A stretch of 49,046 nucleotides of DNA from Aequorivita lipolytica (GTDB taxonomy: Bacteria > Bacteroidota > Bacteroidia > Flavobacteriales > Flavobacteriaceae), in contig NZ_VORU01000016.1 of assembly GCF_007997135.1 (NCBI RefSeq), positions 1 to 49,046 on the forward strand, read 5' to 3'. Position numbers and translations under genes: made by a program. Under the pieces are notes generated by a model. It was not told where the DNA came from. It saw nothing but the letters and a program-made list of their open reading frames with translations, and made no database searches. Positions 1 through 49,046 of this stretch are shown piece by piece (the stretch's first letter is position 1; every line of letters begins with the position of its first letter).

Positions 1-36
1 GCTTCAGAAAATCATCTGAAATTAAATCATCTTTCT

Positions 37-2466
37 TCATAAGGTGTAAATATTTAAAATTAAACAAAAAATTAGCGGGGGCATGCCCCCGCTAATTTTT
101 AACTTACACACTTTATGAGATAGTCCCTTGCAACGTTCCATTTTTTTAAACAATATGTCTCTATTTATGGGCTTGGTCATATAATCATTCATTCCAATAT
201 CCAAAACTTTTTGACGTGTTTCCTGCATAGCGTCAGCAGTTACAGCAATAATTGGAATGTTGCCAATTACCTTACCCAATTCACCGCTTCTTATTATCCG
301 AGTGGCTTCATAGCCATCCATAACTGGCATCTGCAAATCCATTAAAACAATATTATAAACATCTTTCTTTAAAGCTTCAATTGCCTCGGTGCCGTTATTT
401 GCTATGGCGAAGCTTACTTCGGGGTAGCTATTAAGCATTTTTCGCATGACCATTTGGTTCAGCAAATTATCTTCAACAACTAAAACATGTAATTTATTAT
501 TTGTGACTAATTGTGAATAAGCTCCTGCTTCAACAGAAAAATCTTTTGATACACGTTCAAACATTAAATCTATAAAAACATTGGTTCCTTTATTGATTTC
601 ACTCTCAATATTAATAGTTCCGGAATGCAAATCTACCAAATGTTTAACAATTGTTAGCCCAAGACCTATGCCTCCAAATTGGCGTTTATGATCGAGCTTC
701 ATTTGATTAAAACTGTCGAAAATATTTCTTCTGAAATCCAAATCAATTCCAACACCTGTATCAGATACTTTGAATGAAAAACAATAGGTATCGGTTCCGC
801 GTTTTGTGCAGCGCATTTTAAAAAAAATACTGCCATTGTTTGTAAATTTTATAGCGTTTCCAAGAACATTATTAATTATCTGTACAAACCTTTCTGGGTC
901 GCCTTTAACCGAAGTGGGTATTTTATAATCCATTTCAAACTGATATTTCAGGCCTTTGTTGGTCGCTTCCTCTTTCCAGTTGTTGCTTATTTGATTAAGG
1001 ATAATTGAGGGATTGAATTCTTCCTTTTTTAAACGAATTTGATTCTTTTCAATTTTTTCAAAATCCAATATATCGTTTACGCTGCTCAATAAACTAAGGG
1101 AAGCATTCTTAATAATTTCAAATTGTTTGCATTTTTCGTTATCGTTTTGCTTGCTTAATTCAATTTCAGCAATTCCCATAATAGTATTAAGGGGTGTACG
1201 CAGCTCATGGCTCATATTAGACATAAAATATGACTTAAGCCCACTTACCTCCTCCATTCTTAAGAGTGCTTCTTCCTGTGATTTTTCCTTTTCAACCCTT
1301 AAGTTTCTGATAAGATATGTCATGGATATTGATAAAAATATTATTTCACATCCAGTGCCAAACTTTGCACTGTTTAGTGTGAAAAAATTATTGGGCAACA
1401 GGCTTAAATTGTTCATTACAAATCCCATTAAACCGATAACAAGAAAAAGAATTCCAAACGAAAAATACCTGTCTATTGAGATTTTTCTATAGCGCATTGC
1501 AAAAATGGTAGATAAAATAAGCAATAAACTCAACAAGCCATTGATGTTGCAAATGGGATATGCAAACGCTAAAGTCTTTGGGTTTATAAATACAAGTAAT
1601 GTGGATAAGCCAATTATCAAGTAAAGTGATTTATATATTTTGGAAAACCCTGGAAGTTTACTATTAACTCCAAGGAAATGCTCACAATACTTTAAGAGAA
1701 AAATATTTGAAAGTATGGCAGTTATAAGTACCGCCCTTGACGCAAAATATCCCGGTTCTTTGAAAATATATTGAAATAAAAGTCCATCAAGCGAAGCTTG
1801 CATCAAGCCAATTGAAAAAACATAGCCACTGTAATAAATGAAAGACTTTGTTTTTAAACTTGTATAAAAAAATAAATAAATAATACCAGCCAACAATAAT
1901 AATCCATAAAATATCCCGAGGAACAATTGTTGTTTGTAATTGACCTGCCAAAATTCAGTTTCTGAATATAAGCTCAAGGGAAGATTGATTGTTTCACCAT
2001 CACTTTTAAAGTGTAGATAAAATTGCTGCACGCTATTTTTTGGTAATTCTATTTTAAATACCGTAGAACGATGCGCTACCTGGCGTTCATTAAAGGGAAT
2101 TTGATCCCCACTTTTAAATTCCGTTATCTTATTATTAGTGCCAATCTGATATAATTTGGCAACATCTGTAATAGGTCTGGCTGTTTCAAGGTAATATGTT
2201 TTAGCTTGCGCGTTGCTATTCTCTAAATTAAATCTAATCCAAAAATTATGCGTGGTGAATCCAGTACTTTGGTTTTCTGATTTTAACGACAAAAATTTCT
2301 TTGAAGGATCATTTTGGAGTTCGATAAGGTCATACTTTGATTTTCCAGCTTCATAAAATTCGGCATATTCAAATAGGTTTCCCTTACTTATTTCAGGGTC
2401 AAATACCACATTTTGAGCTATACAACCAACTCCTATAATGTAGGTTAAAAACAGTAGTTGTTTCAT
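37..2466 (-). CDS. Hybrid sensor histidine kinase (7TMR-DISM, HisKA, HATPase, receiver)
   Basis: Predicted inner-membrane sensor that autophosphorylates and passes phosphate to its own receiver domain. A signal peptide (residues 1-17) is followed by a periplasmic 7TMR-DISM extracellular domain (about 30-170), seven membrane segments (about 180-390) and a HisKA domain with the H-box SHELRTPLN (His420). Next come an ATPase domain with N box (NVLGNAIKFTNNG), G1 (DTGVGI) and G2 (GIGLGLTI), and a receiver domain with acidic pocket VVEDN, phospho-acceptor Asp710 (LMDLQMPVMDG) and Lys765 (TKP). No separate DNA-binding regulator is adjacent, so the output is unknown. The last ~25 residues lie beyond the receiver fold and are encoded by a perfect palindrome that looks like the terminator. 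The ATG start is followed by a good signal peptide. Domain calls are from motifs; the ligand is unknown. Confidence 0.93.
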   Translation of the reverse strand: MKQLLFLTYIIGVGCIAQNVVFDPEISKGNLFEYAEFYEAGKSKYDLIELQNDPSKKFLSLKSENQSTGFTTHNFWIRFNLENSNAQAKTYYLETARPITDVAKLYQIGTNNKITEFKSGDQIPFNERQVAHRSTVFKIELPKNSVQQFYLHFKSDGETINLPLSLYSETEFWQVNYKQQLFLGIFYGLLLLAGIIYLFFYTSLKTKSFIYYSGYVFSIGLMQASLDGLLFQYIFKEPGYFASRAVLITAILSNIFLLKYCEHFLGVNSKLPGFSKIYKSLYLIIGLSTLLVFINPKTLAFAYPICNINGLLSLLLILSTIFAMRYRKISIDRYFSFGILFLVIGLMGFVMNNLSLLPNNFFTLNSAKFGTGCEIIFLSISMTYLIRNLRVEKEKSQEEALLRMEEVSGLKSYFMSNMSHELRTPLNTIMGIAEIELSKQNDNEKCKQFEIIKNASLSLLSSVNDILDFEKIEKNQIRLKKEEFNPSIILNQISNNWKEEATNKGLKYQFEMDYKIPTSVKGDPERFVQIINNVLGNAIKFTNNGSIFFKMRCTKRGTDTYCFSFKVSDTGVGIDLDFRRNIFDSFNQMKLDHKRQFGGIGLGLTIVKHLVDLHSGTINIESEINKGTNVFIDLMFERVSKDFSVEAGAYSQLVTNNKLHVLVVEDNLLNQMVMRKMLNSYPEVSFAIANNGTEAIEALKKDVYNIVLMDLQMPVMDGYEATRIIRSGELGKVIGNIPIIAVTADAMQETRQKVLDIGMNDYMTKPINRDILFKKMERCKGLSHKVCKLKISGGMPPLIFCLILNIYTL
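67..100. terminator. Perfect 34-bp palindromic terminator inside the 3' end of the kinase gene
   Basis: The left arm is an A run followed by ATTAGCGGGGGCA and the right arm is its exact complement ending in TTTTT, so the hairpin can work on both strands. It lies within the last codons of the leftward histidine kinase gene, encoding the tail ISGGMPPLIF, rather than after the stop codon. Confidence 0.8.
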
Positions 2467-2794
2467 AGTTTGGGGCTTTAAAACTATTAAACATACGTAA
2501 AATAATGATTTAAGGTTTTAAATATTTAAGATTAATAAAAACCATAAATCATTAACTATTTGAGCTTAAAATTATTTTTTAAATTATTTTAAATAAATAA
2601 AAGATGAACAATAATTGGAATTCTCGACTTTCATTTTCCGAACAAACTTTCTTGCATATAGCTTCTGATTGTAAAATAAAATTATTATACTTTTCTACTT
2701 AAAGACAACTCCAGACTATAAATTTTAGAGCTATCAATGAAAAACTTTACTCTGCTTGCATTTTTGTTATATTTACGCCAAAATCCAATAACCT
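2467..2794. other. Divergent intergenic region between kinase and first MBOAT gene
   Basis: This AT-rich gap of 328 bp separates divergently transcribed genes and should hold both promoters. I see no convincing gene. A 32-codon frame from the ATG at 2604 has no coding character that I recognise. Confidence 0.5.
2768..2775 (+). promoter_or_regulatory. Possible -7 element for the first MBOAT gene
   Basis: TATATTTA differs by one base from the Bacteroidota -7 consensus TAnnTTTG and lies 19 bp before the TTG start codon. No clear -33 TTTG is present at the usual distance, so support is weak. Confidence 0.3.
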
Positions 2795-4225
2795 TTGTTA
2801 TTTAACTCCTTCTCATTTGGATTGTTTTTGCCAATTACCCTCCTCCTTTATTGGGCTGTTGGCTTTAAAAGAATTAAAGCCCAAAACACAATTCTGCTTG
2901 TTGCGAGCTATTTTTTTTATGGTCTTTGGGACTGGAGGTTTCTATTTTTGATTGTTGCCAGCTCATTGGTGGATTATTTTGCGGCTATTGCCATCAAAAG
3001 CTCGGAAAGCGTAAGCAAACAAAAGCGCTATCTCTACAGCAGTATTATCTGGAATTTAGGGGTTCTTTTCCTTTTTAAATATTACAACTTTTTTATAGAT
3101 GAATTTGCGCTACTGTTTAGTATGCAGCAGGGCGAATATGGCTTTAGCACATTAAATTTAATTCTTCCCATTGGTTTGAGTTTCTATACCTTCCAAACAA
3201 TGAGCTATACCATTGACGTTTATAAAAATCGAATTGCCCCGACAAAAAATTTGCTCAATTTTTTATGCTTTGTAAGCTTCTTTCCACAGCTGGTAGCCGG
3301 CCCTATTGAAAAAGCATCAGATTTGTTGCCACAATTTAAAAATAAAAGGTCTTTTGATTCAATTGAAGTAAAAGAAGGCCTGCGGCAGATTCTTTGGGGT
3401 CTTTTCAAAAAAATGGTTATTGCAGACAATGCTGCCTATATGGTAAATATGGTGTACGCAAGTCCAGAAAACTACGGTAGCCTTTCACTGCTTTACGTCT
3501 CAGTGCTTTTCTTTTTCCAAATCTATGGAGATTTTTCTGGCTATTCTGATATAGCAATTGGTAGTGCAAAATTATTCGGCTTTAAGCTAAGCAAGAATTT
3601 CAACATCCCGTATTTAGCAAAAAGTGTTACAGAGTTTTGGCAACGCTGGCACATTACGCTTACGCGGTGGTTTTCAGATTATGTATATTTTCCCATTATT
3701 CAAAAAAACCTTCGCAGCAGCACACGCCGGAATCTAGCTATTTTTTTTACAATGATGTTGATTGGTCTATGGCATGGAGCAAATTGGACGTTTATTATTT
3801 TTGGAGTGTTTCATGGTTTTTTAATTATCTTAGAGAGAACACCCCTTTCAACAGACCGTAAATCTACCATTTTTCATAGCGCGTTACTTCCAAATTTTAT
3901 AGTGCCCATTTTCAGCTTTGTATTCATTACAGTGTCTTGCATACTTTTTAGAAGCCCAAACATTGACGCAGCCTGGCTTATATTGAAAAGAATTTTTTCA
4001 ATTATTCCAAGTGAAAAAATTGCCCTGCTTATTGATAAAAAATTCGTAGTATTCCTGCTCCTTATGATAACTGTAGAGGTGCTTACCCGCTTCAAAAGTT
4101 TTCCATTAACAAAGCTGGATCAATACTTTAATAGACCAACCCGATGGTTAATTTATTATATTTTAATTATTGTAATTTTCCTATATGCCGGATTTAAAGA
4201 AGATTTTATCTATTTCCAATTTTAA
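2795..4225 (+). CDS. MBOAT family membrane-bound O-acyltransferase, copy 1
   Basis: Polytopic acyltransferase of the AlgI/DltB/PatA type, 476 aa, the usual length for the family. Such proteins move acyl groups, usually acetyl, across the inner membrane onto a polysaccharide or cell-wall substrate with a partner protein. The conserved start MLFNSFSF, the QRWHITLTRW motif (His286) and the catalytic LWHGANW (His327) are present among about ten hydrophobic segments. The start codon is TTG, forced by an in-frame TAA six bases upstream (2789-2791). The 3' end overlaps the next gene by 41 bp, indicating translational coupling. A full-length paralogue lies at 5625. The substrate is not identifiable from the sequence. 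Confidence 0.92.
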   Translation: MLFNSFSFGLFLPITLLLYWAVGFKRIKAQNTILLVASYFFYGLWDWRFLFLIVASSLVDYFAAIAIKSSESVSKQKRYLYSSIIWNLGVLFLFKYYNFFIDEFALLFSMQQGEYGFSTLNLILPIGLSFYTFQTMSYTIDVYKNRIAPTKNLLNFLCFVSFFPQLVAGPIEKASDLLPQFKNKRSFDSIEVKEGLRQILWGLFKKMVIADNAAYMVNMVYASPENYGSLSLLYVSVLFFFQIYGDFSGYSDIAIGSAKLFGFKLSKNFNIPYLAKSVTEFWQRWHITLTRWFSDYVYFPIIQKNLRSSTRRNLAIFFTMMLIGLWHGANWTFIIFGVFHGFLIILERTPLSTDRKSTIFHSALLPNFIVPIFSFVFITVSCILFRSPNIDAAWLILKRIFSIIPSEKIALLIDKKFVVFLLLMITVEVLTRFKSFPLTKLDQYFNRPTRWLIYYILIIVIFLYAGFKEDFIYFQF

Positions 4226-5165
4226 TAAATCACAGAAGCGGTTATTGACTTACTGTCTGCTTTTTTTTATACCCTTGGTTGTATTTTATTGTTTGTTGGA
4301 ATTATTAGCTCTAAACCTTCCTGTAAACTACAGGATTGTTGGTGATTACTTAAATTCCAAATCGCAAAAAATTGAAGTGATGGCTTTGGGGTCGTCACAA
4401 GTACGGTGCAGCTTTAATCCCGAATTATCGAATAAACCAGCTATAAACCTCGCTTCTTCATCACAGCACCACAAAGAAGATTTTTCAATTCTGAAAGGTA
4501 CAATAGACAGACTTCCAAATTTAAAATACGTACTGTTTGAAGTTTCCTATATGCATTTGGAATTGCCTTACCATCCTAGGGAATATTGGAAGAATAATAT
4601 ATATTTAAAATATTACGCTGTCAACGCTTTTGAAAGAACCACCTACTTCACGGATAAGCTCGTATTCGTTTCAAATCCTAGATTTTATTCAGCTAAATTA
4701 AGAGACCATTATTTATATAAAAGCAACAAGGTACGTCTCAATAAATTTGGTTTCGATACCAATAATTATTACTCATCCTTCAATAAATTGGGTTACGATA
4801 CTTCCAAAATAAAAAACAATGCCTTTAAAATATATACGGGTGAAAATTTGGAAATATTCAAAAATAATTCTGGGTATCTATTTAATATGTTGGACTATAT
4901 GCAGTCCAAAAATTTAAAGGTAATTATTGCTACACTGCCGCTTTATAAAACCTATTTAAATAAAAGAAATCCTAAAGTCGTACATCGTCGCGACAGTATT
5001 CTATCGATAGTTAAATCGAAGTATAACAATGTGGTTATTTTGAACAAAGAAACCGATACGATTCAATTTAAGGTTAAGGATTTTTTAAACGAAAATCATT
5101 TAAATCCTGATGGTGCCAGAAAATTCACTTCAATAGTGAGCAAAGTGGTTGATAGTATAAACTAG
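4185..5165 (+). CDS. SGNH-like membrane-anchored partner of the MBOAT, copy 1
   Basis: 326 aa with one N-terminal membrane segment (about 20-45) and a periplasmic domain. Short motifs match SGNH-type proteins of the AlgJ/AlgX/DltD kind: an LGSSQ block (Ser70/Ser71) and a C-terminal NENHLNPDG block (His305) where the catalytic Asp-His dyad would lie, although the usual Asp is Asn or Glu here. The ATG at 4185 lies inside the MBOAT gene, so the first 14 codons are read in two frames. By analogy with AlgI/AlgJ and PatA/PatB, it probably takes the acyl group from the MBOAT and places it on a periplasmic polymer. That role is inferred from the pairing and motifs. It is clearly homologous to the 7018 gene. 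Confidence 0.75.
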   Translation: MPDLKKILSISNFNKSQKRLLTYCLLFFIPLVVFYCLLELLALNLPVNYRIVGDYLNSKSQKIEVMALGSSQVRCSFNPELSNKPAINLASSSQHHKEDFSILKGTIDRLPNLKYVLFEVSYMHLELPYHPREYWKNNIYLKYYAVNAFERTTYFTDKLVFVSNPRFYSAKLRDHYLYKSNKVRLNKFGFDTNNYYSSFNKLGYDTSKIKNNAFKIYTGENLEIFKNNSGYLFNMLDYMQSKNLKVIIATLPLYKTYLNKRNPKVVHRRDSILSIVKSKYNNVVILNKETDTIQFKVKDFLNENHLNPDGARKFTSIVSKVVDSIN

Positions 5166-5264
5166 ATTTTTTTATATTGTTGAATTAAATCTCCTCCTCT
5201 TTATAGTAAATAGGATTCGGTGGCGCCGAAATGATTGCATAATTTATTAAACCTAACATCGCTA

Positions 5265-5280
5265 GGTAACGGAAGTTACC
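5265..5280. other. Short hairpin with GGAA tetraloop
   Basis: GGTAAC, loop GGAA, GTTACC: a perfect 6-bp stem in the linker between the duplicated pairs. No T tract follows, so it is not a standard terminator; its role is unknown. Confidence 0.5.
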
Positions 5281-5559
5281 CACGAAACTTTAACCTCCAA
5301 TGATTGAGAATAGAAGAATAGTTTTTTACACGGAGCTATGCGCCAGCTATAGTTTTGCCGGTTCGTTATACGCATACTTCGTTAGAAAAGTTTATCGGGG
5401 CATTGTGTAAAACGAAATTAAATTTATATACGAAATACACCTGCATATAAAGATGACGAAACCTTATGCTATTCTGAAAAAGATAAGCCTTTATCTTTAG
5501 GTTTGAAAAAAGCTTTATATTTAGATCAAAATGATAACTTTCTATGAATAAATGAAAAA

Positions 5560-5573
5560 ACCCTCTGAAGGGT
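5560..5573 (+). terminator. Weak terminator-like stem before the second MBOAT gene
   Basis: ACCCT, loop CTGA, AGGGT, preceded by an A run and followed by ATTTT. It could end transcripts from the first pair, although it lies 395 bp after that pair's stop codon. Confidence 0.45.
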
Positions 5574-5624
5574 ATTTTCCAGCGGTTGCATTAAATATCC
5601 TTGACCCTAAATTATTGACAAGAT

Positions 5625-7058
5625 TTGCTGTTCAACTCCTTTTCATTCGGTCTATTTCTACCTATTACCCTGCTTATTTATTGGGCTGTGGGCTTCAAAA
5701 AAATAAAAACCCAGAATGCTGTCCTGCTGGTTGCCAGTTATTTATTTTATGGACTTTGGGACTGGCGGTTTCTCTTTCTTATTGTCGCCAGCTCGTTGGT
5801 AGATTATTTTGCCGGGCTAGCCGTAGCGAATTCAGAAAATAGAAATAATCAAAAGATTTACCTCTACAGTAGTTTACTCTGGAACCTTGGAGTGCTTTTT
5901 ATTTTTAAATATTACAATTTTTTTATTGAAGAATTCGCCTTGCTTTTCAACCAGAATCAGGGTGAATACATGTTTAGTTCCTTAAACCTCATTCTTCCCA
6001 TTGGACTCAGTTTTTACACCTTCCAAACGATGAGCTACACCATAGATGTGTACAAAAAACGGATTGAGCCCACTACTAATCTGCTCAATTTTCTGTGTTT
6101 TGTGAGTTTCTTTCCGCAATTGGTAGCTGGTCCAATAGAAAAGGCTGGGGACTTGTTGCCACAGTTCAATAAACCTCGAAAATTTATTGCTGAAGATACC
6201 AAGGACGGTTTGCGGCAGATACTGTGGGGTCTTTTCAAAAAAATGGTCATTGCGGACAATGCGGCCATAATTGTTAATATGGTCTACTATAATCCAGAGA
6301 ATTACGGTAGCTATTCGCTGGTATATGCCTCGGTGCTGTTCTTCTTTCAGATTTATGGGGATTTTTCGGGGTATTCAGATATTGCCATTGGTACAGCGAA
6401 ACTGTTCGGTTTCAAGCTTAGCAGAAATTTCAACGTGCCTTATCTGGCAAAAGGGGTAACAGACTTTTGGCAACGCTGGCACATAACACTTACGCGCTGG
6501 TTTTCAGACTATGTGTATTTCCCCATTATCCAAAAAAATCTACGGAGCACCACAAGGCGGATTATTGCCATCTTAATAACAATGAGCCTGATAGGCCTTT
6601 GGCATGGTGCCAATTGGACGTTCATACTTTTTGGTCTCTTACAAGCGGTTCTGATGATTATGGAAAGATTGCCAATGGGACGTAACAGAAAAACTAGCTT
6701 TTATTATCGAAAGCCAAGAATACCAAGTTTTTTAATGCCCGTTTTCACTTTTCCTTTTATAGTGGCCTCGTGCATTCTTTTCAGAAGTCAATCTATGGAC
6801 CAAGTGGCAGTAATTTTTGAGCGAATTTTTTCTTTTATATCCAGCGAAAATATTAAGGAGCTTTTGAACAGGAAGTTCTTGTTCTTTCTTTTTATATTGG
6901 TCGCTTCGGAAGTTTATATGCGCCACAAAAATTTTCCGTTATACCAACTAGACAAACATTTGAACAGGCCCACAAGATGGGTCATCTATTATATATTTAT
7001 AATTCTAATTTTTAGATATGCTGGTCCCAAAGAGGATTTTATCTATTTTCAATTTTAG
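5625..7058 (+). CDS. MBOAT family membrane-bound O-acyltransferase, copy 2
   Basis: 477-aa paralogue of the gene at 2795, alike over its whole length from MLFNSFSFGLF to the shared ending KEDFIYFQF. It keeps the QRWHITLTRW and LWHGANW motifs with the catalytic His. It differs mostly in variable loops and in the C-terminal third. The start is again TTG, with an in-frame TGA nine bases upstream (5616-5618), so no ATG start is possible. It overlaps the next gene by exactly 41 bp, as in copy 1. Two intact and partly diverged copies suggest different acyl acceptors or sites, which is inference. The role is as for copy 1: membrane O-acylation of a surface or cell-wall polymer. Confidence 0.92.
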   Translation: MLFNSFSFGLFLPITLLIYWAVGFKKIKTQNAVLLVASYLFYGLWDWRFLFLIVASSLVDYFAGLAVANSENRNNQKIYLYSSLLWNLGVLFIFKYYNFFIEEFALLFNQNQGEYMFSSLNLILPIGLSFYTFQTMSYTIDVYKKRIEPTTNLLNFLCFVSFFPQLVAGPIEKAGDLLPQFNKPRKFIAEDTKDGLRQILWGLFKKMVIADNAAIIVNMVYYNPENYGSYSLVYASVLFFFQIYGDFSGYSDIAIGTAKLFGFKLSRNFNVPYLAKGVTDFWQRWHITLTRWFSDYVYFPIIQKNLRSTTRRIIAILITMSLIGLWHGANWTFILFGLLQAVLMIMERLPMGRNRKTSFYYRKPRIPSFLMPVFTFPFIVASCILFRSQSMDQVAVIFERIFSFISSENIKELLNRKFLFFLFILVASEVYMRHKNFPLYQLDKHLNRPTRWVIYYIFIILIFRYAGPKEDFIYFQF

Positions 7059-7998
7059 CGGACGGCAGCTCCGGTTTTTAAAATACTGCCTCTGGTTTTT
7101 TGTGCCGGTAGTAATCGCCTACATTATTTTAGAAATTGTGGTGGTGAATACTCCCATTAACTTTAAAATTATTGGACAGTATTATCGGGAACATTCCGAT
7201 GAAATAGAATTGATAGGCCTGGGTTCCTCCCAGATGCAAAGCGCTTTTAACCCTGCATATGCGGAAGTTAAGGCGATTAATTTTGCCTCAAAGTCACAAC
7301 ACCATAATGAAGATTTCCATATCTTGAAACAAACACGGAAAAATTTTCCGAAACTGAAATATGTTTTGCTCGAGGTTTCGTACAGCCATTTAGAGCTTCC
7401 GCACCATCGTGACGATTATTGGAAAAACTCCATCTATCTTAATTATTACGGGGTAAATGGGTTTGGCCGTCTAACAACGTATAAGGATAAATTGCTCTAC
7501 CTCTCCAACCCACGGTTCTTTTCGAACCAACTAACGGATTATTATATTTTTCAAATCGATAAGTCAAAGTTCAACCAATACGGTTTTGATACAAACAACT
7601 ATGATGGGCCATTCAATGAAATGGGTTTTGATGAAGCCAAAATTGCCCAACATAATTTTCAAAAACTAAATAATGAAGACCTCTCAATTTTCAATAGAAA
7701 TACCGCTTACCTATACCGAATACTGGATTATACAAAGGCCGAAAATTTGCAGGTTATTATCTGCACCACACCATTCTACAAAACTTATCTAAAGGCTAGA
7801 AACCCCAATATTCTGCGGAGAAGGGACAGTATTCTTCAAGTAATTGAAAAAAAATACGGTAATATAACATTGCTTTTTCAGGAGAATGACACCCTTCATT
7901 TCACTGTTCGGGATTTTATCAATGAAAACCACTTAAACCCAGATGGAGCAAAAAAATTCACTGGCTTTGTGAACCAAAAACTTGACAGTCTGAATTAA
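7018..7998 (+). CDS. SGNH-like membrane-anchored partner of the MBOAT, copy 2
   Basis: 326 aa, the same length as the 4185 product and similar throughout: N-terminal membrane anchor, LGSSQMQSAFNP block, a SYSHLELPHH segment and a C-terminal NENHLNPDGAKKF block. It starts at an ATG inside the preceding MBOAT gene. Its TAA stop (7996-7998) shares bases with the stop of the convergent symporter gene (7995-7997), leaving no space for a terminator between them. It probably acts in the periplasm as the final acyl-transfer partner of the copy 2 MBOAT. A structural role without catalysis is possible because the Asp of the usual dyad is not conserved. Confidence 0.75.
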   Translation: MLVPKRILSIFNFSGRQLRFLKYCLWFFVPVVIAYIILEIVVVNTPINFKIIGQYYREHSDEIELIGLGSSQMQSAFNPAYAEVKAINFASKSQHHNEDFHILKQTRKNFPKLKYVLLEVSYSHLELPHHRDDYWKNSIYLNYYGVNGFGRLTTYKDKLLYLSNPRFFSNQLTDYYIFQIDKSKFNQYGFDTNNYDGPFNEMGFDEAKIAQHNFQKLNNEDLSIFNRNTAYLYRILDYTKAENLQVIICTTPFYKTYLKARNPNILRRRDSILQVIEKKYGNITLLFQENDTLHFTVRDFINENHLNPDGAKKFTGFVNQKLDSLN

Positions 7999-9368
7999 TC
8001 CTTCTTCAACTTTTCAAAATAAATTTTTGCTGCCTTTATCACTCGTGGCGCAAGAATTATGGTCGCCGTCATCGTGGGAACGGCCATCAACGCGAAAAAA
8101 GTATCAATTAAATTAATCATCATACTCAGTGAAGTTGTGGCGCCTACGAGAATACTAATTATATAAAAATAATTATAGATCCCTTTATTTTTATCACCAA
8201 AAAGAAAAGACATACACTTACTGCCATAATAAGAATATGAAAAAAGTGACGAAATACTGAAAGTGATAATACATGCCAATAAACCGAATTTCCCAAAAAT
8301 CGGGATGCTTTCCTCAAATGCTGACGCAGTTAAGCTCACACCGTTGGCGTCGCTACTTTGCCAAACGCCCGTTACCAAAATTGCTAAAGCAGTGAGCGTA
8401 CAGATTATCAAAGTATCTATTGCCGGTCCCAACATCGCCACCAAACCTTCGCGGATGGGCTCATTGGTTTTTGCTGCCCCGTGTGCCATTGGCGCAGTAC
8501 CTATTCCCGCTTCATTTGAAAACGCGCCGCGACGAATTCCCAAAAGAATTATCCCGCCAATAACACCGCCCAAAAACGCATCTCCTTTATAAAAATTTGC
8601 TGAAAAAGCATCTGTAAAAATCAATTTGAAATAGTATGGAACCACATCAATGTGAACAATCAAAATGATCAGAACCAAAAGAAAATAAAGAATAACCATT
8701 CCCGGAACCATTTTTGAAGCCGTCTTACTTATTCGTGACAAACCACCTAAAATAACCACAGAAGTAATTGCCGCCAAAACCAAACCAATAATCAAATCGG
8801 TCTGAAAACCATTGTAGATTCCGGCAGGTTTTAAAAGTATATCGTTTATAGCTTGGGTAAGTTGGTTTACGTTGAAAACCGGCAATGCTCCTACCAACCC
8901 CGCCACACTGAACAAAACTGCCAAGGGCATCCACTTTCTTCCTAAACCTTCAATAATAAAATACATTGGCCCACCTTGAATTTTACCTTCGCTATCTTTT
9001 CCTCTATATAAAATTGCCAAAGTCGCAGTGAAAAATTTTGTCGACATACCAATTACGGCACTCACCCACATCCAGAACATAGCTCCAGGGCCACCAATTG
9101 AAATGGCCACGGCCACACCCGCAATATTACCCATACCTACCGTTGAGGAAAGAGCAGTCATTAACGCTTGAAAATGGGTTATTTCGCCAGTATCGCTTTC
9201 ATTGTCATACTTTCCGCGAAGTACGGCAATGGCGTGGCCTAGGTATCGAAAAGGGAGAAATTTAATCCGAATTAAAAGATATAATCCGCCACCAATCAAG
9301 ATTATTAATAGTGGTAAACCCCAAGCAACAGAAGCCATTTCAGCAATAAAGTTGTCAATTTTATTCAA
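7995..9368 (-). CDS. Sodium:alanine (AGCS family) amino-acid symporter
   Basis: 457-aa polytopic transporter of the alanine or glycine:cation symporter family, which imports small neutral amino acids with Na+. Family signatures are visible: the GGGLYLLIRIKFLPFRY start region, THFQALMTALSSTVGMGNIAG with the conserved Asn of the binding site, GGPGAMFWMW, GGPMYFI, and RRGAFSNEAGIGTAPMAHG. About ten membrane helices span the protein and the length is normal. The ATG start gives a short N-terminal helix typical of the family. It is convergent with the SGNH-like gene and overlaps it at the stop codons. It has no functional partner nearby. Confidence 0.95.
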   Translation of the reverse strand: MNKIDNFIAEMASVAWGLPLLIILIGGGLYLLIRIKFLPFRYLGHAIAVLRGKYDNESDTGEITHFQALMTALSSTVGMGNIAGVAVAISIGGPGAMFWMWVSAVIGMSTKFFTATLAILYRGKDSEGKIQGGPMYFIIEGLGRKWMPLAVLFSVAGLVGALPVFNVNQLTQAINDILLKPAGIYNGFQTDLIIGLVLAAITSVVILGGLSRISKTASKMVPGMVILYFLLVLIILIVHIDVVPYYFKLIFTDAFSANFYKGDAFLGGVIGGIILLGIRRGAFSNEAGIGTAPMAHGAAKTNEPIREGLVAMLGPAIDTLIICTLTALAILVTGVWQSSDANGVSLTASAFEESIPIFGKFGLLACIITFSISSLFSYSYYGSKCMSFLFGDKNKGIYNYFYIISILVGATTSLSMMINLIDTFFALMAVPTMTATIILAPRVIKAAKIYFEKLKKD

Positions 9369-9446
9369 AATAAATATTTAAAATTTTATCTAATGTAGCG
9401 TTAAAATTTTTAAAATTAACGGGGAAATTGTTACTTGCAGCACCAA

Positions 9447-10712
9447 ATGAAACAACGACTAACCATTTTTTTTATTTTCGTCTCGTTTTTTTCAATCGCT
9501 CAAACCGACACCGAGTGGAAAAAAAGTGCTTTCTACATCACTCCTGAAATTCTTTTAGGCCTTACAATGGAAGCCAATGACGGTTTCCCAGATACAAAAC
9601 TGCAAAAGCAGGCCGTTTTGAATTTTGGACGCCATCAAGAGAACAATCCACAAGAATGGGCACAACGTTTAAAAGGGGCCAAAACAGGATTGTCAGTTGG
9701 GATAACCGATTTTGGTAATCTGGACAGCTTGGGGATAGCTTTAACAGTAACGCCTTTTATTGAATTCAAAGCTTTTGGGAGTGAGCGTTGGAAAATGTTG
9801 ACAGGGATGGGCGCTTCCTATTTCACTAGAAAGTTTGACCTTGAAACCAATCCACAGAACAGGGCTGTAACCACTGATTTTACTTGGGCTTTTCGCACCT
9901 ATCTTTATTATCAATTTCTCAGTACATCCACCTTAGATTGGCGTGTGGGCATGGGATATTCGCACCATAGCAATGGGCATACACGCTTAATGAATCAAGG
10001 GTATAATTCCTTTTTGCTGAGTCTTTCCGCAGATATAAAAAATCCTTTTAACCATTCTAAAATTACGGCTACTATAGCAATTCCTAAATACAATAAAACG
10101 GTATATAATTATTTTGCTATCCGCGGCGGCCTTGGTGTAAGTGCATTTGCTTTGGCATTTAATGATAAAAAAGATGTTTATACCATAGCTGGGGAATACG
10201 GCCGTGTTTATAATAATACCTTTAAAGTGGGCATAGGTTTCTACTACCGTTTTTACCAGCATTATTACGACTATATTGAAGAAAATGAATCTTTGGTGCA
10301 GGCTGGAAGAGAGTTTGATTATTTCAAAAGCAATGCGTGGTATTATGCCTCCAATTTGGGCGTCAGCATTCATGGTGAAATATTCCTGAATCATGTAGGT
10401 ATAGATTTGCAACTGGGCTATAATTTACATAAACCGGCATATAAGCTGGATTGGCGAATAAACGAAGGCTGGGTCAATACGCCACGGGAAATTTCTAAAT
10501 CCTGGGTTTTGGGAGAACTGGATGATAGCTATAAAAAGAAACATCGTATCTCAACTAGATTGGGCTTAAAGTATTATTTAATTGGAATGGAAAAGTCTCC
10601 GAAAAATAATTTTTACATAGGCGCCCATTTGAATGCCAATTTCGGGCAAGCAGACTTTACTGAGTTGAACTTTGGGTATGTTCATAGCTTTAATTTTCGG
10701 GAGAGGAAATAA
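9447..10712 (+). CDS. PagL-like acyloxyacyl hydrolase / lipid A deacylase family outer-membrane protein
   Basis: 421 aa with a signal peptide (MKQRLTIFFIFVSFFSIAQ), then many alternating, aromatic-rich beta strands typical of an outer-membrane barrel. The segment YSHHSNGHTRLMNQG resembles the His-Ser active-site strand of PagL 3-O-deacylases, and the EWAQRLKGAKTG region also occurs in the Bacteroidota members. PagL-type enzymes trim acyl chains from lipid A at the outer membrane. The ATG at 9447 is preferred to the in-frame TTG at 9435 because it begins the signal peptide directly. A strong hairpin terminator follows. It is longer than PagL itself, so the exact activity is uncertain. Confidence 0.75.
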   Translation: MKQRLTIFFIFVSFFSIAQTDTEWKKSAFYITPEILLGLTMEANDGFPDTKLQKQAVLNFGRHQENNPQEWAQRLKGAKTGLSVGITDFGNLDSLGIALTVTPFIEFKAFGSERWKMLTGMGASYFTRKFDLETNPQNRAVTTDFTWAFRTYLYYQFLSTSTLDWRVGMGYSHHSNGHTRLMNQGYNSFLLSLSADIKNPFNHSKITATIAIPKYNKTVYNYFAIRGGLGVSAFALAFNDKKDVYTIAGEYGRVYNNTFKVGIGFYYRFYQHYYDYIEENESLVQAGREFDYFKSNAWYYASNLGVSIHGEIFLNHVGIDLQLGYNLHKPAYKLDWRINEGWVNTPREISKSWVLGELDDSYKKKHRISTRLGLKYYLIGMEKSPKNNFYIGAHLNANFGQADFTELNFGYVHSFNFRERK

Positions 10713-10715
10713 AAG

Positions 10716-10744
10716 AGGTCGTCTAAAAACAATTTAGGCGACCT
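10716..10744. terminator. Bidirectional terminator between convergent deacylase-like gene and purC
   Basis: A 12-bp stem AGGTCGTCTAAA / TTTAGGCGACCT with one G-T pair and a 5-nt loop is followed by TTTTTT on the plus strand and flanked by an A-rich stretch that serves the minus strand. Confidence 0.9.
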
Positions 10745-10772
10745 TTTTTGTTTTCTTTGATGTTATTGTAGT

Positions 10773-11720
10773 TTATTTTAAATAATTCAAAACATTTTTT
10801 TCAATACGTTCATGAATATTTAAGACGTCTGCTTTTACAAATTTTTCTCCTGTAATATTTTCGTAAAGCTCAATATACCTTTCGGAAACAGTTTCAACAT
10901 ATTCATCACTCATAGTGGGAACTTTCTGCCCTTCCAAACCTTGAAAGCCATTCTGAATTAACCATTGACGTACGAACTCTTTGGAAAGCTGTTTTTGCGG
11001 TTCGTTGTTTTTCTGGCGTATTTCATAACCTTCGTTGTAAAAATAACGCGAGGAATCTGGGGTGTGTATCTCGTCAATCAGTACAACTTTACCGTCTTTC
11101 GTTTTTCCGAATTCATATTTGGTATCCACCAAGATCAATCCGCGTTTGGCAGCAATCTCACTTCCACGTTGAAAAAGTTTTCGGGTATAATCTTCCAATT
11201 GAAGATAATCAGCTTCAGAAACGATTCCTCTTCTCAAAATGTCTTCCCGCGAAATATCCTCATCGTGATCGCCCATTTCGGCTTTGGTAGCAGGTGTAAT
11301 TATTGGCTGTGGAAATTTATCATTTTCCTTCATTCCTTCTGGCATCACAACACCGCAGAGCATTCGTTTTCCAGCTTTATATTCCCGCGCTGCATGACCA
11401 CTCATATAACCGCGGATTACCATTTCAACCTTAAAAGGTTCACAGGCTTCGCCAATTGCAACGTTCGGGTCGGGTGTTGCAATTAACCAATTCGGCACCA
11501 AATCTTCAGTATCGCGCATCATTTTGGTTGCAATTTGGTTTAAGATTTGCCCTTTATAAGGAATTCCTTTTGGCATTACAACATCAAAGGCACTCAGCCT
11601 ATCCGTAGCAACCATTAAAAGTTTGTTATTTTCCAAAGTATAAACCTCGCGAACCTTTCCGTGGTAAACGCTTCTCTGTCCGGGGAAGTTAAAGTCTGTG
11701 GCAATTATGGTATTACTCAT
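10773..11720 (-). CDS. purC: Phosphoribosylaminoimidazole-succinocarboxamide synthase (SAICAR synthetase)
   Basis: 315 aa. It joins CAIR and aspartate using ATP in step 8 of IMP synthesis, in the cytoplasm. Signatures are the N-terminal [27 protein letters not shown] split by family-typical residues, the [20 protein letters not shown] substrate loop and [22 protein letters not shown]. The length matches the long (eukaryote-like) PurC subtype common in Bacteroidota, rather than the ~240-aa Escherichia coli type. The ATG start gives the conserved [14 protein letters not shown]. It stands alone rather than in a pur operon, convergent with the deacylase-like gene. The phoH gene lies upstream on the same strand. 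Confidence 0.96.
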
Positions 11721-11825
11721 TTTGATCTTAAATTTACGATTGACGATTTGCCATGGATGATTGATGATTTATTAAGCCGCCTATTATTCCAAACTGCTAC
11801 TGCAAACTGGTACTGCTAACTTTTT

Positions 11826-12812
11826 TCAGTCTAAGTTTTCAATATTCCTGTAAGCCGCAATCACTTCTTTCACAAGCCTATGGCGGATTACATCCTTATC
11901 GTCTAGATAAACCATCCCCACACCTTTCACATCTTTCAATACCAGCAAGGCTTCCTTCAGTCCTGAAATCACACGACGCGGAAGGTCAATCTGTCCGGGG
12001 TCGCCAGTAATCATGAATTTTGCGTTTTTTCCCATACGGGTCAAAAACATTTTCATCTGTGCGTGGGTTGTGTTTTGCGCTTCGTCCAAAATTACAAAAG
12101 CATTGTCCAAAGTACGGCCGCGCATAAATGCTAGGGGTGCAATCTGTATAACCCCAGTTTCAATGTGTGACGCCAATTTTTCCGCAGGAATCATATCGCG
12201 AAGTGCGTCGTACAACGGTTGCATATATGGATCGAGTTTTTCTTTTAAATCTCCGGGAAGAAAACCTAAATTCTCTCCAGCTTCCACCGCAGGTCTTGTT
12301 AAGATGATACGCTTTACTTCTTTATCTTTCAATGCTTTAACTGCAAGCGCAACCCCTGTATAGGTTTTTCCTGTTCCCGCTGGGCCAACTGCAAAGACCA
12401 TATCATTTTTGCCCATAAGCGCTACCAGCTTTCGTTGGTTTGCCGTTTGGGCTTTTATTGGTTTTCCGCTTAAACCGTGAACGATTACTTCACCGCTGCC
12501 TGCGGGGCTTTCGTACTCTTCCTTGTTTCGACTTAAAAGTACCCGTTCAATTACGTTTTCGTCAATTTTGTTGTATTTCGCGAATTGATCCAAAAGCATT
12601 GTAATGCGTCGGTCAAATTCCTCCAGCACATCATCATCACCATACGCCTTGATTTTATTGCCGCGTGCAACGATTTTCAGTTTTGGAAAATATTTTTTAA
12701 GAAGGTCAATATTAGCGTTTTCAAGTCCGAAGAAATCCCTTGGGCTAATCTCTGTAAGTTCGATGATAAGTTCGTTCAAAAGGCGTGCTTTTTTAATATG
12801 TGGAATATGCAA
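11826..12812 (-). CDS. PhoH family ATPase (PhoH-like, YbeZ type)
   Basis: A 328-aa cytoplasmic P-loop protein of the PhoH/YbeZ family, linked to RNA metabolism and ribosome maturation. It has an N-terminal KH-like region (about 20-110) and then the PhoH domain with Walker A GPAGTGKTYT, the RPAVEAGENLGFLPGD signature, Walker B FVILDEAQN and TGDPGQIDLP. The displayed start is the ATG that encodes MHIPHIKK. In related proteins the conserved sequence begins at NELIIELTEI, so a TTG start at 12779 is equally plausible. The gene diverges from the SAM hydrolase gene with overlapping promoters. It usually pairs with ybeY, which is not adjacent here. Confidence 0.94.
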   Translation of the reverse strand: MHIPHIKKARLLNELIIELTEISPRDFFGLENANIDLLKKYFPKLKIVARGNKIKAYGDDDVLEEFDRRITMLLDQFAKYNKIDENVIERVLLSRNKEEYESPAGSGEVIVHGLSGKPIKAQTANQRKLVALMGKNDMVFAVGPAGTGKTYTGVALAVKALKDKEVKRIILTRPAVEAGENLGFLPGDLKEKLDPYMQPLYDALRDMIPAEKLASHIETGVIQIAPLAFMRGRTLDNAFVILDEAQNTTHAQMKMFLTRMGKNAKFMITGDPGQIDLPRRVISGLKEALLVLKDVKGVGMVYLDDKDVIRHRLVKEVIAAYRNIENLD

Positions 12813-12820
12813 AAAATAGT

Positions 12821-12850
12821 TTTGCTACTAACAAAAGTAACCTATTTTTG
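12821..12850 (+). promoter_or_regulatory. Promoter of the SAM hydrolase gene (TTTG-N18-TATTTTTG)
   Basis: TTTG at 12821-12824 and TATTTTTG at 12843-12850 match the Bacteroidota -33 and -7 elements with an 18-bp spacer. The start codon lies 36 bp downstream. Confidence 0.6.
12832..12839 (-). promoter_or_regulatory. -7 element for the phoH gene
   Basis: Read on the minus strand this is TACTTTTG, a match to TAnnTTTG. It sits inside the spacer of the opposite promoter, so the two promoters should compete. No clear -33 element was found. Confidence 0.4.
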
Positions 12851-12886
12851 TGGTAAGTCTTTTAAGAAAATATCAACAATCCATTT

Positions 12887-13726
12887 ATGCCTATAATTAC
12901 ACTTACTACTGACTTCGGAGAGAAGGATCACTTTGTTGGCGCAGTAAAAGGAGCTATTTATACCGAAATGGAAGATGCAAAAATTGTTGATATCTCGCAC
13001 TCTGTTTCGCCATTCCATCTTCATGAAGCTGCCTATATAATCCAAAACGCATACAAGAGTTTTCCGCAGGGAAGCATTCACGTAATTGGTGTAGATTCTG
13101 AGTTAAATCCTGAGAATAAACACATTGCAGTATTGATGGACGCACATTATTTTGTTTGCGCGGATAATGGTATTATTTCAATGCTCACTTCTGAAATCCG
13201 TCCAGAGAAAATTGTTGAAATAAATATTCACGACCGCGTTATCAGCAATTTTCCGGTTTTAGATGTTTTTGTGAAAGTTGCCGGACACATAGCACGCGGC
13301 GGCACACTGGAGGTTATTGGTAAAAATATTACTGAAATAAAGGAATTAACCGGCATCCGCCCCGTTGTAAGCAACAAAGAAAGCCAAATTATCGGCAACG
13401 TTATTTATATTGACAACTACGGAAACGTGATCAGCAACATAACTAAAAAACTTTTTGAAGAAGTGGGCCGCGGCAGAGAGTTTATTATAAATGCCCGAAC
13501 TGCGAAATTCACCCAAATACATACACATTATAGTGACGCAATAAATTTTAATCTTCCACCTGAAAAACGGGAGGAAGACGGAAAAAAACTGGCACTTTGG
13601 AATTCATCGCAATTTTTGGAATTGGCTATTTACAAAAGCAATCCTACTTCCGTGGGCGGGGCATCAAGCTTGTTTGGCCTTGAATTTAGGGATACAATTA
13701 CCGTTAATTTTAATGCCGAATCTTGA
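12887..13726 (+). CDS. SAM hydrolase / SAM hydroxide adenosyltransferase (DUF62 family)
   Basis: 279 aa, related to fluorinase and chlorinase but in the subgroup that uses water or hydroxide to split S-adenosylmethionine into adenosine and methionine. The start MPIITLTTDFGEKDHFVGAVKG and the segment VVDSELNPENKH-like HVIGVDSELNP are family signatures, followed by a Y-I-D-N-Y-G-N-V-I-S-N motif that begins the C-terminal domain. Length is normal. The physiological role, often suggested to be control of SAM or adenosine levels, is not settled. It is transcribed away from phoH and is followed after 30 bp by the small monooxygenase-like gene, possibly in one transcript. Confidence 0.92.
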   Translation: MPIITLTTDFGEKDHFVGAVKGAIYTEMEDAKIVDISHSVSPFHLHEAAYIIQNAYKSFPQGSIHVIGVDSELNPENKHIAVLMDAHYFVCADNGIISMLTSEIRPEKIVEINIHDRVISNFPVLDVFVKVAGHIARGGTLEVIGKNITEIKELTGIRPVVSNKESQIIGNVIYIDNYGNVISNITKKLFEEVGRGREFIINARTAKFTQIHTHYSDAINFNLPPEKREEDGKKLALWNSSQFLELAIYKSNPTSVGGASSLFGLEFRDTITVNFNAES

Positions 13727-13756
13727 GTGAAAACTGTTAATTGTTAATTGAAAAAT

Positions 13757-14053
13757 ATGTTTACCCGGATAGTTAAAATGGAATTCGAAAAGGAAAATGT
13801 TTCTGCTTTTCTGGCTAATTTTGAAGTCGTTAAAGACAAGATTCGCAATTTTCCCGGCTGTACTTTTTTGGAACTTTACAACGATAAAAATAACGAAGCA
13901 ATCTTTTTCACCTATAGCCGTTGGAATGATGAGCCAGATTTGGAAAATTACAGAAACAGCGAACTTTTTAAAAATGTTTGGAGTGTAACAAAACCAATGT
14001 TTAAATCAAAAGCTGAAGCTTGGAGTGTTGATACGCTTGTTAGTATTCATTAA
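13757..14053 (+). CDS. Antibiotic biosynthesis monooxygenase (ABM) domain protein
   Basis: 98-aa ferredoxin-like ABM fold protein, similar in pattern to YgiN-type quinol monooxygenases: an N-terminal strand MFTRIVKMEF, central FPGCTFLELYNDKNN strand, an FTYSRWNDEPDLENY segment, and a helix with LFKNVWSVTKPMF. Such proteins are cofactor-free small dimers that oxidise quinones or heme-like substrates. Here the substrate is unknown. ATG at 13757 is preferred to the in-frame TTG at 13748. It is followed by a 312-bp gap filled with two tandem repeats. It has no clear partner. Confidence 0.82.
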   Translation: MFTRIVKMEFEKENVSAFLANFEVVKDKIRNFPGCTFLELYNDKNNEAIFFTYSRWNDEPDLENYRNSELFKNVWSVTKPMFKSKAEAWSVDTLVSIH

Positions 14054-14068
14054 ACAGCTGCAGTGAAA

Positions 14069-14162
14069 GGTTAGATGGTTAGATGGTTAGATGGTTAGAT
14101 GGTTAGATGGTTAGATGGTTAGATGGTTAGATGGTTAGATGGTTAGATGGTTAGATGGTTAG
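14069..14162. repeat. 8-bp tandem repeat (GGTTAGAT), about 11.75 copies
   Basis: The unit GGTTAGAT repeats without error from 14069 to 14162, starting 16 bp after the ABM gene stop. It shares TTAGAT with the 8-bp repeat that follows dnaN. Confidence 0.97.
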
Positions 14163-14260
14163 AAAAAAAGAAAACTTGGCGACTTTTCGCATTGGCGAGA
14201 AAATAATTGAATCGTAAAACGAAAAAGAGTTTTATTTCTACATAGACTGAATTGAAACTT

Positions 14261-14357
14261 TGAACTTTGAACTCTGAACTCTGAACTCTGAACTCTGAAC
14301 TCTGAACTCTGAACTCTGAACTCTGAACTCTGAACTCTGAACTCTGAACTCTGAACT
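14261..14357. repeat. 7-bp tandem repeat (CTGAACT), about 14 copies, before gldF
   Basis: The unit CTGAACT repeats from about 14261, with one early variant, to 14357 and ends 8 bp before the gldF start codon. It therefore occupies the place of the ribosome-binding region and promoter of gldF. Together with the 8-bp array it fills most of the 312-bp gap. Confidence 0.97.
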
Positions 14358-14365
14358 TAAAATAA

Positions 14366-15073
14366 ATGTTTACAATAATAAAACGCGAAATAAATTCCTT
14401 CTTTTCAAGTACCATCGGGTATTTGGTGGTTGCTGTTTTTTTGGTTATAAACGGTTTGTTTCTTTGGGTTTTTAACGGAAGTTTCAACATACTCGATTCC
14501 AGCTTTGCAGACCTTTCCCCCTATTTTGAACTCGCGCCCTGGGTGCTGCTTTTTTTGATTCCCGCAGTATGTATGCGCGCCTTTAGCGACGAAATGAAAA
14601 TGGGCACTTTAGAACTTTTACTCACCAAACCGGTATCGTTGAAACAAATAGTTTTGGGGAAATACTTCGGTGCAGTTCTCTTAATTTTGATAGCGTTGGC
14701 GCCAACAGTTTTGTACGTTTTTACCATTTCAGAATTAGGCAATCCTCCCGGCAATTGGGACGTTGGCAGTACAATTGGCTCTTACATTGGACTATTATTT
14801 TTAGTGCTTGCCTATACTTCTATTGGTATATTTTCATCCACGCTTTCGCAGAATCAGATTGTTGCTTTTATAATTGCCGTTTTTCTCTGTTTTGCGCTTT
14901 ATTATGGCTTTGATAGCTTTTCATCTTTAAGTTTTAATATTTCACAATTCGGGATGAAGGCCCATTTTGATAGCGTTGCCCGCGGGGTTTTAGACACACG
15001 GGATTTGATTTACTTTTTGAGCGTTACGGCATTTTTCATTGCGTTGACCATTTTTAAATTGAAAAAACAATAA
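14366..15073 (+). CDS. gldF: Gliding motility ABC transporter permease GldF
   Basis: 235-aa inner-membrane protein with six hydrophobic segments. It is the permease of the GldA-GldF-GldG transporter needed for gliding in Flavobacterium johnsoniae. The start MFTIIKREINSFFSSTIGYL, a central MRAFSDEMKMGTLELLLTKP (the EAA-like cytoplasmic loop of ABC-2 permeases) and the following gldG gene make the call firm. It overlaps gldG by one base (TAATG), so the two are coupled. The ATPase gene gldA is not adjacent, which is usual. The 5' leader consists of a 7-bp tandem repeat, so any slippage there could alter expression. Confidence 0.95.
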   Translation: MFTIIKREINSFFSSTIGYLVVAVFLVINGLFLWVFNGSFNILDSSFADLSPYFELAPWVLLFLIPAVCMRAFSDEMKMGTLELLLTKPVSLKQIVLGKYFGAVLLILIALAPTVLYVFTISELGNPPGNWDVGSTIGSYIGLLFLVLAYTSIGIFSSTLSQNQIVAFIIAVFLCFALYYGFDSFSSLSFNISQFGMKAHFDSVARGVLDTRDLIYFLSVTAFFIALTIFKLKKQ

Positions 15074-16767
15074 TGAAGACTTCAGTTAGAAAAAATATAG
15101 GTTCGCTGATAGTTTTGATTGCAGGACTGATTCTTTTGAACATCCTCGGAAACTATTTCTACAAGCGCTTTGACCTTACACAGGACGAGCGTTTCACCCT
15201 TTCCGAAGAAGCAAAACAAATTGTTGATCAAATTAATTCTCCCATAGTCGTGGATGTTTTTCTGAAAGGAAATTTTCCGCCTGAATTCCGCAGACTTCAA
15301 AATGAAAGCGAACAACTTTTAGAGGAGTTTTCAGCCTATAATTCCAATATAAAGTTTGAATTTATCAACCCTACCAAAAAAGGCAACGAAGCCTTCCAAT
15401 CGCAATTTGAGAAATTTGGCTTGACACCCGCTCAAGTATCCGTTACCGAAAGCGGTAAACAGAGCACCGAACTTGTCTATCCATGGGCACTGGCCCATCA
15501 CGATGGCAGATCAATTAAAATACCATTACTAAAAAACCAACTGGGCGCCACTTCTGAAGAAAGAGTGAACAGTTCCCTTCAAAATCTGCAATATGCCTTT
15601 GCTGATGCCTTTAAAAAACTTGCAACTGAAAAATCCAAGAAAGTAGCGGTATTAAAAGGAAACGGCGAATACGACGACCGCTACATTGCAGATTTCTTTG
15701 GAACACTTCGGGAATATTATTTTATCGCTCCTTTTACGCTCGATTCTGTTGCTTCCAATCCTGAAAAAACTTTAAGCGCTTTAAATAGTTTTGATTTAAT
15801 TGTGGCCGCGCAGCCCACAGAGGCTTTCAGTGATGCTGAAAAGTATGTGCTGGATCAATATATTATGAATGGCGGAAACTCTCTTTGGTTGCTTGATGCA
15901 ACCCAAATGAAGTTGGATACGGTTAGCGGAAACAGTTTCGCTTTTGGGAAGGATTTAAACCTAAACGATTTCTTCTTTAATTACGGAATTCGCATCAATC
16001 CTAACTTGGTGAAAGACGTTTATTCCGCGCCCATAGTTTTGGCCAGTGGCGACGATAGAGACTCGCAATACAGCCGCTATCCTTGGTTTTTTAGTCCACT
16101 TAGTAGCAGCGCAAACAATCACCCAATTGTTTCAAACATTGAAGCTGTAAAGTTTGATTATGCCAGCGCAATTGATACACTTCCAAACAATATTAAAAAA
16201 ACGGTGCTGCTCTCCACTTCCCCCATAAGTAAAATAGTGGGACTGCCCTTCCCTATTGATTTTGATGTAGAAATTCCGAAGAATTTACAAGTAGTGAACG
16301 AAGGGCCAAATCCCAATGAATACAACGCTGGCGAAGTGCCGCTCGCGGTTTTGATGGAAGGTGAATTCACTTCAGTTTTTAAAAATCGCGTGAAGCCTTT
16401 AAAATTGAGTGGCGAACTGAAAAATATAGATGACGGTAGCGATTCAAAAATGGTCGTTATTAGCGATGGGGACATCATAAAAAACCAAATGCAGGGCAAT
16501 AGACCGCTTGAACTCGGCTTCGATAAAATGACCAATCAGTTCTATGGAAATAAGGAATTTCTGCTGAATACGGTCAATTACCTTCTTGACGACAGCGGAC
16601 TTATAAACATTAGAACACGGCAAATTGCGGTGCCATTTCTGGATCCACAAAAAACTGTGGAACAACGCACCAAGTGGCAAATGCTTAATATATTGTTACC
16701 GTTGGGGTTACTGGCTCTTTTTGGAATAGGTTTTACCCTTTACCGAAAACGTAAATACACTCGCTAA
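15073..16767 (+). CDS. gldG: Gliding motility-associated ABC transporter substrate-binding protein GldG
   Basis: 564 aa with an N-terminal membrane segment (about 10-27), a large periplasmic region and a second membrane helix close to the C-terminus (LLPLGLLALFGIGFTLY). The FKRFDLTQDERFTLSEEA-like segment near residue 30 and the QINSPIVVDVFLKGNFPPEFRRL segment are hallmarks of GldG and the related ABC-type uncharacterised transport family. It works with GldF and GldA in gliding; the transported substrate is not known. The ATG overlaps the gldF stop by one base. No strong terminator separates it from dnaN, although a short GTTTG/CAAAC stem lies at 16778-16793. Confidence 0.94.
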   Translation: MKTSVRKNIGSLIVLIAGLILLNILGNYFYKRFDLTQDERFTLSEEAKQIVDQINSPIVVDVFLKGNFPPEFRRLQNESEQLLEEFSAYNSNIKFEFINPTKKGNEAFQSQFEKFGLTPAQVSVTESGKQSTELVYPWALAHHDGRSIKIPLLKNQLGATSEERVNSSLQNLQYAFADAFKKLATEKSKKVAVLKGNGEYDDRYIADFFGTLREYYFIAPFTLDSVASNPEKTLSALNSFDLIVAAQPTEAFSDAEKYVLDQYIMNGGNSLWLLDATQMKLDTVSGNSFAFGKDLNLNDFFFNYGIRINPNLVKDVYSAPIVLASGDDRDSQYSRYPWFFSPLSSSANNHPIVSNIEAVKFDYASAIDTLPNNIKKTVLLSTSPISKIVGLPFPIDFDVEIPKNLQVVNEGPNPNEYNAGEVPLAVLMEGEFTSVFKNRVKPLKLSGELKNIDDGSDSKMVVISDGDIIKNQMQGNRPLELGFDKMTNQFYGNKEFLLNTVNYLLDDSGLINIRTRQIAVPFLDPQKTVEQRTKWQMLNILLPLGLLALFGIGFTLYRKRKYTR

Positions 16768-16806
16768 ATGTTGATAAGTTTGTTTTAGCAAACACTTCAA
16801 TTGAAA

Positions 16807-16814
16807 TATATTTG
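16807..16814 (+). promoter_or_regulatory. -7 element for dnaN
   Basis: TATATTTG is an exact match to TAnnTTTG and lies 92 bp before the dnaN start. It overlaps the left edge of a sequence related to a dispersed repeat (GTGGTTCAACAGGCTCACC, 16812-16830). The -33 element is weak. Confidence 0.4.
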
Positions 16815-16906
16815 TGGTTCAACAGGCTCACCAAACTTTTAAGCTACTATCAATTAAAAGTTTTGGGAGAGCATTATTGACAATTATTTCATCAAAAACA
16901 CATATA

Positions 16907-18025
16907 ATGAAATTTATCGTATCGAGTTCGTATTTATTAAAACAACTGCAAGTTTTGGGCGGTATTATAAATAACAACAATACCCTGCCTATTTTAGATA
17001 ATTTCCTTTTCAACTTGGACGGGAAATCCCTTACCGTTTCAGCTTCCGATTTGGAAACTACTATTTCCTCAAAGTTGGAGGTTGAAAGCACTGAAAAAGG
17101 ATTGGTCTGCATTCCTGCAAGACTATTGTTGGAAACCTTGAAAACCTTTCCAGAGCAGCCGTTAACCTTTACCGTTGAAGATAACAACACTATTGAAATT
17201 AGCTCCAATCACGGTAAATACGCTTTAGCGTACGCCAGTGGCGAAGAATTTCCAAATGCTGTGGAATTGAAAGAACCTTCCGCCACAGTTGTTCAGGGAG
17301 ATGTACTTGCTACGGCAATCAGCAAAACAATTTTTGCTTCGGGAAACGATGATCTAAGACCCGTAATGAGCGGTGTTTTCTTTCAGTTTTCAACGGACAA
17401 TTTAGTGTTCGTTGCAACCGATGCGCACAAATTGGTAAAATATACCCGCGATGATATTAGCGCTTCACAAACTGCGGAATTCATAATGCCGAAAAAGCCG
17501 CTTACCCTTTTAAAAAGCATTCTAGCAGGAAGCGAGGAAAACGTTACCATAGAATATAACGAAAGCAACGCAAAGTTCATTTTTGAAAATACCGAAATGA
17601 TTTGCCGATTGATTGATGGGAAATATCCAAACTACGAAGCCGTAATTCCAAAAGAAAACCCAAACAAATTGGTTATTGATAGAAACCAGTTTTTAAATTC
17701 CGTGCGTCGTGTTTCTATTTTCTCTAGCAAAACAACGCACCAAATCCGTTTGAAAATTGCGGGCGCTGAATTGAACATTTCAGCGGAAGATATAGATTAC
17801 AGCAACAAAGCCGAAGAGCGTTTAACCTGCGATTATCAAGGCGATGATATGCAGATAGGTTTCAACAGCCGTTTCCTTACGGAAATGCTGAACAACCTTA
17901 CAAGCGATGAAGTTTCTTTGGAAATGAGTTTGCCAAACAGAGCTGGAATTCTTACCCCTGTTGACGGGCTTGATGAAGGCGAAACGGTTACTATGCTTGT
18001 TATGCCGGTAATGCTTAATAATTAG
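16907..18025 (+). CDS. dnaN: DNA polymerase III sliding clamp, beta subunit
   Basis: 372-aa ring-forming processivity factor that tethers DNA polymerase III to DNA. Recognisable parts are the N-terminal MKFIVSSSYLLKQLQVLGG, SASDLETTISSKLEV, a conserved PVMSGVFFQ segment and the C-terminal TMLVMPVMLNN, which contributes to the peptide-binding pocket. The reading frame is open to 16814, but the ATG at 16907 gives the canonical start and the usual length; the upstream 31 codons are mostly leader. Its TAG stop codon lies within the first unit of an 8-bp tandem repeat. A palindromic terminator follows. Confidence 0.96.
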   Translation: MKFIVSSSYLLKQLQVLGGIINNNNTLPILDNFLFNLDGKSLTVSASDLETTISSKLEVESTEKGLVCIPARLLLETLKTFPEQPLTFTVEDNNTIEISSNHGKYALAYASGEEFPNAVELKEPSATVVQGDVLATAISKTIFASGNDDLRPVMSGVFFQFSTDNLVFVATDAHKLVKYTRDDISASQTAEFIMPKKPLTLLKSILAGSEENVTIEYNESNAKFIFENTEMICRLIDGKYPNYEAVIPKENPNKLVIDRNQFLNSVRRVSIFSSKTTHQIRLKIAGAELNISAEDIDYSNKAEERLTCDYQGDDMQIGFNSRFLTEMLNNLTSDEVSLEMSLPNRAGILTPVDGLDEGETVTMLVMPVMLNN

Positions 18026-18073
18026 ATTCTTAGATTCTTAGATTCTTAGATTCTTAGATTCTTAGATTCTTAG
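18022..18073. repeat. 8-bp tandem repeat (TTAGATTC), 6.5 copies, containing the dnaN stop codon
   Basis: Six exact units of TTAGATTC plus a partial one. The TAG of the first unit is the dnaN stop codon, so the array begins at the end of the coding sequence. Confidence 0.97.
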
Positions 18074-18096
18074 AAGTTTAGAATATTATTTTAAGT

Positions 18097-18118
18097 AATC
18101 CGCCCAATTGGGCGGATT
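18097..18118 (+). terminator. dnaN terminator
   Basis: Perfect 22-bp palindrome AATCCGCCCAA / TTGGGCGGATT followed by a T run. Confidence 0.92.
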
Positions 18119-18212
18119 TTTTTTATTTCAAAATTGTGATGACATATTCTTTATCGTTTCGATGTGTAGTTAGTTTAATCCTTAAAATCACTAACAACTA
18201 AAAACTACACAC

Positions 18213-18719
18213 ATGAAAACATTAAAAACATTGAGCATTTTATTCTTCTCTTTACTAATTCTTTCTTGTTCCAAAGATGATGATAACGACAGTGGCGGAG
18301 ATCCTGCCAAAACTGAATTTACCGCTACAATCAATGGCGGAGGCTTTGGCAGCAATTACGCAGCTCGCTTGGGAAGCTACTCAACGGACTCCAACAACGG
18401 ACTAACCCTTGCAATAACAGATGAGAATGCAAACGTGATACGCTTTTTTTTCAATCAAACAGGTGGCTTTGGAAGCGGAATCACCAAAATTGTTGGAGAC
18501 GTAGATTCCAACGGATTCGTAACAAACGTTATAATTAGGGACCAAGGCGCCCAAGTTACTTACAACTCTTCCGAGGGTGAGATAAATATCTTGGAGAACC
18601 GCGAAAATCCTGATAGCGAGGACGGGCGGTTGATATCCGGAAACTTTACCATAACGGCAACTTCAGGGGTGGGACCCACTGTTACTATGACCGGAAACTT
18701 TAAGGATTTTGCTTATTGA
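18213..18719 (+). CDS. Hypothetical lipoprotein
   Basis: 168 aa beginning with a lipoprotein signal peptide whose lipobox is LILSC (Cys20), followed by an acidic SKDDDND stretch of the kind that often serves as the export signal to the outer membrane or cell surface in Bacteroidota. The mature part is glycine- and serine-rich and beta-strand-like (EFTATINGGGFGSNYAARLG; NFTITATSGVG), similar in pattern to small immunoglobulin-like or DUF lipoproteins, but I do not recognise a family. It is monocistronic, flanked by the dnaN terminator and by its own terminator. Function unknown. Confidence 0.8.
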   Translation: MKTLKTLSILFFSLLILSCSKDDDNDSGGDPAKTEFTATINGGGFGSNYAARLGSYSTDSNNGLTLAITDENANVIRFFFNQTGGFGSGITKIVGDVDSNGFVTNVIIRDQGAQVTYNSSEGEINILENRENPDSEDGRLISGNFTITATSGVGPTVTMTGNFKDFAY

Positions 18720-18742
18720 TTAAATAAAATGTTCAAAGAACC

Positions 18743-18774
18743 AAAAAAGGGTTGCACGAACGCTACCCTTTTTT
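18743..18774 (+). terminator. Terminator after the lipoprotein gene
   Basis: AAAAAAGGGT and ACCCTTTTTT form a stem around a 12-nt loop, followed by further T residues. Confidence 0.88.
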
Positions 18775-18828
18775 TTATGTCCGCTCCGTTCCATTTAGAC
18801 AATCGTTTAAAAGTTTACCAAAGAATCT

Positions 18829-18836
18829 TACCTTTG
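18829..18836 (+). promoter_or_regulatory. -7 element just upstream of mnmE
   Basis: TACCTTTG matches TAnnTTTG exactly and ends only 6 bp before the mnmE ATG, so the transcript would have a very short or no leader. The -33 position reads GTTTA. Confidence 0.4.
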
Positions 18837-18842
18837 CTGCCA

Positions 18843-20246
18843 ATGATACATACAGACACCATAGTGGCAATGGCTACCCCAGCAGGCGCTGGAGCAATAG
18901 CAGTTTTAAGGCTTTCAGGGCCAGAAGCTATAGCAATTGCTTCTTTTATCTTTACTTCCGTTTCCGGAAAGGAACTCGCAAAACAGAAAACCCATACCGT
19001 ACATTTAGGGAATATAAAAGATGGTGAACGTGTTATTGATGAAGCACTCATAACAATTTTTAAAAATCCAAATAGCTACACAGGTGAAGATGTGGTTGAA
19101 ATCTCCTGCCACGGAAGTAATTACATTCAGCAAGAAATAATACAACTATGCCTTCGGAAAGGCTGTCGAATGGCGCAAGCTGGCGAGTTTACACTTAGAG
19201 CATTCCTTAATGGAAAGATGGATTTAAGCCAAGCAGAAGCAGTTGCAGACCTTATTGCTAGCGACAGTGCTGCCAGCCATCAGCTTGCAATACAGCAGAT
19301 GCGTGGTGGTTTTTCTTCAGAAATAAAAAAGCTACGTGAGGAACTGTTAAATTTTGCTTCGTTAATTGAGTTAGAATTGGATTTTGCCGAGGAAGACGTA
19401 GAATTTGCAAACAGGGACGAATTTCAAAAACTTATTTCAAAAATAACCCAGGTTCTGAAACGTTTGATTGATTCCTTCGCCACGGGAAATGTACTAAAAA
19501 ATGGAATTCCTGTGGCCATTGTGGGCGAACCAAACGTTGGAAAATCCACGCTTTTAAACGCCCTTTTAAATGAAGACCGTGCTATAGTTTCAGAAATTGC
19601 AGGAACTACCCGAGATACTATTGAAGATGAAATAAGCATTGGCGGAATCGGGTTTCGTTTTATTGATACCGCCGGAATCCGGGAAACGTTGGACGTTATT
19701 GAGGGATTGGGAATAAAGAAAACTTTTGAAAAAATTGAAGCTGCTCAAGTTGTTATTTACCTCTTTGATTCTGAAAAGTTTCAGGTTTCAGGTTCCAAGT
19801 TTCAGGTTGAAATTGAAACCATCAAAAACAAATATCCTTTAAAAAATCTTGTGATTGTTGCCAACAAAGTGGATAAACTTTCAGAAGAAGAAACAAAACA
19901 ACTATATGTCACCCTGAGCGCAGTCGAAGGGTCTTCTTTTCTATTACTTTCTGCGAAAACGAAAAATGGTGTTACCGAACTTCAAAATAAATTACTCGAT
20001 TTCGTAAACACTGGCGCACTCCGCAACAACGAAACCATTGTTACCAACAGCCGTCACTACGACGCCATGCTGAAGGCTTTGGAGGAAATTATCAAAGTAC
20101 AGCAAGGTATTGACAGCGGTTTGAGCGGCGATCTTTTGGCTATAGATATTCGGCAGGCGCTTTATTATTTCGGTGAAATTACCGGTGAAATCTCTAACGA
20201 TGAGTTATTGGGTAACATATTTGCCAATTTCTGCATCGGAAAGTAA
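18843..20246 (+). CDS. mnmE: tRNA uridine-5-carboxymethylaminomethyl(34) synthesis GTPase MnmE
   Basis: 467-aa GTPase that, with MnmG, modifies U34 of certain tRNAs. The N-terminal tetrahydrofolate-binding domain begins MIHTDTIVAMATPAGAGAIA. The helical and G domains carry the P-loop GEPNVGKSTLLN, the G2/G3 region AGTTRDT and DTAGIRET, and the NKVDK base motif. The C-terminus ends with the essential CIGK, whose Cys is catalytic. The frame is open to 18729, but that stretch is the preceding terminator and promoter; the ATG at 18843 matches the family. Two stretches of the G domain (about residues 313-322 and 355-365) are encoded by dispersed-repeat DNA. It is convergent with the C45 hydrolase gene, 9 bp apart. 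Confidence 0.95.
   Translation: MIHTDTIVAMATPAGAGAIAVLRLSGPEAIAIASFIFTSVSGKELAKQKTHTVHLGNIKDGERVIDEALITIFKNPNSYTGEDVVEISCHGSNYIQQEIIQLCLRKGCRMAQAGEFTLRAFLNGKMDLSQAEAVADLIASDSAASHQLAIQQMRGGFSSEIKKLREELLNFASLIELELDFAEEDVEFANRDEFQKLISKITQVLKRLIDSFATGNVLKNGIPVAIVGEPNVGKSTLLNALLNEDRAIVSEIAGTTRDTIEDEISIGGIGFRFIDTAGIRETLDVIEGLGIKKTFEKIEAAQVVIYLFDSEKFQVSGSKFQVEIETIKNKYPLKNLVIVANKVDKLSEEETKQLYVTLSAVEGSSFLLLSAKTKNGVTELQNKLLDFVNTGALRNNETIVTNSRHYDAMLKALEEIIKVQQGIDSGLSGDLLAIDIRQALYYFGEITGEISNDELLGNIFANFCIGK
19779..19806 (+). repeat. Four-unit heptamer run (TTTCAGG) inside mnmE
   Basis: TTTCAGG, TTTCAGG, TTCCAAG, TTTCAGG in direct succession. This is the same 7-bp word family as the intergenic arrays. It encodes FQVSGSKFQV in the mnmE G domain without breaking the frame. 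Confidence 0.8.
19907..19935 (+). repeat. Dispersed 'CCCTGAGCGCAGTCGAAGGG' element inside mnmE
   Basis: An element of the type GTCACCCTGAGCGCAG followed by TCGAAGGGTC, familiar to me as an intergenic repeat in many Flavobacteriaceae, lies in frame in mnmE and encodes VTLSAVEGS between the NKVDK motif and the LLLSAK segment. A related copy is at 24731. Confidence 0.7.
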
Positions 20247-20255
20247 ATAGCCATC

Positions 20256-21536
20256 TCAAATTTTTGGGTCGTCCTTAGTTGCCATACCCGTACTCGACCA
20301 AATATCGGCCAACATTTCCCAAGGTATCTGGCCTCTCTTTTTATTTTCAGAAGTAATTTGCTCCATAATATTCTTCAATACAGGACTGTCGGAAATTCCC
20401 ATGGCAGCACCAATTGTCTTTACAACCATTTGCGCAAGTTCCACAGGTTCCTGGGTTGCCCACGATTTTCCATACGCCTCCCAATCGGTATGCGTGGTTG
20501 GCATTTCTATATCTTCGGGTCTTGTTGCAGCTGTATCTAATACAGTCGCTCTTTCTGCTGGGATTTTTTCATTATAGGTTATAAGTATTTCGCCTTCTTC
20601 GAAATTAGCAAACGATTGGCTCAACGAATTCTTATCCCACTTCAGCTCCATTTTGCCCTCTGCTGGGTGGTAAATGGATGTATAGACAGTTCCAAATCCC
20701 TCATTATATTTTCGGTTGAACAGCGGACTTTTCAAAAACGCCTCAACAATAGCATTTTGTTCCTGTCCCTTTTCAGAAATAATCTTTTGCAGAAATGCTT
20801 CACGCTCCAATGTTTTTGAAAACTGAGCATGTTCCGGCCAGTCTATTTTCCCTTGATGGTTTGTTGAAAGTTCAATGTCTTTTACTATCGGGTCACGATC
20901 GGGAGCCAACTGTAATAACTTATGGCTACCTGTCTTGTCTAAAACCATAACATTGTAGGCCATATGGGATGGAATATGCTGCAAAACTTCAACAGCTTCA
21001 GAAACACTTGAACAGAACTCAAGCACATAACGGATTATAAATGGAATTCCAAAGCCCTTGCCCACTACTTTTCTTCCCCCAAAAGTGAGGGAAACAACCA
21101 AACCATCAGAATTCATTCCATCTACCATACCCCATAAGCAATCACTAATCCCTATAATATGTTTTCCATTCCAAGCGGTGTTTAATATAGTACCTTCAGA
21201 CAAATGAGGATGATAGTCATAATTCCTTATCAGCATCGGCGGGTTTTGAGTGATAAGCTGTGAGCACCCACTAATATATGCCGGAGGTTGATATCCGGTC
21301 AAAAAACGTTCTGCTATGGGATCGTTACCTGCCAAGCTGCAAAGTTTTTCATAGGTAGGAACAAATTTTGGCATATACTCCTGTAGCTTTGCCTTGGCCA
21401 CAGATAACGGTGGGTTATCCACCGCACCTTTGCTTTGGAACCAAGCCTTATAAGCAGGCCAATGTTTCAGAAATAATTTTTGCCATTTTTGTCCAGGCTT
21501 CGCCTCAGAAATTGATTGATAATTAAGTTGTAGCAT
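20256..21536 (-). CDS. C45 family peptidase / acyl-transferase-like Ntn hydrolase
   Basis: 426 aa, related to acyl-CoA:6-aminopenicillanate acyltransferase and C45 peptidases. The probable N-terminal nucleophile is the Cys of SGCSQL (about residue 90), followed by PPMLIRNYDYHPHL, which is typical of choloylglycine- and AAT-like Ntn hydrolases that cut or form amide bonds. Here the Cys is preceded by a ~90-residue propeptide-like region, in keeping with autoproteolytic activation. No signal peptide is seen, so it is likely cytoplasmic. It is the last gene of the leftward amine cluster, 82 bp after the aldehyde dehydrogenase gene. A role in hydrolysing an amide conjugate made by the ATP-grasp ligase is inference from context. 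Confidence 0.8.
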   Translation of the reverse strand: MLQLNYQSISEAKPGQKWQKLFLKHWPAYKAWFQSKGAVDNPPLSVAKAKLQEYMPKFVPTYEKLCSLAGNDPIAERFLTGYQPPAYISGCSQLITQNPPMLIRNYDYHPHLSEGTILNTAWNGKHIIGISDCLWGMVDGMNSDGLVVSLTFGGRKVVGKGFGIPFIIRYVLEFCSSVSEAVEVLQHIPSHMAYNVMVLDKTGSHKLLQLAPDRDPIVKDIELSTNHQGKIDWPEHAQFSKTLEREAFLQKIISEKGQEQNAIVEAFLKSPLFNRKYNEGFGTVYTSIYHPAEGKMELKWDKNSLSQSFANFEEGEILITYNEKIPAERATVLDTAATRPEDIEMPTTHTDWEAYGKSWATQEPVELAQMVVKTIGAAMGISDSPVLKNIMEQITSENKKRGQIPWEMLADIWSSTGMATKDDPKI

Positions 21537-21618
21537 TTTTTTTTAAGTTCTTTATTAAATTTTAATTTTCGTTTAGGAAGTAGCTGATATTGAAATAGAA
21601 TGTAATCAGAAAATCAAT

Positions 21619-22974
21619 CTATTTCACATAAACCGTCTTCCTATTCACAAACTCCATCATACCATCTTTAGCGAGCTCTCGGCCGTAGCCTGAGCGTTTT
21701 TCACCACCGAAAGGTAGCCTTGGGTCGCTTTTCACCAATTCGTTTATAAAATAGGCGCCATCGCTTACTTCGCCAGCATATTTAAGAGCCATTTCAATAT
21801 TTGTAGTGCATACGGTAACTCCGAGTCCGTATCTAGACTGCTCTGAAAGTGCAAATGCCTCTTCAATTGTTTTTACTTTTAGCATTGCTGCCAAAGGGCC
21901 AAAGGTTTCTTCGTCAAAAGCGGGCATTCCAGGTTTCACATTTCCCAATATGGTAGGTTCGTGATAAGCTCCGTTCTGTTTTCCACCTAATAACAGTTCT
22001 GCACCCATTGTAACGGATTTTTGCACTTGCTGTTGCAATTGGTCTGCCAAATCCTTTCGTGCCAATGGGCCAACTTGAGTGCCACTTTCCAATGGATCGC
22101 CCGATTTTAAATTTTTTACTCCAGTGGTAAATTTGGTGACAAATTCATCATAAATGTTTTCCATTAGAATAAAGCGCTTGGCGGCAATGCAACTTTGTCC
22201 ACAGTTCAACATTCTAGCCGTTAGTGCAGTTGCCACGGCTTTGTCAATATCTGCATCCTCCCAAACTATGAAGGCATTGTTACCTCCCAGTTCCAACAAT
22301 GTTTTTTTTATATACCTTGCTGAAATTTGAGCAACAGCTGCCCCGGCTCTTTCACTACCGGTAAGCGTAACTGCTTTTACAACATCGTGAGCTATAATGC
22401 TTTCGGTTTTATCGTGATGCACTATCAAATTCTGAAAGACACCATCTGGAAAGCCAGCTTTTTTAAAAACACCTTCAATTAGTTCGGCGCAACCAAAAAC
22501 GTTTGGCGCGTGCTTTAAAAGTCCCACATTTCCAGCAATAAGCGTGGGTGCCGCAAAACGAAATACCTGCCAGAAAGGAAAATTCCAGGGCATAATTGCG
22601 AATACGGCACCAATTGGGTCGTGACGCACAAAACTTTGCTGGGCATCGGTTTTAATAATTTCATCTGAAAGAAATTCAGAAGCATTTTCAGCGTAATAAT
22701 CGCAGACCAAAGCACATTTATTCACCTCAGCACGCGATTCGGAAATAGGTTTGCCCATTTCCAAAGTTATCATTCTGGCATATTCTTCCACATCTCGGCG
22801 CAATATGTTTCCCGCCTTCGCCATTAATAAAGAACGGTCTTTCAACGGAACTTTTCGCCAAGATTGGAATGCGGTTTCTGCTTTTTGCAATTTTTCTGAA
22901 ATAGCTTTATCTGTTTCGGCATTGTAGGTTCCAACTATTTCTTCGTTATAGGGGTTTATACTTTTAAAATTCAT
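21619..22974 (-). CDS. Succinate-semialdehyde-type NAD(P)+ aldehyde dehydrogenase
   Basis: 451-aa aldehyde dehydrogenase of the succinate/glutarate semialdehyde group. The MPWNFPFWQVFRFAAPTL cofactor segment, catalytic Glu in LELGGNN, catalytic Cys in NCGQSCIAAKRF and the ETFGPLA motif are present. It probably oxidises the semialdehyde formed by the aminotransferase of the same cluster, yielding succinate or glutarate. It lies between the ATP-grasp gene and the C45 hydrolase gene; the 135-bp gap upstream contains a strong hairpin and a heptamer array, so it may have its own transcript. A gabD/sad-like name fits, but substrate length cannot be decided from sequence. Confidence 0.9.
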   Translation of the reverse strand: MNFKSINPYNEEIVGTYNAETDKAISEKLQKAETAFQSWRKVPLKDRSLLMAKAGNILRRDVEEYARMITLEMGKPISESRAEVNKCALVCDYYAENASEFLSDEIIKTDAQQSFVRHDPIGAVFAIMPWNFPFWQVFRFAAPTLIAGNVGLLKHAPNVFGCAELIEGVFKKAGFPDGVFQNLIVHHDKTESIIAHDVVKAVTLTGSERAGAAVAQISARYIKKTLLELGGNNAFIVWEDADIDKAVATALTARMLNCGQSCIAAKRFILMENIYDEFVTKFTTGVKNLKSGDPLESGTQVGPLARKDLADQLQQQVQKSVTMGAELLLGGKQNGAYHEPTILGNVKPGMPAFDEETFGPLAAMLKVKTIEEAFALSEQSRYGLGVTVCTTNIEMALKYAGEVSDGAYFINELVKSDPRLPFGGEKRSGYGRELAKDGMMEFVNRKTVYVK

Positions 22975-23016
22975 AGAATTAATTTCTCATTAACTATTGT
23001 TATTTAACAAATCAAC

Positions 23017-23049
23017 AAACCTTTCGGGTTACTGAAACCCGAAAGGTTT
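23017..23049 (-). terminator. Hairpin between the ATP-grasp gene and the aldehyde dehydrogenase gene
   Basis: A 14-bp perfect stem AAACCTTTCGGGTT / AACCCGAAAGGTTT with a 5-nt loop. It has A/T runs on both sides, could act as a terminator or attenuator within the cluster, and has the look of a mobile intergenic stem. Confidence 0.7.
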
Positions 23050-23050
23050 T

Positions 23051-23113
23051 GACTGAATACTGCGTACTGGATACTGATTACTGATTACTGATTACTGAAT
23101 ACTGAATACTTAT
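23051..23113. repeat. Heptamer array (TACTGAT type), nine units, ending in the ATP-grasp stop codon
   Basis: Nine consecutive 7-mers: GACTGAA, TACTGCG, TACTGGA, three TACTGAT, two TACTGAA, then TACTTAT. The last unit contains the complement of the TAA stop of the leftward ATP-grasp gene. Confidence 0.92.
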
Positions 23114-24702
23114 TTAGTAAGATTTCCAATTATCTCAGGCTGTTCGGTTTTATCATCCAAAACTGTGGAAGTGTAATTGGCTTGCACGGCATTTATCCAA
23201 GTTTTTGCGCGTTGCGTGAGTTGAAAATTATCGGTCATCATTCGTCCGCGAGTTACCAAAATACCCATATCAGCACCTTCGTACAAATAATCGCCTTTAT
23301 TGGTTATGCGAAGAAAGAATGCCTCGTTTTCGGTTTCCACGGCTCTACGGTGCGTATCCATCCGGTTAAACTGTATATGGCCATTGTCAAAAATTTTCCA
23401 GATACCCGATCGTGGTGCTTCTGTAACTTGTTCTATGGTTTTTTTGGTATGCTTAATTATCAATTGGCTCCAGCTATCTGTATTTTCTTGTTTTGCCCAG
23501 CGATTGTTGATGGCTTTTACATCAAGATCATAATCTACGTCCATCCATTCTAAAATATGAAACAGATAAAGTGGCGCATCTGCCAATGCGAATACAGCAT
23601 GATTAGTAATGGAGCTGGCACCCGTAACCCTTGGGTTAAGTTCGCCGAGATAGATTTCACCATTATCCTGATCAATCAAAAAGTCGAGTTCAAAATAGCC
23701 TTTATAACCTTCCTTTCTTAATTGGTTGCCAAAAAGCTGGGTGTACTCACGTGCTTTTTTCCTAAGAGCAGGTGTAAAAGAATCTGGATAAATTTCATTT
23801 CCACACCATCCCCCTTTATAAGGAGTAAGTTCTTTGAAACCTACCAATTCAGTCATCAGCGGTGCTACAATTGTTCCATGGCGCGTAACGCAAGCCTCGA
23901 TGGCAGAACCGCGGCAATTAATGCGCTTCATTATTTTTACCTCTTTTTCAGCTTCTATTTCTTCCGCGTGCTTTTTGTATTCTTCTTCATTTGAAATAAA
24001 GAAAGTAGTATGCCCAGAATCACCAAATGGGGTTTGGATTACTAAATCGTTCCCCAACTTTTTTGAAACTTTTTGAAGATGCTCATAATCATTCACTTTT
24101 GAAAGTACGTAGGGAACACAAGCCACACCTGCTTTTTCAGCGAGACGGTTCGTATTCACCTTGTTGTCCATTGCTGTCCTCATTTTTGCGGAAGGAAACA
24201 TCACTTCCAGCCCCAATTTCTTGGCGAGTTTTTCGGTTTTTTCGGTAAACATCAAAAACATTACTTTCCCGGCTTTTCTTCCTTTTTTTCGAGATTTTAC
24301 GTATTCCTGCACTTCGGGATGCTGCAAAAGATAATTGTTGATGTCTTCGATGCTTTCAAACTCATCATGCGGAATTTCTTCCTTGGGTGAAAAAACATTC
24401 GGGTGAAGCCCATCAAAGCACTCAATATAATTGATAAATTTGAAACCCTTTATCCACTCATCCGCTCCCAAGAGGTTGAAATTTGTGGCACTTACAAAAT
24501 AAATGGGGGTCTCGTTTTTATAAAAGAAACGTCTCAAATCGGGAATGCCGTTGAGTACAGATTTTGGCTTCGCTACCGTTTTTGAAGTCTTACTATCTTT
24601 CGTCTTGGCGGCAGATTTTTTTACTGCCTTGGTTGCAGAAGCCTCTTTTTTCGTTTTTGAAGTTTTGCTTTTTGTTTTGGTTGTTTGTTTATCTGTACTC
24701 AT
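23110..24702 (-). CDS. ATP-grasp family ligase with Lys/Thr/Ala-rich N-terminal tail
   Basis: 530 aa. Residues 1-48 are a low-complexity basic tail (TKTKSKTSKTKKEA type) like those of nucleic-acid- or surface-binding extensions. The rest is an ATP-grasp fold related to biotin carboxylase and carbamoyl-phosphate synthetase: QTPFGDSGHTTFF glycine-rich loop, EVKIMKRINCRG, and the metal-binding LGELNPRVTGAS. Such enzymes activate a carboxylate as acyl phosphate and join it to an amine or other nucleophile. No biotin or carboxyltransferase partner is nearby, so simple biotin carboxylase function is doubtful. The position between a decarboxylase and a semialdehyde dehydrogenase suggests it conjugates an amine or amino acid; this is inference. 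Its TAA stop touches a heptamer array. Confidence 0.85.
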   Translation of the reverse strand: MSTDKQTTKTKSKTSKTKKEASATKAVKKSAAKTKDSKTSKTVAKPKSVLNGIPDLRRFFYKNETPIYFVSATNFNLLGADEWIKGFKFINYIECFDGLHPNVFSPKEEIPHDEFESIEDINNYLLQHPEVQEYVKSRKKGRKAGKVMFLMFTEKTEKLAKKLGLEVMFPSAKMRTAMDNKVNTNRLAEKAGVACVPYVLSKVNDYEHLQKVSKKLGNDLVIQTPFGDSGHTTFFISNEEEYKKHAEEIEAEKEVKIMKRINCRGSAIEACVTRHGTIVAPLMTELVGFKELTPYKGGWCGNEIYPDSFTPALRKKAREYTQLFGNQLRKEGYKGYFELDFLIDQDNGEIYLGELNPRVTGASSITNHAVFALADAPLYLFHILEWMDVDYDLDVKAINNRWAKQENTDSWSQLIIKHTKKTIEQVTEAPRSGIWKIFDNGHIQFNRMDTHRRAVETENEAFFLRITNKGDYLYEGADMGILVTRGRMMTDNFQLTQRAKTWINAVQANYTSTVLDDKTEQPEIIGNLTK

Positions 24703-24730
24703 AATTGTTTTTTAAAAAATTAAATTCGAA

Positions 24731-24774
24731 ACTTCGACCCTTCAATAGGCTCAGGAAAGGAACGCTCAGTAACC
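24731..24774. repeat. Dispersed repeat-like sequence (CTTCGACCCTTC...GGCTCAGG...GCTCAGTAACC)
   Basis: It resembles the widespread Flavobacteriaceae intergenic element around TTCGAC...GCTCAG...GACC. It lies in the gap between the decarboxylase and ATP-grasp genes, with related pieces at 16812-16830 and inside mnmE at 19907-19935. Confidence 0.5.
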
Positions 24775-24861
24775 TACGTAGAAAAATCGAAACAAAATGT
24801 TATTTGTATTCTAAGGGAAATTTTAAGTCATCCTTATTGACTTTTATGTTTTACTTAAGCT

Positions 24862-27612
24862 TTAATTTTTTCTTTTTGAAATAGCCATTCCCATGGCACC
24901 CAATGCTGTTGCGGTTTTTTGGCGGTTAAGTACGCTGTCGCGGAAAATGCGCAGGCCAAGATCTGCTCGGTAGCCGTGAATTTCCGATACATCAAGCGCC
25001 AGCATAAAGTTAATTATCTCTTCACTTACCACTTGCCCCGGAACCAAAACTGGAAAGCCCGGTGGATAAGGAATAACAAACGAAGAAGCTACTAAATCAC
25101 GTCCCTCTGCCATTGCTTTTTTACAATCTCCAAGTGATATATATTCATAATTATCTTCATTATAAGCCATAAAATAGGCTTCCCTAATATTGCCGCCCGG
25201 TACATTTGGCACAGCGCGGAACGAACTGTGAAAGTAACTAAAGTCCGGCAATGGCGGCACTTCCTTTATAAGTGAATGGATTCGCTTTTGTGAAATCTCG
25301 CTCTCCCTGCTGTTTAGTGAGCGGAACTGCTCATCCAACTGTTCCGAAATTTTCAAGAGTGCATTGGTCAAATAGGCAACGCTACCTCTGGTAGTACCAA
25401 TGTTTGTCATAAACAGCACCGTATTTCGCGAGGTTTTATTAATCTGGATATTGAACTGATCCATCAAATATTTATTTTTGAAGGTATCGCCATCCACGCC
25501 CGTTCTACCAATAAATAAAGTAATTTTTGTGGGGTCCAGCATAAATTCGTCCTTTTCCCAAGCAGCTTCCATTCTGTTCCAACCGGTTGAAGGCGAATAA
25601 TATTCCCCAAGCCCTGTTTCCCTGTATTGGTCTGGGATAAAATCTTTTACCGTAAGTACGTCAAAATATTTATTCAACTGTGGGTTGTTAGTCACTTTTG
25701 CACGAAGCACCATCGCCATTTCAATACTTTTCTCCACCATTTCAAAGCCTTCAAATTCCACTTGCCGCCTTCCCACGTCAAGAGACGCAAGCATTTGGTA
25801 ATTAGGCGACGTGGAAGTATGCGTCATGTAAGCTTCCAAAAAGGTGTTTTCAGATTTTTTTCTAAAATCCTCATCCCATATATGTATCATAGATCCCTGA
25901 CGGAAACTGCTCAAGGTTTTGTGCGTACTCTGTGTAGCATATACCCTGATGCAAACTTTATCTGGATCCGGCAAAGAGGGCTCCTGCCCCTTGGAAAGTT
26001 GTTTTATGTGATTTTTGTAATCCTTTCTGTACGATTCACTCCGGTATTTGTGAAATAATTTTTTAGCTGAAAACATTGCCGTGCGCTGTTTGTAGGTATA
26101 AGTGAAACCTGCAAAAGCAAACCACGCCTCGTCCCAAAGAAAAATCATATCTGGTTTTATGGCCAATATTTCCTGCATCACTTTTTGAACATTATATACC
26201 AAACCGTCAAAAGTGCAATTGGTTAACAGTAACATTTTTACTTTGTCAAGCCTTCCCGCTTCCCGCAATTGAATTAATTTTTCTTTGATACTTTTCAAAG
26301 GAACCGCTCCGTACATAGAATATTCTTCAATGGGATACGAATCTAAATACACGGGATAGGCTCCGGCCAATACCATTCCGTAGTGGTGACTTTTGTGGCA
26401 GTCGCGGTCAATCAATACCAAATCTCCCGGTTCTATAATTGCCTGTAAAACTATCTTGTTAGCCGTAGAAGTTCCGTTGGTCACAAAAAAAGTACGTTGA
26501 GAGCCGTAGGTTTCGGCGGCCATTTCCTGTGCTTTTTTTAAAGTTCCAGTTGGTTGGAGCAAGGAATCCAGCCCACCTGTTGTGGAAGATGTTTCAGCCA
26601 AAAACATATTTCTTCCGTAAAATTCACCAAAGTCCTTAATCCATCGCGATTTAAAAACTGAATTTCCACGGGATATTGGCATGGCGTGAAAAATTCCTGT
26701 TGGTTTTTGGCTGTATTCTTTTAAAGCGCTAAAAAATGGTGTTTCAAAGCGTTCCCGAACGCCGCGAACAATACCCAAATGCAATTCCTGCAAATCTTCT
26801 TTCCTGTAATAAATTCTGCTGAATTGACGAAGGGTGCTGTCTTTTAAGTCAGTTAGTGAAGTATCGGTAACATAATAAGTATCAAGTTCTGGGCGGAACT
26901 GTCGCACAAATTCCCCCAGAAGTGGGCCGAGGTCGTATTCGGGTATATTTTCCAGATCAATTTTCAGCACATTTTGAATGTAGGGTTTCAATAATTCTGA
27001 AATATTTGTAGAGGCATACGGCGGTGCGTAACGTATTACAGCAGCTTGCAAATTTGGGTTGAAAAGCAAGGCAATCAGCGCATCCTGAAAGGAAGGCTGC
27101 ACTAAAAAATCATATGTAAATTGTTCGTTTGGTTCGCGTATTTCATTAAGCTTTTCCTGAAGAGCCACTTCTTCTTTGGCAGGAAGATCTTCTACAAAGA
27201 GTACTTCAAAATAGTTTTTCTTTTGACCCGACGAAAGTTCGCGCATATCATCAGAGCCCGAGTGCTCACTTTCTTCCGCGGGGGAAGAGGTGGGATGGTT
27301 TAAGTATTCATCACTTACAAGCTGACGGTTTATTTCGGTAATGTTGTGCGCCAATGAAACGTACTCCTCCTTGGTAAGCGCTTGGCTTAATCTTTCAAGC
27401 CTTATTTTTCCAGGGTAGACAAAATATTGTTCAATCGTACCAATATCCTTTAAAAAATCTTTGAGAGTTTCAATGTGTTCCTGTTCTGCTTTCGACCCTT
27501 TTTTTGAATTTGCAAGGTTTGCGCTTTCCCTCTTCAGATCCCGCCAAGTAGCGAGACGAAGTTGGCCAATACTATAATAAGGTGCACTGATTGTCTTTTT
27601 TTTATCGGACAT
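24862..27612 (-). CDS. Large PLP-dependent Orn/Lys/Arg decarboxylase-like enzyme
   Basis: 916 aa. A ~270-residue N-terminal part without an obvious catalytic motif is followed by a fold-type I PLP domain: TFFVTNGTSTANKIV, CHKSHHYG, LWDEAWFAF with the PLP-N1-binding Asp, and the Schiff-base Lys in STHKTLSSFRQGS. A C-terminal domain ends with PYPPGFPVLVPGQ, characteristic of Orn/Lys/Arg decarboxylases of the prokaryotic class. It should decarboxylate a basic amino acid to a diamine or agmatine, or a related substrate. It is longer than the E. coli inducible enzymes (about 710-760 aa), mostly because of the N-terminal region. The VOC gene ends 3 bp upstream, so the two are coupled. Confidence 0.87.
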   Translation of the reverse strand: MSDKKKTISAPYYSIGQLRLATWRDLKRESANLANSKKGSKAEQEHIETLKDFLKDIGTIEQYFVYPGKIRLERLSQALTKEEYVSLAHNITEINRQLVSDEYLNHPTSSPAEESEHSGSDDMRELSSGQKKNYFEVLFVEDLPAKEEVALQEKLNEIREPNEQFTYDFLVQPSFQDALIALLFNPNLQAAVIRYAPPYASTNISELLKPYIQNVLKIDLENIPEYDLGPLLGEFVRQFRPELDTYYVTDTSLTDLKDSTLRQFSRIYYRKEDLQELHLGIVRGVRERFETPFFSALKEYSQKPTGIFHAMPISRGNSVFKSRWIKDFGEFYGRNMFLAETSSTTGGLDSLLQPTGTLKKAQEMAAETYGSQRTFFVTNGTSTANKIVLQAIIEPGDLVLIDRDCHKSHHYGMVLAGAYPVYLDSYPIEEYSMYGAVPLKSIKEKLIQLREAGRLDKVKMLLLTNCTFDGLVYNVQKVMQEILAIKPDMIFLWDEAWFAFAGFTYTYKQRTAMFSAKKLFHKYRSESYRKDYKNHIKQLSKGQEPSLPDPDKVCIRVYATQSTHKTLSSFRQGSMIHIWDEDFRKKSENTFLEAYMTHTSTSPNYQMLASLDVGRRQVEFEGFEMVEKSIEMAMVLRAKVTNNPQLNKYFDVLTVKDFIPDQYRETGLGEYYSPSTGWNRMEAAWEKDEFMLDPTKITLFIGRTGVDGDTFKNKYLMDQFNIQINKTSRNTVLFMTNIGTTRGSVAYLTNALLKISEQLDEQFRSLNSRESEISQKRIHSLIKEVPPLPDFSYFHSSFRAVPNVPGGNIREAYFMAYNEDNYEYISLGDCKKAMAEGRDLVASSFVIPYPPGFPVLVPGQVVSEEIINFMLALDVSEIHGYRADLGLRIFRDSVLNRQKTATALGAMGMAISKRKN

Positions 27613-27615
27613 TTT

Positions 27616-28023
27616 TTAGTTTTTGGAATTTATTGCGAGCTTATTACCTTCGCTATCTATAAATAGTGCGAAATGACCAGCATCATCACTTATTTTTGTT
27701 TTGGGCATAATTATGCGGCCGCCAGCTTTTTCCACTTTATCGAGAATAGGCTGAAGGTTTCTGCCTCCGTTTAAATAAACAAGCGAACCGGTTTCACTGG
27801 GAACGCAACCCTGCCCCATAACCAAAGCGCCACCAATACCTGTGGTAACGGGAAAAACGGCCATTGCATATTCGTTCATTTCAGTGGTTTCCATCTTTAT
27901 ACCATAAATCTGGTTATAAAAACTGGTAGCTCGCTCCATATTAAGGACAGGTATTTCAAACCAAGTAATGAAATCCTTCATCTTATTATTTGTCTTCTTT
28001 GGTTTTGCGGACATTGTTCCCAT
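27616..28023 (-). CDS. VOC (glyoxalase/bleomycin-resistance superfamily) protein
   Basis: Up to 135 aa; the VOC domain itself starts at MKDFITWFEIPVLNMERA, so the ATG at 27981 (121 aa) is likely the functional start, but MGTM and MSAK further up are possible. The pattern ATSFYNQIYGIKM, GGALVMGQ, a central Gly-rich GGRNLQPILDKVEKAGG and a C-terminal HFALFIDSEGNKLAI are typical of the superfamily. Members are metal-dependent lyases, isomerases or dioxygenases, or binding proteins; the role in this cluster is unknown. It is read in the same direction and sits 3 bp before the decarboxylase start. Confidence 0.85.
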   Translation of the reverse strand: MGTMSAKPKKTNNKMKDFITWFEIPVLNMERATSFYNQIYGIKMETTEMNEYAMAVFPVTTGIGGALVMGQGCVPSETGSLVYLNGGRNLQPILDKVEKAGGRIIMPKTKISDDAGHFALFIDSEGNKLAINSKN

Positions 28024-28085
28024 ATTTATTTTATTTTGATGTTATTGTAATGTATTTATCAGTTGAGTTTATAGCTAGAATCTAT

Positions 28086-29024
28086 TTATTTTTCATACCC
28101 ATCTCCTTTGTAGCTGATCACACTAACTGGAAGCTCTATCTCGCTTTCCATTTTCTTAAGATGTTCCAGTTCGTCTACCTTTGTAGGCTTAATTAGTGGC
28201 CCTAAAGAATCGAGATACGGATGTTTTGCGCTGGGTGAATAAATGTTGAAATCGCCAAGATTGTCGCGAAAGCTCTTGAGCGGTTGGCCTAGGCGCATCA
28301 CTCCGAGTTCACGGCTTCTTTTTACTCTTGACATATCTATTTCAATAGGGAAAATTTCTTCCGTGGCACCTGCTTTGTACAAGATTCTTCCGTCAGGACC
28401 ACATACTGTTGAACGTCCAATTCCCCCTGTTTCCAGACCATTTATATCGAAGAAGAAACATTGGTTTACTGCGGCCATGGTCTGCGCGATGGAATGCTCT
28501 ATTTCGCGATCCATGGTGGCAGTCATTGTGGGGTGAAGTATTACTTCGGCACCCATAACGGCAAGTGTTCTAACTGTTTCGGGGAACCACATGTCATAAC
28601 AAATTGATACTCCGAAAATACCAACATTTGGAATCTCGAAAGTGCAGAATTCATTGCCCGGGGTTATCCCAACCTCAAAAGGGTAGAAAGGAAACATTTT
28701 GCGATATCTGGTTACAATTTCACCTTTGGGATTAATAACGGTTGCGGTGTTGTAAATCTTGTCACCATCCTTTTCAAAGATAGAACCGGGCAGGAGCCAA
28801 ATACCGTATTTCTTGGCCATGGCTTGCATTTCTTTCTCAAATTCTCCAGGAATTTCCTGAGCGTAATACGTTAATGGGCCATAGGCGCAAAGTTCGCTGA
28901 ACATAACCAATTGCACCGATGGATATAGGTGCATTGTGATATCCAATTTTAGTTTCATCATTTGTAGGTTACTCTGGGTGGCAGAAACCCGCATTTGGAT
29001 GCCGGCAATAGTAAATGGTTTCAT
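28086..29024 (-). CDS. Carbon-nitrogen hydrolase (nitrilase superfamily amidase)
   Basis: 312 aa with the Glu-Lys-Cys triad of the superfamily: Glu in MFSELCAYG, Lys in TRYRKMFPFYPFE and Cys in GVSICYDMWFPE. It hydrolyses an amide or carbamoyl group, in the manner of aliphatic amidase, N-carbamoylputrescine amidase or 5-aminovaleramide amidase. The start ATG overlaps the aminotransferase TGA (ATGA, 29021-29024), so both are coupled. In this context the most attractive substrate would be an amide derived from a basic amino acid or polyamine. The substrate is inferred from context only. Confidence 0.9.
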   Translation of the reverse strand: MKPFTIAGIQMRVSATQSNLQMMKLKLDITMHLYPSVQLVMFSELCAYGPLTYYAQEIPGEFEKEMQAMAKKYGIWLLPGSIFEKDGDKIYNTATVINPKGEIVTRYRKMFPFYPFEVGITPGNEFCTFEIPNVGIFGVSICYDMWFPETVRTLAVMGAEVILHPTMTATMDREIEHSIAQTMAAVNQCFFFDINGLETGGIGRSTVCGPDGRILYKAGATEEIFPIEIDMSRVKRSRELGVMRLGQPLKSFRDNLGDFNIYSPSAKHPYLDSLGPLIKPTKVDELEHLKKMESEIELPVSVISYKGDGYEK

Positions 29025-30340
29025 ATAATTTTTTGAGTTAATTTTTGAAGTTCGTTTTCAAGAATGTCTAGGCCTTTGTGAAGCTGTTCATCGGTAATCA
29101 CTAAAGGACAAAGCACACGGATAATATTTTTGAAAGTACCTGCATTTATAATAATGAGGCCATTTTCGGCACAGTTTTTTACTATTTGGTGGCAGAGTTC
29201 TCCATCGGGTTGGCGAGGATCACCATTTTTTACAAATTCCATAGCCATCATTGCGCCCATACCACGTACGTCTCCAATCTCTGGATATTGCTCCTTCATT
29301 TTTTTGAAGCGTTCCTCAATGATTTTTCCAACTTCTATTCCTCGTTGGTTTAAGTTTTCATCCTTTATCATTTTAATGGTCGCAATTGCTGCCGCGCAAC
29401 ACACGGGATTTCCTATATAAGTTCCACCTATGGAGCTTGGTGCTGCTGAATCCATAACTTCGGCTCGACCCAAAATGGCGGCTATGGGCATACCAGAGCC
29501 AAGGGATTTTGCGTAGGTACTTATGTCTGGTGTTACGTTGTAATTCTGCCAACTGGACCAGTTTCCCACTCGGCCAAAGCCGCTCTGGATTTCATCAGCG
29601 ATTAGCATGATTCCATATTCATCACAGAAATCACGAAGACCATGAAAATATTTTTTTGGGACTGGATTAAATCCGCCTTCACCTTGAATTGGTTCAATAA
29701 TTACAGCTGCAAGATTATGCGGATCGAAAGTGTTTTTAGCAGCTTCCCTTAAATTTTTTAATTCGCGATCCACAAAAGCATCCAAACTTAAATCTTCGTG
29801 ATACCGATAAAAATTTGGGAACGGAAGTCTGTAAACCTCGGGTGCAAAGGGGCCACAATTTACTTTATAGTCAATTTTGCTTGTAATAGAAAGAGCCATA
29901 AGGGTACGGCCGTGGAAAGCATCTGTAAAACACAAAACCCCTTGTCTCTTAGTTGCCTGTCGGGCAATTTTTATGGCGTTTTCAACAGCTTCTGCTCCTG
30001 TACTTACCAGCATTACTTTTGTATTATCGCCGTGAGGAAGTATTTCAACAAGTTTTTCACATAGCTCTATATAAGGTTCATAAGTAACTACGTTGAAACT
30101 TGTGTGAATGTATTTTGCAGCTTGCTCCTGTATTGCCTTTACTACGGGTTCTGGGCAGTGGCCGGCATTTACCACGCCTATACCGCCAGCAAAATCAATC
30201 ATTTCGCGACCATCGCTATCTGTTATTATAGCACCCTTCGCTGCCATTGCGGTTGCGGTATTAAAGACTCCCACCCCGCTGGCTACAACATTTTTTCGTC
30301 TTTCGAGGAGTTCTTCAGATTTTGTCAATTGTTTTAACAT
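29021..30340 (-). CDS. Class III aminotransferase (4-aminobutyrate / 5-aminovalerate type)
   Basis: 439 aa. It transfers an amino group from an omega-amino acid to 2-oxoglutarate. Visible signatures: PLP-phosphate loop VSTGAEAVENAIKIAR, AFHGRTLMALS, Asp in LIADEIQSGFGR, and the Schiff-base Lys in STYAKSLGSGMP. The C-terminal GTFKNIIRVLCPLVI segment carries the carboxylate-binding Arg. It is the first gene of the leftward cluster, with 257 bp of probable promoter region upstream. It would form succinate or glutarate semialdehyde for the dehydrogenase at 21619. A gabT or davT-like role is likely; which cannot be decided. Confidence 0.92.
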   Translation of the reverse strand: MLKQLTKSEELLERRKNVVASGVGVFNTATAMAAKGAIITDSDGREMIDFAGGIGVVNAGHCPEPVVKAIQEQAAKYIHTSFNVVTYEPYIELCEKLVEILPHGDNTKVMLVSTGAEAVENAIKIARQATKRQGVLCFTDAFHGRTLMALSITSKIDYKVNCGPFAPEVYRLPFPNFYRYHEDLSLDAFVDRELKNLREAAKNTFDPHNLAAVIIEPIQGEGGFNPVPKKYFHGLRDFCDEYGIMLIADEIQSGFGRVGNWSSWQNYNVTPDISTYAKSLGSGMPIAAILGRAEVMDSAAPSSIGGTYIGNPVCCAAAIATIKMIKDENLNQRGIEVGKIIEERFKKMKEQYPEIGDVRGMGAMMAMEFVKNGDPRQPDGELCHQIVKNCAENGLIIINAGTFKNIIRVLCPLVITDEQLHKGLDILENELQKLTQKII

Positions 30341-30563
30341 ATAGATTTTAGAGATTATTTGAAAAATATACTGAAAATATAAGAATCTAATATACTATTT
30401 AGGATTAATTTAATACAATTTATGAATGGGAAAAGTCAAAATAAAAGGTGCTATAAATTGATGTTTTTAAGGCACTTTCCTAAATCTCTGATCCTAAAAC
30501 GTTAAGGTTTCCCCAAACTATGGAATTAAAGCGCTCTCAGTTTTTAGTTACTAATAGAAACCA

Positions 30564-30571
30564 TAGCTTTG
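30564..30571 (+). promoter_or_regulatory. -7 element for the FKBP gene
   Basis: TAGCTTTG matches TAnnTTTG and lies 26 bp before the start codon. At the -33 position there is only a T run without the G. Confidence 0.5.
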
Positions 30572-30597
30572 TATTTTAGTAATCGAAAAAAACAAAA

Positions 30598-31029
30598 ATG
30601 ATGAGTCAAGTACAAGGAAATGAAACCGTAAAACTTCACTACACAGGAAAACTAAACGACGGACAAGTGTTCGATAGTTCCATTCAGCGTGAGCCTTTGG
30701 AAGTAAAATTGGGAGAAGGTAAATTGATCCCAGGTTTTGAAAAAGGATTGGTGGACATGAAGATAAACGACAAAAAAACGATCACTATTCCTAAGGAAGA
30801 AGCTTATGGCGAAGTTCAAAAAGAGCTTTTCCAAAAAATACCAAATGACAATCTTCCTCAGGAAATAAAGCCAGAAGTAGGTATGGGTCTTGTATCCAAA
30901 AATCCTGATGGTAGCGAACGCCAACTGCGCGTTTCAGATGTAAAAGATGATTTTATCATCGTGGATGCCAATCACCCACTAGCAGGACAAGATTTGACCT
31001 TTGAACTCGAATTGCTTGAGATAAAGTAA
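30598..31029 (+). CDS. FKBP-type peptidyl-prolyl isomerase (SlyD-like)
   Basis: 143-aa cytoplasmic prolyl isomerase and chaperone. The FKBP domain begins VKLHYTGKLNDGQVFDSS and continues to KLIPGFEKGLVDMKINDKKTI; the inserted 'flap' (EEAYGEVQKELFQKIP to DANHPLAGQDLTFELELLEI) is the SlyD-type IF domain and its return strand. The His-rich metal-binding tail of E. coli SlyD is absent, as is usual in this phylum. The first codons are ATG ATG; either may serve. It is monocistronic with a promoter motif and a terminator. Confidence 0.93.
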   Translation: MMSQVQGNETVKLHYTGKLNDGQVFDSSIQREPLEVKLGEGKLIPGFEKGLVDMKINDKKTITIPKEEAYGEVQKELFQKIPNDNLPQEIKPEVGMGLVSKNPDGSERQLRVSDVKDDFIIVDANHPLAGQDLTFELELLEIK

Positions 31030-31050
31030 TTTTTTAGAAATATCTATTGA

Positions 31051-31080
31051 AAAAGACTGCCGAAAGGTGGTCTTTTTTTT
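31051..31080 (+). terminator. FKBP gene terminator
   Basis: A stem AAAGACTGCC / GGTGGTCTTT with two G-T pairs and a GAAA tetraloop is followed by a run of T. Confidence 0.9.
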
Positions 31081-31108
31081 GCTGTAGGCTGTAGGCTGTA
31101 GGCTGTAG
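31081..31108. repeat. Heptamer array GCTGTAG, four exact units
   Basis: Directly follows the T tract of the FKBP terminator. The complement CTACAGC reappears as the AGCCTAC array at 47797. Confidence 0.95.
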
Positions 31109-31122
31109 TTACAAAAAATACC

Positions 31123-31185
31123 AATTACTCATCACTCATTACTCATTACTCATTATTAATTATTAATTATTCATTACTAATTAAT
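31123..31185. repeat. Heptamer array CATTACT/AATTATT, nine units
   Basis: AATTACT, CATCACT, CATTACT twice, CATTATT, AATTATT twice, CATTACT and AATTAAT in unbroken 7-bp register. Confidence 0.9.
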
Positions 31186-31225
31186 CATCTCCCCTTTTTC
31201 TAGGTTCAGAATCTCAGCAATTTGC

Positions 31226-32794
31226 CTAGAGCTTATAGCTTACAGCCCTTTTCAAAACAATCGCATCCACACAGTTAATTCCATCAATGGCTGCGGAGAT
31301 AATTCCACCGGCGTAACCTGCGCCCTCGCCGCAAGGATATAAGCCTTTAATTTCAATATGTTCTAAAGTTTCAGCATTTCGAGGAATAGAAATAGGCGAA
31401 GAAGTTCGGCTTTCTGGCGCGTGGAGCACTGCTTGGTTCGTATAATAGCCATTCATTTTCTTTCCGAAAGCTACAAAGGCTTTTTTCAAACGCTTGGAAA
31501 GTAATGACGGAAGTACTTCATTCAAATCCGCTGAAACGATGCCCGGCTGGTAAGATGTCTTCGGAAAATCTTCAGAAACTTTTCCTTCCACAAAATCAAT
31601 CATCCGCTGGGCTGGAACTTTTTGTGTCTTCCCTCCTGCTTCCCAGCAGCGTTGTTCTACAAGCTTTTGAAAATCAAGGCAAACAAACGGGTCGTCTTCC
31701 TTATAATTTGGTAAATCTTCGGGCGAAACACTTACAACAATTCCAGAGTTTGCATACGGATTGTTGCGCTTGCTTGGGCTCCATCCGTTGGTAACCACCT
31801 CCTCCTGCTCTGTTGCGCAAGGCGCAATTATTCCCCCGGGACACATACAAAAAGAATACACACCAAGCCCATCCACCTGCTCTACTAGCGCATAACTAGC
31901 TGGTGGTAGGTATGGGTTGTCGTCTTCTCCGTGGTATTGAATATAATCTATAAGCTCCTGCTGATGCTCCACACGAACGCCAATGGCGAAAGGCTTGGCT
32001 TCAATTTTTATGTTTTTCTCGTGAAGTAAATAAAAAATATCCCGGGCCGAATGGCCAGTAGCAAGTATTACGTTATCAAATTGCAACCATTCTTCACCAT
32101 TAATCTGGATTGCTTTAAGTGAACTATCAACAACTTTGAAATCCGTCAATTTTGAATTGAAATGTACTTCGCCCCCATTTTCAAGAATCGTTTCGCGCAT
32201 TGAAGTAATAATCTTCGGAAGTTTATTTGTGCCAATGTGTGGATGGGCATCTACGAGAATATCTTCATCGGCTCCAAAGTGCACAAACCACTCCAAGGCT
32301 TTTAGAACGTTGCCACGCTTCTTTGAGCGGGTATAAAGTTTTCCGTCAGAGTAAGTTCCCGCGCCGCCTTCGCCAAAACAATAGTTGCTTTCCGGGTTAA
32401 CAATTTGGTCTTTATTGATTGCCGCAAGATCCCTTCGGCGTTCCCGAACGTCTTTTCCACGTTCAAAAATGATAGGTTTCAAACCTGCTTCAATTGCCCG
32501 AAGTGCAGCATACAATCCAGCTGGACCTGCGCCAATGATTGCAATTTCTTTGCAAGATGAAACATTCTGTGGAACAAACGGCGGAATGGTTTCACGCACT
32601 TCGCCTTTCAACCATAATTCAATCTGCAGATTTATTTTGATGGGTTTACGGCGTGCATCTATAGAGCGTTTTCGAATGCGCCAATCACTAATTCCATCTC
32701 TACGAAGCTTTTCTTTTTCCAAAGCAAGCTCCAGAATATATTCCAAGTCTTCCTGCTGCCGAGGCAATATCGCTATTTGAACTAATTTGCTCAT
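31226..32794 (-). CDS. FAD-dependent dehydrogenase-like protein (COG2509 family)
   Basis: 522 aa. An N-terminal ~85-residue domain is followed by a dinucleotide-binding motif AIIGAGPAGLYAALRA, FERGKDVRERRRD, YCFGEGGAGTYSDGKLYTR and a second nucleotide motif ILATGHSARDIF. The C-terminus has PCGEGAGYAGGIISAAIDG, which closes the FAD site. Family members are conserved but poorly characterised flavoproteins. The final six codons and TAG stop (AVSYKL*) are written by three heptamers of the GCTGTAA/GCTATAA/GCTCTAG type, so the natural C-terminus has probably been replaced or extended by repeat DNA. It is convergent with the FKBP gene. Confidence 0.9.
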   Translation of the reverse strand: MSKLVQIAILPRQQEDLEYILELALEKEKLRRDGISDWRIRKRSIDARRKPIKINLQIELWLKGEVRETIPPFVPQNVSSCKEIAIIGAGPAGLYAALRAIEAGLKPIIFERGKDVRERRRDLAAINKDQIVNPESNYCFGEGGAGTYSDGKLYTRSKKRGNVLKALEWFVHFGADEDILVDAHPHIGTNKLPKIITSMRETILENGGEVHFNSKLTDFKVVDSSLKAIQINGEEWLQFDNVILATGHSARDIFYLLHEKNIKIEAKPFAIGVRVEHQQELIDYIQYHGEDDNPYLPPASYALVEQVDGLGVYSFCMCPGGIIAPCATEQEEVVTNGWSPSKRNNPYANSGIVVSVSPEDLPNYKEDDPFVCLDFQKLVEQRCWEAGGKTQKVPAQRMIDFVEGKVSEDFPKTSYQPGIVSADLNEVLPSLLSKRLKKAFVAFGKKMNGYYTNQAVLHAPESRTSSPISIPRNAETLEHIEIKGLYPCGEGAGYAGGIISAAIDGINCVDAIVLKRAVSYKL

Positions 32795-32819
32795 AAGAGC
32801 AAAGATAATTTTTTTAATG

Positions 32820-32890
32820 GTGAATCTGTCAATCCGTGAATCTGTGTCCCGATAGCTATCGGGATTGTGAATCTGTGAATAATAATATAT
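32820..32890. repeat. 8-bp repeat cluster (GTGAATCT type) interrupted by an 18-bp palindrome
   Basis: GTGAATCT, GTCAATCC, GTGAATCT, then the palindrome, then GTGAATCT again. A CACTCACTCACT stretch follows at about 32938-32955. Confidence 0.8.
32847..32864. repeat. Dispersed palindrome TCCCGATAGCTATCGGGA
   Basis: Perfect 18-bp palindrome; further copies are at 38009-38023 (trimmed), 47690-47707, 47721-47738 (one mismatch) and 47752-47769. Confidence 0.95.
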
Positions 32891-33046
32891 TCTATTTACA
32901 TAACAAATCCCTCACTCAATTATTAACTTATTAACCTACTCACTCACTCACTCAACCATCCAAAATCAGTTAAAAATTATCTAAACTTTCATTATAATTC
33001 TTTAAGTGAAACTGTAATTAGTTAATTTTAAAGAAAACCAAAAACT

Positions 33047-34330
33047 ATGAAAAAACACATACTATTCTTAGCGCTCTGTACATTTTCAATCTATTCCTGC
33101 AAATCGGAACAGAAAAGGAATACAGATGAAATGGCTTCTGCACAAATGAAGCAGGAAGCAGATACGGTTCAAACTGCGTTGGGGCAACTTGTACTTCCAA
33201 AACCCTATGCCACTAAATCCGTTAGGAATTCAACCGATTTGGTAGATTGGCCAGAAGGAAAAATGCCAGTTGCCCCCCAAGGTTTTACCGTAACCAAATT
33301 TGCCGACGGTTTTAAAAATCCACGTTGGACATACATTGCGCCCAATGGCGATATGTTTGTTTGTGAAGCAAACACACGCGGAAGTGCAGGACTTATCACT
33401 TTGCTACGCGATAAAGACGGGGACGGAAAAGCTGAGGTGCGCGAAACTTTTCTTGAAAATTTAAAACAACCCTTTGGGATGCTGGTTATTGGCAACAGCT
33501 TTTACGTAGCCAATACGGACGGACTTTATAAATACCCATACACAGAAGGACAGACTTCCCTGAACGATTCAAAAGGTGAAAAAATAGTTGAACTTCCCGC
33601 CGGAGGTTACAACAATCACTGGACCCGAAATATTATTACCAATGAAGCCAAAGACAAAATCTATATTTCCGTGGGTTCTGCAAGCAATGTTGCCGAACAC
33701 GGAATGGACGAGGAAATTCGCCGTGCAAATATTCTGGTTGTGGATTTAAATGGTCAAAACGAAAGGATATATGCAAGTGGACTTAGAAATCCTGTTGGGA
33801 TGGATTGGAACCCAGCGAATGGTGAGCTTTGGACTGCGGTAAACGAACGCGACAAACTTGGAGACAATCTGGTGCCAGATTATGTTACCAGCGTTAAGGA
33901 AGGTGGTTTTTATGGTTGGCCTTACTCCTATTTCGGAAAGTTGAAAGACCCACGAATGGAAGGAAAGGGTGCAGATTTAGTTGCAAAAGCAATTGTGCCA
34001 GATGTTTCCGTTGGGCCGCATACAGCTTCATTGGGGCTAACATTTTATAATGCAGATGCGTTTCCCGCCAAGTACAAGAACGGAATTTTTGTTGGGCAAC
34101 ACGGCTCCTGGAACCGTTCAACTCTTTCAGGTTATAAAGTAGTTTTCATTCCTTTCGAAAATGGAAAACCCGCTTCACAGCCCGAAGATTTCTTAACTGG
34201 ATTTATAGCCAACGAAAACAAAAGCGACGTTTACGGCCGCCCCGTGGGTGTAACAGTAACTCCAAAAGGCGATTTGCTGATAAATGATGATGCTGGAAAT
34301 GTTATTTGGAAAGTGAGTTATTCTGAGTAG
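33047..34330 (+). CDS. Sorbosone/glucose dehydrogenase-like lipoprotein (PQQ beta-propeller family)
   Basis: 427 aa with a lipoprotein signal peptide (lipobox IYSC, Cys19). The mature part is a GSDH-type six-bladed beta propeller: GFTVTKFADGFKNPRWTYIAPNGDMFVCEAN, the HWTRNI segment, YASGLRNPVGMDWNP and GVFVGQHGSWNRS-like FVGQHGSWNRSTLSG at the end. Family members oxidise sugars or sugar derivatives with PQQ, though many lipoprotein members are untested. It probably lies on the outer face of a membrane. The next gene, in the same direction, is a TonB-dependent receptor, suggesting a shared substrate or simply neighbourhood. Confidence 0.88.
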   Translation: MKKHILFLALCTFSIYSCKSEQKRNTDEMASAQMKQEADTVQTALGQLVLPKPYATKSVRNSTDLVDWPEGKMPVAPQGFTVTKFADGFKNPRWTYIAPNGDMFVCEANTRGSAGLITLLRDKDGDGKAEVRETFLENLKQPFGMLVIGNSFYVANTDGLYKYPYTEGQTSLNDSKGEKIVELPAGGYNNHWTRNIITNEAKDKIYISVGSASNVAEHGMDEEIRRANILVVDLNGQNERIYASGLRNPVGMDWNPANGELWTAVNERDKLGDNLVPDYVTSVKEGGFYGWPYSYFGKLKDPRMEGKGADLVAKAIVPDVSVGPHTASLGLTFYNADAFPAKYKNGIFVGQHGSWNRSTLSGYKVVFIPFENGKPASQPEDFLTGFIANENKSDVYGRPVGVTVTPKGDLLINDDAGNVIWKVSYSE

Positions 34331-34376
34331 TGAATCTGTGAGTATGTGAATGCGTGTATTTTTGAATAAAAAAATC

Positions 34377-34439
34377 TTGACTCCTGATTCTTGGCTCTTG
34401 ACTCGTAGTTCTTCGCTCGTCGCTTTTCGCTTACTCCTA
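34377..34439. repeat. Degenerate heptamer array (TTGACTC type), nine units
   Basis: TTGACTC, CTGATTC, TTGGCTC, TTGACTC, GTAGTTC, TTCGCTC, GTCGCTT, TTCGCTT and ACTCCTA in register, ending 13 bp before the TonB receptor ATG. GTGAATCT-like 8-mers precede it at 34330-34350. Confidence 0.85.
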
Positions 34440-34452
34440 TAAATTAAAAAAA

Positions 34453-36759
34453 ATGAAATTCCTTCATCAAAAAACATTGGCGGTTGTATTTTTAACCACC
34501 TTTTTTAATAATGCTTGGGCGCAAAATAAGGGGGTTGTTTATTCTGAAAAGAATCTGCCAATTCCCAATGTTTCGATTTTTTTCAATTCTGAAAAGGTTG
34601 CTGAAACAGATACACAAGGTATTTTTGCTCTTTCCGAAGCTCTAAAACTTCCAATCAACTTGAGGCTGGTGCATCCCGATTATTTTATAAGCGAAGTTGA
34701 AATGAAACAGAACAATTCAACCTTTCAATTATCTCCACTTTTAAAATCTGAAAATCTGGATGAGATAATTGTTTCCTCCACCAATCAAAAGGATACTTCA
34801 GCAGGCTCGGCAACTATTATAATTATTCCCACCGAAAAAATAACCGCAGAAAAATTTGATCAGTATAGTCCGATTGATCTCGTTTCAGCCATCAATGAAA
34901 CGCCCGGTGTTTTTATTCAAAGTGGCGCCATTAATACGAATAGAATCACAATCCGCGGCGTGGGTTCACGAACACTATACGGTACCAATAAAATTCGCGC
35001 CTATTTCAACGGAATTCCGATAACGAATGGAATCGGCGAAACGGCAATAGACATTTTTGATCCCGAGGACCTCCAATCTTTAGAGATTATAAAAGGTCCT
35101 AAAGCCACGCAATATGGAACCAATCTAGGCGGGACACTGCTTCTTAATTCAAAACAGGCCGCTGTTGGAGAGTCATTTTTGAAAAGTAATTTAACGATTG
35201 GCTCCTTCGGACTGATAAAAAACTCCGTTTCTGCAGCAACTTCCACTGAAAAGTTATCCCTGAATCTCAATTATGATCACTTGGAAACTGAAGGCTTTCG
35301 GGAAAACAGCGATTATAACAGAAAAACATTGCTGCTCAATTCAACATATAAATTCAACTTCAAAAATGAGTTGTCACTTTTGGTGAATTACGTGGATTAC
35401 TTAGCGCAAATTCCTAGTTCCATTGGCAAAACTGCTTTTGAGGAAGACCCATCACAAGCGGCCTTCACTTGGAAAGCAGCGCAGGGTTTTGAGGATAACA
35501 AACAGACGCTGGTGGGGCTTAGCTTTACCCATCGCTTTTCTGAAAAGTTCAGTAACACGAGCAGTATTTTTTACACGTATTTGGATCATTACGAACCGCG
35601 ACCTTTCAACATTCTAGACGAGTTTACAAATGGTTATGGCGCACGGACGGTTTTTGCCAAAGATTTTATATTTCTGAACAATAAAGCGAATCTCAGTTTT
35701 GGAGGCGAATTTTATAAAGACGAATACAACTGGGAAACCATCGCAAATCTGTATAAAGAAAACAACGGCAACGGCAGTCTGGAAGGCGATTTGCTAAGCG
35801 ACAATATTGAAAAAAGGAATAATTTAAACGCATTTGCCACCGTGACAATACCATTTACTGAAAAGTTTAAAGGCCAATTTGGTTTGAATTTCAATAAAAC
35901 CAATTACAGTTTCAATGATGAATTCAATCAAGGTGAAGCAGATAAAAGTGCGGATCGCGACTTCGACCCAATTTTTGCACCCAATGTTAACCTTTTGTAC
36001 CAATTCACCGAAAATCTAAGTTCCTATTTAAATTTTAGCCGCGGCTTTAATTATCCTTCCATAGAGGAAACTTTAACCCCCGAAGGTGTCATAAATCCCG
36101 AGCTGGGCCCAGAAAAAGGTTTTAATTATGAAGTGGGCAGCGAGTTTTTCCTCTTCAAAAGAAAACTGCATTTTCAAGTGAACGCCTATCTTTTGGATAT
36201 TGACGATTTGTTGGTAGCAGAGCGCGAGGGCGATGATCAATATATTGGCAGAAATGCTGGGAAAACAGAACACAAAGGCTTAGAAATGAGCATTTCATAC
36301 AATCAGTCTATAAATAAATTTATATATGTTTCTCCCTACCTGAATGCCGAAATCACCGATCACAAATTCATTGATTTTATGGATGGTAATACTGATTTTT
36401 CAGGAAACCAGCTCACGGGAGTTCCCCAAAAAAAAGTGAACGGTGGAATTAACTTCGGATTTAAAAATTTGAGTCTGATCACCAATTTTCTTCACATAGG
36501 CGAAATTCCCTTGAACGATTCCAATGCACTCTATTCAGAAAAATACACAGTTTTCAATGCGAAAGCTTCCTATAAAAAAGAACTTTCCAAGCAACTTTCT
36601 TTGGAGATAAACGCAGGAATCAACAATTTTACAGATGAAAAATATGCAGCCTCAGTCTTGATAAACGCCACCGGTTTCGGCAATTCCGAACCTCGATATT
36701 ATTATCCGGGAAGGCCGAGGAATTGGTTTGGGGGGGTTAAGATTGGCTTTAGGCTGTAA
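34453..36759 (+). CDS. TonB-dependent receptor with N-terminal carboxypeptidase-like domain
   Basis: 768 aa. Signal peptide (MKFLHQKTLAVVFLTTFFNNAWAQ), a CarboxypepD_reg-like domain (about 25-100), a plug domain (about 105-235) with IRGVGSRTLYGTNKI and LEIIKGPKATQYG, and a 22-strand-type barrel to the C-terminus. The last residues GGVKIGFRL end in the usual aromatic/basic strand. It imports a large nutrient with TonB energy; the absence of a SusD partner makes a siderophore, vitamin or metal complex more likely than a glycan, which is inference. The final ARG-LEU and TAA lie in heptamer-like DNA (GCTTTAG, GCTGTAA, GCGGTAG). Confidence 0.92.
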   Translation: MKFLHQKTLAVVFLTTFFNNAWAQNKGVVYSEKNLPIPNVSIFFNSEKVAETDTQGIFALSEALKLPINLRLVHPDYFISEVEMKQNNSTFQLSPLLKSENLDEIIVSSTNQKDTSAGSATIIIIPTEKITAEKFDQYSPIDLVSAINETPGVFIQSGAINTNRITIRGVGSRTLYGTNKIRAYFNGIPITNGIGETAIDIFDPEDLQSLEIIKGPKATQYGTNLGGTLLLNSKQAAVGESFLKSNLTIGSFGLIKNSVSAATSTEKLSLNLNYDHLETEGFRENSDYNRKTLLLNSTYKFNFKNELSLLVNYVDYLAQIPSSIGKTAFEEDPSQAAFTWKAAQGFEDNKQTLVGLSFTHRFSEKFSNTSSIFYTYLDHYEPRPFNILDEFTNGYGARTVFAKDFIFLNNKANLSFGGEFYKDEYNWETIANLYKENNGNGSLEGDLLSDNIEKRNNLNAFATVTIPFTEKFKGQFGLNFNKTNYSFNDEFNQGEADKSADRDFDPIFAPNVNLLYQFTENLSSYLNFSRGFNYPSIEETLTPEGVINPELGPEKGFNYEVGSEFFLFKRKLHFQVNAYLLDIDDLLVAEREGDDQYIGRNAGKTEHKGLEMSISYNQSINKFIYVSPYLNAEITDHKFIDFMDGNTDFSGNQLTGVPQKKVNGGINFGFKNLSLITNFLHIGEIPLNDSNALYSEKYTVFNAKASYKKELSKQLSLEINAGINNFTDEKYAASVLINATGFGNSEPRYYYPGRPRNWFGGVKIGFRL

Positions 36760-36780
36760 GCGGTAGGTTAATAAATATGG

Positions 36781-36955
36781 TCTAGCCTCTAACTTCTAGC
36801 TTCTAACTTCTAGCCTCTAGCTTCCAGCTTCTGGTTGCAGGTTGCAGGTTTCAGGCTGCAGGTTGCAGGTTGCAGGTTGCGGGTTTCAACTTCCTATTTC
36901 CCAAATTTCAAACTTCCAACTTCCAACTTCCAACTTCCCATTTTCCCTTTTCGCT
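36781..36955. repeat. Heptamer array of about 25 units that switches words (TCTAACT, GCAGGTT, TTCCAAC)
   Basis: From 36781: TCTAGCC, TCTAACT and related words (8 units), then GCAGGTT and variants (7), then TCAACTT, CCTATTT, CCCAAAT, TTCAAAC, TTCCAAC (three times), TTCCCAT, TTTCCCT and TTTCGCT. The period is 7 nearly throughout. It fills the gap between the TonB receptor and lipoate ligase genes and keeps a spurious N-terminal extension open for the latter. Confidence 0.92.
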
Positions 36956-36993
36956 ACAATAACTCTTATCTTTACAATTCAAATAAGCAAAAA

Positions 36994-37998
36994 ATGATTT
37001 TCATAGAAAACGAAGGCATTACCAATCCAAAACTCAACCTCGCTTTAGAAGAATATGCCTTGCGAAATTTTAGTCCTGAAAGTGATTATTTATTGTTCTA
37101 TATAAACGAACCCTCCATCATTATTGGTCGCAACCAAAACACTTTGGAAGAAATAAATCTTCAATACGTAGAAGATAATAACATTCACGTGGTGCGGAGA
37201 GTTTCAGGTGGTGGCGCCGTCTATCATGATTTTGGCAATCTCAATTTCAGTTTTATTACCAATCACGATGTAAAAAGCTTGAACAATTTCAAAAAGTTTA
37301 CGGCTCCCGTAATAAAGGTCTTGAACAGTTTAGGCCTTAACGCTGAACTAAAAGGCCGTAACGATATACAAGTGGACGAAAAGAAAATCTCGGGCACGGC
37401 ACAGTTTTCCACAGGAAAAAGAATGGTAAGCCACGGCACGCTGCTGTTCAATACAGACTTGGGCGAAGTAGTAAACGCACTGAACGTAAAAATGAGCAAG
37501 ATAGAATCCAAAGGACATAAATCTGTACGCAGCCGCGTGGCCAATATTTCTGAATTTTTAAAAGAACCATTGAAAATTGAAGAATTCCGTCAACTCTTAT
37601 TGGAAGGTTTATACGACGAAAGTGAGCCTTTTGAAAGCTATCATTTAACGCCCGAAGAATGGAAAGCTGTTCACGAATTGAAAGAAGAAAAATACGACAC
37701 TTGGGACTGGAACTACGGCCGTTCGCCAAAGTTCAATATTCAGCGAAGCAAGCGTTTTGCGGTTGGCGAAATAGACCTGCGTATTTTTGTTGAAAAAGGA
37801 CATATTAAAGAATTCAAAATATTCGGGGACTTCTTCGGAAAGGAGCCGGTGGAAAAACTAGAAATGCTTATGGAAGGCGCTCGATATGAAAAAGAAGCTA
37901 TTTCAGAATTGCTGAAGGATATTGAGGTGAAGGAGTATTTCGGGGATATTCCGAAAGTGGAGTTTATTGAATTGATTTATGGGGATGATGGGGATTAG
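36994..37998 (+). CDS. lplA: Lipoate-protein ligase A
   Basis: 334 aa. It activates free lipoate with ATP and attaches it to E2 and H proteins. Motifs are IIIGRNQNTLEEIN, the RRVSGGGAVYHDFGN lipoyl-AMP-binding stretch and the KISGTAQFSTGKRMVSHGTLLF segment with the conserved Lys. A C-terminal accessory domain is present (after residue ~240). The frame is open 53 codons upstream to 36835, but this stretch is heptamer repeat DNA; the ATG at 36994, directly preceding MIFIENEGITNPKLNLA, matches the family. A TATCTTTA element at 36967-36974 may be its -7 box. Confidence 0.93.
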   Translation: MIFIENEGITNPKLNLALEEYALRNFSPESDYLLFYINEPSIIIGRNQNTLEEINLQYVEDNNIHVVRRVSGGGAVYHDFGNLNFSFITNHDVKSLNNFKKFTAPVIKVLNSLGLNAELKGRNDIQVDEKKISGTAQFSTGKRMVSHGTLLFNTDLGEVVNALNVKMSKIESKGHKSVRSRVANISEFLKEPLKIEEFRQLLLEGLYDESEPFESYHLTPEEWKAVHELKEEKYDTWDWNYGRSPKFNIQRSKRFAVGEIDLRIFVEKGHIKEFKIFGDFFGKEPVEKLEMLMEGARYEKEAISELLKDIEVKEYFGDIPKVEFIELIYGDDGD

Positions 37999-38008
37999 GG
38001 ATTCGTTT

Positions 38009-38023
38009 CCCGATAGCTATCGG
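38009..38023. repeat. Dispersed palindrome, trimmed copy
   Basis: CCCGATAGCTATCGG, eleven bases after the lplA stop codon. Same family as the palindrome at 32847. Confidence 0.9.
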
Positions 38024-38052
38024 AATCGGGATTAGGGGGATTTGGGATTCGG

Positions 38053-38150
38053 AGTGAAATACGAAGTGCTAGAAGTGCGAGCTCCGAAATACGAGCGACG
38101 AGGTATGGGCGACGAAGGACGAGATGCGAGCGACAGGGAACGAACGCATG
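38053..38150. repeat. Degenerate heptamer array (CGACGAG type), about 14 units
   Basis: The run reads GTGAAAT, ACGAAGT, GCTAGAA, GTGCGAG, CTCCGAA, ATACGAG, CGACGAG, GTATGGG, CGACGAA, GGACGAG, ATGCGAG, CGACAGG, GAACGAA, CGCATGA, with seven-base spacing of the CGA/GAG element. Confidence 0.8.
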
Positions 38151-38311
38151 AGAATTGTAGGATTTGTTAATTTGTTAATCGGGGTCGCGATACTATTTTC
38201 AAGCTGCTGCCACTTATTCAGATTCACTCAGTCAAAAATGGGATGAGGTACCCATTTCAAGAGGTTTTCTCCTTTGATGAAAAAGGGTACTAATAGATTT
38301 ACGAAGTAATA
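38151..38311. other. Short region with a possible decayed lipoprotein start
   Basis: A frame starting at ATG 38148 begins MRIVGFVNLLIGVAILFSSC, resembling a lipoprotein signal, but stops at 38246 after 32 codons. Another frame nearby continues with KWDEVPISRGFLL. This may be a frameshifted remnant, but evidence is thin. Confidence 0.2.
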
Positions 38312-38443
38312 ATGAAAGACAGTTATAAAATACTATTAATAATAGCTGCCGCACTAATCACAATTATTGGTATAGTAACTGGTAAATTCTTGTTTCTTTT
38401 TATATGGCTTCCGCTGGGTTTTCTATTCAGAAAAAAGCAATAA
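38312..38443 (+). CDS. Small membrane protein, 43 aa
   Basis: A short frame from ATG 38312 encodes MKDSYKILLIIAAALITIIG, a second hydrophobic stretch (FLFLFIWLPLGFLF) and a basic end RKKQ. That is two membrane segments or a hairpin. A terminator-like stem follows directly after the TAA. The combination of start, hydrophobic content, positive tail and terminator supports a real gene of unknown function, separate from its neighbours on either strand. No family is recognised with confidence. Confidence 0.6.
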   Translation: MKDSYKILLIIAAALITIIGIVTGKFLFLFIWLPLGFLFRKKQ

Positions 38444-38444
38444 A

Positions 38445-38472
38445 AAAAGCCACAATAAAAATTGCAGCTTTT
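38445..38472. terminator. Terminator-like stem after the small membrane protein gene
   Basis: AAAAGC...CAAT, loop AAAA, ATTG...GCTTTT with one 2-bp internal mismatch, followed by TCTTT. It could also serve the leftward azurin gene. Confidence 0.65.
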
Positions 38473-38481
38473 CTTTAATTG

Positions 38482-38523
38482 ATCGCTCGTCGCTCGTATT
38501 TCGTAACTCGTAGTTCGAACTAC
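38482..38523. repeat. Heptamer array (GTCGCTC/GTAACTC), six units, containing the azurin stop codon
   Basis: ATCGCTC, GTCGCTC, GTATTTC, GTAACTC, GTAGTTC and GAACTAC. The last unit includes the complement of the TAG stop of the azurin gene (38520-38522). Confidence 0.88.
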
Positions 38524-39029
38524 TCTACAATAAACTTCCCTTGCATCAATGCATAATGCCCTGGGAAAGTACACATAAATACATAAGTTCCTGGCGCTGG
38601 AGCATCAAATTCTATAGTATCAGATTCACCACCACCTAGCATTTTGGTATGTACAATTATCTTATCTGCCATATCGCTAGGAATGTAGTCCGTATCCTTA
38701 GCAACGGCAGAGGCTTGACCGACAGCGGCCATATCGGCATCCTGCGTAAGTAATGCCCAGTTATGGCCCATAACTGTTACGTCCATCTTTCCAACATGAT
38801 TCAATGTAAGTTTCACTTTCTGACCAGCTTTAACTCGGATCTCGGTCTTATTGAACTTCATTTGGTCGTTACCCTCTATGGTTACATTGGCCACGGCGCC
38901 ATCTGTAACTTCAGCCGGAGTAGTTTCTTCCACTTGGGTTCCGATCTTTATTTCGTTTGCGTCTTCTTTTTTACTGTCGCCACAGCTAATTGCTAAAACA
39001 GCAACAAAAATTAATATCAACTTTTTCAT
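38520..39029 (-). CDS. Azurin-type blue copper lipoprotein
   Basis: 169 aa. A lipoprotein signal peptide (lipobox AISC, Cys16) and an acidic linker precede a cupredoxin domain. The type 1 copper ligands of azurin can be assigned: the His of VMGHNW, the Cys of FMCTFPGH, the His of that same motif and the Met of YALMQG. Azurin shuttles electrons in the periplasm, for example to cytochrome oxidases or denitrification enzymes; no such gene is adjacent. A strong promoter (TTTG-N19-TAAATTTG) lies upstream. Confidence 0.94.
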   Translation of the reverse strand: MKKLILIFVAVLAISCGDSKKEDANEIKIGTQVEETTPAEVTDGAVANVTIEGNDQMKFNKTEIRVKAGQKVKLTLNHVGKMDVTVMGHNWALLTQDADMAAVGQASAVAKDTDYIPSDMADKIIVHTKMLGGGESDTIEFDAPAPGTYVFMCTFPGHYALMQGKFIVE

Positions 39030-39061
39030 AGCACTTTTTTAAGGTTAATTATTATTATGTA

Positions 39062-39092
39062 CAAATTTAATAGCTATTGTTTCAGTAACAAA
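39062..39092 (-). promoter_or_regulatory. Azurin promoter (TTTG-N19-TAAATTTG)
   Basis: Read on the minus strand, TTTG (39092-39089) is followed after 19 bp by TAAATTTG (39069-39062): an exact match in sequence and spacing to the Bacteroidota consensus. The start codon is 33 bp downstream. Confidence 0.75.
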
Positions 39093-39172
39093 ACTAAATA
39101 GTAAGCATTCACGAAAATTGGGAAATTTCTAACGTTTGAATCCTGATATAAGTAAGCCCTGGAAATAAAAAT

Positions 39173-40510
39173 TTAGAATGAATAAGAATATGCTAATCCC
39201 CCACCCAAGATCGTTTGGGAAATATTTGAGAAATCTGCACCGCAAATAATGGTAAATATCCCAATTTTTGTGGTTTTATAGGAAAGTGATCCGAAATTAT
39301 ACCAAGATTTCCATTCAGGTGTAAATGGTCTACTGTAAGTTCCCAAATATTTAGCATAGGTGCTTTTCAGCTTCCATTGAAATTTGTTTAAGCCTCCTGC
39401 AACCCCAATATTATGCACTTCTGAACGATTACTTATAAATGCTGTATTCCCTCCATCAATCTCCACATTCTTATCAAAAAGAATGAAGGGAGCGCCAATT
39501 ATGTTTTCTTCGTAAGTCCAGCCACTTCTATATATACCATTTGAAAAGTAACTATCTCTTCCACTACCGCCCGATAAACCACTCTGATCTGTAGTAGTTA
39601 TATATTCATAAAGTATAGATGAAATAATACTTTGGTTAATGGGCTTAAAGTGAATCCCATATACACCGTCAGGAAAGTTCTTCAAACCACTGCCAGAGCC
39701 ATCTTCGAAAGGATGTTCGAGATAAATGGAAAATTCACCTAGCTTGTTTTTAGTTTTATATTCAAGAAAATAGGTGCCCAAATGATTTCCCAGTTTGTTT
39801 AGTATTTCGTTATCAATTTCGACTTCAGATGTAGTATGTGCAAAAAACATATTAACAAAATCTTTAGCACCATCTTTCAGATTGCCATAGACAGGCGAAG
39901 TGCCACCCCACTGTGCATAATGCTGTATTTTTGCAGTAAGCTTATTGTTTTCATTAAATCTAGTTATTAACGCTAGCCTTTTATAATGCAAGTGTGTTCC
40001 GTCCACAAAACGATCATCATTCATTTCATAATGAGCTATTCCCCAATCTAGAGCAAAGGCTTTCGAAATTTTAATGGGATTGTTTGCCTCCAAAAGTAAT
40101 CCTGGCAGAGGTCTTGCATTCCCAGACCACAAAAAGTTTTGATTGGTAGACGAAAGACCGTCCAGAACCTCGGTTTGCTTCTTTGCTCCAATAGTAGCCA
40201 GCAACCAAGAATTTTCGAATTGAATATATAAATCCCTTCTTTGAATAGCATCTTCAACTCCATCCCTTCCATATATAGCTACGCCAGCGTTTAACTTAAA
40301 CGATGAAAAGGAGAGGTTTGATTTCAATTCTGCCGTTGCGGAAAGATTACTTAGTTCCCCTAAGGAATTATTGGTGTTCGTGTGAAACCAAAAAGGATTT
40401 TCATCTTTCGTTGCCAGAATTGTTTTTGATTCAACAGTACCGCCAATTTCGAACTCCTGTGAAAAAAACTGTAAGGGTATTAAAAAGACAACTATTACGG
40501 ACGCTTTCAT
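39173..40510 (-). CDS. Capsule assembly Wzi family outer-membrane protein
   Basis: 445 aa from the ATG at 40510, which begins a signal peptide (MKASVIVVFLIPLQFFSQ). The mature protein is rich in beta strands, with the pattern of Wzi barrels: NPFWFHTNTN, RDLYIQFENSW, GNARPLPGLLLEANNPI, and many short aromatic strands. Wzi helps attach capsule to the outer membrane. The frame is open back to 40579 but this overlaps the wzc-like gene, so the shorter start is preferred, 10 bp after that gene's stop codon. It is the last gene of the leftward polysaccharide operon. The exact role in this phylum is less certain than in E. coli. Confidence 0.88.
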   Translation of the reverse strand: MKASVIVVFLIPLQFFSQEFEIGGTVESKTILATKDENPFWFHTNTNNSLGELSNLSATAELKSNLSFSSFKLNAGVAIYGRDGVEDAIQRRDLYIQFENSWLLATIGAKKQTEVLDGLSSTNQNFLWSGNARPLPGLLLEANNPIKISKAFALDWGIAHYEMNDDRFVDGTHLHYKRLALITRFNENNKLTAKIQHYAQWGGTSPVYGNLKDGAKDFVNMFFAHTTSEVEIDNEILNKLGNHLGTYFLEYKTKNKLGEFSIYLEHPFEDGSGSGLKNFPDGVYGIHFKPINQSIISSILYEYITTTDQSGLSGGSGRDSYFSNGIYRSGWTYEENIIGAPFILFDKNVEIDGGNTAFISNRSEVHNIGVAGGLNKFQWKLKSTYAKYLGTYSRPFTPEWKSWYNFGSLSYKTTKIGIFTIICGADFSNISQTILGGGLAYSYSF

Positions 40511-40520
40511 AAAACGGAAT

Positions 40521-42902
40521 TTATCTATTGAAAACTCTCTGTAGAAAAGAACGTTCTTCTTGAGAATATGCGTAACCATATTTATTTCCGTAGCCGAAAT
40601 TGTTGAGCTTCACATTGTTCAGCACAATAGCTACATTGCTTAAACGGCCATCTTTAATAGCATCTTGAGGAAAATCCAGTAAACGCTTGTCTGTGTAGCC
40701 GGCACGAACTACATAAAGTGTAATATCTGCCAGTTTATTTATCAAAATAGTATCTGTAACTAGCATAGATGGTGCTGTGTCCATAATGATATAGTCAAAA
40801 TTATTTCTAAGTTCATCAATAAACGTGGTGGTTCGTTTTTGCATTAACAATTCCGCGGGATTTGGCGGAATGGCCCCGGATAGAACAATACTCAAGTTTT
40901 CATTGTACTCACTTTGGGAGATTATATCTTCCACCTTCATATCGCTATGGACAATGTACTCCGTAAGCCCTTTATTAGTTTTTAAATGCTCTGGCAAATA
41001 ACGTTGCAATTGCGGATTACGAATATCGGCTCCCACCAGCACTACCTTTTTACCAGTGAGTGCCAAGGTTAAGGCCAAATTGAATGCTACAAATGTTTTT
41101 CCCTCTCCCTTAATGGTGGAGGTAACAATTAGGGTTTTACCTTTCTCGCTCTCTTCCAGCTTATTGATAAATAAATATTGCAGATTGGTTCTCAATATCC
41201 TATAGGCTTCTGCCATGATGCTTCTATCATTGTGCTGTATAAGGTCTGAATCTCCCTTGAGCACTTTGGGTATCTCACCAATTATAGGAATAGTTTTGAT
41301 GTGCTTTTCAACATCTTTTCTACTATTCACTTTTGTACTGAGCAAATGGAAACCATAAATCCCACCGAAAGGAATTAAAAGCCCCGCGAGCAATGCACCT
41401 AAATAAATAAGCGGTTTTTTAGGGGAAACTGGCTCTTGGGAACCGTAAGCACTATCAACAATTTTTGCCCTGTCTGAGGTTGCAGCCAAAGCTATAGATG
41501 CCTCCTCGCGCTGTTGTAGCAAGAAAAGATATAACTTCTCCTTGATAGATTGCTGACGTTCTATACCTCTAAAAATCTTTTCTTTTGCGGGAACTTGTGA
41601 TATTTTTGAACTGATAATGTTTTCTTGGATATTCAAATCCTTCATTGCAATCTTCAAGGCATTTTTTGAGTTTTCCAAACTTCCCAGAATATTGCCCCGC
41701 ATTTGTGTAATCTGCTCATTTACACTCTTAACCACCGGGTTTTTGGGAGTGGATGTTTGCAGTAGTTTGTTTCGGTATAAAATAAGTTCGTTATAATTGT
41801 TTACCGCACTTCCCACATTTTCATTGGAAATACCAATATTTGAAGGCAGCAGCTCACTATCAGAGCTATTCTTCATATAATCTATCATAGTGCTGCTCAA
41901 TTCCATTTGGGTGGAAACATCCAACTGCCTTTTATTGAACTCACTTGCATTTTCCAGCGTTATCTGCGCTTCCGCCTGTATGTCTGTCAAGCGATTGGTG
42001 CTTTTAAAATCTTCCTTATTCGTTTCTACAGAATCCAGCTCGCGCGTTATAATCTGAAGGCGGGATTCAATAAAGGCTGAAGTTTTTTTGGCAATCTCAT
42101 TTCTATCCTGTACCGCATCCTTATTGTACTGATGCACAAGTTCATTTAAAAAATCTTCTCCTTTTTCCTTATTTTGGGTCTGTATGGAAAGCTCTACCAC
42201 ATTGCTTTTAGCATCCGCATTTAGAATGTTGACCCTGTCCTGAAAACTCAGCGCTACATCTTCAACAGATTTATAACTTACAATAATCGTTTTGTTTATA
42301 TACGATTCAAATCGCTCCGCATAGTCCAAATTTGGCAGTACCGTTATATCCCCAAAAATTAGCGAGATACTTTCCCCAAACTTATAGGTGGCTTTACTGC
42401 TTCTAGTTTCGTCCTCAATGATAAACTCGGAATCTGATAAGATTTCGATATATAAAGTTGGTACTTTTTCTCGTGAAAGACTATCATTAAACGATTGAAA
42501 CTTTACCTCAAAAGGTTTGGAGCCATAAATTTCGGAAGTCTTTATATTGCCCATTACTTCATACTTGATATTAAGCTGAAGTTCCTTGACAGTTTCTGAA
42601 ATTAATCTTTTAGAATTGAAGATAGCCAACTCATTATCAATCTGGTTACTCTTAAAACGCGACAGAAAGCTACCAAATTGCGAAAAGGCAGCCATTTCTA
42701 GCGGACTTTGGGTCTTTTCGTCTTTAATAATAATAGTTGCCTTACTCTGGTAGAGTTGTGGGGTGTAGCGCAAATAAATAAAGGCAATTGCTAGAGCTAT
42801 AATCACTCCTATTACAAAAAGGTACCAATATCGGGAGTATTGCTCTATTAATTCCCTTAAGGAAAGTTCGTCAGCTTCTTGGTTATTAAGGCTATCGTTC
42901 AT
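40521..42902 (-). CDS. Wzc-type tyrosine autokinase / polysaccharide chain-length regulator
   Basis: 793-aa inner-membrane BY-kinase. A Wzz-type N-terminal domain with membrane helix (about 30-50), a long coiled-coil region, a second helix near residue 500 (PLIYLGALLAGLLIPFGGIYG), and a C-terminal kinase with Walker A STIKGEGKTFVAFN, Walker A' VVLVGADIRNP and Walker B YIIMDTAP. The tail holds a tyrosine cluster (FGYGNKYGYAYSQ) that is probably autophosphorylated. It controls assembly and export of capsule or EPS with Wza. The first Asp of the usual Walker A' D-x-D is Gly. The gap to the Wza gene is 127 bp. Confidence 0.93.
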   Translation of the reverse strand: MNDSLNNQEADELSLRELIEQYSRYWYLFVIGVIIALAIAFIYLRYTPQLYQSKATIIIKDEKTQSPLEMAAFSQFGSFLSRFKSNQIDNELAIFNSKRLISETVKELQLNIKYEVMGNIKTSEIYGSKPFEVKFQSFNDSLSREKVPTLYIEILSDSEFIIEDETRSSKATYKFGESISLIFGDITVLPNLDYAERFESYINKTIIVSYKSVEDVALSFQDRVNILNADAKSNVVELSIQTQNKEKGEDFLNELVHQYNKDAVQDRNEIAKKTSAFIESRLQIITRELDSVETNKEDFKSTNRLTDIQAEAQITLENASEFNKRQLDVSTQMELSSTMIDYMKNSSDSELLPSNIGISNENVGSAVNNYNELILYRNKLLQTSTPKNPVVKSVNEQITQMRGNILGSLENSKNALKIAMKDLNIQENIISSKISQVPAKEKIFRGIERQQSIKEKLYLFLLQQREEASIALAATSDRAKIVDSAYGSQEPVSPKKPLIYLGALLAGLLIPFGGIYGFHLLSTKVNSRKDVEKHIKTIPIIGEIPKVLKGDSDLIQHNDRSIMAEAYRILRTNLQYLFINKLEESEKGKTLIVTSTIKGEGKTFVAFNLALTLALTGKKVVLVGADIRNPQLQRYLPEHLKTNKGLTEYIVHSDMKVEDIISQSEYNENLSIVLSGAIPPNPAELLMQKRTTTFIDELRNNFDYIIMDTAPSMLVTDTILINKLADITLYVVRAGYTDKRLLDFPQDAIKDGRLSNVAIVLNNVKLNNFGYGNKYGYAYSQEERSFLQRVFNR

Positions 42903-43029
42903 AATTTAATTTCTTGGACAATCTAATGGGTTTCGCTCTTAAAATATAACCCTCTAATTTTTCGCGATAATGCGATAAATAATAAAATATAAATGTTTTA
43001 GTAATGTTGTGCAATCTTCCGATTTTAAC

Positions 43030-43815
43030 CTATCTAAAAATAATGGCCATAGCCGAAAGAAGTAAGGAGGCAACACTAACGTAGATAGCGGTATTCCTGT
43101 TAAAACTACTGCTCTGTACCTGTGCGGTGTTTGGTTCCACATATACCACGTCGTTCTGCTGCAGATAATAATAGTCACTGTTCAGTACATCAGCACTTCT
43201 AAGATCGAGATACTTAAAGTTTTTGATCTTGCCATCGTCCCTGATTACCAAAACATTATCCCTTCGCCCATAAAGGGTTAAATCTCCCGCCAGGCCGAGT
43301 GCGGCAGGCAGCGTAAGGCGTTCTCCTTCAAAATTATAGGTTCCGGGCCTGTTAACCTCTCCCAATAAACTCACCTTAAAATTTACAATACGTACGGTAA
43401 CGATGGGATCTTTTACATATTCTGAAATACGCTGGCTCAACATTTCACTAAGCTCCGTCCTAGTTAGTCCCGCTACCTTAATCCTTCCCAATACCGGAAA
43501 ATCTATGGTGCCATCCTGTGCGGTAAGATAGGCTTGCTGCTGATTGCTAGTATTATAGGAAACGCCAGTTGCCTCTATTGTTGGTCGTGTCTCACTAATA
43601 AGATTGAACGGACGCACAGCATTTAAATCGTAGGCCGATACCACGATACTTAGAAGATCGTCAGACTGGATTTTTGAACTTTTTTGAATAGTGTCCAAAA
43701 GCATCTGACCTTCGGATAAATCCTGAAAGTAAACTATTTTTTCTGAAGAAACACAGGAAACACCTATGCTCCCAAGTAAAAACAAGATAAATACTTTAGT
43801 AAAAAAACGTCTCAT
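43030..43815 (-). CDS. Polysaccharide export lipoprotein (Wza family)
   Basis: 261 aa from the ATG at 43815, which starts a lipoprotein signal MRRFFTKVFILFLLGSIGVSC. A Poly_export domain (SDDLLSIVVSAYD to LGRIKVAGLTRTE) and a following SLBB-like domain (VSLLGEVNRPGTYNFEGERLTLPAAL) are visible, then a C-terminal membrane helix, AIYVSVASLLLSAMAIIF. It is a shorter member of the Wza family, with one inferred SLBB domain, and provides the outer-membrane or envelope export channel. The frame is open to 43872 without a signal peptide; the shorter start is preferred. Confidence 0.92.
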   Translation of the reverse strand: MRRFFTKVFILFLLGSIGVSCVSSEKIVYFQDLSEGQMLLDTIQKSSKIQSDDLLSIVVSAYDLNAVRPFNLISETRPTIEATGVSYNTSNQQQAYLTAQDGTIDFPVLGRIKVAGLTRTELSEMLSQRISEYVKDPIVTVRIVNFKVSLLGEVNRPGTYNFEGERLTLPAALGLAGDLTLYGRRDNVLVIRDDGKIKNFKYLDLRSADVLNSDYYYLQQNDVVYVEPNTAQVQSSSFNRNTAIYVSVASLLLSAMAIIFR

Positions 43816-44002
43816 CAATTTTTTTTTGCAAATATAATCTTTTCTAATCAGCTTACTTAAAGGAAGTAGCATATAACCGAGAAAATTATCATTTCATCTA
43901 TAAAAACACTTCAAGATGACCGAAATCCCAAAAAAAATAATTCCCTCCTTTATTCTAAAAAGATAACTAAGTTAGCCCTTTATTCTCTTTTATAAAAACA
44001 GA

Positions 44003-44030
44003 GAACCTTCATATATAAGTACGAAGGTTC
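44003..44030 (-). terminator. Hairpin after the 4,6-dehydratase gene
   Basis: Stem GAACCTTC / GAAGGTTC with a 12-nt loop, 31 bp past the stop codon of the leftward dehydratase gene. On the minus strand it is followed by TCTGTTTTT, a modest T tract. Confidence 0.65.
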
Positions 44031-44060
44031 AGTATATTAAAAAGTTTGTTTTTTCTTAAT

Positions 44061-46022
44061 TCAATTTTGATGGTGAACATCTAATATTTGGAACTCGGAA
44101 TTTTGACTCACATATTCAGGAACCAGTTCCTTAAGTCTAATAACAACATCCATTTTTTTGTTCTTTGAAGTAGCATTAACTATTGCTTGAATCTTCTCGC
44201 TTACACTGCTGAAATTTTCAGAGTGAACTTTAGAGACCATAATTTTAGAGTGATACGTGGGCAGTGTTTGTGAGGTGTCGCTCAACAATTCCTCATAAAG
44301 TTTCTCGCCGGGGCGCAAACCGATTATCTGTATATCGATATCCTTATAGGGTTTTAGGCCAGACAGCAATATCATACGTTCGGCCATATCCAATATTTTC
44401 ACAGGCTTACCCATATCAAAAATAAAGATCTCACCACCTTTTCCCATGGTTCCAGCTTGCAGTACAAGTTGACAGGCTTCTGGAATGGTCATAAAATAAC
44501 GTATTATTTCTTTATGCGTAACTGTCACGGGTCCTCCAGCAGCTATTTGTTTTCTAAAGTAAGGAATGACCGATCCGTTGGAACCCAAAACATTACCGAA
44601 ACGTGTGGTAATAAATCTTGGATGGGTACCTATTTTTTCCTGAAGGGATTGCACATACATCTCTGCCGCCCGTTTGGACGCGCCCATAACGTTGGTTGGG
44701 TTTACGGCCTTATCTGTTGAAATCATTACAAATTTATCAATACCGTGCTGCACGGAAAGATTTGCAAGATTAACAGTCCCGCAGATATTGACACCCACAG
44801 CTTCATGCGGGTTCTTTTCAATCATCGGCACATGCTTATAGGCTGCAGCGTGATATACCATATCAAACTTATAAGTTGAGAATATCATCTCCAGGCGTTC
44901 TACATTACGAACATCTGCCAAGACCGTTGAAAATTTCAAATCGGGAAACGCACTATTTAAATACAGTTCCATTTCATAAAGTGCAGTTTCAGCATTGTCC
45001 AAGACAACAATCTCGCTAGGGTTAAAGACCGCTAATTGCTTAACTATCTCACTACCGATAGAGCCCGCCCCACCAGTTACCAAAATGGTTTTATGCTCTA
45101 AATCGTCCTTAATAATTTCAGTATCTATTTCAATAGGACGTCTATCCAAAAGATCCTCAATTTCTATATGTTTTATCTGAGTCTGTATATCCTCTTTTTT
45201 GTTCCAATTCTCCACCAGTGGCACATTGAAAACTTCAATACTGTTTGCCAAGCAAGCCTCTACTATTTCGTTTGTTTCAGAAACCGAAAGTGAATCGCGT
45301 ACCATCAAAACACCATCCAGTTGGTGTTTCTTAATCAATTCGGCGAATTGAAGGGAATCTTTATTGATAGGCAAAGAAAAAACAGGTTTACCCATTATAC
45401 TTAGGCTTTTATTAGAAGAATTTTCTGTAAGAAAACCGATTAAATGAAAAGACAAGTCAGATTCCGTGGTAAGCGCTCTTCCCAAACTAATGGTCTGGTT
45501 ATCCATTCCCACTATCGCCACACGCTTTTTTAAACTACTGTTGTTCATTCTTCTTAAATACTGATAAGACTCTTTCACCACGATTCTAAAAAATAGCATC
45601 AATGTAAAAGAAAAGAACATATATAGAAGAATGCCAGTGGTTAGAAAGATTTTTTCTCCACTCACGGCGAAATAAGCCATATTGAAAATCACCACTGAAA
45701 GTGCAGTTAAAAAAGAAGCCGCAGCAACCCTAAACACATCTGTAAAAGTGGAATGACGAACTATGCCCGCATAGGTGCGAAGCATATAGAAGAAGTAAAC
45801 GTTGGCGCCAATAATAAAAGCAGCCCTAACTGGGGTAGGCCAAACTTTTTGGAATTTTAAAGGTGTACCATCCAAGATAAAATACGCCATCCCAAAGGAA
45901 ACGACGCATATAAGAATATCAATCATAAATACTGCCCAGCGCGGTAAATAGCGTTGGTTCAGTAAGCAAATAGTTTTAGTACGCATTCTTATTTGTTCTA
46001 AAATAGAAATTTTATGAGTCAC
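44061..46022 (-). CDS. Membrane-bound UDP-sugar 4,6-dehydratase (PglF/WbpM/CapD family)
   Basis: 653 aa. Four N-terminal membrane helices (to about residue 160), a CoA-binding-like domain, and a C-terminal SDR dehydratase: NAD motif TGGAGSIGSEI, catalytic STDKAVNPTNVMG and KRAAEMY. As in PglF and WbpM, Met stands where the usual SDR Tyr is found and a Thr-Asp-Lys triad is present. It converts UDP-GlcNAc to the 4-keto-6-deoxy sugar, which the DegT aminotransferase upstream in the operon would aminate. Length is typical for the large membrane form. It supplies the first committed sugar of the surface polysaccharide. Confidence 0.93.
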   Translation of the reverse strand: MTHKISILEQIRMRTKTICLLNQRYLPRWAVFMIDILICVVSFGMAYFILDGTPLKFQKVWPTPVRAAFIIGANVYFFYMLRTYAGIVRHSTFTDVFRVAAASFLTALSVVIFNMAYFAVSGEKIFLTTGILLYMFFSFTLMLFFRIVVKESYQYLRRMNNSSLKKRVAIVGMDNQTISLGRALTTESDLSFHLIGFLTENSSNKSLSIMGKPVFSLPINKDSLQFAELIKKHQLDGVLMVRDSLSVSETNEIVEACLANSIEVFNVPLVENWNKKEDIQTQIKHIEIEDLLDRRPIEIDTEIIKDDLEHKTILVTGGAGSIGSEIVKQLAVFNPSEIVVLDNAETALYEMELYLNSAFPDLKFSTVLADVRNVERLEMIFSTYKFDMVYHAAAYKHVPMIEKNPHEAVGVNICGTVNLANLSVQHGIDKFVMISTDKAVNPTNVMGASKRAAEMYVQSLQEKIGTHPRFITTRFGNVLGSNGSVIPYFRKQIAAGGPVTVTHKEIIRYFMTIPEACQLVLQAGTMGKGGEIFIFDMGKPVKILDMAERMILLSGLKPYKDIDIQIIGLRPGEKLYEELLSDTSQTLPTYHSKIMVSKVHSENFSSVSEKIQAIVNATSKNKKMDVVIRLKELVPEYVSQNSEFQILDVHHQN

Positions 46023-46054
46023 AGTATCGTAGGATTTAGGACTACAAATATAAA

Positions 46055-47191
46055 CTATTTCTCGATTAAGTGTATTAAAATATCGTTAATCTTCACCTTT
46101 TCTTCATTTTGGAGGTTTGAACCTGAGGGTAAACACAAACCAATTTCAAACAGCTGTTCGGAAACTTTATCGCCATAATAAGGGGCATTTTTAAAAACGG
46201 GCTGCAAGTGCATTGGCTTCCATAACGGTCTGCACTCTATATTATTCTCTGCCATGGCCAAGCGTATATCTTCATTTGAGAAACCGCTTGTCTTTCTATC
46301 TACAAGAATACACGACAACCAATGGTTAGAAAAATAATCGGCATTTGGCTCATTAAATACCTGAACCCCTGCTGTATTCTGAAAAATGTCTTTATAAAAT
46401 TGGTTCATATCTCTTCTCAAACCCACGTGCTTATCAAGTACTTCCATCTGCCCCCGCCCTATTCCAGCTGAAATATTACTCAACCTATAGTTGTATCCAA
46501 TTTCAGAATGTTGGTAATGTACTGCCGCATCGCGAGCTTGGGTGGCTAGGAATATTGCTTTTTCTTTGTGTTTTAAATTACGTGAAACCAAAGCGCCGCC
46601 CCCAGAGGTGGTAATAATTTTATTACCATTAAAGGAAAGGATTGAAAGGTCGCCAAAAGTCCCACATTTTTGTCCTTTATAACTACTGCCCAAAGCTTCG
46701 GCGCTATCCTCAACTACGGGTATTTCATATTTTTCTGAAATCTTTCTAACTTCATCAACCTTATATGGCATTCCGTAAAGATGCACTGCAATTATGGCCT
46801 TTGGTTTTTTGCCGTTGGAAATTCTATCTTTTATAGCCTCCTCAAGATGATGTGGACATATATTCCAAGTATCGGGCTCACTATCCACAAATATTGGGGT
46901 TGCGCTTTGATACATAATAGGATTTGCGGAAGCAGAAAAGGTAAAGCTCTGGCATATTACCTCATCATCTCTTTCCACACCTAGCATTATAAGCGCCAAA
47001 TGGATCGCAGCCGTGCCTGAACTAAGCGCTGCAACGTGGTTATTGGAACCCAAATAGTTTTCTATTGCAATTTCAAATTGCTCCACGTTGGGGCCTAATG
47101 GGGCTATCCAATTTGTTTCAAAAGCCTCATTTACGTAAGTCTGTTCACTTCCGCCCATATGTGGGGAGGATAAGTAAATTTTTTCTTTCAT
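46055..47191 (-). CDS. DegT/DnrJ/EryC1/StrS family sugar aminotransferase
   Basis: 378 aa from the ATG at 47191 (an in-frame GTG at 47197 adds two residues). PLP enzyme that aminates 4-keto-6-deoxy sugars, like PglE. Signatures are SGTAAIHLALI, FTFSASANPI, VVEDSAEALGS (Asp) and the Schiff-base Lys in SFNGNKIITTSGGG. It lies 32 bp before the 4,6-dehydratase gene, giving a two-step route to a UDP-4-amino-4,6-dideoxy-N-acetylhexosamine. No acetyltransferase (PglD) is seen in the window. A 622-bp region with repeats precedes it. Confidence 0.93.
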   Translation of the reverse strand: MKEKIYLSSPHMGGSEQTYVNEAFETNWIAPLGPNVEQFEIAIENYLGSNNHVAALSSGTAAIHLALIMLGVERDDEVICQSFTFSASANPIMYQSATPIFVDSEPDTWNICPHHLEEAIKDRISNGKKPKAIIAVHLYGMPYKVDEVRKISEKYEIPVVEDSAEALGSSYKGQKCGTFGDLSILSFNGNKIITTSGGGALVSRNLKHKEKAIFLATQARDAAVHYQHSEIGYNYRLSNISAGIGRGQMEVLDKHVGLRRDMNQFYKDIFQNTAGVQVFNEPNADYFSNHWLSCILVDRKTSGFSNEDIRLAMAENNIECRPLWKPMHLQPVFKNAPYYGDKVSEQLFEIGLCLPSGSNLQNEEKVKINDILIHLIEK

Positions 47192-47464
47192 TAGCACAGT
47201 TTGTTTAAAAAAAATTTTTAATTAAAATCTCAATCGAAAATCAATTGCATATCAATTAAATAGGATTATTTCGTAAACGATATCATAGAACTTTGTATTG
47301 TCAAAATTCTCAAATATTTATGGATTTTTTGGAGGGCGCAAAGCTAGAAAATTAAAAATGGATTTATAATGTTTAAGAATAATTTAATATTAAAAGAACC
47401 CTGTTTTGAAGGTGGGATTTGATAATATTATCGCTTTAAATTATTTATTTCTGAACAGAACAGC

Positions 47465-47525
47465 CGCTGGTCTCGATAAAATCTCGATGAAAAATCGGAA
47501 TCACTCGGTCACCTTTAATTGTGAC
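47465..47525. repeat. 61-bp direct repeat, copy A
   Basis: Identical to copy B at 47548-47608 in 53 of 61 positions with no gaps. Both carry a GTCAC/GTGAC stem at the right end; three of the eight differences lie in its loop. Confidence 0.9.
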
Positions 47526-47547
47526 TTTCAATATTCCGAATTGCAAG

Positions 47548-47608
47548 CGCTGGCCTCGATACAATCCCAATGAATAATCGGAATCACTCGGTCACCATAG
47601 ATTGTGAC
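47548..47608. repeat. 61-bp direct repeat, copy B
   Basis: See copy A. Starts CGCTGGCCTCGATAC and ends GATTGTGAC; the core AATCGGAATCACTCGGTCAC is shared exactly. Confidence 0.9.
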
Positions 47609-47689
47609 CTAAAATTCCCAATTTTCATATTTCGAACATCCCCATTTCCCGAATGCCGAATTAACAAATCCCGAATTAACGAATCCCGA

Positions 47690-47769
47690 TCCCGATAGCT
47701 ATCGGGACCCGAATTAACGATCCCGATCGCTATCGGGACACATATTCACAATCCCGATAGCTATCGGGA
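47690..47769. repeat. Three spaced copies of the dispersed palindrome
   Basis: TCCCGATAGCTATCGGGA occurs at 47690-47707 and 47752-47769; the middle copy at 47721-47738 has C for A at one position. Starts are 31 bp apart. Confidence 0.95.
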
Positions 47770-47796
47770 CACATATTCACATACAACGCACAGCAA

Positions 47797-47824
47797 AGCC
47801 TACAGCCTACAGCCTACAACCTAA
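47797..47824. repeat. Heptamer array AGCCTAC, three units plus a variant, containing the sugar transferase stop codon
   Basis: AGCCTAC three times, then AACCTAA. On the minus strand this is AGGTTGT followed by AGGCTGT-type words; the first TAG is the stop codon of the leftward sugar transferase gene, which ends FRL. Confidence 0.93.
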
Positions 47825-48359
47825 AAACAACCACCTCAAAAATAATCCTCAAATCCCCGAAAAACGATCTATTATAATAATACTGCAAATTCATCCGCAC
47901 CTTATCGGGAAAGATAACCTCATCATTATATTTCAAGGGTTCTTTTTGTTTTACCAATAGCATCTCTTCGTTATAATATTTCAAGGCAGCGGCGCTGCAT
48001 AGGCCAGGTTTCAGTTCAAGGATTTTTCGTGACTCTCCTTCCAGCCTATCGTAATAACCCGGCACATCGGGCCGTGGGCCCACAAAACTCATCTGCCCTA
48101 AAAGAATGTTAAGCAATTGTGGGAGTTCGTCCAGTTTTGAACTTCTAAGAAAACTGCCATAGGCTGAAATGGTGCCACGGCGCACTTTCATGGAACGTAT
48201 TTTATAAATTTTAAAAGGCTTGCCATATTGACCAATTCTGGTTTGAAGGAAGAGCCCCTTCCCTGTGTCAATGGCCGCAACAATAATTAATACTACAATC
48301 AACCAACCGATGAGTATTAAGAGGAAAGCCGAAAACAGTATGTCGAAGATTCTTTTGAT
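47814..48359 (-). CDS. Undecaprenyl-phosphate sugar phosphotransferase (bacterial sugar transferase, PglC-like); start codon lost
   Basis: About 180 aa. It moves a sugar-1-phosphate onto undecaprenyl phosphate, beginning polysaccharide repeat-unit synthesis. The family start IKRIFDILFSAFLL (48359 to about 48320) runs into the membrane hairpin, then LFLQTRIGQYGKPFKIYKIRSM, GSFLRSSKLDELPQLLNILLGQMSFVG and GPRPDVP, with the catalytic Asp-Glu (LDELPQ). No ATG, GTG or TTG exists upstream of the conserved start: the frame reaches a TAA at 48375-48377 through ATA codons. A TTG at 48302 would delete the conserved N-terminus. The gene is probably a pseudogene, uses a rare start, or suffers a slip in the AT-rich repeat upstream. 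Its stop codon lies in a heptamer array. Confidence 0.8.
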   Translation of the reverse strand: MKRIFDILFSAFLLILIGWLIVVLIIVAAIDTGKGLFLQTRIGQYGKPFKIYKIRSMKVRRGTISAYGSFLRSSKLDELPQLLNILLGQMSFVGPRPDVPGYYDRLEGESRKILELKPGLCSAAALKYYNEEMLLVKQKEPLKYNDEVIFPDKVRMNLQYYYNRSFFGDLRIIFEVVVFRL

Positions 48360-48361
48360 TG

Positions 48362-48483
48362 GATTTATTATTATTTATTTTCTATTATTATTCTTTATTA
48401 TTCTTTATTGCTATTTTCTATTATTATTTGCTATTTCTTTGGCGCTATTGCGGCTAAGGTAGTGAAATATTTAGTTGGGGATA
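48362..48483. repeat. AT-rich low-complexity tract before the heptamer array
   Basis: A stretch built from TTATTAT, TTTCTAT, TTGCTAT and CGCTATT-like 7-mers (48365-48460), with loose register. It occupies the 5' end of the sugar transferase gene. Confidence 0.6.
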
Positions 48484-48875
48484 GGTTGCAGGTTGCAGGT
48501 TGCAGGTTGCAGGTTACAGGTTACAGGTTACAGGTTACAGGTTACTGGTTGCAGGTTGCAGGTTGCAGGTTACAGGTTACAGGTTACAGGTTGCAGGTTG
48601 CAGGTTGCAGGTTGCAGGTTACAGGTTACAGGTTACTGGTTGCAGGTTGCAGGTTGCAGGTTACAGGTTACTGGTTACAGGTTGCAGGTTACAGGTTGCA
48701 GGTTACAGGTTGCAGGTTACTGGTTACTGGTTGCGGGTTGCGGGTTACAGGTTACAGGTTGCAGGTTACAGGTTACAGGTTACAGGTTACAGGTTGCAGG
48801 TTACAGGTTACAGGTTACTGGTTGCGGGTTACTGGTTACTGGTTACTGGTTACTGGTTGCAGGTTGGAGGTTCAA
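48484..48875. repeat. 56-unit heptamer array GGTTRCW
   Basis: Exactly 56 heptamers in unbroken register. By last three bases: GCA 20, ACA 21, ACT 10, GCG 3, plus single GGA and CAA at the right end. The left part is ordered in blocks (GCA x4, ACA x4, ACT; GCA x3, ACA x3; GCA x4, ACA x2, ACT; GCA x3, ACA, ACT). All three plus-strand frames are open because the unit lacks stop codons, so the overlapping frames here are artefacts. Confidence 0.98.
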
Positions 48876-48968
48876 TGTGCAATGTTCAAGGGAGGAGTCG
48901 AGTCTATTCAATTAGGGAGGAGTCTATTCAATTAAGTGTGTCAATTTATAATTTAATAAATTAGACAT

Positions 48969-49046
48969 ATGAAAAATACAGAAATTACTTTGAACATGGA
49001 AGCCCTCATTAAACAAATGGGTGATGAGCTTCGTTCTGGTAAACCA
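48969..49046 (+). CDS. Partial gene, possibly an IS256-type transposase N-terminus
   Basis: Frame from ATG 48969 runs off the window: MKNTEITLNMEALIKQMGDE and then LRSGKP. The ELxSGKP ending resembles the start of IS256/mutator-type transposases, where a similar segment precedes the TGKxG stretch. With 26 residues only, the call is tentative. It stands just right of the heptamer array. Confidence 0.35.
   Translation, partial: MKNTEITLNMEALIKQMGDELRSGKP

Follow-up and report, generated by a model that had tools for sequence, protein, structure and literature searches.

The window analysed here, a stretch of 49,046 nucleotides from the marine bacterium Aequorivita lipolytica (contig NZ_VORU01000016.1), carries gldF, dnaN, mnmE, lplA, a biotin carboxylase gene and a sugar-transferase-like ORF, and its gaps contain tandem arrays of 7-bp or 8-bp units (Table 1). 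The largest array, at 48483, consists of 54 whole units of only four types, namely GGTTACA (21), GGTTGCA (20), GGTTACT (10) and GGTTGCG (3). An ORF running through this array matched Pfam DUF6944, which was put down to the repeat itself. An Rfam scan of the window returned no family at the gathering score, and a tRNA scan of the window found none.

Table 1. Tandem arrays and period-7 stretches in the window.
Feature	Positions	Strand	Remarks
Octamer array (GGTTAGAT) x 11.9	14069..14163	+	Small ORF (13748-14053) on one side, gldF on the other
Heptamer array (AACTCTG) x 14.6	14256..14357	+	gldF start codon 8 bp past array end
Octamer array (TTAGATTC)	18022..18083	+	dnaN stop codon (TAG, 18023-18025) inside first unit
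Short period-7 run (GTTTCAG)	19774..19812	+	Within mnmE, last third
Heptamer array (ACTGAAT) x 8.4	23052..23110	+	Adjoins stop codon of minus-strand biotin carboxylase gene
Heptamer array (GCTGTAG) x 4.0	31081..31108	+	
Heptamer array (ATTACTC and variants) x 9.3	31124..31188	+	
Degenerate period-7 stretch	34375..34431	+	Lag-7 identity 0.61; Tandem Repeats Finder periods 21 and 14
Heptamer array (TCTAGCT)	36781..36832	+	Part 1/3 of three-word composite preceding lplA
Heptamer array (GGTTGCA)	36833..36885	+	Part 2/3 of composite preceding lplA
Heptamer array (CAACTTC)	36887..36938	+	Part 3/3 of composite preceding lplA
Very degenerate period-7 stretch, CGA-bearing words	38053..38140	+	Lag-7 identity 0.48
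Degenerate heptamer array (TCGCTCG/TAGTTCG)	38483..38521	+	Lag-7 identity 0.70
Heptamer array, word that of 31081 on opposite strand	47797..47823	-	Overlaps stop codon of minus-strand sugar-transferase-like ORF
Heptamer array	48483..48865	+	Largest array; end 181 bp short of contig end

A sequence-only reading had listed ten gaps with uninterrupted 7-bp-period DNA, plus a short run in mnmE. These were treated as 13 segments, the 36781 block being split in three, and lag 7 was the best of lags 4-11 in all 13. Each segment was shuffled 1000 times. For 10 segments no shuffle gave a best-lag value as high as the observed one, and for mnmE, 38053 and 38482 between 0.1 and 0.3% of shuffles did, the P values being descriptive because periodic-looking segments had been chosen. 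Lag-7 identity was 0.408 in the intergenic DNA of the window, or 0.360 without the two gaps holding the largest arrays, while intergenic identity at lags 2-6 and 8-13 was 0.258-0.321 and lag-7 identity in coding DNA was 0.262. The observation of dispersed 7-bp arrays is thereby confirmed. Note, however, that not all arrays are uninterrupted, as the lag-7 identities of the 34377, 38053 and 38482 stretches make plain (Table 1), and that Tandem Repeats Finder did not list 38053 at all. The two octamer arrays, both strong, had been missed. Distant arrays do share words, GGTTGCA occurring at 36833 and 48483 and GCTGTAG at 31081 and, on the opposite strand, at 47797. The loose pattern TTNYARS proposed for many of the words is present but weak, fitting 6 of 20 window words tried and 11 of 109 in the wider set (4.3 expected).

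The excess at lag 7 over shuffled intergenic DNA and over other lags was found to be genome-wide (z = 14; 382 kb of the A. lipolytica genome, 20 shuffles). It was nearly limited to intergenic DNA, and extended to four single-contig Aequorivita genomes and to other Flavobacteriaceae. A spectrum of runs of at least 10 matches, taken over 408,530 intergenic bases with four shuffles and with near-identical loci each counted, gave 108 runs at lag 7 (2.2 expected), 26 at lag 8 (1.8) and 14 at lag 6 (2.5), and values near chance at lags 4, 5 (1 versus 2.8) and 9 (2 versus 2.2). Some longer lags exceeded expectation, with 10 versus 2.0 at lag 11, 13 versus 1.2 at lag 15 and 15 versus 3.2 at lag 16, and no exact run of at least 14 matches was found at periods 2-5 in a 386-kb sample. 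Intergenic regions of period 7, 8, 6, 5 and 9 numbered 24, 10, 3, 0 and 0 in the A. lipolytica genome and 48, 7, 10, 0 and 0 in the four single-contig genomes. The preference for length 7 already exists at two copies: outside called arrays, exact duplications of 7 bp numbered 124 (41 expected), those of 8 bp 26 (14.4) and those of 6 bp 184 (157.8), an excess that may be made up partly of old, decayed arrays. The period is thus kept across unrelated words in the genome, the genus and the family, and therefore something favours 7 bp whatever the sequence.

The position of the arrays relative to genes was also analysed. Gene 3′ ends lay at most one unit from an array in 26 of 147 cases (9.9 expected, P 1.5e-5), and some arrays take in the stop codon of the upstream gene. 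Gene starts were mildly enriched, 15 of 143 lying at most one unit away (8.8 expected, P 0.035). Strand preference relative to the neighbouring genes was absent, the coding strand being GTT-rich in 33 cases and AAC-rich in 34, and folding showed hardly a trace of selection, weakly folding words not being strongly preferred (mean rank 0.55, standard error 0.028). Gaps with several words numbered 9 in A. lipolytica (5.7 expected, P 0.05) and 4 in the four single-contig genomes (3.4 expected, P 0.47), together 13 versus 7.9 (P 0.026). When 20 stretches were taken from each of four genomes, the arrays did not clearly gather in one part of the chromosome. The number of arrays per stretch was over-dispersed in genome G007 (mean 0.70, variance 2.01).

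The gaps behind dnaN and before gldF were then compared between species, and were found to hold different words or no array. Within the 60 nt around the dnaN stop codon, 5 of 72 loci had a run of at least 10 matches; the lag was 7 in four of them and 8 in the fifth, and the remaining lags from 4 to 12 gave none. The first unit of the dnaN-gap array in locus L069, ACTAGAG, is the gene's own end; in L073, which is 98.28% identical to L069 over 12,352 bp, the word is GCTAGAG and the copy number differs too. Both of these loci are free of an array before gldF, where they hold a two-copy 7-bp near repeat, AGTTTGT-AGTTTGA, and the same spot carries three different arrays in L060, L067 and L068. The window shares both of its gldF-gap arrays with L058 (84% identical there), with differing copy numbers and unit types, the 14069 octamer array standing at the orthologous place in L058 with fewer copies. 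A protein tree of GldF and DnaN resolved the genus poorly, good support being obtained for 7 of its 31 inner branches. The comparison of arrays among relatives for unit gain, loss and word change, which had been suggested as a check, thus showed that, between species, copy number and word both differ. Taken together, the differences between orthologous gaps, the stop codons within arrays and the empty site with two copies suggest that arrays probably arise locally, grow and become homogenised. Slippage or unequal exchange would have this effect, and a length of 7 bp is strongly preferred. The sequence-only reading had taken period conservation to indicate a mechanism that copies or measures 7 bp rather than simple slippage, and this interpretation is only partly supported: the 7-bp period is no case against slippage, because the local starts, the differing copy numbers and the uniform or mixed words seen in the orthologous gaps can come from any seed that undergoes slippage or unequal exchange.

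The words themselves contained AAC/GTT and ACT/AGT more often than local composition would predict. A bias towards three-letter words, lacking G or lacking C, was considered and rejected (54 such words against 50.6 expected with GC matched). At unrelated places, identical-word pairs made up 31 of 798 within genomes and 42 of 2964 between genomes (0 of 2000 permutations), and coincidence of words across species was likewise above chance (32 pairs versus 9.8, orthologous loci among them). The genus contains 19 GGTTRCA arrays at about 13 places without mutual alignment, and no flanks are shared between unrelated GGTTRCA places save for one pair in genome G026. Three tandem copies of GGTTRCA were present in 11 of 28 Aequorivita genomes, A. 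lipolytica among them, whereas none of the 28 had the backward word; three copies of GGTTGCA were absent from all 147 genomes searched from the family's other genera. For TAACTCA the backward word was the commoner one, both outside the genus (14 of 147 versus 1 of 147, control hand-counted) and in A. lipolytica (13 versus 4 matches). A general lexicon, in which chemistry alone would set word preference, was therefore rejected on the absence of GGTTGCA from those 147 genomes and the commoner backward TAACTCA. A weak preference was seen for AACYSAN in three copies, which occurred in 69 of 296 genomes phylum-wide versus 53 for the backward pattern (own genome included in both, control hand-counted), and in 16 of 29 versus 7 of 29 within the family with the own genome left out (hand count). 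Pure local birth predicts neither words recurring at unrelated places and across species nor GGTTRCA arrays that do not align, and the recurrence of words at unrelated places within the genus goes beyond what local birth alone explains.

The interpretation preferred here, with a probability of roughly 60%, is that the arrays belong to the heptanucleotide class of long simple sequence repeats, born locally and shaped by slippage or unequal exchange in which slips of 7 nt are favoured. An array would start in unique DNA where a 7-bp word stands twice in nearly identical form, by chance or through a first small duplication, and units would then be gained, lost and homogenised through slipped-strand mispairing or unequal exchange during replication, with point mutations altering the word and the alterations spreading through the array. 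Slips of 7 nt, and less often of 8 or 6, would be strongly favoured over slips of 5 or 9, and the period would therefore be kept while the word is not. The agent may be the replication machinery, with mismatch repair perhaps removing shorter slips; mutS1 and mutL are present, above the cut-off. Most arrays would be nearly neutral, surviving where a gene has just ended. Counting against this interpretation are, besides the recurrence of words, their AAC/GTT and ACT/AGT enrichment, one GGTTGCA locus with the same word in four species, the mild enrichment at gene starts and the excess at some longer lags.

It could instead be that array segments are copied from array to array, by template switching or ectopic exchange in a common 7-bp register, so that each lineage accumulates its own set of words. 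The higher word sharing within than between genomes, the presence of GGTTRCA but not of its backward word in the genus, the absence of GGTTGCA from the 147 genomes of other genera in the family, and the 36781-36938 composite, each of whose three words is found in other arrays of A. lipolytica, would all fit such copying. Nevertheless, the within-genome excess in A. lipolytica comes mostly from one word, AACCTGC (14 of 17 pairs), it is small when one mismatch is allowed (73 of 798 versus 211 of 2964, P 0.034), unrelated places lack common flanks outside the G026 pair, and several first units consist of the local gene end. Copying between arrays is therefore considered unlikely, and the stronger proposal that such copying, rather than local slippage, fixes the period and yields a lineage-specific heptamer lexicon is more doubtful still.

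Selection could also maintain the arrays as binding sites or unstructured leaders for a regulator of translation or transcription, comparable to TAACTGA in Beggiatoaceae. The array that stops just short of gldF, the mild enrichment at gene starts and one GGTTGCA locus that has kept its word in four species are consistent with a regulatory role; but in sister species a given gene may have a different word, an octamer array or none, arrays favour stop codons over start codons, strand preference is absent and folding bears hardly a mark of selection, which makes this explanation distinctly improbable. An enzyme with a 7-nt ruler, for example a polymerase or a transposase-like activity with 7-nt target duplications, would account for the sharpness of the length peak, both at two copies and in longer arrays, but periods 8 and 6 exist, 8 within the same gaps, and the prevalence of heptamers in a wide range of prokaryotes (PMC6344855) speaks against a lineage-specific enzyme; such an enzyme is very improbable. 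The assembly is a draft of 47 contigs and its largest array ends close to a contig end, yet an artefact is scarcely credible when the same array classes occur in four single-contig genomes and the gldF-gap arrays recur in L058, an independent assembly.

Cyanobacterial STRR families consist of a few fixed consensus words. The sequence-only reading had named them the nearest analogue, and the likeness in form, short tandem heptamers between genes, holds, but a few consensus heptamers common to most arrays are not what was found: Aequorivita words change from array to array, with 22 distinct words among the A. lipolytica arrays that passed.

The dominance of heptamers is itself already published and is not special to the A. 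lipolytica genome, a heptamer preference being reported across a wide range of prokaryotes in the SPADE survey (PMC6344855) and in the introduction of PMC4679880. As described there, prokaryotic heptanucleotide long simple sequence repeats (Mrazek 2007, via PMC4679880; PMC6344855) are likewise intergenic, with tandem 7-bp units the commonest. The present arrays share tandem units within 1-11 nt that run longer than chance, heptamers as the most abundant class, and unit numbers that vary among close relatives, here between species. Aequorivita additionally shows starts at gene ends and word turnover in orthologous gaps, and in A. lipolytica octamers form a clear second class.

TAACTGA direct repeats are known from Beggiatoaceae, cyanobacteria and some Bacteroidetes, Aequorivita sublithincola and Gramella being named, and in Beggiatoaceae were proposed to be regulator binding sites or unstructured leaders (MacGregor 2015, PMC4679880). 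That system likewise has other heptamers beside arrays in the same gaps, some overlaps with stop codons, and 7-nt indels between Cyanothece strains. It differs in having one favoured word, with related heptamers rarely repeated, mostly just upstream of starts and in forward orientation; here, 109 species-words were counted, the commonest (AACTCAT) in only 5, TAACTGA (canonical AACTGAT) is the consensus of 2 of 138 period-7 regions, and gene ends outnumber starts without strand preference. Xanthomonas GGGNATC and Nostoc GGGGA(C/T)T heptamers (PMC4692102) also lie mostly between the same genes in two relatives and vary in length and sequence, but are G-rich with one consensus, and the Aequorivita arrays are neither. 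Heptanucleotide phase-variation tracts, in which the number of units alters how a neighbouring gene is expressed, have the same unit length and also stand upstream of some genes, as at the Haemophilus influenzae hmw promoters (PMC2651432); the Aequorivita sequences give no evidence of switching. Among the papers listed by a literature search that covered few subscription journals, none dealt with array births at stop codons or with word turnover in orthologous gaps in Flavobacteriaceae.

Heptamers have been known for years, without explanation, as the commonest intergenic tandem repeat of prokaryotes. Orthologous Aequorivita gaps, such as those behind dnaN and before gldF, offer sites with no array for comparison with short and with altered arrays, which makes the steps of origin, growth and word change legible and opens a known bacterial habit to direct test. 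The length preference is measurable at the two-copy stage.

Tandem Repeats Finder was applied to the window (contig C8, 49,046 bp, of a 3.31 Mb genome in 47 contigs) and listed arrays at every place where the sequence-only reading had located dispersed 7-bp repeats, save the very degenerate one at 38053; for the array at 34377 the periods returned were 21 and 14. A search with GldF gave Aequorivita species (Flavobacteriaceae) as the nearest named records. Lag 7 was the best among lags 4-11 in 13 of 13 segments at these sites, each tested singly. Identity between bases 7 positions apart was 0.408 in intergenic DNA of the window, compared with 0.258-0.321 at lags 2-6 and 8-13, and 0.262 in its coding DNA. 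The arrays had been called uninterrupted, which did not hold for several stretches that proved degenerate, and two strong arrays of period 8 had been missed (see table).

Coordinates of octamer arrays and of other features
Feature	Location	Description
Octamer array	window 14069-14163	second unit-length class
Octamer array	window 18022-18083	second unit-length class
Palindromic element CCCGATAGCTATCGGG	window 47689-47781	three 31-bp units
Palindromic element CCCGATAGCTATCGGG, slightly altered	window about 38009-38030	single copy after lplA
Two consecutive gene pairs, alike in layout	window 2795-5165 and 5625-7998	each an MBOAT-family acyltransferase and a 326-aa protein without Pfam match
Composite heptamer block	L020 10021-10252	about three repeats of a longer unit, roughly 90-100 bp

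A genome-wide excess was found in 382 kb of the window's genome, the window included, where lag 7 lay 14 SD above 20 shuffles of intergenic DNA, with echoes at lags 14 (z 8), 21 (z 10) and 28 (z 4). The neighbouring lags 8 and 6 stood at z 5 and z 4, and coding DNA of this sample displayed no lag-7 signal on comparison with shuffles. Samples of two single-contig genomes showed a raised lag 7 as well (z 7 and 4), and so did the loci from the GldF search (z 4 in Aequorivita, 7 in other Flavobacteriaceae), where it was less outstanding than in the window's genome: lag 14 equalled lag 7 in the Aequorivita loci, and lags 3 and 21 reached z 6 in the others. Intergenic array regions of periods 7, 8, 6, 5 and 9 numbered 24, 10, 3, 0 and 0 in the window's genome; 48, 7, 10, 0 and 0 in four pooled single-contig genomes, each sampled as 20 stretches of 20 kb; 13, 3, 2, 0 and 0 in 22 Aequorivita loci; and 28, 1, 1, 0 and 0 in 58 loci of other Flavobacteriaceae. 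In the window's genome, period 8 thus accounted for 10 of 34 regions of period 7 or 8; among the loci of other Flavobacteriaceae its share was 1 of 29. Since arrays are present in single-contig genomes, the worry that they might be assembly products is answered as far as the present data allow. Open frames called as genes held 25 of 138 period-7 regions, some of these frames being spurious and running through arrays. The arrays are spread very unevenly: one stretch of 60 kb (G000:C45:1-60000, L018-L020) contains 24 period-7 regions, and 180 kb of contig C24 contain 5.

The chance of a run with a given number of matches is about equal at any lag, which makes counts at different lags directly comparable. 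In 408,530 intergenic bases, after removal of low-complexity runs of period 1-3, runs with 10 or more matches were counted, near-identical loci being counted separately here and among the duplications below. Lag 7 gave 108 runs versus 2.2 expected, followed by lag 8 (26 versus 1.8), lag 6 (14 versus 2.5), lag 11 (10 versus 2.0), lag 10 (5 versus 1.8), lag 4 (4 versus 3.5), lag 9 (2 versus 2.2) and lag 5 (1 versus 2.8). Multiples of 7 were raised (lag 14, 41 versus 3.0; lag 21, 27 versus 5.0), as were some other long lags (lag 15, 13 versus 1.2; lag 16, 15 versus 3.2). The 7-bp preference is visible already at the stage of exact two-copy duplications, which outside called arrays numbered 124 at 7 bp against 41 expected, 26 against 14.4 at 8 bp, 184 against 157.8 at 6 bp, 7 against 4.6 at 9 bp, 6 against 0.4 at 11 bp and 5 against 0 at 14 bp. 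Part of these duplications may be relics of old arrays.

Related loci displayed arrays in several states. The gap before gldF was compared in the window and in 21 of the 22 Aequorivita GldF-search loci. Twelve of the 22 gaps measured 4-10 bases and five 42-91 bases, all without an array, while five (window, L058, L060, L067, L068) carried arrays. In the array-free L069 and L073, a two-copy 7-bp near repeat, AGTTTGT-AGTTTGA, lies over the upstream stop codon; at this spot L068 has heptamers resembling GGTTGTC, L060 has AGGGATG heptamers and then an octamer, and L067 has the octamer GTTTAGGA. Around the gap, where they are 84% identical, the window and L058 share arrays of the octamer GGTTAGAT and of the heptamer TGAACYY, with 12 octamers and almost uniform TGAACTC in the window versus fewer octamers and mixed TGAACTT and TGAACCC in L058. 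Sequences resembling CTTTGCGCCTTTGCGAGA were seen between array and gldF start in the window, L060, L067 and L068.

The DNA behind dnaN was readable in 72 loci, and clear period-7 arrays were present in L068, L069, L073 and L133, with a period-8 array in the window. Apart from lags 7 and 8, no lag between 4 and 12 gave a run of 10 in any of the 72. By eye, L078 carries about two copies, and L105 two heptamers alternating with period 14. L069 and L073 are 98.28% identical across 12,352 aligned bases but differ here: ACTAGAG is repeated about nine times in L069, whereas L073 has 3.7 copies of GCTAGAG. The dnaN stop codon falls inside the first array unit in the window and L069, and with one mismatch in L073; elsewhere, in L090, a stop codon is the end of the unit GATGTAA. 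Across the whole set of 145 arrays of period 7 or 8 that were placed, with the longest open frames, uncurated, taken as neighbouring genes, 26 of 147 gene 3' ends lay within one unit of an array (9.9 expected, P 1.5e-5), as did 15 of 143 gene starts (8.8 expected, P 0.035).

Words were compared in a set of 109, one per species and word, with support no lower than 0.75, a threshold reached by 119 of the 138 period-7 regions. AAC or GTT occurred in 56 words (28.8 expected) and ACT or AGT in 41 (21.8 expected); TTNYARS, the loose pattern first proposed, fits 11 (4.3 expected). Identical words between species formed 32 pairs versus 9.8 expected, part of them from orthologous loci. Among 88 period-7 regions of the window's genome and four single-contig genomes, identical words made up 31 of 798 pairs within genomes versus 42 of 2964 between them, a contrast equalled in none of 2000 label shuffles; in the window's genome, a single word, AACCTGC (= GGTTGCA), supplied 14 of the 17 such pairs. 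The contrast was small when one mismatch was permitted (73 of 798 versus 211 of 2964, P 0.034). Three copies of GGTTRCA were found in 11 of 28 Aequorivita genomes (0 of 28 for the backward control) and of AACCGAC in 12 of 28 (control 2). GGTTGCA seems to belong to the Aequorivita lineage, since its threefold form occurred in none of 147 genomes from other genera of Flavobacteriaceae. When 19 GGTTRCA places were compared by blastn in pieces of at least 150 bp, one orthologous locus had kept the word in four species (the window's genome, G002, G019 and G023), two more orthologous pairs and one pair with a common flank were seen, and nine places aligned to no other outside the array, leaving about 13 distinct places. 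Words are thus partly inherited, partly local in origin and partly common to unrelated places. Genome G026 has two GGTTGCA arrays close to the ends of contigs (L237, L238), each followed by a copy of a 343-bp stretch that is 96% identical between the two and may be a mobile or duplicated element.

The array at 48483 has 54 units of only four types, five of seven positions being invariant, a uniformity that few mutations and homogenisation by extensive unit copying would account for. All three forward frames are open across it (48408-48964), giving spurious ORFs, and a Pfam match to DUF6944 on one of them is probably an effect of the repeat.

The sequence-only reading was right that the period, rather than the word, is conserved; its setting of this conservation against slippage is unneeded. 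The simplest account fitting most of the data is local birth combined with slippage or unequal exchange and a strong preference of the machinery for 7 nt. Arrays would arise locally from two near copies and would grow and be homogenised by slippage or unequal exchange. Since the window's genome encodes MutS1 and MutL, and E. coli MutS is established to act in the repair of short loops of up to about four bases, mismatch repair may clear shorter slips. Mrazek's idea, as reported in PMC4679880 and PMC4692102, is that the polymerase holds DNA over a length of 7 nt.

MacGregor 2015 (PMC4679880) describes TAACTGA arrays with other heptamers alongside in A. sublithincola and Gramella, and reports that Cyanothece strains differ by 7-nt indels and that some repeats overlap stop codons. 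The SPADE paper (PMC6344855) describes heptamers as the commonest intergenic tandem DNA repeat in many prokaryotes, with no clear clue to function, and according to Rehm 2015 (PMC4692102) heptamer arrays of two Xanthomonas species lie mostly between the same genes and vary in length and sequence. The Aequorivita arrays therefore belong to an already known kind of heptamer repeat, to which they add a series of orthologous sites where arrays are absent, short or altered.
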